Origin: Nevskiaceae bacterium
GTDB lineage: Bacteria > Pseudomonadota > Gammaproteobacteria > Steroidobacterales > Steroidobacteraceae
DNA length: 37,526 nt
Assembly: GCA_018883185.1 (NCBI GenBank)
Contig: VEQP01000026.1
Coordinates: forward strand, 1 to 37,526
Reading direction: 5' to 3'
The first letter of the stretch is position 1; the number at the start of each line of letters is the position of its first letter. The position numbers and the translations under genes are program-made. The notes under the pieces are model-generated. The model did no database searches and was not told where the DNA came from. It saw nothing but the letters and a program-made list of their open reading frames with translations. Shown here one piece after another: positions 1 through 37,526 of the stretch.

Positions 1-2063
1 GCGCCTATTTCGGCCGCTCGGCCTTCGCCGGTGCCATCAACTTCGTGACCCGCGATCCCTCGCAGGAGTTCAAGGGTCGGGTTTCGGCCGAGATCTCCTC
101 CTGGGATTCGCACGAGGCTTCGCTGAGCGTCGAAGGCGGGTTGAGCGATAACGCCTCCGCGCGTCTTACTCTGCGCAGCTTCGATCGCGGCGGGCAATAC
201 ACCAACGCAGCGTTCCCTGCGACCGACAAGCTCGGCGCACAGAGCACGAAGTCGGCCTCCCTCACTGTGCTGTGGAAACCCACGGACAGTCTCACCATCA
301 AGAGCTACATCAACGCCTTCAAGGACGACGACGGTCCGCCGGCGCAACTTGCGCTGAAGTCCGAGTCCTTCACGGGTCGTGTCGACGCGAACGGCAACTG
401 CGTGCCGTTCTCGCAGGCGCCCTCGGGCACCGCCGGTCTCGGCCAGACCGCCAATTCGCGAGCGTCGTTCGGCTATGTCTGCGGCACGGTGCCGCGGATC
501 GGTAGTTTCCAAAAGACGCTCATTTCCGGCGACTGGGATACCAGCCCTGCGGCTACCAGCGCGGCGCTGTTCAACCCGCCGAACCCCGCCTGGAAAATCT
601 TCGATCCGTCGTTCAACACGAGCGGTGGCATGAACCGCGAGGCGCTGCAGGGCGATGTGCGCATCGATTACACGTTCGGTGGCGGTTACACGCTGAGTTC
701 GCTGACCGCGGCGCACCAGGACAAGAGCATGACGCTCATCGACCTGAACTACCGTGCCGGTCGCGATCGTCCGAATCCGTTCAACGCTTCGCGGCCGACT
801 ACGACCGTGCCTTGGGCCCAGTTCCTGCTGATTTCTCAGGTCAAGGTTCAAGACTGGAGTCAGGAACTACGCTTGACCTCGCCGCAGGAGCAGGCGCTGC
901 GCTGGACCGTCGGCCTCAACTATTTCGATGGCAACACCCCAGGTGGCACCGTCTATGGCATGAGCCCGATCGGTCCGCTCTTCGCAGCCGCCATCACCGA
1001 ACAGAACGTGGAGACCCCCGCCGCGTTCGGCGGTCTGTACTTCGACATAACCGACAAGATCACGCTCAGCGTTGAGGGTCGCTACCAAAAGGACAAACTC
1101 AACCAGATCCCGAAGGTCGGCACCACCGGCGCCGTAGTCACAGGGCTCGCTGCGACGCCCCTGAACGCGACGTTCTCGAGCTTCTCGCCGCGCGTCTCGC
1201 TCGACTATCAGATCACCGAAGACACGCTGCTTTACGCGCTGTTCTCGCGCGGGTATCGTCCGGGCGGATTCAACTCGGGCCTGGTCACCTCCTCGGCGGC
1301 CACAATCGAAGCACTGAAAGCCGCCGTGCCCTCGGCTGGTCTGACCTTCGAAGAAGAGCAACTCGACAACTATGAAATCGGCGTGAAGTCGACATTCATG
1401 GATGGCCGCGCCCGAGCCGTACTGACCTACTACGATTCAACCTGGAAGAACGGACAAGTATCGAACTCGGTACCGGTGGTGGTTGCCGGCACGGCCAACC
1501 TGATTCCGCTCGTCATCAACAACGGCGAAGCGGACCTCAAGGGTGTGGAGTTTGAAGGCCAGTTGCAGGTGACCCGCAACTTCAAATTGTCGGGCACCTT
1601 TGCCTACAACGACACCGAGATCGTCAGTTACGGCCTCGGTACCGGCGCCTGCGTCGACTGCAACTTCGTCTGGGGCAGCTTCGCGGGAGCCATCGGCAAC
1701 CAGCTGCCCACCGTACCGAAGACCACCTGGTCGCTGTCGGCCGAGCTCGGTGACAAGTTCGCCAACGGACTTGACTGGTTCAGCCGTCTCGATGTGATGA
1801 ACCAAGGCGCGAAATTCACCGACTTTTCCAATGCTGCCGAGATCGAAGCCAAGCAGACGATCAACGCCCGCGTCGGCATCCGCTCGGATGTCTGGACGAT
1901 CGAGCTGTTTGGCAACAACCTCGCCGATAACAATGTGGCCGAGGCCGGGCTGATAGGCGTCGATGCCTTCACCTTCCTCGCAGCACCGCCGAACCGCAAC
2001 GAGTTGCGCGTGTCGCCGCCGCTGCCGCGTTCCTTCGGCCTGCGAGCGACCTACAGCTTCTGA
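1..2063 (+). CDS. TonB-dependent outer-membrane receptor, 5' end cut by window edge
   Basis: The reading frame is open from base 3, so the gene begins outside the window; the GTG at 45 is internal. The first visible residues (AYFGRSAFAGAINFV) match the end of the plug domain of the receptor directly downstream. What is left, about 686 residues, is the rest of the plug and the whole 22-strand beta-barrel, ending in the aromatic C-terminus (TYSF) typical of outer-membrane barrels. By family knowledge it imports a scarce or large substrate across the outer membrane using TonB energy; the substrate cannot be read from sequence. It is a close tandem paralogue of the next gene, sharing for example the DDDGPPAQ loop and the FSRGYRPGGFN motif. 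A strong terminator follows the stop codon, so it is probably transcribed separately from its twin. Confidence 0.93.
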   Translation, partial: AYFGRSAFAGAINFVTRDPSQEFKGRVSAEISSWDSHEASLSVEGGLSDNASARLTLRSFDRGGQYTNAAFPATDKLGAQSTKSASLTVLWKPTDSLTIKSYINAFKDDDGPPAQLALKSESFTGRVDANGNCVPFSQAPSGTAGLGQTANSRASFGYVCGTVPRIGSFQKTLISGDWDTSPAATSAALFNPPNPAWKIFDPSFNTSGGMNREALQGDVRIDYTFGGGYTLSSLTAAHQDKSMTLIDLNYRAGRDRPNPFNASRPTTTVPWAQFLLISQVKVQDWSQELRLTSPQEQALRWTVGLNYFDGNTPGGTVYGMSPIGPLFAAAITEQNVETPAAFGGLYFDITDKITLSVEGRYQKDKLNQIPKVGTTGAVVTGLAATPLNATFSSFSPRVSLDYQITEDTLLYALFSRGYRPGGFNSGLVTSSAATIEALKAAVPSAGLTFEEEQLDNYEIGVKSTFMDGRARAVLTYYDSTWKNGQVSNSVPVVVAGTANLIPLVINNGEADLKGVEFEGQLQVTRNFKLSGTFAYNDTEIVSYGLGTGACVDCNFVWGSFAGAIGNQLPTVPKTTWSLSAELGDKFANGLDWFSRLDVMNQGAKFTDFSNAAEIEAKQTINARVGIRSDVWTIELFGNNLADNNVAEAGLIGVDAFTFLAAPPNRNELRVSPPLPRSFGLRATYSF

Positions 2064-2095
2064 TCCGATAAACGACCTTACTTGCGTAAGCACTA

Positions 2096-2126
2096 GGGCC
2101 GGGTGGTATCACCCGGCCCTTTTTTT
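2096..2126 (+). terminator. Rho-independent terminator after first TonB receptor
   Basis: A perfect 10-bp GC-rich stem (2096-2105 paired with 2110-2119) with a GTAT loop is followed by seven T residues at 2120-2126. It lies 33 bases after the receptor stop codon. It should separate the two tandem receptors into independent transcripts. Confidence 0.92.
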
Positions 2127-2256
2127 ATCCGGTGGCGGTCTTGTTCACCCTGCGAATACCACATCGGTTTTTCTCTCACGGGCGATGAACGCTCCGTAGT
2201 CTCGGTGTCGAAACACCCGTTACTTACGGGACTACAACAACCGCTCAGGGGGCTCA

Positions 2257-4764
2257 ATGTCAGCATCTTCCGCGCGCCGCGTTTCGGGCGCCATTCTCGC
2301 GATCCTCGCCGCACCGTCCGCACAACTGCTACCTGCACAGAATGCCGGCGGAGACGGCGCCATCAGCCTTGAGGAAATCGTCGTCACGGCGCGCAAAGTC
2401 GAGGAAAACTTGATGGATGTGCCGATCGCGATCACGGCGTTCTCATCGGCCGAAATCGAATCGGCCGGCATCAAGCAGCTCGGCGATGTGATGTTGATGA
2501 CTCCCGGTTTCAACTTCGTCAACCAGCAAGGCAGCTCGGGTCGCAACGATCGCTCGGCCACCTCGCTGGTGTTTCGCGGCCTTTATCTGAACCTGAACAC
2601 CGGCCTCAACGCCGGTGGCAACCTGTTCATCGACGGCGCGCCCGTGCTTGGCGCACAGCCGCCAGCCATCGTTGACGTGGAACGCATCGAGGTTCTCAAA
2701 GGCCCGCAAAGCGCCTACTTTGGCCGCTCTACATTTGCCGGTGCTATCAACTTCGTGACCCGCGAACCGGGCCAGGACGTCAAGGGCAAGGTCATTGCCG
2801 AAGTCAGTTCCTGGTCATCGTACGATGTCAGCGGCAGCTTCGAAGGTGGCCTCACCGACAACATCACCGGTCGGGTTACCGTGCGCGACTTCAAGCGTGG
2901 CGGTCAGTACACCAACTTCGCCGACTCGAGCGGCAAGAAGCTGGGCGAGCAGACAACGCAATCATTCTCCGCAGCCCTCGTCTTCAAACCTTCGGATTCC
3001 CTGAAGATCAAAGCCTACGTCAACGTGTTTCGCGATGACGATGGCCCGCCGGCACAAGGCGCGTTGAAGTCCGACTCGTTCACCGGTCGCGTCACGGCCG
3101 ATGGCACCTGCGTGCCGTTCTCGCAAGCGCCCGCGGGCACCGCGGCGCTTGGGCAAACAGCCAACTCCCGCGCCTCCTTCGGTTATGTCTGCGGCGAAGT
3201 GCCCACCATGGCTACTATCCCGCGGAGCATCATCTCGGGTGACTACGACACCTCGAACCCGAACACCTACAAAGCGTTGTTCGAGCCGAATCCGCTCTGG
3301 ACGCGATTTGAGACGAGCTTCAATCAGGACGGCGGCATCAAACGTGAGGCACTGCAGGCTGACCTGCGCGTCGATTACGACTTCGCTGGTGGCTACTCGC
3401 TGTCGTCACTGACCGCGGCGCATCAAGACAAGACGATGACGCTCATCGACCTGAACTACCGCAATGGCAAAGATCGGGTCAATCCGTTCTACGCCACGCG
3501 GCCCACGACCACCGTACCTTGGCTGCAGTCGCTGTTGGTGTCGCAGGGCAAGTTCCGTGATTGGAGTCAGGAGCTGCGACTGAGCTCGCCGCAGGAACAA
3601 AGATTGCGCTGGGTAGTCGGTGGCAATTACTTCTCCGGTATGAGCCCTGGCGGCACGGTGTACGGACTGCTGCCTAGCGGCCCGTCGTTCACGGCGTCGA
3701 TCACTAAGCAGGAAGTGACCACCCCCGCGGTGTTTGGCGCGGCCTACTACGACATTACCGACCAGTTGACGGTAAGCGTCGAAGGCCGCTACCAGTGGGA
3801 CAAGATCGAGCAGACCCCGCTCGTCGCGCCGCCGGGTGTCGCGACCACCGGTGTCGCAGCCGAAACGCTCTCCGAAACGTTCACCAGCTTCTCGCCACGC
3901 ATCTCGGTCGACTACCAGATCACCGATGACACGTTAATCTACGGTCTGTTCTCGCGCGGCTACCGCCCAGGTGGCTTCAATGCGGCACTCAAGACCTCGC
4001 CGCCCGCACTCGTGGCCGCGCTGTTATCGGTCGTGCCCACGGCGAGCCTCGCCTTCGAGCAAGAGCAGCTCGACAACTACGAAGTCGGCATCAAGTCGAC
4101 CTTCCTAGATGGCCGCGCGCGCGCCATCCTGACCTTCTACAAAAACGACTGGATCGACGGTCAGGTGGGCTCCACGGTGGCACTGCCGGGCTTCACCAAC
4201 CTCATCACCATCACCGTCAACAACGGTGAGGCGAAGCTCGAGGGTATGGAGTTCGAAGGTCAGTTCCAGGCCACTCGCAACCTGAAACTCTCGGGTACCT
4301 TCGCCTACAACAAGTCGGAGCTCGTCAGCTACGGTGTGGGTGCTAGCGGCAACTGCGCCGACTGCAACCTCGTTTACGGCAGCTTCGGCGGTGCCATCGG
4401 CAATCGTCTGCCAACGACGCCGAAGATCACCTACTCGCTGACGGCTGAGTACTCGCGCCCCTTCAGCGATACGCTCGACTGGTTCACCCGCGTCGACCTG
4501 ATGCACCAGGGCGAGAAGTACACCGACTTCTCGAACGTCGCCTGGGTCGGATCGTCAGACAACGTGAACGCGCGCATCGGTCTGCGCTCCGAGAAGATGA
4601 CCTTCGAAATCTTTGGTACTAATATTACCGACAACAAGGTGCTGACCTCGGCGCTGCTCGGCATCGATGCCTTCACCTTCCTCGTGCCGCCCAACAGGAA
4701 CGAAGTGCGCTTCTCGCCACCGATGCCGCAGGCTTGGGGCGCGCGTCTCAGCTACAAGTTCTAA
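2257..4764 (+). CDS. TonB-dependent outer-membrane receptor (second tandem copy)
   Basis: Complete 835-residue receptor. An N-terminal signal peptide (residues 1 to about 28) is followed by a TonB-box-like segment (LEEIVVTARKV, about 38-48). The plug domain runs to about residue 170 and contains IEVLKGPQSAYFGRSTFAGA, and the beta-barrel ends in SYKF. There is no N-terminal signalling (STN) domain, so it should be a plain transporter rather than a transducer. The ATG at 2257 is preceded by a purine-rich AGGGGG. A strong terminator follows at 4788. It closely resembles the truncated receptor upstream along the whole visible length, so the pair is a recent tandem duplication or two specialised receptors for related substrates. 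The substrate is unknown. The surrounding hydrolases and redox enzymes suggest an organic compound rather than an iron siderophore, but that is inference. Confidence 0.95.
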   Translation: MSASSARRVSGAILAILAAPSAQLLPAQNAGGDGAISLEEIVVTARKVEENLMDVPIAITAFSSAEIESAGIKQLGDVMLMTPGFNFVNQQGSSGRNDRSATSLVFRGLYLNLNTGLNAGGNLFIDGAPVLGAQPPAIVDVERIEVLKGPQSAYFGRSTFAGAINFVTREPGQDVKGKVIAEVSSWSSYDVSGSFEGGLTDNITGRVTVRDFKRGGQYTNFADSSGKKLGEQTTQSFSAALVFKPSDSLKIKAYVNVFRDDDGPPAQGALKSDSFTGRVTADGTCVPFSQAPAGTAALGQTANSRASFGYVCGEVPTMATIPRSIISGDYDTSNPNTYKALFEPNPLWTRFETSFNQDGGIKREALQADLRVDYDFAGGYSLSSLTAAHQDKTMTLIDLNYRNGKDRVNPFYATRPTTTVPWLQSLLVSQGKFRDWSQELRLSSPQEQRLRWVVGGNYFSGMSPGGTVYGLLPSGPSFTASITKQEVTTPAVFGAAYYDITDQLTVSVEGRYQWDKIEQTPLVAPPGVATTGVAAETLSETFTSFSPRISVDYQITDDTLIYGLFSRGYRPGGFNAALKTSPPALVAALLSVVPTASLAFEQEQLDNYEVGIKSTFLDGRARAILTFYKNDWIDGQVGSTVALPGFTNLITITVNNGEAKLEGMEFEGQFQATRNLKLSGTFAYNKSELVSYGVGASGNCADCNLVYGSFGGAIGNRLPTTPKITYSLTAEYSRPFSDTLDWFTRVDLMHQGEKYTDFSNVAWVGSSDNVNARIGLRSEKMTFEIFGTNITDNKVLTSALLGIDAFTFLVPPNRNEVRFSPPMPQAWGARLSYKF

Positions 4765-4780
4765 ACGGAATTCAGTTTGA

Positions 4781-5242
4781 TCAACTGGGGCCGGATGCTC
4801 GCATCCGGCCCTTTTTTTTGCGGAAGTGCACGATGAACAGCACGATCGCGGCGAGCCCGACGACCCAGTGTGCAAGCGAGGTCCAGGACCGCCACTGATC
4901 GCTACCGATGTAATACAGGGCGCAGCCTGTGAGCGTAAGCCACACCAGAACGCCGAACAGCGTGCCGCCCGTGGGCCGGCGCTGTCGCGCCCGCCAGCCA
5001 CGTACGATGTGATCCGACCACAGTGCACCGAACATCCACACGGCGGCAAACGAGAACACCGCGTGGCCGATCAACCACCAGCGCTGCTGCGGATGCGGGC
5101 CATCGAAACCGAACTGATCCACGACACGCACGAAGTAGTGAAAGATCAGCCAAACGCCACCCGTGACCCAGGTGCCGATCGCCAACACATGCAGCAAGCG
5201 CCGCCGCCCCGGCGGCAGGACACCCGTCCGAACACTGTTCAC
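4781..5242 (-). CDS. Small four-helix membrane protein, DUF4405/cytochrome b-like
   Basis: The chosen GTG start overlaps the ApbE stop codon as GTGA, with GGAGGCGG just upstream. This gives 153 residues and implies translational coupling to the flavin transferase. Four hydrophobic helices are visible at about residues 18-38, 53-77, 93-113 and 121-139. Histidines sit in or at the ends of helices (H18, H35, H60, H78, H125, H139), the pattern of small b-type cytochromes that bind heme between helices. Coupling to ApbE suggests a role as the inner-membrane electron conduit for a flavin-loaded exported protein, perhaps the FMN-binding-domain protein at 7775. The family assignment is by topology and histidine pattern only; a non-heme membrane protein is possible. 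The last dozen residues are encoded by the opposing terminator. Confidence 0.75.
   Translation of the reverse strand: MNSVRTGVLPPGRRRLLHVLAIGTWVTGGVWLIFHYFVRVVDQFGFDGPHPQQRWWLIGHAVFSFAAVWMFGALWSDHIVRGWRARQRRPTGGTLFGVLVWLTLTGCALYYIGSDQWRSWTSLAHWVVGLAAIVLFIVHFRKKKGRMRASGPS
4788..4819 (+). terminator. Rho-independent terminator after second TonB receptor
   Basis: An inverted repeat (4788-4797 with 4802-4811, CTCG loop) is followed by eight T residues at 4812-4819. It begins 23 bases after the receptor stop. It also forms the last codons of the convergent membrane-protein gene, whose KKK and GRMR residues are encoded by the T-tract and one stem arm. There is no T-run on the other side, so it should act only on rightward transcripts. 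Confidence 0.92.
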
Positions 5243-6117
5243 CGCTGACCGCCTCCTTGGATCTTCCAGCCCGTATCGGGTGCGTAGAAATACGCGCTCG
5301 CCCCGCATGCAGCAAGCATGGTTTCAAGATCCAACCCCTGCGCGAGCGCCACTTTGGTCAGGCCATCGGCCAGCATGCAGGACGGTGCCACCACGCTAAC
5401 GAATCGCCCCGGCGGCAAGGCGCGTCTTTCACGACCCTCAACATGCACGGCTCGCGTCGCATCAGACGCGCTGCTTGCGAGAGCCGCTTGCTGCAGTTCG
5501 ACCAAGGGATGGGTGCCCAGCGGATGTCCGGGCACGCGCAGCGACACGGTCTGGGTTTCAGGCCCCGTCACCCGCAAATCGCCCCCCGCATTCACCTGGC
5601 CGCTGGCCATAGCGGGCAGCTGCAAGGCCTCGATCGCCCGATCCACCGCATAGCCCTTGGCGATGCCTCCGAGGTCGATCCACACCGGGCGCTCCAACAG
5701 CACAGAGTTCGGCGGAATCAAGACGACCGTCCCCCACCGCGCGCTGGGGTCGGGGTACCCGCCACCTTGGGGCGGCACCGGCAAGAGGCCGCCGTGCACG
5801 AGGACCGGCGCAACCGTTACATCGAAAACACCCCCCGACAGCCGATGTAAGCGGTCGGCACACTGCAGCACGACGAACGTGTCGGCACCCACTTCGACCT
5901 CTCGGCCAACCGGAGCGGCATGGAGGCGAGCGAGGTCGCTGTCCAAAGAGTGGAAGCTCATCGCCGCCTCCACCCGTGCTACCGCCTCGAAGGCCCGCTC
6001 GAGAGCTGCCTCGGCCTCAAGGACCGGCAAACCCGAGACCCCGACCGTGACGTAGGTGCCGAGGCCCGGCCGGGTCTGCTGCAGCACCGACAGCGAATGA
6101 CCGTTCTCTGAACGCAT
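5239..6117 (-). CDS. apbE: FAD:protein FMN transferase (ApbE family)
   Basis: ApbE enzymes use FAD to attach FMN covalently to a Thr (or Ser) in FMN-binding domains of exported or membrane redox proteins. The 292-residue product has the family core: GLGTYVTV near residues 18-25, SGGVFDVTVAP at 94-104, DLGGIAKGYAVD at 148-159, VNAGGDLRV at 175-183, and the metal-site segment MLADGLTK with D251 and T254. The ATG at 6117 has AAGGGAG upstream; a longer in-frame extension exists but overlaps the divergent gene and looks non-coding. Unlike most ApbE proteins no signal peptide or lipobox is visible, which suggests a cytoplasmic enzyme. It is coupled to the small membrane protein downstream. Its likely client is the FMN-binding-domain protein at 7775, which carries a flavinylation-type motif. 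Confidence 0.92.
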   Translation of the reverse strand: MRSENGHSLSVLQQTRPGLGTYVTVGVSGLPVLEAEAALERAFEAVARVEAAMSFHSLDSDLARLHAAPVGREVEVGADTFVVLQCADRLHRLSGGVFDVTVAPVLVHGGLLPVPPQGGGYPDPSARWGTVVLIPPNSVLLERPVWIDLGGIAKGYAVDRAIEALQLPAMASGQVNAGGDLRVTGPETQTVSLRVPGHPLGTHPLVELQQAALASSASDATRAVHVEGRERRALPPGRFVSVVAPSCMLADGLTKVALAQGLDLETMLAACGASAYFYAPDTGWKIQGGGQR

Positions 6118-6126
6118 AAAACTCCC

Positions 6127-6157
6127 TTGATCGCCCGGACGGTAGGAATGATATCTT
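6127..6157. promoter_or_regulatory. Possible divergent promoter between apbE and small protein A
   Basis: The 66-base gap between the divergent starts contains a palindromic GATATC core. Rightward, TTGATC (6127-6132) precedes TATCTT (6152-6157) with a long 19-base spacer. Leftward, TATCAT (complement of 6148-6153) is a good -10 match without a clear -35. Both genes have strong Shine-Dalgarno sites. The assignment is weak and based on consensus likeness only. Confidence 0.3.
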
Positions 6158-6183
6158 CGGGTTGTTCTGCAGGAGGTTAGCCT

Positions 6184-6519
6184 ATGGCCATCGACAAGAA
6201 CCGTCCCACCTACGCCGTCGAAGCGATCCCGTCCGACATCACCAACAGCGTGTTTCTCGGCAATCCTGCCGTCGACAACCTGCTGTCCTGCGTGATCGCC
6301 ATGAATGCCGAAATGTGGGCCACCAAGCGCCGCATGAAGGTGCTCGAATCTTTGCTCGCTAAAAAAGGCATCTCGCAAGAGATGATCGAAGGCTACGTGC
6401 CCACTGCGGCGGAAACTGCCGAATGGGAAAAGGAGCGCGATCGCTTCATTGAACTCGCGATGGGTCCGCTCGCCAACGATGGCTTCCGTTCCATCGGCAC
6501 TGGCTTTCCGAAGCGCTGA
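6184..6519 (+). CDS. Small helical protein A, paired with methyltransferase A
   Basis: I do not recognise a named family. The product is 111 residues, soluble, with no signal peptide. The start is clear: AGGAGG at 6171-6176, seven bases before the ATG. A central helical stretch (about residues 28-62, NPAVDNLL to ESLLAKKG) is followed by IEGYVP and a charged helix with ERDRFIEL. The same pattern of D, E, R-x-R, E-x-L, G, a Y/F-x-P step and a charged helix recurs in the small proteins at 10395 and 26794. All three sit directly beside a methyltransferase of one family. Here the methyltransferase starts 24 bases downstream, so the two are co-transcribed. A role as an obligate partner, stabiliser or substrate adaptor of the methyltransferase is inferred from this repeated pairing. 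Confidence 0.85.
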   Translation: MAIDKNRPTYAVEAIPSDITNSVFLGNPAVDNLLSCVIAMNAEMWATKRRMKVLESLLAKKGISQEMIEGYVPTAAETAEWEKERDRFIELAMGPLANDGFRSIGTGFPKR

Positions 6520-6543
6520 AGGCGCTCACTCCGGAGGTGATTC

Positions 6544-7746
6544 ATGATCGGTCGTCGTGAACTGTTTGGCGCCACCGCTGGCGCCTTGGTGATGGCCCAG
6601 ACGCTGAAGGCCGATGCCGCCGCAGCGGCGGAGAAACTCAAGCCCTACACGGCCGCACCGAAAGGCTCATACCTTCCGCGTGGCACCGACGGGCGCTTGG
6701 CCCGACTCGCGACTCTCGATCTCGAGAGTCACCAAGATTTCACGCTCGGCTTTCGCTTGATGCATAGCAAGGCGCTGCGCGCCGCATCGGCCGCGGCCTT
6801 CGAGCGAGTGCTGGAGCGCGAAGGCATCGACCCGCTGACGCCGCTTACCGGCGAACAGGTTCGCCAGCTCGTCGAAACGGAGCCCGGCATCAACATTGCC
6901 TCGCGCGCCTGGCTCGCCAACCAGCAGGTCACGTGGAAGACCCTACGCGATCACTTCCATGCCAACGCGGACGCCTACCTTTCAGAAATGGAAGCGGCCG
7001 ACAAATCCGGTCCCGGCACGCTGGAACTTGCGCCGAGTCTCGACATACCAACCTACGCAAGGCACGAGATCCACATTCAGCCGGGTGGTTATGTCGGTGA
7101 CCCGTTCGCCGGCCACATCTACCACTACGGCACCAACAGCTTCTACATCAGCGTCATCGGCCACAACGAACAGGACCAGGTGCACAAAGGCTCAGCGGCG
7201 CGTCTGCCGCTGCCGGAAGACGGCAAGGTCAAGCGCATCCTCGATATGGGCTGCGGTATTGGTCAGATGTCGGTCGCGCTCAAGGAGCGTTTCCCGGACG
7301 CCGAAGTCTGGGGCATCGACGTTGGCGGTCCGATGGTGCGCTACGCACACATGCGCGCTCGGCGCCTTGGTGTCGAAGTCAACTTCGCGCAGCGGCTGGC
7401 CGAACTCAGCGGCTTCCCGGACAACTACTTCGATCTGGTCACCAGCTACATCATGCATCACGAGTTGCCAGGCGAGATCACCAAGAAGGTGATCGACGAA
7501 GCGCGGCGCGTGACGCGCCCGGGTGGCGTCTACTACCCGATCGACTTCAACTCGGGCGGCACCAAAATGCCTGCGCGCATGATGTACAGCCGCTGGTACG
7601 ACCACCGCTGGAATAACGAAGTGTGGAGCTTCGAGTACCACGCCTTGAACTTCACCAATGAAATCGGCGAGCGCGGTTTCAACGTTGTGAAGAACGCGAA
7701 GCCTGCCCTGCCCGGGTTCGGCGTGCGGCACAGCATCAAGGTGTGA
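6544..7746 (+). CDS. Class I SAM-dependent methyltransferase A with Tat-like leader
   Basis: 400 residues, started by an ATG with a near-perfect GGAGGTGA site. The N-terminus (GRRELFG, then a hydrophobic, alanine-rich stretch to about residue 28) looks like a twin-arginine export signal, which is most unusual for a SAM enzyme. A helical region follows to about residue 155. Then comes a segment shared with the two paralogues in this window: GPGTLEL, HIQPGGY (177-183), and YHYGTNSF (193-200). The Rossmann methyltransferase fold follows, with motif I LDMGCGIGQ (233-241), GIDVGG (257-262), the acidic FDLV segment near 297, and RVTRPGG near 322. The methyl acceptor is unknown. It is co-directional with small protein A upstream and the FMN-binding protein downstream. 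Whether the leader is functional is open; a start after it would lack a comparable ribosome site. Confidence 0.88.
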   Translation: MIGRRELFGATAGALVMAQTLKADAAAAAEKLKPYTAAPKGSYLPRGTDGRLARLATLDLESHQDFTLGFRLMHSKALRAASAAAFERVLEREGIDPLTPLTGEQVRQLVETEPGINIASRAWLANQQVTWKTLRDHFHANADAYLSEMEAADKSGPGTLELAPSLDIPTYARHEIHIQPGGYVGDPFAGHIYHYGTNSFYISVIGHNEQDQVHKGSAARLPLPEDGKVKRILDMGCGIGQMSVALKERFPDAEVWGIDVGGPMVRYAHMRARRLGVEVNFAQRLAELSGFPDNYFDLVTSYIMHHELPGEITKKVIDEARRVTRPGGVYYPIDFNSGGTKMPARMMYSRWYDHRWNNEVWSFEYHALNFTNEIGERGFNVVKNAKPALPGFGVRHSIKV

Positions 7747-7774
7747 CTGCGGCGCACCGCGCCGCGATGCCCTG

Positions 7775-8293
7775 ATGCATCATCGCCTTCTGCTGGTTCC
7801 GGCCATGGCCATCGTGGCGGCGCAGTACGCGCCCGCCTACGAGTTGCAAACCCTCGAAGAAGCGCAGCAACGTCTCTATCCGAACGCGAAACTGACGCCA
7901 TTCGAGTTCAAGCTCTCACCCGAGCAGTTCACGCAGCTCAAATTCGAATACAAGGTTCCGGCGTTCCGGCCGCTGTTTCGCGGCTGGAAAGTCGAAAGTG
8001 GTGGGTGGCTGTATATCGACCAGGTGTATGGTCTCAACGACATCGTCACCTATCTGGTCGCCGTCGGCGCCGACGGCAAATGCCGTGGCATAGAAGTGCT
8101 GACCTGTGCAGATGGTTATTGCGATCTGTATACGCCGCAGTGGCGTAATACCTTGGTCGGTCTGGAGCATGGGCGCTGGGATCCGACCCGAACCATACCC
8201 ATCGTGTCAGGTTCTACCCTGTCGGCGACGCACGTCGCGGAGGGGGTCAAGAAAATGCTCGCTGTCCACGCGCGTTACCGCCCGCAACCCTAG
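7775..8293 (+). CDS. Exported FMN-binding-domain protein, probable ApbE client
   Basis: 172 residues with a short signal peptide (about 1-21). The C-terminal third resembles the FMN_bind domain, in which ApbE attaches FMN through a phosphoester to a Thr or Ser. The segment VSGSTLSA (144-151) fits the flavinylation motif S-G-A-T-x-S with Ser in place of Ala, making T148 the predicted acceptor. Three cysteines (C103, C111, C116) are spread through the domain without a heme-binding CxxCH. It lies 28 bases after methyltransferase A and 10 bases before the FGE-like gene, in one rightward run. With apbE 1.7 kb away and a Tat-exported FAD protein at 12236, it could serve as the one-electron carrier of an envelope redox chain. 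The start codon lacks a clear ribosome site; an ATG at 7805 is possible. Confidence 0.8.
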   Translation: MHHRLLLVPAMAIVAAQYAPAYELQTLEEAQQRLYPNAKLTPFEFKLSPEQFTQLKFEYKVPAFRPLFRGWKVESGGWLYIDQVYGLNDIVTYLVAVGADGKCRGIEVLTCADGYCDLYTPQWRNTLVGLEHGRWDPTRTIPIVSGSTLSATHVAEGVKKMLAVHARYRPQP

Positions 8294-8303
8294 GTCCAAT
8301 CCC

Positions 8304-9308
8304 ATGCTGCAAACTCTTGCTCCGCTGACGGGGCTACTCGCCCTGGCAGCGTTCGCCCTGCCTGGCTCCGTGTCTGCGCAAGCAACACCCACGTCAGTAT
8401 CTTTGAAGGCCGGCAGTGAATTTCGCGATTGCGCCGACTGCCCGGCCATGGTGGTGATACCGCCCGGACGATTCGACATGGGTTTCGATGGCGGCGAAGA
8501 AGGCCGATACGAAGGCCCTGTGCGCAATATCACGATCAACTACGCCTATGCGGTCGGCAAGTACGAAGTCAGCAACGCGGAGTATCGTCGCTTCATCAAC
8601 GAGACGGGTCACGTCTCGGCGCGAGACTGCAACCTCCTGCGCGATGGCACCTACCGCGCCGAGCCCGGCACGAACTGGCAGGACCCCGGCTACCAGCGCC
8701 CCATCCGAGAAACTGAGCCCGTGGTGTGCATCAGTTGGAACGACGCCAAGGCATTCGTTGCCTGGCTTGCTCGCCGCACTGGCCAGCCTTATCGACTGCT
8801 GACAGAGGCTGAATGGGAGTATGTCGGGCGCGGCAACCGCGGTGGTCATCGCTTCGTATGGGGCGAGCGTCCGGCCGAGGCCTGCCGCGAGTCCAACGTT
8901 TTCGATGAGAGCGCCAAGCGCGCGCGGCCTGACCGACGCATCGACGCCGCACCCTGTGATGACGGTTATCCAGAGGTCGCACCAGTCGGCAGTCTTGCAG
9001 CCAACCCATTCGGCGTACACGACATTCTGGGCAACGTCTGGGAATGGGTCGAAGATTGTTATGTGATGCCCTTACCGCCGAGCGCACCGCGCGACGGTTC
9101 TGCTCAGCTTGCGGAGGGCTGCGATCGCCGCGGCTCACGCGGTGGATCTTGGCTGAGCAGTTTCTCCCGCCAGACACCGACGTTTCGGGGTCGCGATCCG
9201 GCAACACTCGTCAGTCAAATTTTCGGCTTGCGCGTCGCGCGTGACCTCAACGCTTCACGCCCGACAACAAGTACCACACCACGTGCACGGGTCCCGGCGT
9301 CGAAGTGA
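8304..9308 (+). CDS. Exported FGE/SUMF1-like protein lacking the catalytic cysteines
   Basis: 334 residues from the ATG at 8304, which gives a clean signal peptide (about 1-24). The body is the FGE-sulfatase (SUMF1) fold: RDCADCP, then VVIPPGRFDMG, VGKYEVSNAEY, EPVVCISWNDAKAF, YRLLTEAEWEY, HDILGNVWEWVEDC and a C-terminal FGLRVARDL. In true formylglycine-generating enzymes, copper-binding catalytic cysteines follow the RGGSW motif; here that stretch reads GGSWLSSFSRQ with none. I also see no sulfatase in the window. A structural or ligand-binding role, or a non-FGE reaction of this superfamily, is more likely than sulfatase activation. The last 62 bases overlap the convergent methyltransferase B gene and add about 18 residues absent from the paralogue at 25766. 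Confidence 0.87.
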   Translation: MLQTLAPLTGLLALAAFALPGSVSAQATPTSVSLKAGSEFRDCADCPAMVVIPPGRFDMGFDGGEEGRYEGPVRNITINYAYAVGKYEVSNAEYRRFINETGHVSARDCNLLRDGTYRAEPGTNWQDPGYQRPIRETEPVVCISWNDAKAFVAWLARRTGQPYRLLTEAEWEYVGRGNRGGHRFVWGERPAEACRESNVFDESAKRARPDRRIDAAPCDDGYPEVAPVGSLAANPFGVHDILGNVWEWVEDCYVMPLPPSAPRDGSAQLAEGCDRRGSRGGSWLSSFSRQTPTFRGRDPATLVSQIFGLRVARDLNASRPTTSTTPRARVPASK

Positions 9309-10398
9309 AGCGCGGCTCGGCATTACGATCGGCCTGACGCACGGCCGGCTGATAGCCTGAGGTGACTTCGGCAAAACCGGCGTCACGCACGGCCTGCGCG
9401 ATGTCGGCCTGCTGAGCGCCGATCCAAAACGGCTCGTTGTTATGCAGGGCTTCAAACAGCCCGCGGACCCGGTTCCATGCCGATGCCGTATCAAAACGCA
9501 GCGGCACCTCGAGATGCATCATCACGCCACCGGGTCGCAACAGGCGATGCGCCTCGCGCATGATGCGCGGCAACGCCTTGAACGAGGTCTCGTGCAACAC
9601 CGCTGAAGACACTACGAGATCGAATGACCCGTCCGCGAAATCGGTCGCCTCGGCGTTCTGTTGCGAGTAGTGGATCGACGCGCCGAGTGATGCAGAGCGG
9701 GCTCGCGCATAACGCAACAGTGCACCCCCGACGTCGATGCCGTGCACTTCAGCCTGCGGAAAGTACCCGGCGATCGCCGTAGTGCTTTGCCCCACGGTAC
9801 AGCCCATGTCCAAAATGCGTTGTGGCGTCGTTCCGGGGAATCGGTCGAAGTAGTGTTGTACTAACGTGTGTCCGCGGACATCGTTGAGTTCACCGCCATT
9901 CCGTCCCATGTGGTATAGCGCCGCAGCCTTGTCGAACACCGCACCCTGGCGCACATCACCCTCGCCGCGATCATCCGCGTAGCCACCTGGCATCAGGTGA
10001 ATATCGACGGTGCTCAAGTAGCGCGGCGGACGAAACTGCGGATCAGTGCGTACGGAGCCCCCCGCAGCCGGATCCTTAGCCCGCCGCTCGAGCTCGGGCA
10101 GTTGCCGATCGACGCACTCGCCGACGCTACGCCACATTTCCTCTTGTGCCGACACCGTCAGTTGCTGCCAGGTGCGGTAGGCACCGAGTCGCGCGAGGCT
10201 GCGCTCGAGCCCTCGATATTCTTCCTTGGCATCTCGGCCTTCAGCAGCCAGTTGCGGTGCCAGCTTGTCATCGACGAGCGCGCGCCACTTGGGCTCCAGT
10301 TGCCGCATCAAAAAATTCTTGAGTCCCACCACGTGAGCGAAGCGTGCCGCCTCGTCGTGGGTGGCTTCAGGCATCATCGCGTGTGGCGTGGCACTCAT
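9247..10398 (-). CDS. Class I SAM-dependent methyltransferase B
   Basis: 383 residues, no leader. Its start overlaps the stop of small protein B as ATGA, so the pair is translationally coupled. A helical N-terminal region (about 15-110) is followed by the family signature IHLMPGGY (133-140) and YHMG (162-165). The Rossmann fold has motif I LDMGCTVGQ (196-204), GIDVGG about 20 residues later, SFDLVVSSAVLHE and RLLRPGGV. The GGY region is more diverged and slightly longer than in methyltransferases A and C. It is third in a leftward operon after an MFS transporter and small protein B. The acceptor substrate is unknown; being downstream of a transporter, it may act on an imported compound. The 3' end overlaps the convergent FGE-like gene by 62 bases. 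Confidence 0.9.
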   Translation of the reverse strand: MSATPHAMMPEATHDEAARFAHVVGLKNFLMRQLEPKWRALVDDKLAPQLAAEGRDAKEEYRGLERSLARLGAYRTWQQLTVSAQEEMWRSVGECVDRQLPELERRAKDPAAGGSVRTDPQFRPPRYLSTVDIHLMPGGYADDRGEGDVRQGAVFDKAAALYHMGRNGGELNDVRGHTLVQHYFDRFPGTTPQRILDMGCTVGQSTTAIAGYFPQAEVHGIDVGGALLRYARARSASLGASIHYSQQNAEATDFADGSFDLVVSSAVLHETSFKALPRIMREAHRLLRPGGVMMHLEVPLRFDTASAWNRVRGLFEALHNNEPFWIGAQQADIAQAVRDAGFAEVTSGYQPAVRQADRNAEPRFTSTPGPVHVVWYLLSGVKR

Positions 10399-10745
10399 CG
10401 ATCGGTCTCCAGCAAGGTTTTCTGCACAGCAGGATCCTCAAGCAGTCGATCTAGCTCGTCCGACAGGGGCTTGAACACCCGGCCGATCATCGCCTGATCG
10501 TCGACCATGCGCTCGGCCAGCGCTGTCGCATCGGGTCGATAGGCCTCAACTTTGGCACGATCGAAACCACCTTCGGCCGCCAGCCGCTCATGCGTGTCGA
10601 GACGCGCGCGCAGCATGGCGATCTCGCTCGTCAACGCGGTGATCATGCCTAGCAAGCGCCCGACGTCCGCCTGGCCTGCGAAGAACGACGACCGCTTGCT
10701 TGGGTCGTCGCGAAATACCAATCCTTCAGGATCGAGTTCCGTCAT
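10395..10745 (-). CDS. Small helical protein B, coupled to methyltransferase B
   Basis: 116 residues, soluble, no signal peptide, not a recognised named family. It is the most diverged of three related small proteins in this window. It shares the central helix pattern (GRLLGMITALTSEIAMLRARL), an E-x-L followed by a glycine pair, and VEAYRPDA, then a charged helix and FKPL. It starts nine bases after the MFS transporter stop, and its own stop overlaps the methyltransferase start in an ATGA. That arrangement usually gives equal amounts of two proteins that bind each other. A partner role for the methyltransferase is inferred, not shown. Confidence 0.85.
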   Translation of the reverse strand: MTELDPEGLVFRDDPSKRSSFFAGQADVGRLLGMITALTSEIAMLRARLDTHERLAAEGGFDRAKVEAYRPDATALAERMVDDQAMIGRVFKPLSDELDRLLEDPAVQKTLLETDR

Positions 10746-10754
10746 CGGTAGTCT

Positions 10755-12164
10755 CTAGGCGCGCTGCGCGCTTTTGAGGATTTTCTCGTCGAGACGATAG
10801 AACCACAACGGGATCAGCGAAATCCCGAAATAGAAGCACGGCAAGAAGGCGGCACAGTAGCGGATGCCGTCTATGGCCTCGGTCGTTTGTACCGGCGCCT
10901 TCGACTGGAACCCGAACCAGGCATAGCCCAGACCAAGCAGCGTTGGCGCAAAACTCGAGGCTACTTTCTCGACGACACTGTACAGGCCAGAGAATACGCC
11001 CTCCCGTCGCAGACCGGTGCGCCGATAGTCGTATTCGATCGTGTCCGGCAACATCGACTGCCCGAGCAGCAGCAGTCCACCAGCGGCAAAACCTTTGAGC
11101 AGCGCACGCAACAAGAAAATGTAGATCGATTCCTGGGGGCTCGCCACCAACCACGTCAACGACATCAGACAGAACGCCGCTGTTGAGAGCATGTAGGCCG
11201 CACGCTTCTCGATCCTATTGGTGATCCAGGTCCACGTCGGTATCGACAGCGTCTGGCCGATGAAGCTCACGGCAGTGAAGTAGATCATCCACTCGCCCGG
11301 GTTTTCTTTTCCGAGCACATACTTGACGACGAAGATGCTCATGGCCGTCGATGTGAACAGGCCAAAGAGCTGGGTGAACTTGGTGCCGAGCAGCGCTGCA
11401 AACGGCTTGTTGGCAAAACCCGTGCGCAGCTGCTCAGCAAGCCCCACGCGCTGCGTCTCGCGCGCGTGCTGACGACCTCCGGCGGTACCAAAAAAAGTCA
11501 GCGCCATGAAGAAAAACACGAATACGCCGATGATCACGCCCATCTGCGCATAGCCCTGGGCATCGCCGCCCAGAATCTCGGCGAGGCGCTGAGTGGAAAT
11601 GCCGATCATCGTGCCGATACCGATGCAGAAAACGCGCACCGAAATCATTCGGGTGCGTTCCTTGTAGTCGTCGACGAGCTCCGAGGGCATCGCCATATAG
11701 GGCACATTGAAAATGGTGTAACCCGTACCCACGAGCGCAAGCGACAGCGTCACGAGCAGCAGCGACTGCGACACGGGAGTCAACGCGGCACTGAAGAACA
11801 CGGCAAACGCAAAACCGGAAATCACTCCGCCCAGAATGAGATAGGGACGGCGCCGACCCCAACGGGTGTGGGTCCGGTCGCTGATCAAGCCCATCAGCGG
11901 GTTGGCGATCCAATCCCAGATCTTGGCCGCGAACAGCACCAGCGACGCCGTAGCGATGGCCACGCCGAGCACGTCGGTCAGGTAATAAAGTTGCAGGGCG
12001 GCAAAACTGTTGAGCAGCGCGGACGCCCCCAAAGTGCCGATGCCCCAACCGATGTGTAGCCGATTAGGCGTCGCCGATACGGTCGCTGCTGGAGAACTCA
12101 AAACCCACCCCCCCGACAGGTTGAAAACGCAGTCGACGATACGCCATACCACAGGGCGGCGCAC
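10755..12164 (-). CDS. MFS transporter of the GPH (MelB-like) cation symporter family
   Basis: Up to 469 residues with about twelve hydrophobic helices. Between helices 2 and 3 is the GPH/MFS signature, here SDRTHTRWGRRRPYL, and the first helix has the family look (GWGIGTLGASALLNSFAAL). GPH members take up sugars, glucuronides and other organic acids with Na+ or H+; the substrate here is not predictable. The GTG at 12164 has GAGGA four bases upstream. A TTG at 12101, preceded by a G-rich run, would remove 21 residues that do not look like the family and may be the true start. The gene heads a leftward operon with small protein B and methyltransferase B, and diverges from the FAD flavoprotein at 12236. 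Confidence 0.9.
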   Translation of the reverse strand: MRRPVVWRIVDCVFNLSGGWVLSSPAATVSATPNRLHIGWGIGTLGASALLNSFAALQLYYLTDVLGVAIATASLVLFAAKIWDWIANPLMGLISDRTHTRWGRRRPYLILGGVISGFAFAVFFSAALTPVSQSLLLVTLSLALVGTGYTIFNVPYMAMPSELVDDYKERTRMISVRVFCIGIGTMIGISTQRLAEILGGDAQGYAQMGVIIGVFVFFFMALTFFGTAGGRQHARETQRVGLAEQLRTGFANKPFAALLGTKFTQLFGLFTSTAMSIFVVKYVLGKENPGEWMIYFTAVSFIGQTLSIPTWTWITNRIEKRAAYMLSTAAFCLMSLTWLVASPQESIYIFLLRALLKGFAAGGLLLLGQSMLPDTIEYDYRRTGLRREGVFSGLYSVVEKVASSFAPTLLGLGYAWFGFQSKAPVQTTEAIDGIRYCAAFLPCFYFGISLIPLWFYRLDEKILKSAQRA

Positions 12165-12235
12165 GGCTTCCTCGACGGTTCCGCCGAAGCGTGGCTCACA
12201 CTAGGATCGGTTGACCACACGGGGATCAGAACAAT

Positions 12236-13762
12236 ATGAGCACGCTCAGTAAACGCGACTTCATCGTAGGAGCCGGCGCAACGGTGGCGCTCGGTGTCAT
12301 GGGCAGCACAGCGCGGGCTGCCCGCCACACCACCTTCGACCTGATCGTCGTCGGCGGTGGCAATGCCGGCCTGCCAACCGCGATCTTTGCCGCCGAGCGC
12401 GGCGCCAAAGTCGCGATCGTCGAGGCAGCAGGCATCGTCGGCGGCACCCTGCACCTCTCGAGTGGCCAGATGAGCGCGGCGGGAACCAGGTTGCAGCGGC
12501 AGCGCGGCATCGTCGACAGCCCCGATCTGCACTACGCCGACGTCATGCGAATCAGCAAGAACACGGCGAACCCCGAAATCCTGCGCCTCGCCGTGAACGC
12601 CGCGGCGCCTGCATTCGACTGGTTGATGGACAGCGGCTTCAAACCGATCGATGCGCACCCGATCACTGGCACCACCCACGAGCCGTACAGCCAACCCCGA
12701 TACGTCTGGGGGCGTAATGGCGGGCGCGACATCCTCGAAGTGTTGAATCGACAACTGGCGCCTCACATTCAGTCGGGGCGCGTCACCATCCTCACCGGAC
12801 ATTCAGCCGTCGAACTCGTGCAGGCCCGGGGCTCAGGCGCCGTCACGGGTCTGGTCGTACGTGATGCCGATAATCGCAAAGTGACGCTGCAGGCTCGGCA
12901 GGTAGCGCTGACCAGCGGCGGTTACACCGCCAATCCGCAGATGTTCCTCAAGTACGAAGGCACGCGTACGCATACCCGTGCCACCTACCCGTTCAGCCAG
13001 GGCATTGGCCTCGATCTCGGCTTGGCTGCCGGCGGTTACATTCGCGGTGGCGAGCACCACACCCCGCTGTTTGGCGCTGTGCTTGCCGACGACCAATCAC
13101 CCACGGCCATGCGCGCCATGGCGCGGCACTTCCCGCCCGAGCGCCCCCCTTGGGAAATTATCGTCAATGCCAAAGGTCAAAGATTTCTACGCGAAGACAT
13201 TCCGAGCCACGATGCCTATGAAATGGCGCTGGCACGTCTGCCGGACGAGCGCTGCTGGTTCGTCTTCGACGAGAGCATCCGTCGGCAGGCGCCGCCGCTG
13301 TTGCGCGGCGGATTCTCCGGTCCTTGGACCGAAGCCGACACCGAGCAAGCCTTTGCTGGTGGCACTTACGGTTTTCATCGAGCCACGGACCTGAGCACCC
13401 TCGCAAAGCGCGCCGGAATCGATGAACAGGGCTTGATTGAGACGGTCGCAAACTACAACCGCGGGCGTGATGCCGGCAAGGATGCACTGGGCCGAACACA
13501 CTTACCGGCAGCGATCTCCACTGCCCCGTACTACGCAGTCACCATCAATAGTTGGAATCTGCTGAGCTATGCGGGCGTCGCTGTCGATGCGCAACTGCGC
13601 GTGATCCGGCGCGACGGCACGCCTATCCCGAATCTGTATGCGGCGGGCGAACTGCTTGGTATGGGAACGGTGATGGGCAACGGTATGCCAGGTGGTATGT
13701 CGGTGATGCCAGCCCTCTCGCTCGGTCGTCTGCTCGGCAAGGAATTGATCGCCTTCGCATGA
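12236..13762 (+). CDS. Tat-exported FAD_binding_2 flavoprotein (fumarate reductase/ketosteroid dehydrogenase-like)
   Basis: 508 residues. An N-terminal SKRDFIVGAGATVALGVMG with an R29-like cut region fits a Tat signal with Lys-Arg replacing the twin arginines. The FAD dinucleotide site VVGGGNAG lies at 38-45, and the family's second FAD motif near the C-terminus reads NLYAAGELLGMG and PGGMSVMPALSLGRLLG. This is the flavoprotein fold of soluble fumarate reductases, urocanate reductase and 3-ketosteroid dehydrogenases, which remove or add hydrogen across C-C bonds. Single-polypeptide versions often fuse this fold to an FMN_bind domain; here that domain is a separate gene at 7775, with apbE nearby. 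The stop overlaps the next start (ATGA), so it is coupled to the beta-propeller gene. Direction and substrate are unknown. Confidence 0.88.
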   Translation: MSTLSKRDFIVGAGATVALGVMGSTARAARHTTFDLIVVGGGNAGLPTAIFAAERGAKVAIVEAAGIVGGTLHLSSGQMSAAGTRLQRQRGIVDSPDLHYADVMRISKNTANPEILRLAVNAAAPAFDWLMDSGFKPIDAHPITGTTHEPYSQPRYVWGRNGGRDILEVLNRQLAPHIQSGRVTILTGHSAVELVQARGSGAVTGLVVRDADNRKVTLQARQVALTSGGYTANPQMFLKYEGTRTHTRATYPFSQGIGLDLGLAAGGYIRGGEHHTPLFGAVLADDQSPTAMRAMARHFPPERPPWEIIVNAKGQRFLREDIPSHDAYEMALARLPDERCWFVFDESIRRQAPPLLRGGFSGPWTEADTEQAFAGGTYGFHRATDLSTLAKRAGIDEQGLIETVANYNRGRDAGKDALGRTHLPAAISTAPYYAVTINSWNLLSYAGVAVDAQLRVIRRDGTPIPNLYAAGELLGMGTVMGNGMPGGMSVMPALSLGRLLGKELIAFA

Positions 13763-15369
13763 GGTGGCTGTCGGCAGGCCTCTGTCTGCTGTCCGCCGCG
13801 TGCGCAACCCTTGCGGGAGCAGAGGGTCTGAAGCCGCAGGTCGTGGTGCCGGGCGGTCCGTTGCACGCCATCGAGGGGATGGCGTTCGGACCGGATGGCC
13901 GGCTCTACGGCACCAGCGTCTACGATCGACGCATCTATCGAATCGACCCCGCAAGCGGTGCCGTCAGTTACGCCGTGCCCGCACCCTTCGGTGAAGCCGA
14001 TGACGTCGCCTTCGGTCCCGCGGGTTCGCCCGCGGCGGGTGTCATGGCTTGGACCGCTCAGCGCTCCGGCGAGTTACGCATTCGGCGGCCCAACGGTAGC
14101 CTCGATGTGCTCCTGCGCAAGGTCCCGCGCGTCAATCCTGTGGCCTTCGACGACCGCGGGCGCTTGTTCGTGGCGCAGAGTCGAGCCGGGGACAACGCAC
14201 TGTGGGAAGTTGACGTTAGTGGCCGCCGCAAGGCGCGCGTGGTGAGTCGCGGCCAGACACCTTTGAACGGCTTCGATTTCGGCGCCGATGGGCTGCTGTA
14301 CGCGCCGGCCTTCGGCTCGGATCGCCTCGTGGCCATCAACCCCGACACGGGCGTCCATGTTGACGTAGCGCAGGGCCTCGGATCGCCGGCAGCCGTCAAA
14401 GTGGACCGTCGCGACGGCTCACTCCTCAGCATCGACTATCTGCGCGGTGAACTTTGGCGAACGGATCTGCGCACCCGACGCAACACCTTGCTTGGGCGAT
14501 TCGATGACGTCATCGACAATCTGACGCTCGGTCCCGATGGACTCATTTATCTACCGAGCGTCGCCGACAGCCGTGTTCTCGTCTTTGATCCGCAAACCGG
14601 CCAGAGCCGCCGACTCGTCGATGGCCATTTCACCGTGGCACTCGGTGCCGTGCTGACGCAGCACGAAGGTCGCGAGGCGATGTTGGTGGCCGATCCGTTC
14701 GGCTACCGCTTCGTCGATCTGCAAAGCGGCGCCGTGACGCGCCCCCCGTGGGTGGGGGGCCGAGGCATGTCATCCGCTATCGCCGCTTCGGACACCTTGA
14801 TCGCCTTCAGTTACTCCGGTGCCTCACGGGTACGAGTGATCGACCGGCGCACTGATGAAGTCGTGATGGACGTCAATGACCTCGATGCGCCGCGCGGACT
14901 GCTGATCATGGACGATGGCGCGATCATCGTCGCCGAAGCCAAATCTGGTCGTCTAATACGACTGCACGAGGGCGGCCGCCGCACTCTCGCAGCGGGCCTT
15001 GCGCAGCCGGTGGCACTGATCGCCGATGGGAATGACAGCGTACTCGTCAGCGAATACGGCCACGGTTCACTGACCCGCGTCAGCCTGCGCGACGGCTCTC
15101 GGCAACTCGTCGCGACTGGGTTTGAGTCGCCCTCGGCGCTCGCGCGCTTGCCGGATGGCCGCATCGCTGTCATCGAGCAACTGCAGCGCCGACTCGTGCT
15201 TTACGATCCGCGCGATCGCAGTCGACGTATCATCGCTACGCAACTGCCGACCTCGTTGGCCAGACTGCCCTTTGCGCCCGACACTACGACGGGCCTTGTC
15301 GCCACGCGCGACGGGCGCTTGTATCTCAGCTGCGCCGAAGACAATTCCATACTGCGGATCGATCTATGA
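13759..15369 (+). CDS. Exported beta-propeller protein (SMP-30/NHL-like repeats)
   Basis: The ATG at 13759 overlaps the flavoprotein stop as ATGA and starts a clean signal peptide (about residues 1-21), giving 536 residues. The rest is a series of roughly 40-50 residue repeats with the pattern GPDGRLYG, RIDPASG, DDRGRLFVA, GADGLLYAP, GPDGLIYLPS, DGAIIVAE, LPDGRIAVIE and RDGRLYLS. This is the look of six- or seven-bladed propellers such as gluconolactonase/SMP-30 or NHL proteins, possibly two propellers in tandem given the length. Such proteins either hydrolyse lactones using a bound metal or act as binding scaffolds; I cannot identify a metal site with confidence. It is the middle gene of a three-gene overlapping operon. 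Confidence 0.85.
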   Translation: MRWLSAGLCLLSAACATLAGAEGLKPQVVVPGGPLHAIEGMAFGPDGRLYGTSVYDRRIYRIDPASGAVSYAVPAPFGEADDVAFGPAGSPAAGVMAWTAQRSGELRIRRPNGSLDVLLRKVPRVNPVAFDDRGRLFVAQSRAGDNALWEVDVSGRRKARVVSRGQTPLNGFDFGADGLLYAPAFGSDRLVAINPDTGVHVDVAQGLGSPAAVKVDRRDGSLLSIDYLRGELWRTDLRTRRNTLLGRFDDVIDNLTLGPDGLIYLPSVADSRVLVFDPQTGQSRRLVDGHFTVALGAVLTQHEGREAMLVADPFGYRFVDLQSGAVTRPPWVGGRGMSSAIAASDTLIAFSYSGASRVRVIDRRTDEVVMDVNDLDAPRGLLIMDDGAIIVAEAKSGRLIRLHEGGRRTLAAGLAQPVALIADGNDSVLVSEYGHGSLTRVSLRDGSRQLVATGFESPSALARLPDGRIAVIEQLQRRLVLYDPRDRSRRIIATQLPTSLARLPFAPDTTTGLVATRDGRLYLSCAEDNSILRIDL

Positions 15370-16550
15370 AAACATCACGCCCACTTTACTTAGGCCTCAT
15401 CGGCGCGCTGATGCTGCTCACAAGCTGTCGTCACCTCGATGATCTGGCTGCCGATCGATTCGCTCGCATGCCGGCCGCAGACGATGTGGTTGCAGATGGC
15501 GGCTGGTACACCCCGACGGTCACCGTGAAAGGTCGTGCTCGGCCGTGGTTCACGAACGCCATCGAGCAGCAAGCCCGTGCCGAATCGCAACCCCTTCGAC
15601 TCGCCGCAGCTCGTCAACTGGCTCGTGACTACGACACCCTCGCGCTTATCGTGCTGCGCGACGGCCAACTGCTGCTCGAAGACTATGCGGCCGGCATCGA
15701 ACCGGCGCGTCGGTTCGATACGCAATCGATGCACCGGGGGCTACTGGTAATGGCAGTGCTGGCCGCCCTCGAAGATGGACAAATACCCTCGCTCGACACG
15801 CCGGCCGCGCGCTGGCTGCCGGAGTGGCGCGGAGCGGACGACCCTCGACGACTCATCACCGTCGGCGACCTGCTGTGGGGCCAAGCCGCGTTGGCGGACC
15901 CACCGTTCGAAAACCGACCCGAGTCGCCCGGCATGCAGATGTTCATCGGGCCGGACTTGCGAGGCATCGCGCTCGCACAGCCTGCGCGTGCAGCGCGCGG
16001 CACAGTCGATCGCAGCAGCACGCTCGATGCACAGGTGTTGGGCTTGATCTTGGAAGCCGCTACCGGCCGCAGTTATGCTCGACACTTGTCGGAGCGTATC
16101 TGGCAGCCTGCGGGAGCCGCGGACGCCTACGTCCGGCTCGATCGCCCCGGCGGCAACACGCGTACCTTTTGCTGCATTCAGGCGAGCGCACGTGACTGGG
16201 CCCGAGTCGGTCAACTTGTCCTTGATCGCGGCGTCGGCGCTCAAGGACGCGCGTTGACTGAACAAAGCATCGCCACGATGCTCGCACCTTCGCCGCTTTC
16301 GCCAGCACACGGCATGGTGTGGTCGCGCGAACCCGTGCTGCTGGTGCCGCGCTCGGTACAGGCCGGACGCGCGGCAGCAGAACTCACGCCGTTTGCGGAC
16401 GACGGCGTGTTTTACATCGGCGGCCGCGGCGGCCAGCGGGTGTTCGTACTTACGCGTCAACGCGCCGTGATCGTGCGCATCGGTCGAGTGCGCAACGATT
16501 TTGACGACGGCAAATTCGTCAACGCCTTCATCGCGGCGCTGCAGCCTTGA
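15366..16550 (+). CDS. Beta-lactamase-fold lipoprotein with altered active-site motifs
   Basis: 394 residues; the start overlaps the propeller stop (ATGA). The signal peptide ends in a lipobox (LLTSC, Cys21), so the protein should be membrane-anchored in the periplasm. The body matches class C beta-lactamase-like serine hydrolases (esterases, 6-aminohexanoate-dimer hydrolase type): DGQLLLEDYAAG, SLDTPAARWLPEW, DAQVLGLILEAATG, and GGRGGQRVFV near the end. The catalytic S-x-x-K reads S121-M-H-R124, replacing the general-base lysine. The tyrosine expected about four residues before the DAQ segment (Y-x-S-x-D in relatives) appears to be serine (S217). It may be a binding protein or have shifted chemistry. 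Its 3' end overlaps the convergent DUF3089 gene by 23 bases. Confidence 0.87.
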   Translation: MKTSRPLYLGLIGALMLLTSCRHLDDLAADRFARMPAADDVVADGGWYTPTVTVKGRARPWFTNAIEQQARAESQPLRLAAARQLARDYDTLALIVLRDGQLLLEDYAAGIEPARRFDTQSMHRGLLVMAVLAALEDGQIPSLDTPAARWLPEWRGADDPRRLITVGDLLWGQAALADPPFENRPESPGMQMFIGPDLRGIALAQPARAARGTVDRSSTLDAQVLGLILEAATGRSYARHLSERIWQPAGAADAYVRLDRPGGNTRTFCCIQASARDWARVGQLVLDRGVGAQGRALTEQSIATMLAPSPLSPAHGMVWSREPVLLVPRSVQAGRAAAELTPFADDGVFYIGGRGGQRVFVLTRQRAVIVRIGRVRNDFDDGKFVNAFIAALQP

Positions 16551-17673
16551 AGGCTGCGCTTCGCGCCACGGCGTTGGCGCGGATGTTTGCATAGAATAGA
16601 TCGAAATCGTTGAAGTGCAGCATCCCGCCCGGCAACGGGACGATGGCATAACCTTCGCGCGGCACGCCCTCGACGCGCAGCACACCCCCCTCGCAACGCG
16701 CGGCAATGCGCCCAGGTTCGGTAGCAGGCAGCGATACGCCGGCTTGCAACGTCGCAGCCAAGCCGACTCCGGCACGAGCCGGCAATGAACCCAGATTCTG
16801 CGAGGCGCTGGCCTGTGGCTGCGTCGCCTCAAACGTCAGTGGATTGATGCACAGGATCTCGTTGCCTTCACTAGAGCCAAAGCGAGCCGCATGCCGGGCC
16901 TGCGTGCTACGGATAAAAGTACTGGGGTCACCCGCTGCATCAAAGGTGTTCCAACTGACGAGACAACCGGTCTGGGTGGGTGTGGTGCACACCGGCACGC
17001 CACCAGCCATCTGGCGCAACGAGCCTGCGGTGAAACCAATGCCCACAGCATAGGCAGCGACTAACTGACGACGATACGCACTCGCACCAAATTCATTGAA
17101 CCAACGTTCGATGTGCGAGGCGCCCTGACTGTGACCGACCAAGATAAACGGTCGGCCTTGATTCCAATGCTGCATGTAATGCAGGAATGCAGCACGCACA
17201 TCGCCCCAAGCAAACTCGTACGCAGCGAGCGGCTTTCGCTCCGGTGGCGCGTATACGGCGGCGGCGGTGGCCTGACGATAACGCGGAGCAAACACTCGGC
17301 AGCAGGCATTGAAGATCGCCGCCTGGCGCGCGATGACCGACTCGTCTGTCCATGCGTTGGTCGTCTCTTTGTCGAGAGGCTGATTCCAGTAGTCGATATC
17401 GCGGTAGGTGGTCGGGTGGATGTAGAACACATCGACGCCCGCCGTTGCCTGTCGATCACCGAACGGACCGCGTTCGGCGACCACATCCGCCGCATCGAGG
17501 CGCCACGGCAGCGCCGCCCACGCACTTTCGCGAGCATAGTCGGGCGCCGCAGGGTTCGGCAGCTCGCCGAACGCTTGCGCCGGAATACGGATTTCTAGCC
17601 CTTGCTGGGCGAGTGCATTCGACGCTGCGAACGCACCCAGTACCGCGAGCCAACAACCGAGAAACTGCCGCAC
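16528..17673 (-). CDS. Exported DUF3089 alpha/beta-hydrolase-like protein
   Basis: 381 residues from the GTG at 17673 (GAGG six bases upstream), which starts a good signal peptide ending near ALAQ (residue 23). Upstream in-frame codons exist but overlap the divergent hydrolase gene. The sequence shows the DUF3089 hallmarks: VDVFYIHPTTY (80-90), a W-N-Q-P-L step, YAPPERKP and the nucleophile elbow VGHSQGASH with S182. DUF3089 proteins are uncharacterised serine hydrolases of the lipase/esterase fold. Location in the periplasm beside other exported hydrolases suggests ester or lactone cleavage of the imported substrate, which is inference. Confidence 0.88.
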   Translation of the reverse strand: MRQFLGCWLAVLGAFAASNALAQQGLEIRIPAQAFGELPNPAAPDYARESAWAALPWRLDAADVVAERGPFGDRQATAGVDVFYIHPTTYRDIDYWNQPLDKETTNAWTDESVIARQAAIFNACCRVFAPRYRQATAAAVYAPPERKPLAAYEFAWGDVRAAFLHYMQHWNQGRPFILVGHSQGASHIERWFNEFGASAYRRQLVAAYAVGIGFTAGSLRQMAGGVPVCTTPTQTGCLVSWNTFDAAGDPSTFIRSTQARHAARFGSSEGNEILCINPLTFEATQPQASASQNLGSLPARAGVGLAATLQAGVSLPATEPGRIAARCEGGVLRVEGVPREGYAIVPLPGGMLHFNDFDLFYANIRANAVARSAAFKAAAPR

Positions 17674-17755
17674 ACCGCACCTCGAACTTACAGGAGAAGC
17701 GTTGATCGTACCGGGGTTCGGCCTCGTGTAAAGTCGGTCCTTAAGGAGGGGGGTC

Positions 17756-18715
17756 ATGGCTAAAGCGCTGCGCTGCACGTTGCTGGGTTGGCTGCTCGTC
17801 GTTGTTGGCGCGTCGGGAATGGCGCAGGCGCAGGGCGCTGAGAGCACGTCGACTCCTGCTAAGCGCTACAGCATCGTTCCGGGAGCGGAGGGCGTACCGC
17901 TCAACGTCGTCGATCAGGGAGCCGCGGGGCAACCGGTGATCGTCATGGTGCATGGCTTCGGACAGAGCCATGCCAGCTTCGAGGCGCAGTTCGCCGCGCC
18001 GGAACTCAACAGCCACTTTCGTCTCGTCAGCTATGACCTGCGTGGCCATGGAATGTCCGGTAAACCGTGGGCGCGCGAGGCCTACACCACAAGCGCACTC
18101 TGGGCAGAGGACTTGGCGCGCGTTATCGAGGTAACCGGTGCGCGCAAAGTCGTTCTGGTCGGTTGGTCGTACGGCACTCTCGTAATCGGTGATTACCTGC
18201 GCAAGTACGGCAGCGAGCGTCTGGCTGGCGTCATATTGACGGGTGCATACGGCGGCTTCACCGACCCGCCCAACGGTCGAACACCACCTCCTGCCACGGT
18301 GATCGCCGAGATGAACCGGATGCGCGACGAGCAGATGTCCGGCGATCCGCAGTTACGCGCGGCCGCAGTACGCCGCGGCGTACTGCGACTCACGGGCAAG
18401 GCGATGCCCGAAGCGTGGATCGCTCAAGCCACCACGATGGGTATGCTGACGGCCACCGAAGCCCGTCGCTTCATGTTTGACCGGCCGATCGACAACAAAG
18501 ACGTTCTCCCCAAGCTCAATGTTCCGCTGCTCGTGGTCATCGGTGGGAAAGATGGCAGTACGCCGGAGCAACAAGGTCGCGACCTCGCCGCGCGCGTGCG
18601 CGGTGCGACAGCGACGTTCTACCCCGAGTCCGGACACTCCCCCTTCGCCGAAGAACCGGAGCGCTTCAATCGGGAGCTAGGCAGTTTTGCGCGCACCGCC
18701 TCCGCCTCACCGTAA
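17756..18715 (+). CDS. Exported alpha/beta hydrolase
   Basis: 319 residues with a signal peptide (about 1-26) and an excellent ribosome site, AAGGAGGGG, before the ATG. The alpha/beta-hydrolase fold is clear: oxyanion motif VHGFGQ (65-70), YDLRGHGMSGKP (93-104), nucleophile elbow GWSYG with S138, acid in GGKDGST (D266) and H294 in SGHSPFAEEPERF. This is the epoxide hydrolase/haloperoxidase/esterase-like branch. The product is closely related to the minus-strand hydrolase at 19426, with identical stretches such as GWSYGTLV and ESGHSPFAEEP-like ends. A SnoaL-like gene follows 50 bases downstream in the same direction. Confidence 0.92.
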   Translation: MAKALRCTLLGWLLVVVGASGMAQAQGAESTSTPAKRYSIVPGAEGVPLNVVDQGAAGQPVIVMVHGFGQSHASFEAQFAAPELNSHFRLVSYDLRGHGMSGKPWAREAYTTSALWAEDLARVIEVTGARKVVLVGWSYGTLVIGDYLRKYGSERLAGVILTGAYGGFTDPPNGRTPPPATVIAEMNRMRDEQMSGDPQLRAAAVRRGVLRLTGKAMPEAWIAQATTMGMLTATEARRFMFDRPIDNKDVLPKLNVPLLVVIGGKDGSTPEQQGRDLAARVRGATATFYPESGHSPFAEEPERFNRELGSFARTASASP

Positions 18716-18765
18716 CGAACACTCCCCGAATCACCACCCTGCGACACACCATCAAGGAAACACTC

Positions 18766-19290
18766 ATGCTCAAGACTCGCCATGCGCTGCTGCTGATTTG
18801 CGCAGTCGTCACCTCGCCCGTCTTCGGCAAGCCGATCACGGCCTGCGAAGGCAACGAGCGCAATCTCAAGACCTACCTCACGATCCACGACGTGCTGTTC
18901 ATGAAGCGCGACACGACGCGCGTGGCTGAGTTCTATGCGCCGAGCGTGATCTCGCACAACACGGACACGGGTGGTGACGGCGCACGCAACGTCAACACCG
19001 CGCAATTGGCCGCGATGTGGGATGCGTCGCGTCGCAATCAACCCGATCGCACGCTGACCGACGAGCTGATTCTGTGTGCCGGTGACTTTGTGGTGGTTCG
19101 TACGCGAATCCGCAATCGCGACACCATCGGGGTCGCGGGACTGCCCGCTACCAACCGCGATTACGACATCACCGGCATCGACATCTACCGCTTCGAAAAC
19201 GGGAAAGTCGCCGAGCGCTGGGGCAACTCGGACCTCGCGAGCATGTACAAGCAGCTCGGCCACCTCGTCGTACCGGGGCCTGCGAAGTAA
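18766..19290 (+). CDS. Exported SnoaL/NTF2-like protein
   Basis: 174 residues with a signal peptide (about 1-21). The rest fits the SnoaL-like NTF2 cone fold: an N-terminal helix region (LKTYLTIHDVLFMKRD), VAEFYAPSVISHN with a conserved His, then VVVRTRIRNRDT, a Y-D-I-T-G-I-D-I-Y-R strand, and ENGKVAERWGNSDL. Relatives are polyketide or ester cyclases, isomerases, dehydratases or simple binding proteins, so the reaction cannot be deduced. Export with the upstream alpha/beta hydrolase suggests a shared substrate in the periplasm. A perfect 12-base GC palindrome lies just after the stop (19299-19310), without a T-run. Confidence 0.85.
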   Translation: MLKTRHALLLICAVVTSPVFGKPITACEGNERNLKTYLTIHDVLFMKRDTTRVAEFYAPSVISHNTDTGGDGARNVNTAQLAAMWDASRRNQPDRTLTDELILCAGDFVVVRTRIRNRDTIGVAGLPATNRDYDITGIDIYRFENGKVAERWGNSDLASMYKQLGHLVVPGPAK

Positions 19291-19425
19291 TCGCTCAGCC
19301 CGCCGGCGGGATGCGGCGCGCAAACCGGCGAACTGCGTCAGTTCATCGAGCGCATCGCCGACACGGTAGTAGGCGCAACGGTCGACTGCCCAGCCCCACT
19401 ATCTGTCGGTTGAACTCAGGTATGG

Positions 19426-20433
19426 CTACGGGTGAAGCGGGGGCCGCAATACCGAGCGTGGTGGCGCCGCATCGTGTGCAATCGCTGTCGATCGCGCAAG
19501 CTCCATCAATTCGCGGTTGAAGCGATCCGGCTCTTCGGCGAACGGCGAGTGTCCACTGTCGGGATAGACGCTGACGCGCGCGTCCGGCACCTTACGTGCG
19601 AGTTCTCGCGCTTGCCCTTCGGGCGTGCTGCCATCTTTGCCCCCCACGACGATCCACAGCGGGGCACGAATGTTCGGGATCAGATCCATGTTGGCAATGG
19701 ATCGATCGAACATGTGGCGCCGCGCATAGGCGGGCAGCATCAAGGCGAGCTGGACTGCGCGCTCGTAGTAGGCTTGCGGCATCTCCTTGCCGGTCAGGAA
19801 GCGGACCCCGCCGCGAGCCGCGGCGATGTTGTCCTCAAGATTGCTGCTGAGCTGAAGCTCACGGGTTCGAGCCATTTGTGCGGCGAACGCGGGCGGCGCC
19901 GCTGGCGGCGGCGGTGTCAGACCGCCGTAGGCGCCGACCAGCGCGAGGCCGCGAAGCCCGGAGTCACCGTACGCGCGGAGGTAGTCGCTTACCACGAGTG
20001 TGCCGTAGGACCAACCGACCAGTAGCGGCCGACGAATGCCGGTAGCCTCAATGATTGCGCGAATGTCTTCCGCGTAGTTGCGATATTCCGTGTACTGAGC
20101 CTTACCCCAGGGCTTGCCGGAATTACCGTGACCCCTGAGATCGAACGCAACCACGTAGAACTCGTCGGTCACCGGGGCGCGAAGCTGATTTTCCCAACTC
20201 ACATAGCTCTGCCCGATGCCGTGCACCAAAAGGATCGGCGGCTTTGACGGATCCCCGGCGGTGACCACGTTAAGCGGTACACCGCCTGCGCCCTCGACAA
20301 TCTGGAACCTAAGCGGTGCGCTCAACGCCGGTGCTGCTGCAATGACCGGGCTTCTTGCATCGTCCGCAGCATCGCTGAGCGGACCGGCCCATACAAACGC
20401 AGCGCACACCCATTTAGCCAGGACACGGCGCAC
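19426..20433 (-). CDS. Exported alpha/beta hydrolase, paralogue of the gene at 17756
   Basis: 335 residues from the GTG at 20433, chosen because GGAG lies seven bases upstream and because it starts a signal peptide comparable to the paralogue. A GTG at 20523 overlaps the DUF1838 stop as GTGA and would add 30 polar residues; it cannot be excluded. The catalytic pattern is VHGIGQ, FDLRGHGNSGKP, GWSYG (S142), GGKDGST and SGHSPFAEEPDRF, nearly the same as in the hydrolase at 17756. The two point toward each other around the SnoaL gene. It is last in a leftward run after TonB receptor 3 and a DUF1838 protein. Confidence 0.9.
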   Translation of the reverse strand: MRRVLAKWVCAAFVWAGPLSDAADDARSPVIAAAPALSAPLRFQIVEGAGGVPLNVVTAGDPSKPPILLVHGIGQSYVSWENQLRAPVTDEFYVVAFDLRGHGNSGKPWGKAQYTEYRNYAEDIRAIIEATGIRRPLLVGWSYGTLVVSDYLRAYGDSGLRGLALVGAYGGLTPPPPAAPPAFAAQMARTRELQLSSNLEDNIAAARGGVRFLTGKEMPQAYYERAVQLALMLPAYARRHMFDRSIANMDLIPNIRAPLWIVVGGKDGSTPEGQARELARKVPDARVSVYPDSGHSPFAEEPDRFNRELMELARSTAIAHDAAPPRSVLRPPLHP

Positions 20434-20519
20434 CGCGACGCTCCGCGAAGCGACAGTAGCGTGGGTGACCGCGACCGCTCGCGAGCGACCATCCGTACGC
20501 GTCGATCGATTGCTGATGA

Positions 20520-21434
20520 TCACACCGGCGGGGAGCGCAGCGCACGCTCCGGATCGTCCAGCACGTCCGGATGCAACCTGCGGGTGAGTTCGAGGAACTC
20601 CGGCGGACACTCCGCCCAAGTCGCTGCCTTTGCGCCGTAGCCGCTATCGACCGTGTGACCCTTCAGAGCGCCCATCTGCATCCACGGGCGCCAACTCGCC
20701 AACGCCGTGTAGCCGTAGTTCGCCGCGACGGCCGGGCTGTTGCGTGCGAGATCTTCCGCGCGGGCCTGCCACGCCATCCATTCACGATAATAGATCGTCA
20801 TCGGGCCCGAACGATCTGGATAGACGCGCCCGTACTCGTTGGTACGGATAACGACGCCGTCGCCGACTGCCGTGGCCGGCTCGATGGAGCGCAGCAGATG
20901 GACTGACGAGCGCGGCACGAACTGCGTAGCGCCGCTGCCGCCCTGAGGCGGATCGAACTCCTCCCACTCATCCAGCGCCACTGCGAATCGCGCCTTCACC
21001 GGGCCGAAGCGATACCTCGGAACATTGACCCTGCGCCCCGTCCCCGGCATCTCGACCGTGTCGAGCAGATCACCGGTGGTCGGATGCACGTAGTGCGCGA
21101 CCTCAAGGATGGTCGCTTCGAAAACGTCTTCGCGCAGGCGCTCAAAGCGCTGCACCGCACCTGCGATCACACTGCATAGCGGCGTGATCTCGCCATCAAT
21201 GACTGCAGAGCGCTGCGAGCGCAGCCAGCCGTGCGCGATGCGCCCATCGATACGTCCGCGCGTACGAACGAACGCCTCGAGCAGCGCAGGTCCCCGAAGA
21301 CTTGCAGCGAGTGCGGTGGCCTGCTCTGTCGCGGACTCGCCTCGGGCAACCTCATCCCCCAGCACGGGCGCTGGGGTCAGCGCCGCAAGCCCTAGGCTTG
21401 CGGCGCCGCCGGTCAGCAGCGCTCGGCGCAGCAT
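20520..21434 (-). CDS. DUF1838 family protein 1, Tat-like leader
   Basis: 304 residues. The N-terminus LRRALLTGGAASLGLAALTP is a probable Tat signal. The family pattern is visible: RTRGRIDGRIAHGWL near 58-71, then ILEVAHYVHPTTGDLLDT, a P-x-Y-R-F-G-P step and, late in the protein, SWRPWMQMGALKGHTVD, which corresponds to the WM-x-MG-x-x-x-G-H segment in the two DUF1838 proteins at 23956 and 24894. DUF1838 has no established function. The start lies eight bases after the TonB receptor stop, so receptor and DUF1838 are co-transcribed, and the stop is near or overlaps the hydrolase start. This points to an envelope function linked to the receptor's substrate. Confidence 0.83.
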   Translation of the reverse strand: MLRRALLTGGAASLGLAALTPAPVLGDEVARGESATEQATALAASLRGPALLEAFVRTRGRIDGRIAHGWLRSQRSAVIDGEITPLCSVIAGAVQRFERLREDVFEATILEVAHYVHPTTGDLLDTVEMPGTGRRVNVPRYRFGPVKARFAVALDEWEEFDPPQGGSGATQFVPRSSVHLLRSIEPATAVGDGVVIRTNEYGRVYPDRSGPMTIYYREWMAWQARAEDLARNSPAVAANYGYTALASWRPWMQMGALKGHTVDSGYGAKAATWAECPPEFLELTRRLHPDVLDDPERALRSPPV

Positions 21435-21442
21435 GCGAAGGC

Positions 21443-23809
21443 TCAGAACCGGAACGTTGCCGTCACCCCGAACTGTCGCTTGTTTGGCAGCACCGCCTCG
21501 CAGGCGGCGAGCTGGAAGAAGAACGGGTCGGTTGCGCTGTCACTCTGGTAACGGCAGGCCTCGAGCGTGTCATCGTCGAACAGGTTGGTCACGAACGCTG
21601 TGACGTCCCACTTCTCCGCGCGCAGTCCACCCCGCAAGTTGGTGCGGAACTGCCCTGGCACATACGCGAAATTTGCGATGCTGTCGTAGCGCTTGCCGAT
21701 ATAGGTCATGTCGGCCCGTACAAACCAACTACGCGCGTCAGACAGTTTCCGGTCGTACTGCAAGTATGCGGCGCCGCTGAACGCAGGAACCAGCGGGTAC
21801 TGGAAGCCCTTCGCATTCGTCACGCCGAGAAAGCGCAGCGGGATAGTCTCATTGAGTGCCTTGGTGATCTCGGTGTCGGCATACGCGGCGCTGCCGCCCA
21901 CGGTCCAGCTCTCTCCGAGCCGCAGCGCGCCGTCGATCTCGATACCCTTGGTATTGCTGTCACCGGCTGAGAACGGCGACGCATTGAAGTTCTCACCCGC
22001 GGGTGCCGGCAGGTTCGTGATGACGCCGTCACCGTTCAGATCGATCTGCAGTGTGCGCACGCCCTGGCGGCCAACCCACTCAAGGTAGTAGATCGACGCG
22101 TTGAGGTACCAGCTGCCGTCATCCTCGCGATGCTTGATGCCGATCTCGTAGTTCTCGATCTCGGCTTCCGGTGCCGCCGGCACGAGACCATTGGCAAGAG
22201 CCACCGTCTGCTGCGCCGGCGTGAGCTGGAAGAACGTCGCATAGCCCAGCGTCGGCTGGTTGCCTTTGGCGTAGTTGACAAACAGGTTAGTCTCATCGTT
22301 CAACGAATAGCGGCCAAGGAAGCGGGGCAGCGTAGCCTTGGTCTCGACGCTGACCGGTAGCGCCGTACCAACGCCACTAGTCTGCTCGTCAATTTGTCTG
22401 CGGGCTTCCAGGCTCAACGACAGCCGGTCGGTCGCTTGGAAGCCTATGCTGCCAAATACCGAATCCGCCTTCGAGGCGCTGCGCAGCGGCAGCAGCGAGG
22501 CCGGGGCTGGCGTGGGCGCACCTGCGGTACCGAACAGTGCGCCATTGATGAACGCACCGATCGTGTCGAACGTCGTCTCCAAGCGTGCCACGCCGATCAT
22601 CCAGCTCAGGCGCTGCTCGGCCGGTGACGTCAGGCGAACTTCATACGTGTCCTGGGTCTGATCGTTCGTGAGATAAACTTGGTAGCGGTCCTCGGGCGCC
22701 AGCTCGAAGTCGCGCACCTGCTCGATATTTTGCTCCTGCGTGCTTGCAATCGCCGTGAGTGTATAGCCGCTGCCGAACGACCAGTCCGCCGAGATCGAGC
22801 CGAGCTCATGATCGAGTATGAGCTTGTGCTCATCGAGCGGAATCAGCGGCAGCGTCGAGGCCGGAAGCGTCGTGTTGATGCCGATCGGACCCTTCGGTGC
22901 CTTAAGCTCCCCGCAATAAACGCGGCGGGATTGCGGCAGCGTGAACCCCGCCGGCAATCCGGCCAGCGACCGCGTCTGATAGCCGGGGAACGGCCCGCAG
23001 TTGTGCTCGGTGTAGCGCGCGATCAGGGTGGTGGCGGCCGGACCGTCCTCGTCGTGCCGGTCGCTCCAGCGCAGCCGAATCGACAGGTCTTCCGTCGGGG
23101 TGAAGTTCAGGGTGCCAGCCACATAACGCTGGTCGGTCTCGCCGAGATTGCCGCCGAAGGCGTTGTCGTAGAAGCCGTCAAACTTTCGACCTTCCACGGC
23201 AATGCGGCCGGTGAGCTTGTCTTGCACGATCGGCCCTTCGATTGCCCCACTCAGCCGGTAGTCGCTGTCGGTGGCGCCCGTAACGCTTACCCGACCCTTG
23301 AGCTCGTTGCCCGGCGTGGTCGTCACGAGGCTGATCGCGCCGCCAAAAGTGGCACGGCCGAACAGGGCCGACTGGGGTCCCTTGATGATCTCCACGCGCG
23401 AGAGATCCTCGGTGCCGATACCCTGCGGATTGCCGACATACGGAACGCCATCGATGAATACAGTGACGAGGTCGCGCCGGTTGTCGCCGACGGGGGAGAT
23501 CTGCGTCATGCCGCGGATGGAGAAGTCGGCTGCCGAGCGTGATGACCCCTGGTTCATAGTCAGGCCGGGTGCGAACTTCGCGAGGTCCACCAGCGACTCC
23601 GCACCGCGCTCCTCGATCTGGTCCCCGGTGAAGGCCTGTATGGTCAGCGGGGCGTCCTGGATAGACTCCACGCGTTTGCGCGCTGTGACGACGATCTCGT
23701 CAAGCCCGCCAGCCTCAGCGGTCGCGTTCTGCGCGACGGCCCCGCCCGAGGCCGTGACGACTGCTACGCCGACCGCGGCCGCAATGACCCCTTTTGTGAT
23801 TGTTCTCAT
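21443..23809 (-). CDS. TonB-dependent outer-membrane receptor 3
   Basis: 788 residues with a signal peptide (1 to about 26), a TonB-box-like LDEIVVTARKR (36-46), a plug with VEIIKGPQSALFGRATFGGA and a barrel ending in VTATFRF. It is a diverged relative of the tandem pair at the window start; the loop DDDGPPAQ there corresponds to HDEDGPAA here. There is no STN domain. The ATG is preceded by GGGGAAA. It heads a leftward operon with a DUF1838 protein and an alpha/beta hydrolase and diverges from the DUF1838/FGE-like operon at 23885, so the two operons may be co-regulated from the short shared gap. Substrate unknown. Confidence 0.95.
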   Translation of the reverse strand: MRTITKGVIAAAVGVAVVTASGGAVAQNATAEAGGLDEIVVTARKRVESIQDAPLTIQAFTGDQIEERGAESLVDLAKFAPGLTMNQGSSRSAADFSIRGMTQISPVGDNRRDLVTVFIDGVPYVGNPQGIGTEDLSRVEIIKGPQSALFGRATFGGAISLVTTTPGNELKGRVSVTGATDSDYRLSGAIEGPIVQDKLTGRIAVEGRKFDGFYDNAFGGNLGETDQRYVAGTLNFTPTEDLSIRLRWSDRHDEDGPAATTLIARYTEHNCGPFPGYQTRSLAGLPAGFTLPQSRRVYCGELKAPKGPIGINTTLPASTLPLIPLDEHKLILDHELGSISADWSFGSGYTLTAIASTQEQNIEQVRDFELAPEDRYQVYLTNDQTQDTYEVRLTSPAEQRLSWMIGVARLETTFDTIGAFINGALFGTAGAPTPAPASLLPLRSASKADSVFGSIGFQATDRLSLSLEARRQIDEQTSGVGTALPVSVETKATLPRFLGRYSLNDETNLFVNYAKGNQPTLGYATFFQLTPAQQTVALANGLVPAAPEAEIENYEIGIKHREDDGSWYLNASIYYLEWVGRQGVRTLQIDLNGDGVITNLPAPAGENFNASPFSAGDSNTKGIEIDGALRLGESWTVGGSAAYADTEITKALNETIPLRFLGVTNAKGFQYPLVPAFSGAAYLQYDRKLSDARSWFVRADMTYIGKRYDSIANFAYVPGQFRTNLRGGLRAEKWDVTAFVTNLFDDDTLEACRYQSDSATDPFFFQLAACEAVLPNKRQFGVTATFRF

Positions 23810-23884
23810 ATTGATTTCCCCGTGTTTTAGAGCGCGTATTGCGCCAACCTCCCCTAAAAATTAGACCCATTTCGGAGGCCGTGC

Positions 23885-23955
23885 ATGCATTCTACGGATG
23901 GCGACAGGCGCATCATCTATGGCACGCGCGCCGGCTGTACGCGCAAAATCCAGCA

Positions 23956-23959
<4 letters not shown>
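23885..23959 (+). CDS. Possible 24-residue leader ORF coupled to DUF1838 gene
   Basis: A short ORF begins with ATG at 23885, six bases after an ideal GGAGG (23874-23878), the only strong ribosome site in this leader. It encodes 24 residues rich in Arg, Thr and Ile, and its TGA overlaps the ATG of the DUF1838 gene (ATGA at 23956-23959). The DUF1838 gene itself has no good ribosome site, so this ORF could deliver ribosomes by translational coupling. It could instead be chance. A GTG at 23881 in the DUF1838 frame is only two bases from the GGAGG and is a poorer start. Confidence 0.4.
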
Positions 23960-24893
<934 letters not shown>

Positions 24894-24897
<4 letters not shown>

Positions 24898-25763
24898 ACC
24901 GACGCGATCTGCTGCCCGCCATCATGGCCGGTGTAGCAACCGGCGGGGCGGGGATCGCAATGCCAAGTAATGCGCCTGCATCGGCGCGTCGCGTGCGGTC
25001 TCTGTCGCAATTCTTGGCGCTGGATCCCATCGAAAATTTCCGGCAGGCGATGCGCTTGCAGCGCAGTCTCGAAGACGCGGACGACATCCTGCATTGGTAC
25101 CACTTCATCATGGTGGCGGTGCCGCTTAACGCGACGCCAAAACCGGTGGTCCGGTGGGAAGGTATAGAGTTTTCCCGGCATCAAAAAATTGGTGATAACC
25201 GTTATCGGATGCACGGTCACAATCTATCGTTTCCGCGGGATCTCAAGAGCGGCGCATTTGTCGCCGAGGTGCGTAATCCAGTGACCGGCAAGGTTGTTGC
25301 CGTTCCGCCGATGGCGCTGACGCAGGACCCAGGCTTGGTCCGTTCGCCGTATGGCGTCATCACGCTCGACAAGCCGTCGTTGCCGCCGCGCCCCGATTAC
25401 AAAGTGCTCAGACGCGAAAACGATTTCGTCAAAGTAGATGGCATTCGTGTGCCGCCGGATACCTGGCCCGTGACGTTTCTCGAAATGGGTACTGAAGCGG
25501 CGCCCGCGGCGCTATTCGATGATCCCTCACAAAATTGGCTGCCGACTGAAGTATCTGGTGCCTATGTGTTCCCATGGCCTGCATGGATGCAAATGGGCGA
25601 TGCACCGGGTCATATGTTTGCCGCCTGGAGTGGCTGCAAACTGCGCTCCGTGGACGAGTTGCCTGAGGAATTTCGGCGGCGTGCGGCGCGCGACTTCCCG
25701 GAATTGTTGCGCGTCGATCGGCGGGCCTTCGAGCGCGCTGTTCCTGATCTCCATCCGGGGTGA
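24894..25763 (+). CDS. DUF1838 family protein 3, Tat leader
   Basis: 289 residues from an ATG that overlaps the previous stop (ATGA). NRRDLLPAIMAGVATGG is a good Tat signal. The body parallels the upstream DUF1838 protein: VRWEGIEFSRHQK, HNLSFPRDLKSGAF, VRNPVTGKVVAVPPM, then a D-x-W-P-V-T-F-L-E step and FPWPAWMQMGDAPGHMFAAWSG. The pair is a tandem duplication that has diverged. Adjacent placement with overlapping codons suggests equal expression and perhaps a heterodimer. Function unknown. A GTG overlapping this gene's stop, or the ATG six bases later, starts the FGE-like gene. Confidence 0.86.
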
Positions 25764-25765
25764 CG

Positions 25766-26731
25766 ATGCGTCCGCTCATCGTCCTCGTGTGTGCGGTGCT
25801 CTTCGGTGGAGCGGTCACCACCGAAAAGGCGGTTGCGGGTGGGCCTGCGAGTATTCGCGATTGCGCCGATTGTCCTGAACTTGTGCCGATCCCTGTCGGT
25901 GAGTTCGTGATGGGTGCGGACATCGAAGAGCCGCGACGGCTCGAACTGCCGGAGTTCTGGGCCACGCGCGAGCAACCCAAACATCGGGTGCGCATATCAC
26001 GTACGTTCGCCCTCGGAAAATATGAACTCACCCGGGGCGAGTTTGCCCGCTTCGCCGCAGAGACGGGTTATTCCCCCGCGCCCGGTTGCTGGCACTTTAT
26101 CGGCACGGAGTGGCTGTTCGATGAGTCGCGAAGTTGGCAGGACGCAAAGATCAGCGAGACGGATGCGCATCCCGTGACCTGCGTCAATTGGCATGATGCA
26201 TCCGCCTATCTCGAATGGTTGAGTCGGAAAACAGGTCAACGCTATCGCTTAGCGAGCGAAGCGGAATGGGAGTATGCGGTTCGAGCAGGAACAACTACCG
26301 CTTACTGGTTTGGCGATGATCCGGCGCGTATCTGCGAATTTGTAAATCTGGGCGATCTCGATACGCAAAATCGATTTCGCTGGCATGAGACAAAGATCAA
26401 GTACGACAAGATGAGCGACTGGAAGGGTCAGTCATGCCGCGATGGACATCCGACGCTGGCACCGGTCGCAGCGACAGTGGCAAACCCCTTCGGCCTGCAC
26501 GGCATGCTGGGTAATGCCAATGAATGGGTGGCGGACTGCTGGAACGACGATCATCGCAGTGCCGCAGGTGATCAGGCTGCGCGGCTGACCGGCGCCGATT
26601 GCGGAATGCGGGTGATGCGCGGCCAAGGATGGACGGCCGTTGCGGCCAGCACTCGAGCGGCTTTTCGTCTCAAGATGAACGCAACGGATCGTCGCTTCAC
26701 TTTCGGATTTCGTGTGGCACGAGATCTCTAG
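25766..26731 (+). CDS. Exported FGE/SUMF1-like protein 2 lacking catalytic cysteines
   Basis: 321 residues from the ATG at 25766 (GGGGTGA upstream; a GTG at 25760 overlapping the previous stop is the alternative). Signal peptide about 1-25. The FGE-sulfatase fold is shown by RDCADCPELVPIPVGEFVMG, LGKYELTRGEFARF, HPVTCVNWHDASAY, YRLASEAEWEYAVRAG, HGMLGNANEWVADCW and FGFRVARDL. The region matching the catalytic-cysteine segment of real FGEs reads MRGQGWTAVAAST, without cysteine, as in the paralogue at 8304. It is the third gene of an operon with two DUF1838 proteins. No sulfatase is present. A binding or assembly role for the DUF1838 proteins is a guess from context. Confidence 0.87.
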   Translation: MRPLIVLVCAVLFGGAVTTEKAVAGGPASIRDCADCPELVPIPVGEFVMGADIEEPRRLELPEFWATREQPKHRVRISRTFALGKYELTRGEFARFAAETGYSPAPGCWHFIGTEWLFDESRSWQDAKISETDAHPVTCVNWHDASAYLEWLSRKTGQRYRLASEAEWEYAVRAGTTTAYWFGDDPARICEFVNLGDLDTQNRFRWHETKIKYDKMSDWKGQSCRDGHPTLAPVAATVANPFGLHGMLGNANEWVADCWNDDHRSAAGDQAARLTGADCGMRVMRGQGWTAVAASTRAAFRLKMNATDRRFTFGFRVARDL

Positions 26732-26793
26732 TACGGCTCCGGCACGGAGAGCACTACGCGAATCTCAGCGATCGCAGCCGGCAAAGTCACCGC

Positions 26794-27102
26794 TTAGGGC
26801 TTAGGCGGAATACGACGTAGTTCTTTGAAAACGTCTTCTATGAAACGCGCACGTTCTCGTTTGAGCGCAGCAGCCTGCGCGGCATCGGGCTTGAACGACT
26901 CGATTGCCGCGCGGCTCAGTGTGCCTTGGGCCTCGAGCAGCGACTCCAGGGTGATGCGTCGTTCACGTTCGATCCACACTTGAGCAGCGAGCTCCACCAC
27001 CATGCGCACGGTGGCATCGAGCACCGGATCTTTGAGATAAACCGGGTTCTCGTCCGCAATGGGCGTGCCGCCCTCGGGTGTCTGCTGCGTGAGCTCAGAC
27101 AC
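26794..27102 (-). CDS. Small helical protein C, overlapping methyltransferase C
   Basis: 102 residues from the GTG at 27102; a TTG at 27111 would add three residues, and neither has a clear ribosome site. The gene overlaps the last codons of methyltransferase C, so translation is probably coupled. It aligns well with small protein A: DPVLDATVRMVVELAAQVW against NPAVDNLLSCVIAMNAEMW, then RRITLESLLEAQG against RRMKVLESLLAKKG, then IESFKPDAA and ERARFIED. No signal peptide or membrane segment. Here the small gene follows the methyltransferase, whereas it precedes it in pairs A and B; keeping the pair while swapping order supports a functional link. Confidence 0.82.
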   Translation of the reverse strand: MSELTQQTPEGGTPIADENPVYLKDPVLDATVRMVVELAAQVWIERERRITLESLLEAQGTLSRAAIESFKPDAAQAAALKRERARFIEDVFKELRRIPPKP

Positions 27103-28165
27103 GGGTCGCAAACCAATTAGTCATGTAGCCAGCGCCGCCTGATCGTTGTCCGAGCGGTGCCACAGCGACCTCAAAACCGTTGGCGGCGAGGATGGCATTC
27201 ATGTCGCAGTCGCAGAAGTCCTGCGAATACGGCTCACCGTTGTGACGCGCATCGAACCAGCGGTGATATCGCTGGTAGGGTGACTTGTCGCGCGTTCCGG
27301 TGAAATCGTAGATTGCAAAGATGCCCCCACGCCGCGTCACCCGCGCCGCCTCACGCACCGTTTCATGAATGATGCGCAGCGGTAGCTCGTGAAACACGAT
27401 GAACGCGAAGGTGATATCGAACTGCCCGTCGGCATATCCCGTCTTCTCAATCAAACGCTGCGCGAAGGTCACCTCGTCGCCTAGCATCACCGCGCGCCGA
27501 TGGGCAACGCGCAGCATCGGTGCCGAGTAGTCGATGCCAGTGACTTCAGCCGACGGAAACCGGCGGTGAAATGCAGTACTGCTCTGGCCGATGGAGCAGG
27601 CGAGATCGAGGACACGTTCGACCCGACCGTCGACCGGTGCCGGGACGCGCGCCACAAGCTTCGAGTGCAACTCGTCATGGTCGTTGTCGCCGCGGAAAAA
27701 GACCTTGGTGCCGTAGTGGTAGAGGTAGCCGGACAAGGCGTCCTTGTAGTACCCGCCCGGTTGCAGATGGAAATGCACGTTCACGTACGGCGGATGGACG
27801 AAGTTCGGATCAAGCTCCAGCCGGCCCGGCCCGCGGGTGTCGTAGCGCTCGAGTTCAGCGAGCAATGCAGCGCGCTGCGCCTCGAACGAGCGACGCAGCG
27901 CAAACCATTTCATCTCCTGCTGGGTGCGCGACAACCGATCGCGCAATCGACCGAGCGGCAACGAATGCACGTACTCGCGAATCTGCTCCACTTCGCCCCA
28001 GGGTTGCCCGCGGCGGGCCTGTTCGGCCAGTAGCGCCTCGTTCAACCGGTCCTCGAAATCCGCACCCTTGCCGAGAATGTATTCGCGGAAACCTTCGACG
28101 AAATCGAGGTAGGCGGCGTCCGCACGCTCGGCGAGCGCGGGGAGTGTTTCGGGCACTGCAGACAT
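27095..28165 (-). CDS. Class I SAM-dependent methyltransferase C
   Basis: 356 residues, no leader. A helical N-terminal domain (about 10-110) precedes the family signature GPGRLELDP, HFHLQPGGYY (131-140) and YHYGTKVFF (149-157). The Rossmann part has motif I LDLACSIGQ (186-194), GIDYSAPM, FDITFAFIVFHELP and RVTRRGGIFAIYDF. It is closer to methyltransferase A than to B; for example HELP and the YxxxYDF region correspond. It starts 14 bases after the FAD monooxygenase stop and overlaps small protein C, forming a three-gene leftward operon. A hydroxylase followed by a methyltransferase suggests O-methylation of a hydroxylated product, but no acceptor is identifiable. Confidence 0.9.
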   Translation of the reverse strand: MSAVPETLPALAERADAAYLDFVEGFREYILGKGADFEDRLNEALLAEQARRGQPWGEVEQIREYVHSLPLGRLRDRLSRTQQEMKWFALRRSFEAQRAALLAELERYDTRGPGRLELDPNFVHPPYVNVHFHLQPGGYYKDALSGYLYHYGTKVFFRGDNDHDELHSKLVARVPAPVDGRVERVLDLACSIGQSSTAFHRRFPSAEVTGIDYSAPMLRVAHRRAVMLGDEVTFAQRLIEKTGYADGQFDITFAFIVFHELPLRIIHETVREAARVTRRGGIFAIYDFTGTRDKSPYQRYHRWFDARHNGEPYSQDFCDCDMNAILAANGFEVAVAPLGQRSGGAGYMTNWFATRV

Positions 28166-28179
28166 GAGAGACCTCGTCG

Positions 28180-29364
28180 CTAGAGGGGCTGGGTCACCGG
28201 ATTATAGGAGAACAGCCCGATTCCTTCGTCGGCAGCCTTGCCCTGCGTGCGCTGGTGGTAGGTATCGGTGTCGGGCGCATGGAACATCTTGCCGGCCTTG
28301 CGCGATTCGAGCACCACGAACGAAGCCCGCTCCATGCGCGCTCCCTCGTAACGCCGGTAGGCCTCTTCGACCGAGTTGGATGCCTCGAAGGCTCGGGCCA
28401 GCACCACTCCATCCTCGATGGCGAGCACGGCCCCGTGCCCCAAGAACGGCAGGATGGGGTGCGCAGCGTCCCCCAGCAAGGTCACGCGCCCCTTAGTCCA
28501 ACTGCCGAGCGGCTCACGATCGAACAAGCCCCACTTGAAGAGCAGTTCAGGCTGCACCAATTCCATCAGGCGACGAACCCATGGTGTCCAGCCCTCAAAC
28601 TCGGCGAGCAACTCCTCCACCGTAGAGCGAATCGACCAGCCCTCTTCCACCCAAGCCTGCCGCTCGGCAAAAGCGACGAAATTGAGCCACTGGCCGTTGC
28701 GCACCGGGTAGCGATTCACGAGGTGACCCGGACCCACAAAGACACCCGAAGGCGGATCGAGATACTCGGTCGGCACCAGATGCATCGGCACGAGCCCACG
28801 CCAGGCGATGTAGCCGGTGTACTGCGGTTCGAGCATCCCGAAAATCTGACTGCGTACGATCGAACGGGAGCCATCCGCACCAATCAGCGAATCAAACCGC
28901 CGCGAACTGCCGTCGGTGAACTCGACAGTGACACCATCGGATTCCTGCTGCACAGAGCGGCAGCGCCGGTTCAATTCGATCGCCTGCGCGTCGTTGGCCC
29001 GAACCGCAGCAGCCAGCGCATCGTGCAGATCAGCACGGTGAATAAGGTAGTACCGCTCGCCGTAACGCTCCACCAACGCCTGTCCGCGGTTGATCCAGGA
29101 CAAAGGCCGCGCATCCTTGTAATGACGCACGCACTGATCTTCGGGGTGGTAGGCCTTGGTCTGCAGCACCTCGTGCATGCCGATGTAATTCAGCGCATGG
29201 GCCGCAGCCGGACTCAAGGAAATCCCGGCGCCAACTTCGGCCAGTACAGGGGCCTGTTCAAGGACGACCGGACGAAATCCTGCGCGCTGCAACGCCAACG
29301 CGGCGGTCAAACCGCCGATCCCGCCGCCCACGATACCGATGCTGGTGTGTTTCACGGCGCCCAT
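28180..29364 (-). CDS. FAD-dependent aromatic hydroxylase-like monooxygenase
   Basis: 394 residues, cytoplasmic. All group A flavoprotein monooxygenase fingerprints are present: GGGIGG (13-18) for the FAD ADP moiety, the DG motif IGADGSRS (161-168) and the GD motif [12 protein letters not shown] (292-303) followed by [11 protein letters not shown]. This is the salicylate or 6-hydroxynicotinate hydroxylase type, which uses NAD(P)H and O2 to hydroxylate an activated, usually aromatic, substrate. It heads an operon with methyltransferase C and small protein C. The start ATG has GAGG just upstream and faces away from rimO across an 89-base gap. The exact substrate is unknown. Confidence 0.9.
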
Positions 29365-29418
29365 TCAGCCTCAGGGGGCAGCGCGACCTAAAGAGTGGCA
29401 GGTTCGCCGTCCAGACTG

Positions 29419-29448
29419 CGGACAAGTACGGCCACGGAGCGGTAAAAT
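29419..29448 (+). promoter_or_regulatory. Candidate rimO promoter giving a leaderless transcript
   Basis: TAAAAT at 29443-29448 is a good -10 box and ends five bases before the GTG start at 29454. A weak -35 (CGGACA, 29419-29424) lies 18 bases upstream. Initiation would fall on or next to the start codon, and no Shine-Dalgarno site is visible. Confidence 0.4.
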
Positions 29449-29453
29449 ACGCC

Positions 29454-30800
29454 GTGAATCTGAAATCCACACGCAAAAAGCGTAACCCGAAAGTCGGCTT
29501 TGTCAGCCTCGGCTGTCCCAAGGCGTTAGTCGACTCCGAACGCATCCTCACCCGCTTGCGCGCAGAAGGCTACACGGTCGCCCCAGACTACGACTCGGCA
29601 GATCTCGTCGTCGTCAACACTTGCGGCTTCATTGATTCCGCTATCGATGAATCTCTCGAAGCGATCGGCGAAGCACTCGAACACAATGGCAAGGTGGTCG
29701 TCACCGGCTGTCTTGGCGCCAACCCACAGCGCATTCTCGAGCGACACCCAAAGGTGCTGAAAGTCACCGGTCCACACGCTTACGAAGACGTGCTAGAGGC
29801 GGTGCACGAGCACCTACCACCCAAGCACGACCCGTTCGTCGACCTAGTACCGCCGCAAGGCGTTCGGCTGACTCCACGGCACTACGCCTACTTGAAGATT
29901 TCGGAAGGCTGCAACAACACCTGTAGCTTCTGCATTATTCCGGATCTGCGCGGCAAGCTGGCGAGCCGTAAGATTGACGAGGTGCTGCGCGAGGGCGAAC
30001 GCTTGGTCCGCGCGGGCGTGCGTGAACTGCTGGTGATCTCGCAGGACACGAGCGCCTACGGCGCAGACTTGCGCTACCCGCGCGCAGAGTGGAACGGCAG
30101 CGTTTACGAAACCCGTTTTCTGGATTTGGCGCGAGGCTTGGGGTCTCTCGGTGTCTGGGTACGCATGCATTACGTGTATCCCTATCCCCATGTCGATGGT
30201 GTCATCGAGCTGATGGCTGAGGGCCGCGTGTTGCCCTACCTAGACATTCCCTTCCAACACGGCAGCCCCACCGTACTCAAGCGCATGAAACGACCGGCGC
30301 ATGCGGAAAACGCATTAGCGCGTATCGCTGCCTGGCGACGTGATTGCCCGGAACTGGTTCTGCGCAGCACGTTCATCGTCGGCTTCCCGGGCGAAACGGA
30401 CGCTGAGTTCCAACAACTGCTCGACTGGCTCGAAGAGGCCCAACTCGACCGCGTCGGCGCCTTCAAATACTCACCGGTCGAAGGTGCACGCGCCAACGAT
30501 CTCGCGGCGCACGTTCCATCTGAAGTGCAGGACGAGCGCCTCGATCGATTCATGCAAGTAGCCCAGCGCATCAGCGCCGCCCGTTTGGCGCAGCGTGTCG
30601 GTCAAGAAGAAACCGTGCTCGTGGATGGTCACGAGGGCAACGTTGCCATCGCGCGCACCCGCGGCGATGCGCCCGAGATCGACGGTGTCGTGCGCATCAA
30701 GCGGGGCAGCTCGCTCCCTGTGGGTGAGTTTGCCCGCGTAACGCTAACGGCTGCCGACGACTACGACTTCGAAGCCGTGCCGAAAGAAAACCCTTCCTGA
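29454..30800 (+). CDS. rimO: Ribosomal protein S12 methylthiotransferase RimO
   Basis: 448 residues. RimO is a radical-SAM enzyme that adds a methylthio group to an aspartate of ribosomal protein S12. The N-terminal UPF0004 domain carries three iron-sulfur cysteines (C21 in SLGCPKA, C57 in NTCGF, C86 in TGCLGA). The radical-SAM CxxxCxxC is C153, C157 and C160 in [11 protein letters not shown]. The C-terminal TRAM domain ends in a typical DDYDFEAVP. Length and motifs match proteobacterial RimO. The GTG start lacks a ribosome site and follows a -10-like box. The last 40 bases overlap the convergent molybdenum hydroxylase gene. It is a conserved housekeeping gene and marks the edge of the accessory region. 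Confidence 0.97.
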
Positions 30801-32965
30801 ACGATCGGCAAACGACGGATGCGATGGCCCGTCGCAGCGAACACGGCGTTGCAGACGGCCGGGGCAAGCGGCGGGAATGCCGGCTCGCCGAGGCCAGTCG
30901 GCGGGTACTCGCTCTGGATGAAGTGCACGTCGACTTTCGGCGCAGCACTGATCCGCAACAGTGGATACCGATCAAAGTTCGTTTCCTGTACGCGACCCGC
31001 GACATGGGTGAGCTGCTGTGCCGCCATGGCGCTCACGCCGTCCACGACGGCACCTTGACACTGTGCCTCGGCCGCACTGAGGTTGATGATCGGCCCGACG
31101 TCGGACACCACCGTTACCTTGTGCAGCGTGATGCGCCGCGACGCATCGACACTGAGATCTGCGACCTGCGCCACATGCCCGGCATGACTGAAATAGAAGG
31201 CGAGTCCCAAAGCCCGGCCCTTCGGCTGTCGTGAACCCCAGCCAGCTTTTTGTGCAGCCAAGCGCAACACATCGGCCGCACGACCGGTGTTGAGCGCCAT
31301 GCGATTACCTGGCGTCAACCAGCGGGGCTCGCCGAGTATCTCCAGCAGAAACTCAAGGTGGTCGCGCTTGGCAGCAATGGCCATCTCGTGCAGGAAACTC
31401 TGCAGCGCGAACGCGAACACGCTCGCTCCCGGCGCGCGCCACGCACCGCAGGGCGATGCCCACGGCAGCTGCGTGCGGGTGTAGCGAAAGTTCGGCAGCA
31501 GCTGCGAGAAGTCCTCATCGACACGCAGATCACCGCCGGTCACGGGTTTCTTGCCATCACTCGAGAATGTCACGAGGTGTTGCTGCCAACCTACGGCACG
31601 ACCCTTGGTATCGAGTGCCGCCTTAAGATCAATGAAACCACCGGCTCGCAAATAGTCGTTGCGCATCTCGTCTTCGCGCGACCACTGCAGCTTCACCGGT
31701 CGATCGAGTCGCGTGGCGATCGCCGCGGCTTCGCAAGCAAAGTCGTTATAGAGGCGCCGCCCGAAGCCGCCACCGAGACGCATCTGGTGAATGACGATGG
31801 ACGTCTCCGGAATCTCCAGCACCTTCGACACGACGCCTAAGGCACGATGCGGCGTCTGCGTAGGCGCCCACAATTCCATCGTGCCGTCAGTGCGCTTCCA
31901 CGCAACGCAGCTCTCTGGTTCGAGCTGTGCATGCGAGGCGAAGGCGTATTGGTACTGGCCTTCCACCGTGCGCGCGGCGGACTTGAACGCCTCGTCCACC
32001 TTGCCTCGATCGGCGAGCGTCTCAGCGCCAGGCTGATTGAGCAAAGTTCGCGCGTGCGCTTCAGTCTCACGCCAGTCGTCTTTGGCCGCGCGCGACTCAT
32101 CCCACACGACCTGCAGCACCTGTCGGGCGCTGAATGCTGCCCACGTGTTTGCAGCGATGATGGCGACTCCTGGCTTTAAGTCACTGAGATCGCCCTTGCC
32201 CTCGAGCACGAAGGCATCAATCACCCCGGGTTGACGCCGTACCACCTCGAGATTTGCCTCGCGCACCGATCCGCCCGCAGCGGGACACTTCACATAGACG
32301 GCATACGCCATATTGGGCAAACGCACGTCGGTGGAAAAAAGCGGCTCGCCACTGACGATGGCAGCGTTGTCCACGCCGCCAACGCGGGTGTTGAGCAGAC
32401 GGTATTGATTGCGCGCCTTGAGTTGCAGCGACTCGGCCGCCGGAACCGGCAGGCGTGCCGCATCCTCGGCAAGCTCGCCATAGCGCAGACTCCGCTTTGA
32501 TGCGTCGTGAAATACCCGACTGTCCTGGGTGCGGCACTCAGCCGCCGGTACGCCCCAACGGCGCGCCGCCGCCTCGACAAGCAAGGCACGGGCCATCGCC
32601 CCCGCGCGGCGTAATGGATCCCAAGTGCGTGGCGTCGCTGTCGAACCTCCCGCGACCTGCGTCCCGAAACGGGCAGCATCGATCGGCGACTGACGCACTT
32701 CGACGTCAGCCCAGGCCGCATCGAGCTCTTCAGCAACGATCATGGGCAACGAGGTTTTGACGCCCTGGCCGATTTCAGGTTGGGTGGCGTAGATCAATAT
32801 GCCCTTACGCGTGATCTGTAGAAAAGCATTCGGCGCAAAGGCGGTCTGGGCGCCCGCCGTGCCTGTGGCTGCCACCGCGTCATGCAACTGAATGCCGAGC
32901 ATCAGACCACCGCCCGCCAAGCCCGTGTACTGCAGGAATCGTCGTCGATTGAGTCGCTGGGTCAT
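30761..32965 (-). CDS. Tat-exported xanthine-oxidase-family molybdenum hydroxylase large subunit (IorB-like)
   Basis: 734 residues from the ATG at 32965, which overlaps the glycosyltransferase stop as ATGA and starts a classical Tat signal ([15 protein letters not shown]). The body matches the molybdopterin-binding subunit of isoquinoline 1-oxidoreductase/aldehyde dehydrogenase: [19 protein letters not shown] near 60-80, [13 protein letters not shown] in the middle, a G-A-W-R-A-P-G segment, and [17 protein letters not shown] with the probable catalytic Glu at 694. These enzymes hydroxylate N-heterocycles or oxidise aldehydes using water. They normally need a small [2Fe-2S] subunit of about 150 residues, usually adjacent; none is seen here. 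The 3' end overlaps rimO by 40 bases. Confidence 0.92.
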
Positions 32966-34035
32966 GGGGTACTCCCGGAAACGATGGACAATTGGCGATA
33001 GGTTTCGGCGCGCTCGGCATCGCCCGTAGCAGTATAAAACGCGTACAGATTGCGCGCCGCCAGAAAGCTCCCCCGACCGCGCAGTGCGCCACTGGCCTGC
33101 GGCTGCTCGCCAAGCTCCAGACAGCGTAAGTAGCACTCCTCGATACGCGGCATGAACTCGGGCGCGAGCTCAGGCCTCGCAGAGGCGAGTTCGAAGAAAA
33201 ACCCGCCGAGCACGAACCAGAAATCCACGGCGCCCGCATACTGCGGCAGTTCAGCCTGAATGAGCTCGATGCCCGCCTCGAATTGCCGCGTCCGACCGAG
33301 GCAGTCGATGGCATTGAAAACGGCAGCATCCCGCCAAGGCGGTGCAATGCGGGGACGCTCGCGCAAGGCTTCGAGGTAAGACGCGACCGCCGCATCGCCA
33401 TCACCGGCCTGCTCCTGCTCGCGGGCGAGCTGGTAGCGAAAGTAGGCATCTTCCGGCTGCTCAGCAACAGCTCGCTGCAGCAATGCGAGATTACGACCCC
33501 GCTTATGCGCCCTTTGAGCCATTGCATAGCCGTCGTGCCACACGGTGACGGGCAGTCTGCGTACCGGCAAGGAATGCACGGGAGTCTCGTGAATACGACC
33601 GCTGTACCGTACGCCTTGCGGCAAGACCCGGGAAAGCCAGTCGCTCGCCTGTAAGGGCTGGCCCGTATTGAGGTCGGGATCGAGCACGCTTCTAATATTG
33701 ACTTGAGCGACGAAGCTTGCGGGCTCGCGCGATAGGTCGCGCAGCGCCGCTGCGCTGTCATCCAGCCACTCATCGGCATCGAGCACGACTCGCCAGCGGG
33801 CGTTTACGGCATCCAAGGCCGCATTGCGAGCTGCAGCGAAATCGTCGATCCAGACAAACGTCGCCACTCGCGCACCACTGTCTTGCGCAATCTCCATAGT
33901 CCGATCCGTCGAACCCGTATCGAGCACTAACATGTCATCGACGTAGGGCGCCGCACTCTTCAGGCAGCGTTCGATGCACCGCTCCTCGTTGCGCGCGATG
34001 ACGACCAAGGCGATGTTGCAGCCGGAATCAAGCAT
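32962..34035 (-). CDS. Family 2 glycosyltransferase with TPR-like C-terminus
   Basis: 357 residues from the ATG at 34035. The GT-A fold of family 2 is shown by IALVVIARNEERCIERCL (8-25), LVLDTGSTDRT, FAAARNAAL and the metal-binding DADEW (86-90). From about residue 200 on, the sequence consists of helical repeats with tetratricopeptide character (QPEDAYFRYQLAREQEQAGD and similar), a layout common in SunS-like and other small glycosyltransferases. Donor and acceptor are unknown. There is no ribosome site; the start lies a few bases from a -10-like box in an 18-base gap shared with the divergent antiporter gene. The stop overlaps the start of the molybdenum hydroxylase. Confidence 0.88.
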   Translation of the reverse strand: MLDSGCNIALVVIARNEERCIERCLKSAAPYVDDMLVLDTGSTDRTMEIAQDSGARVATFVWIDDFAAARNAALDAVNARWRVVLDADEWLDDSAAALRDLSREPASFVAQVNIRSVLDPDLNTGQPLQASDWLSRVLPQGVRYSGRIHETPVHSLPVRRLPVTVWHDGYAMAQRAHKRGRNLALLQRAVAEQPEDAYFRYQLAREQEQAGDGDAAVASYLEALRERPRIAPPWRDAAVFNAIDCLGRTRQFEAGIELIQAELPQYAGAVDFWFVLGGFFFELASARPELAPEFMPRIEECYLRCLELGEQPQASGALRGRGSFLAARNLYAFYTATGDAERAETYRQLSIVSGSTP

Positions 34036-34053
34036 TACGGATACTATATCCCC
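34036..34053. promoter_or_regulatory. Candidate symmetric bidirectional promoter in an 18-base divergent gap
   Basis: The gap holds the inverted repeat GGATA-CTA-TATCC. Rightward, TACTAT (34042-34047) ends six bases before the antiporter ATG. Leftward, TATAGT (complement of 34043-34048) ends seven bases before the glycosyltransferase ATG. The two -10-like boxes overlap, and neither gene has a Shine-Dalgarno site, so both messages could be leaderless. Confidence 0.45.
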
Positions 34054-35331
34054 ATGACTCCGACGACGATGCAAATTGTGGCCACGGGTATCTTTGCTCT
34101 GGCCATCATCCATACCTTCTCAACCAAGTTTTTCGAACGCCTCGCCCACAGACGCCCGGCACACAGCGGCGTTTGGCATTTGCTTGGAGAGGTGGAAATT
34201 GTCTTCGGTTTCTGGGCTCTCGTCATGGCCGTGGTGATGTTCAGTCTGCAGGGCACCGAAGCCACCAAAACCTATATCAATAGCCGCAACTTCACCGAGC
34301 CGATGTTCGTGTTCGTCATCATGGTGGTCGCAGGCACACGGCCCGTGCTGCATATGGCGCGGCAAATTGTGCGCGTGTTCGCACGAGTGCTGCCACTGCG
34401 CGAGAGCGTGGCGACGTATTTTGTCGTCTTGACGCTCGTGCCTCTGCTCGGCTCCTTCATCACCGAGCCTGCAGCGATGACGCTCGCTGCGATCTTGCTG
34501 GCGGGGCGGTTCTACTCGGCGAATATTTCCGAGCGGCTGAAGTACGCCACTCTCGGCGTGCTGTTCGTCAATGTATCCATCGGCGGTACGCTCACCGCGT
34601 ATGCCGCACCGCCCGTACTCATGGTTGCCGCGACCTGGAACTGGGACACGGCGTTCATGCTGACACATTTCGGCTGGAAGGCCGCGATCGCCGTTTTCGT
34701 CAACGGCGTAGCAGTCACTCTGTTATTCCGTCGAGAACTAGAGTCTCTTGCATCGGCACCCAGTGCTCGCGACGATACCTCGACAGCCGCTGAACCCATG
34801 ATGCCCACCTGGATCATGATCCTGCACTTGGCACTGCTTGCCGGCATCGTGGTGTTCGCTCATTACCCACCGCTGTTCATCGGACTTTTTCTGTTGTTCA
34901 TGGGCGTGGCATCCGCCTATCCGCAGTATCAGGACCGACTGATCCTGCGCGAGGGCTTGCTGGTCGCGTTTTTCCTCGCCGGGCTCGTCGTACTCGGCGG
35001 ACAGCAGCAATGGTGGTTGCAGCCGCTACTGACGCGCATGGACGCCGACGCCGTGTTCTGGGGTGCCACGGCACTCACGGCTATCACAGACAATGCCGCG
35101 CTCACTTATCTGGGGTCACTCGTGGAAGGCCTGTCCGACGAGTTCAAATATGCGCTCGTCGCAGGCGCTGTCACCGGTGGCGGTCTCACCGTGATTGCCA
35201 ATGCGCCGAATCCGGCTGGCATGTCAATCCTGCGCAAATATTTTGCCGACGAGTCGGTGAGCGCTGCACGACTGTTCGCGGCGGCGCTGCTACCAACACT
35301 GGTGGCGGCGGCTGCATTCCGGCTACTCTGA
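34054..35331 (+). CDS. Putative Na+/H+ antiporter (Na_H_antiport_2-type membrane protein)
   Basis: 425 residues with about ten to twelve hydrophobic helices. Conserved-looking transport motifs include GSFITEPAAMTLAAILL (about 128-144), ATLGVLFVNVSIGGTLT, TAITDNAALTYLGS and VIANAPNPAGMSIL, in the manner of the ion transporter superfamily in which helix breaks with polar residues form the ion site. The name is by family resemblance; transported ions are unproven. It diverges from the glycosyltransferase across only 18 bases and lacks a ribosome site, consistent with a leaderless message. The nitrilase gene follows 33 bases downstream and may be co-transcribed. Confidence 0.85.
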   Translation: MTPTTMQIVATGIFALAIIHTFSTKFFERLAHRRPAHSGVWHLLGEVEIVFGFWALVMAVVMFSLQGTEATKTYINSRNFTEPMFVFVIMVVAGTRPVLHMARQIVRVFARVLPLRESVATYFVVLTLVPLLGSFITEPAAMTLAAILLAGRFYSANISERLKYATLGVLFVNVSIGGTLTAYAAPPVLMVAATWNWDTAFMLTHFGWKAAIAVFVNGVAVTLLFRRELESLASAPSARDDTSTAAEPMMPTWIMILHLALLAGIVVFAHYPPLFIGLFLLFMGVASAYPQYQDRLILREGLLVAFFLAGLVVLGGQQQWWLQPLLTRMDADAVFWGATALTAITDNAALTYLGSLVEGLSDEFKYALVAGAVTGGGLTVIANAPNPAGMSILRKYFADESVSAARLFAAALLPTLVAAAAFRLL

Positions 35332-35364
35332 ACGAGTCCGCAAACCTCAATAAGGAGCCATCCC

Positions 35365-36405
35365 GTGATTCAACCCTGGCAAGCCACCTGCATGCAGGTC
35401 TACTGCAACTTGGTGAACTCCGCGCGCAATCGCGACGAGGCCATGGCCATCGTCAACCGCTCGCTCGATCGCTGGGTCACGCTGATCCGCGGCACGGCGC
35501 GTGGCGGCGGACGGCAATTGCTGCTGTTTCCGGAATTCTGCTTGACCGGTTTCCCACTCACCGAAACCGCCAAAGAATGGATAGACAAGGCCTGCATTGA
35601 AATTCCCGGCCCCGTGACCGAGCGACTGCAGCGCGAAGCGCAGGCCGCCAAGATATGGATCGGCGCCAACGCCTACGAACGCGACCCCGAATGGCCGGGC
35701 AGATATTTCAACACCTCGTTCCTCATCGATCCGAGCGGAAACGTGGTACTCAAGTACCGTCGTATCAATACGGTGCAGACCGGCTCACCCCACGACTTCA
35801 TGGATCGCTACCTCGATCGTTATGGCATCGAGGGTACCTTCCCCGTGGCGAAGACCGATCTTGGCAACATTGCCATGATGCCCTGCGGCGAAATCATGTA
35901 CCCGGAAGCGGCGCGCATGTTCATGTTCCGCGGCGCTGAAGTGCTGCTACATCCGACCTCAGATCACGGCGCATCGGACAAATGGAGCTGGGAGTCCGCG
36001 AAGAAGGTCCGCGCTTCCGAGAACATGATGTATCTCATTTCGGCCAACCAGTGCGGCCAGGTAGGCGGACCACTGCCGACGGGCACTACGGCAGGTCACT
36101 CGAAGATTTACGATTGGGACGGGCGGGTGCTCTCGGACTCCGGCGGCCCTGGTGAATCCGCGGTCTGCACCTCGTGGATTGATGTGGAAGCGCTGCGTCG
36201 TATGCGCTCTATTCCTGGCTCGGGCAACCGCTTGCTGCGACAACGCATCGACATCTATCGCCCACTGTACAACGCCACGACCCTGTATCCCGCCAACCGT
36301 TTCGCCGATGCGCCGATGGATTCGAAGCAGCGCATCGTCGAAGTCCAGCAGGAGTCTTACCGAAACCTCGTCAAGAGCGGGCTCATCCAACCGCCCCAGA
36401 AATGA
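35365..36405 (+). CDS. Nitrilase-superfamily carbon-nitrogen hydrolase
   Basis: 346 residues, no leader, so cytoplasmic. The GTG start has AAGGAG upstream. The nitrilase Glu-Lys-Cys catalytic triad is complete: E57 in FPEFCLTG, K130 in VLKYRRI and C174 in MMPCGEIMYPE, followed by FRGAEVLLHPTSD. Members hydrolyse nitriles, aliphatic amides or N-carbamoyl compounds; the branch resembles aliphatic amidase-type proteins of similar length, but the substrate is not predictable. Its stop overlaps the start of a second, degenerate nitrilase-like gene (ATGA at 36402-36405), so the two proteins are probably made together. Confidence 0.92.
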   Translation: MIQPWQATCMQVYCNLVNSARNRDEAMAIVNRSLDRWVTLIRGTARGGGRQLLLFPEFCLTGFPLTETAKEWIDKACIEIPGPVTERLQREAQAAKIWIGANAYERDPEWPGRYFNTSFLIDPSGNVVLKYRRINTVQTGSPHDFMDRYLDRYGIEGTFPVAKTDLGNIAMMPCGEIMYPEAARMFMFRGAEVLLHPTSDHGASDKWSWESAKKVRASENMMYLISANQCGQVGGPLPTGTTAGHSKIYDWDGRVLSDSGGPGESAVCTSWIDVEALRRMRSIPGSGNRLLRQRIDIYRPLYNATTLYPANRFADAPMDSKQRIVEVQQESYRNLVKSGLIQPPQK

Positions 36406-37169
36406 CGCGGATGTCACTCACCCGACGCGACTTTGTGAGCGCCACGACCCTTGCGGTGATCGCGGGGGGTACTGCCGCGCGCGCCCTCGACATTGGCGCC
36501 ACGGCAACGGGCCGATCACCGCAGTCATGGCGCATTGGTCTGGTGCAAAGCGCACCCTGGGATGTCGACGCTTCGCGCCTGTACGAAGATACGGCGCGTA
36601 ATCTCGAGCGCATGCTCGAAACGATTGCCAGAGCAGGCCCGGATTGCGACTGGCTCGCGTTCAATGATTGCCCGCTGACGGGACGCTCGACATCGCTGAT
36701 GCCTTCTGCGGCACAGATCGAGAGATTGCGCACCGCGGCACGACAACACGCCTGTGCGGTGAGTTTCGGATGCGGAGTCGATCGCAAAGCAGTCCTGTTA
36801 TCCGCTGACGATACCGAGGTGCAATACGGTCCACTGGTGAGGCTGAATGGGCGCCGTATCGCGATCGTTTCGACCGCGCAGTCCGACGCCGACATCAAGC
36901 AGGCGGTGCGCGGTGGCGCAGAAGCACTGCTCGTCATGGGCTCCGGGCCAAACGTCGCATCGAAGCGGATCGCGGATATCGCCTCGGGTCTTCCGCGGCT
37001 TCAGGTGAATGCCGCTTGCGACTCCCACGTGCCAGGCCACACTGCCGACTGGCTAGGCGGCACGCTGGCCTGCGATGCCCATGGTGTCACCTTGGGGGAG
37101 ATCGCCCACGCCAATGAGGCCGTGTTGCAAGTGCAGTTGCTGTTTGGTGTCCGAGGCACCGAGGCGTGA
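36402..37169 (+). CDS. Tat-leader nitrilase-like protein with lost catalytic triad
   Basis: 255 residues. The ATG at 36402 overlaps the nitrilase stop; an ATG at 36411 is also possible. The N-terminus TRRDFVSATTLAVIAGGTAA is a good Tat signal. The remainder keeps the nitrilase strand order (RIGLVQSAPWDVD, DWLAFNDCPLTG, RRIAIVS, RGGAEALLVMGSGPN, LQVNAACDS). The catalytic positions are changed: the Glu of FPE is D89 in FNDCPLTG, the active-site Cys aligns with T158 in IAIVSTAQ, and the lysine region is missing. It is about 90 residues shorter than its neighbour. Most likely a non-catalytic homologue, possibly a periplasmic binding partner, or a decaying gene whose frame is still intact. Confidence 0.82.
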   Translation: MTRMSLTRRDFVSATTLAVIAGGTAARALDIGATATGRSPQSWRIGLVQSAPWDVDASRLYEDTARNLERMLETIARAGPDCDWLAFNDCPLTGRSTSLMPSAAQIERLRTAARQHACAVSFGCGVDRKAVLLSADDTEVQYGPLVRLNGRRIAIVSTAQSDADIKQAVRGGAEALLVMGSGPNVASKRIADIASGLPRLQVNAACDSHVPGHTADWLGGTLACDAHGVTLGEIAHANEAVLQVQLLFGVRGTEA

Positions 37170-37261
37170 AAGCCTGTCATTGAAGTAGACACTGGCGTTA
37201 TTCCATAGCGAGCGCCAAATATTTGCCGTAGACCCGTAGTTACTGCGTAAACTCAATGGCC

Positions 37262-37526
37262 ATGAACACGCAATTGACTGAAATCATCGAGACTTGTCGC
37301 ACTGCGGGCGTGTTACTCGAAGGAGAGATTCCGGCCGACTGGCCGGTCACTGGCGTTGCGGCAGTGCAGTCCTGTGGGCCAGGGGATCTCGTCTTCGCAG
37401 ACAAGGCGGCGTTACTGGCCTATGTACTCGAGCGCAAGCCGGCGGTTGTCATCGCGGCGCGCAACTTGCGTGACGCACTCACGAGTCTCGCGCCCGTGAC
37501 GCTGGCCTTGTTTACGAGCAACGTGG
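37262..37526 (+). CDS. lpxD: LpxD-type UDP-3-O-acylglucosamine N-acyltransferase, 3' end cut by window edge
   Basis: Only the first 88 codons are inside the window. They fit the N-terminal uridine-binding domain of LpxD, which adds the second acyl chain in lipid A synthesis: VTGVAAVQSCGPGDLVFADK (about 28-47), then a helix and a strand KPAVVIAARNL. The C-terminal left-handed hexapeptide-repeat helix that would confirm LpxD lies outside. The usual neighbours (skp, fabZ, lpxA) are not visible on this side, so it could be a second or divergent LpxD-like acyltransferase. The ATG start is chosen by frame; the ribosome site is weak. Confidence 0.7.
   Translation, partial: MNTQLTEIIETCRTAGVLLEGEIPADWPVTGVAAVQSCGPGDLVFADKAALLAYVLERKPAVVIAARNLRDALTSLAPVTLALFTSNV

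What the first reader, a model, noticed from the sequence alone, without database searches (positions are those of the whole stretch)
6184..28165. Three paralogous pairs of a small helical protein with a class I methyltransferase
Seen: genes at 6184/6544, 10395/9247 and 26794/27095 each combine a 102-116 residue soluble protein with a 356-400 residue methyltransferase. The small proteins share a pattern (D...E-x-W/R-x-R...E-x-L...G...E-x-Y/F-x-P-x-A...R-F-I) and are always the immediate neighbour, twice with overlapping codons, even though gene order is swapped in pair C. Inference: a two-component methyltransferase with an obligate small partner, comparable in principle to Trm112-dependent methyltransferases but unrelated in sequence. 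I know no described family that fits.
Basis: partly seen in the sequence, partly recalled or inferred. Interest (0 to 1): 0.75.

Follow-up and report, generated by a model that had tools for sequence, protein, structure and literature searches.

The report
Methyltransferases with a dedicated small partner
Some lake, sea and soil bacteria carry many copies of an uncharacterised methyl-transferring enzyme whose gene often sits beside the gene of an undescribed small helical protein that probably binds it, which suggests a widely copied two-part enzyme.

Summary
The three pairs are real, and they are a glimpse of something larger. The window's genome holds 16 small proteins (S) and 18 methyltransferases (M). 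Two MAGs titled Rhodospirillaceae hold 36 S/71 M and 25 S/47 M. S matches no Pfam or NCBIfam family convincingly and has no sequence relative of known structure; M has a UbiG/TylM1-like catalytic domain plus an unassigned helical N-terminus. In 98 related genomes, 45 have S and all 45 have M; copy numbers track (r 0.97). In two genomes searched whole, 51 of 61 S lie within 450 bp of an M (about 4% expected). S and M paralogues co-diverge inside single genomes (r 0.78 and 0.71). An AlphaFold2 model of pair A as one read-through chain has pTM 0.85; without a fixed S position it should stay near 0.70. I conclude that S is probably a dedicated subunit of M. 'Obligate' goes too far: 74 of 216 examined M lack an adjacent S (all 11 genomes tested behind such loci have S elsewhere, but 3 of 98 relatives have one M and no S). 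Neighbours point to diverse catabolic operons; the substrate is unknown. One M clade, including pair A, has a twin-arginine-like N-terminus. A second, reversed-order fold could not be run.

The parts
6184..6519 (+). sA, small helical protein of pair A (111 aa)
   Evidence: S profile hit
6544..7746 (+). mA, class I methyltransferase of pair A (400 aa) with twin-arginine-like N-terminus
   Evidence: Methyltransf_25 E 1.4e-20; N-terminus
10395..10745 (-). sB, small helical protein of pair B (116 aa)
9247..10398 (-). mB, class I methyltransferase of pair B (383 aa), overlaps sB by 4 bp
   Evidence: Methyltransf_25 E 1.6e-21
27095..28165 (-). mC, class I methyltransferase of pair C (356 aa)
   Evidence: Methyltransf_25 E 5.9e-18
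26794..27102 (-). sC, small helical protein of pair C (102 aa), overlaps mC by 8 bp

Best explanation
S (small protein) is a dedicated helical subunit of M, a two-domain SAM-dependent methyltransferase. M has a UbiG/TylM1-like Rossmann domain that should hold SAM and an all-helical N-terminal region of about 150 residues. S, two long helices joined by a short segment, is predicted to dock in a fixed place on M. Inferred: S completes or stabilises the helical, substrate-facing part of M and so sets activity or specificity. Because pairs sit in differing operons with oxidoreductases, decarboxylases, hydrolases and transporters, each pair probably methylates a different small molecule (most likely an aromatic or carboxylic intermediate) in its operon's pathway. 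Shown: linkage, co-occurrence, copy-number match, co-divergence. Predicted: the complex (pair A only). Inferred only: the role of S in catalysis, and the substrate.
For: Presence: among 98 related genomes S is in 45 and M in 48; all 45 S genomes have M, 3 have M only, 50 have neither; copy numbers r 0.97 in the 48 genomes, 0.95 in the genus (n 24), 0.90 in the genus after removing genome size. Linkage: an S-only scan of 369 genomes gave 19 S outside the window's genome, 15 adjacent to M on the same strand, 3 more within 1.2 kb on the same strand, 1 at 4.4 kb on the other strand; two genomes searched whole gave 51 of 61 S within 450 bp of M, 47 on the same strand, against about 4% expected. Translational coupling: 38 of 97 M-then-S pairs share the 4-bp overlap. 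On a tree of 216 M, S-adjacency changes 21 times against 55-68 in 20 label shuffles, and among M with S on one side only the side changes 9 times. Co-divergence inside one genome, where species history cannot confound: r 0.78 (23 pairs) and 0.71 (19 pairs), both P 0.0005; own genome r 0.45 (11 pairs), P 0.015. Complex: pair A read through as one chain folds with mean pLDDT 86.5 and pTM 0.85; an S of unknown position (error 20 A) would cap pTM at about 0.70, 0.73 with generous assumptions. Apart from S itself, no other neighbour cluster flanks more than 25 of 152 pairs on the same strand (a VOC-like protein).
Against: No M-S fusion was found. 74 of 216 M with enough flank lack an adjacent S, and three genomes have M without S, so M may work alone or share S. 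Residue covariation between S and M is not above the best of shuffled pairings (210 pairs, effective 109; 149 pairs). The fold is one model, of a single linked chain, with 12 paired rows; no coordinates or PAE were available, the replicate with reversed order was never accepted, and no cross-pair control was run. Co-divergence of neighbouring genes can arise from joint duplication without contact.
Confidence: 0.66

Rival explanations
1. S and M are merely co-inherited: they were duplicated as a block with their operons, and S acts separately, for instance as a regulator, chaperone or pathway scaffold, without being a subunit of M.
For: Operonic linkage and joint duplication alone could give the tree correlation. 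Orphan M are common. A few S stand without M: plasmid p1 of Novosphingobium sp. ES2-1 has an S beside a TonB receptor and no M found at E 1e-20; in G465 and G466 7 of 61 S are far from any listed M or on a contig without one, one of them a fragment.
Against: Other operon genes differ between pairs while S stays. The side on which S lies changes repeatedly while adjacency persists. The folded chain seems to fix S on M.
Confidence: 0.22
2. S is an antitoxin or inhibitor that keeps a toxic methyltransferase (M) in check, as in toxin-antitoxin pairs.
For: Small gene overlapping a larger enzyme gene, many copies per genome, scattered distribution.
Against: No match of 4 S to PADLOC models; the 3 window M match them only through the generic methyltransferase domain. 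Many M lack an adjacent S. Neighbours are catabolic enzymes and transporters. M's catalytic half is closest to small-molecule methyltransferases.
Confidence: 0.04
3. M is not a methyltransferase in function but a SAM-binding enzyme or sensor of another kind (for example a SAM-dependent decarboxylase or pericyclase), with S as its partner.
For: One M clade has a twin-arginine-like N-terminus suggesting export to a compartment that should lack SAM (the lack of SAM is recalled).
Against: In the 18 own-genome M the H-E after strand 4 and the acidic-loop D are invariant and the glycines of motif I nearly so; the closest folds listed are methyltransferases.
Confidence: 0.08

Closest known systems
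Trm112-dependent methyltransferases (Trm9, Trm11, Mtq2, Bud23, recalled; Haloferax Trm112-Hvo_0019, PDB 6f5z)
   Different: Trm112 is one shared zinc-binding activator of many enzymes acting on translation factors and RNA (recalled). S has no conserved cysteine, none of 47 S matches a Trm112 model at E 0.01, and S comes as many paralogues, roughly one for every one or two enzymes.
UbiG / TylM1 / geranyl-diphosphate C-methyltransferase group of small-molecule class I methyltransferases
   Different: Sequence identity 12-18% in those rows; these work without a separate helical subunit (recalled); M has an extra helical N-terminal region.
DnrK and MfnG O-methyltransferases (helical N-terminal domain before the catalytic one, recalled)
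   Same: In the aligned ranges one DnrK entry (5eeh) starts inside S (residue 23) and MfnG inside M's N-terminus (residue 167).
   Different: There the helices belong to the same chain. The range gives only end points, so this is a lead, not a demonstrated equivalence.

Membership tests
Class I SAM-dependent methyltransferase (M) | Methyltransferase domain with SAM motif I and an acidic residue after strand 2 | tested here: met
   Pfam Methyltransf_25 above cut-off in mA, mB, mC; motifs in the 18-sequence alignment
Class I SAM-dependent methyltransferase (M) | Rossmann-like fold shared with solved members | tested here: met
Class I SAM-dependent methyltransferase (M) | Methyl transfer from SAM to a substrate | not testable with these tools
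   needs an assay
Named NCBIfam methyltransferase equivalogs (UbiE, UbiG, BioC, CpaM, RquA) | score above the curated cut-off | tested here: not met
   best 54.5 bits against cut-off 180 (CpaM); all of the 25 best rows shown per protein are below their cut-offs
Trm112 activator | Match to the Trm112 family model | tested here: not met
   no such match at E 0.01 in 47 S scanned
Trm112 activator | Zinc-binding cysteines (recalled as defining) | tested here: not met
   39 of 47 S have no cysteine in the aligned region, 8 have one
Trm112 activator | Required for methyltransferase stability and SAM binding (recalled) | not testable with these tools
   needs co-expression and assay
PspB coiled-coil membrane protein | score above the curated family cut-off | tested here: inconclusive
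   3 of 47 S reach E 0.01 (best 2.6e-4) in NCBIfam, 1 of 47 (E 0.0038) in Pfam; bit scores and cut-offs were not shown; probably helix similarity
Toxin-antitoxin or defence pair | match of S to a known defence component | tested here: not met
   no PADLOC match at E 0.01 for 4 S

The most novel reading that the evidence does not exclude
S-M is an undescribed two-subunit enzyme platform that certain proteobacteria have multiplied to dozens of copies, spread over uptake and catabolic operons, giving each its own substrate-specific methylation (or other SAM) step; and in one clade of single origin the folded S-M complex is exported by the Tat system, S riding along on M's signal, which would put a SAM enzyme outside the cytoplasm.
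Probability: 0.15. Interest if true: 0.85.

Novelty: new variant of a known kind. Interest (0 to 1): 0.64.

Why it matters
A methyltransferase with a small partner is a known kind of thing, but here an unnamed small family is tied closely in number and place to an unnamed methyltransferase family that reaches 71 copies in a 3.5 Mb genome, very roughly 2% of its genes (my estimate). Such an expansion points to an unread part of the chemistry of environmental bacteria, and the pairs also occur on plasmids of cultured sphingomonads, so the question is directly testable.

Tried and rejected
Residue-level covariation: mean-field DCA on 149 pairs (effective 80; 5 shuffles) and on 210 pairs with a reduced alphabet (effective 109; 12 shuffles). 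The observed top scores lie above the mean of shuffled pairings but not above their maximum; rejected as evidence either way. Fusion search: no open frame matched both the S and the M profile in the set. A second small partner for orphan M: among same-strand neighbours under 200 aa the one that recurs beside orphan M from different families is cluster 59 (124-129 aa, 3 of 74); two other clusters (84, 85) recur only beside close relatives. Mixed alignments of fused, S-only and M-only rows were misaligned by MAFFT; paired rows plus M-only rows aligned properly in my test. Tat models: seven N-termini matched no TAT model above cut-off in NCBIfam or Pfam (best was formate_TAT at E 0.15 for one), so export rests on the motif alone. 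Papers: seven searches for this pair, its hosts, its neighbours or exported methyltransferases and one on Trm112; I saw listings with the starts of abstracts and opened no paper; nothing on an S-M pair appeared in them. The structural search covers residues 279-520; a known fold for S or for M's N-terminus is neither found nor excluded. A plain Foldseek search was never accepted.

Dropped before counts: identical domain sequences; S or M with under 1.5 kb of flank where stated; M covering too little of the profile (238 of 245 M examined in the latter); 18 of 152 pairs whose starts my gene caller did not place; S-M pairs with 30% or more gaps. In one search at most 21 candidates per genome were scored and the cut-off was 1e-20, so high M copy numbers are underestimates; the near 1:1 ratio is therefore approximate, and G465/G466 show about 2 M per S.

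Full report
What is there. The window (a whole contig, C64, of a 2.8 Mb, 90% complete assembly) contains the three pairs as described. A is sA-mA, 24 bp apart; B is sB-mB, overlapping by 4 bp; C is mC-sC, overlapping by 8 bp with the order swapped. The small proteins are homologous to each other and so are the methyltransferases.

The family in this genome. Profile searches over the window and 14 stretches fetched around the hits found 16 S and 18 M, plus one short protein with only a generic methyltransferase domain that I leave out; a later whole-genome search with a broader S model also gave 16 S. Twelve S are adjacent to an M on the same strand; one more has a single transporter-like gene between; two are 3.7 and 9 kb from the nearest M, on the other strand; one ends at a contig edge. 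Eleven M have an adjacent S and seven do not.

Where else. A scan of 84,980 species' genomes with the M motif IH[LI][QM]PGGY gave 323 relatives, of which the best 80 were kept; the titles are mostly MAGs named Gammaproteobacteria, Steroidobacteraceae, Rhodospirillaceae, Alphaproteobacteria or Halieaceae, some naming lakes or the sea. S is rare overall: 9 of 369 genomes of the class and 4 of 398 of the phylum, the window's own counted in both; candidates were capped, so these are lower bounds. Cultured sphingomonads carry both on plasmids: 9 plasmid records with S, 8 with M. Sphingomonas sp. JE1 pJE1 has 'class I SAM-dependent methyltransferase' directly followed by 'hypothetical protein', which is S.

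Co-occurrence. In the same 98 related genomes M occurs in 48 and S in 45. All 45 with S have M; G040, G047 and G059 have a single M and no S; 50 have neither. Copy numbers correlate at r 0.97 over the 48 genomes, 0.95 within the genus and 0.90 within the genus after removing genome size. Genomes are related, so the Fisher P of 9e-25 in that call overstates independence.

Linkage. Over all loci gathered, 133 of 142 distinct S with at least 1.5 kb on each side have an M adjacent on the same strand (97 with M upstream, 36 downstream). Many of these loci were fetched through M, so two less biased tests matter more. First, the S-only scan of the class: of 19 S outside the window's genome, 15 are adjacent on the same strand, 3 lie 1.0-1.2 kb away on the same strand, and 1 is 4.4 kb away on the other strand. 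Second, two genomes searched whole for both families: 51 of 61 S within 450 bp of an M, 47 on the same strand, against 3.5-4.4% expected by random placement. Where M precedes S, 49 of 97 pairs overlap and 38 share the 4-bp overlap; where S precedes M, 8 of 37 overlap (starts are from my own simple gene caller).

Orphans. On a FastTree tree of 216 M, 142 have an adjacent S and 74 do not. The trait changes 21 times, against 55-68 in 20 shuffles of the labels, so it follows descent; among M with S on one side only the side changes 9 times. All 11 genomes behind 14 loci chosen because they lacked S in reach hold 8 to 36 S elsewhere, but the three relatives named above have M and no S. So S is nearly universal at genome level but not at gene level. 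Whether orphan M share an S or work alone is open.

Co-divergence. Distances among S and among M correlate at r 0.76 over 149 pairs. Inside single genomes, where shared species history cannot produce it, r is 0.78 (23 pairs, G465), 0.71 (19 pairs, G466) and 0.45 (11 pairs, own genome), with P 0.0005, 0.0005 and 0.015. S and M thus diverged together, though joint duplication of neighbours would give this too.

Function. The neighbours of pairs and of orphan M vary: VOC-like protein, CaiB-type CoA-transferase, isochorismatase-like hydrolase, hydroxymethylglutaryl-CoA lyase, hydantoinase, UbiD-family decarboxylase, aldehyde dehydrogenase, arylmalonate-decarboxylase family, nitrilase family, TonB receptors and MFS transporters (the VOC, hydantoinase in MAGs, TonB and MFS names there are from sequence inspection or from plasmid annotation). 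The most economical reading is one methylation step in each of many catabolic or transformation pathways for imported aromatic or carboxylic compounds. Invariant residues in 18 M (His of HxxPGG, the His-Glu after strand 4, Glu of NNEPF) are candidates for catalysis, by inference.

Export. Of 238 M examined, 15 start with a twin-arginine pattern and an uncharged stretch of hydrophobicity above 1.5; lowering the cut-off to 1.3 or 1.0 gives 20, mA (1.44) among them. On the M tree the 19 that are present arise by a single change, so they form one clade or nearly so; 13 of the 19 have an adjacent S, in each case upstream of M. They come from at least three families of the order and from one MAG titled Alphaproteobacteria. 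No library TAT model matched above cut-off. If real, it is odd for a SAM enzyme.

Verdict. The scale of the expansion and the tight numerical coupling are the new facts.

Noticed in passing
window 6544-6640 and homologues (L029, L135, L153, L154, L157, L162-L165, L171, L172, L181, L186, L187, L213, L215, L218, L220): Twin-arginine-like N-termini on one clade of methyltransferases of apparently single origin, in several bacterial families; possible export of a SAM enzyme.
   Followed up: partly
G465 and G466 (MAGs titled Rhodospirillaceae behind L116/L149 and L117/L151): 71 and 47 methyltransferases of this one family in 3.5 and 2.9 Mb genomes, an extreme paralogue expansion.
   Followed up: partly
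window 20520-21434, 23956-24897, 24894-25763: Three DUF1838 proteins in one window, the first and third with twin-arginine-like starts; a DUF1838 cluster also lies near pairs in other loci (cluster 28).
   Followed up: no
window 8289-9308 and 25760-26731: Two FGE-sulfatase domain proteins (PF03781) with signal-peptide-like starts, one beside pair B and one beside pair C.
   Followed up: no
window 5239-6117 and 7775-8293: Pair A is flanked by an ApbE-like protein (recalled from sequence) and an FMN_bind-like protein just under the Pfam cut-off; relatives of the latter lie near pairs in other loci (cluster 42).
   Followed up: no
window 3-2063 and 2257-4764: Two tandem TonB-dependent-receptor-like proteins at the contig start that look paralogous (by inspection).
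   Followed up: no
L033, L073-L082 (L078 with two M), L085, L089, L098: A recurring S-M-S arrangement in which a methyltransferase is flanked by two small proteins.
   Followed up: partly
L290 11959-12333 (Novosphingobium sp. ES2-1 plasmid p1): An S gene next to a TonB-dependent receptor with no methyltransferase of this family found on the plasmid at E 1e-20.
   Followed up: no
L080, L091 and L120 record titles: MAG titles Klebsiella pneumoniae and Rheinheimera tuosuensis on contigs whose methyltransferase is closely like those of the other MAGs here; probably mislabelled records.
   Followed up: no
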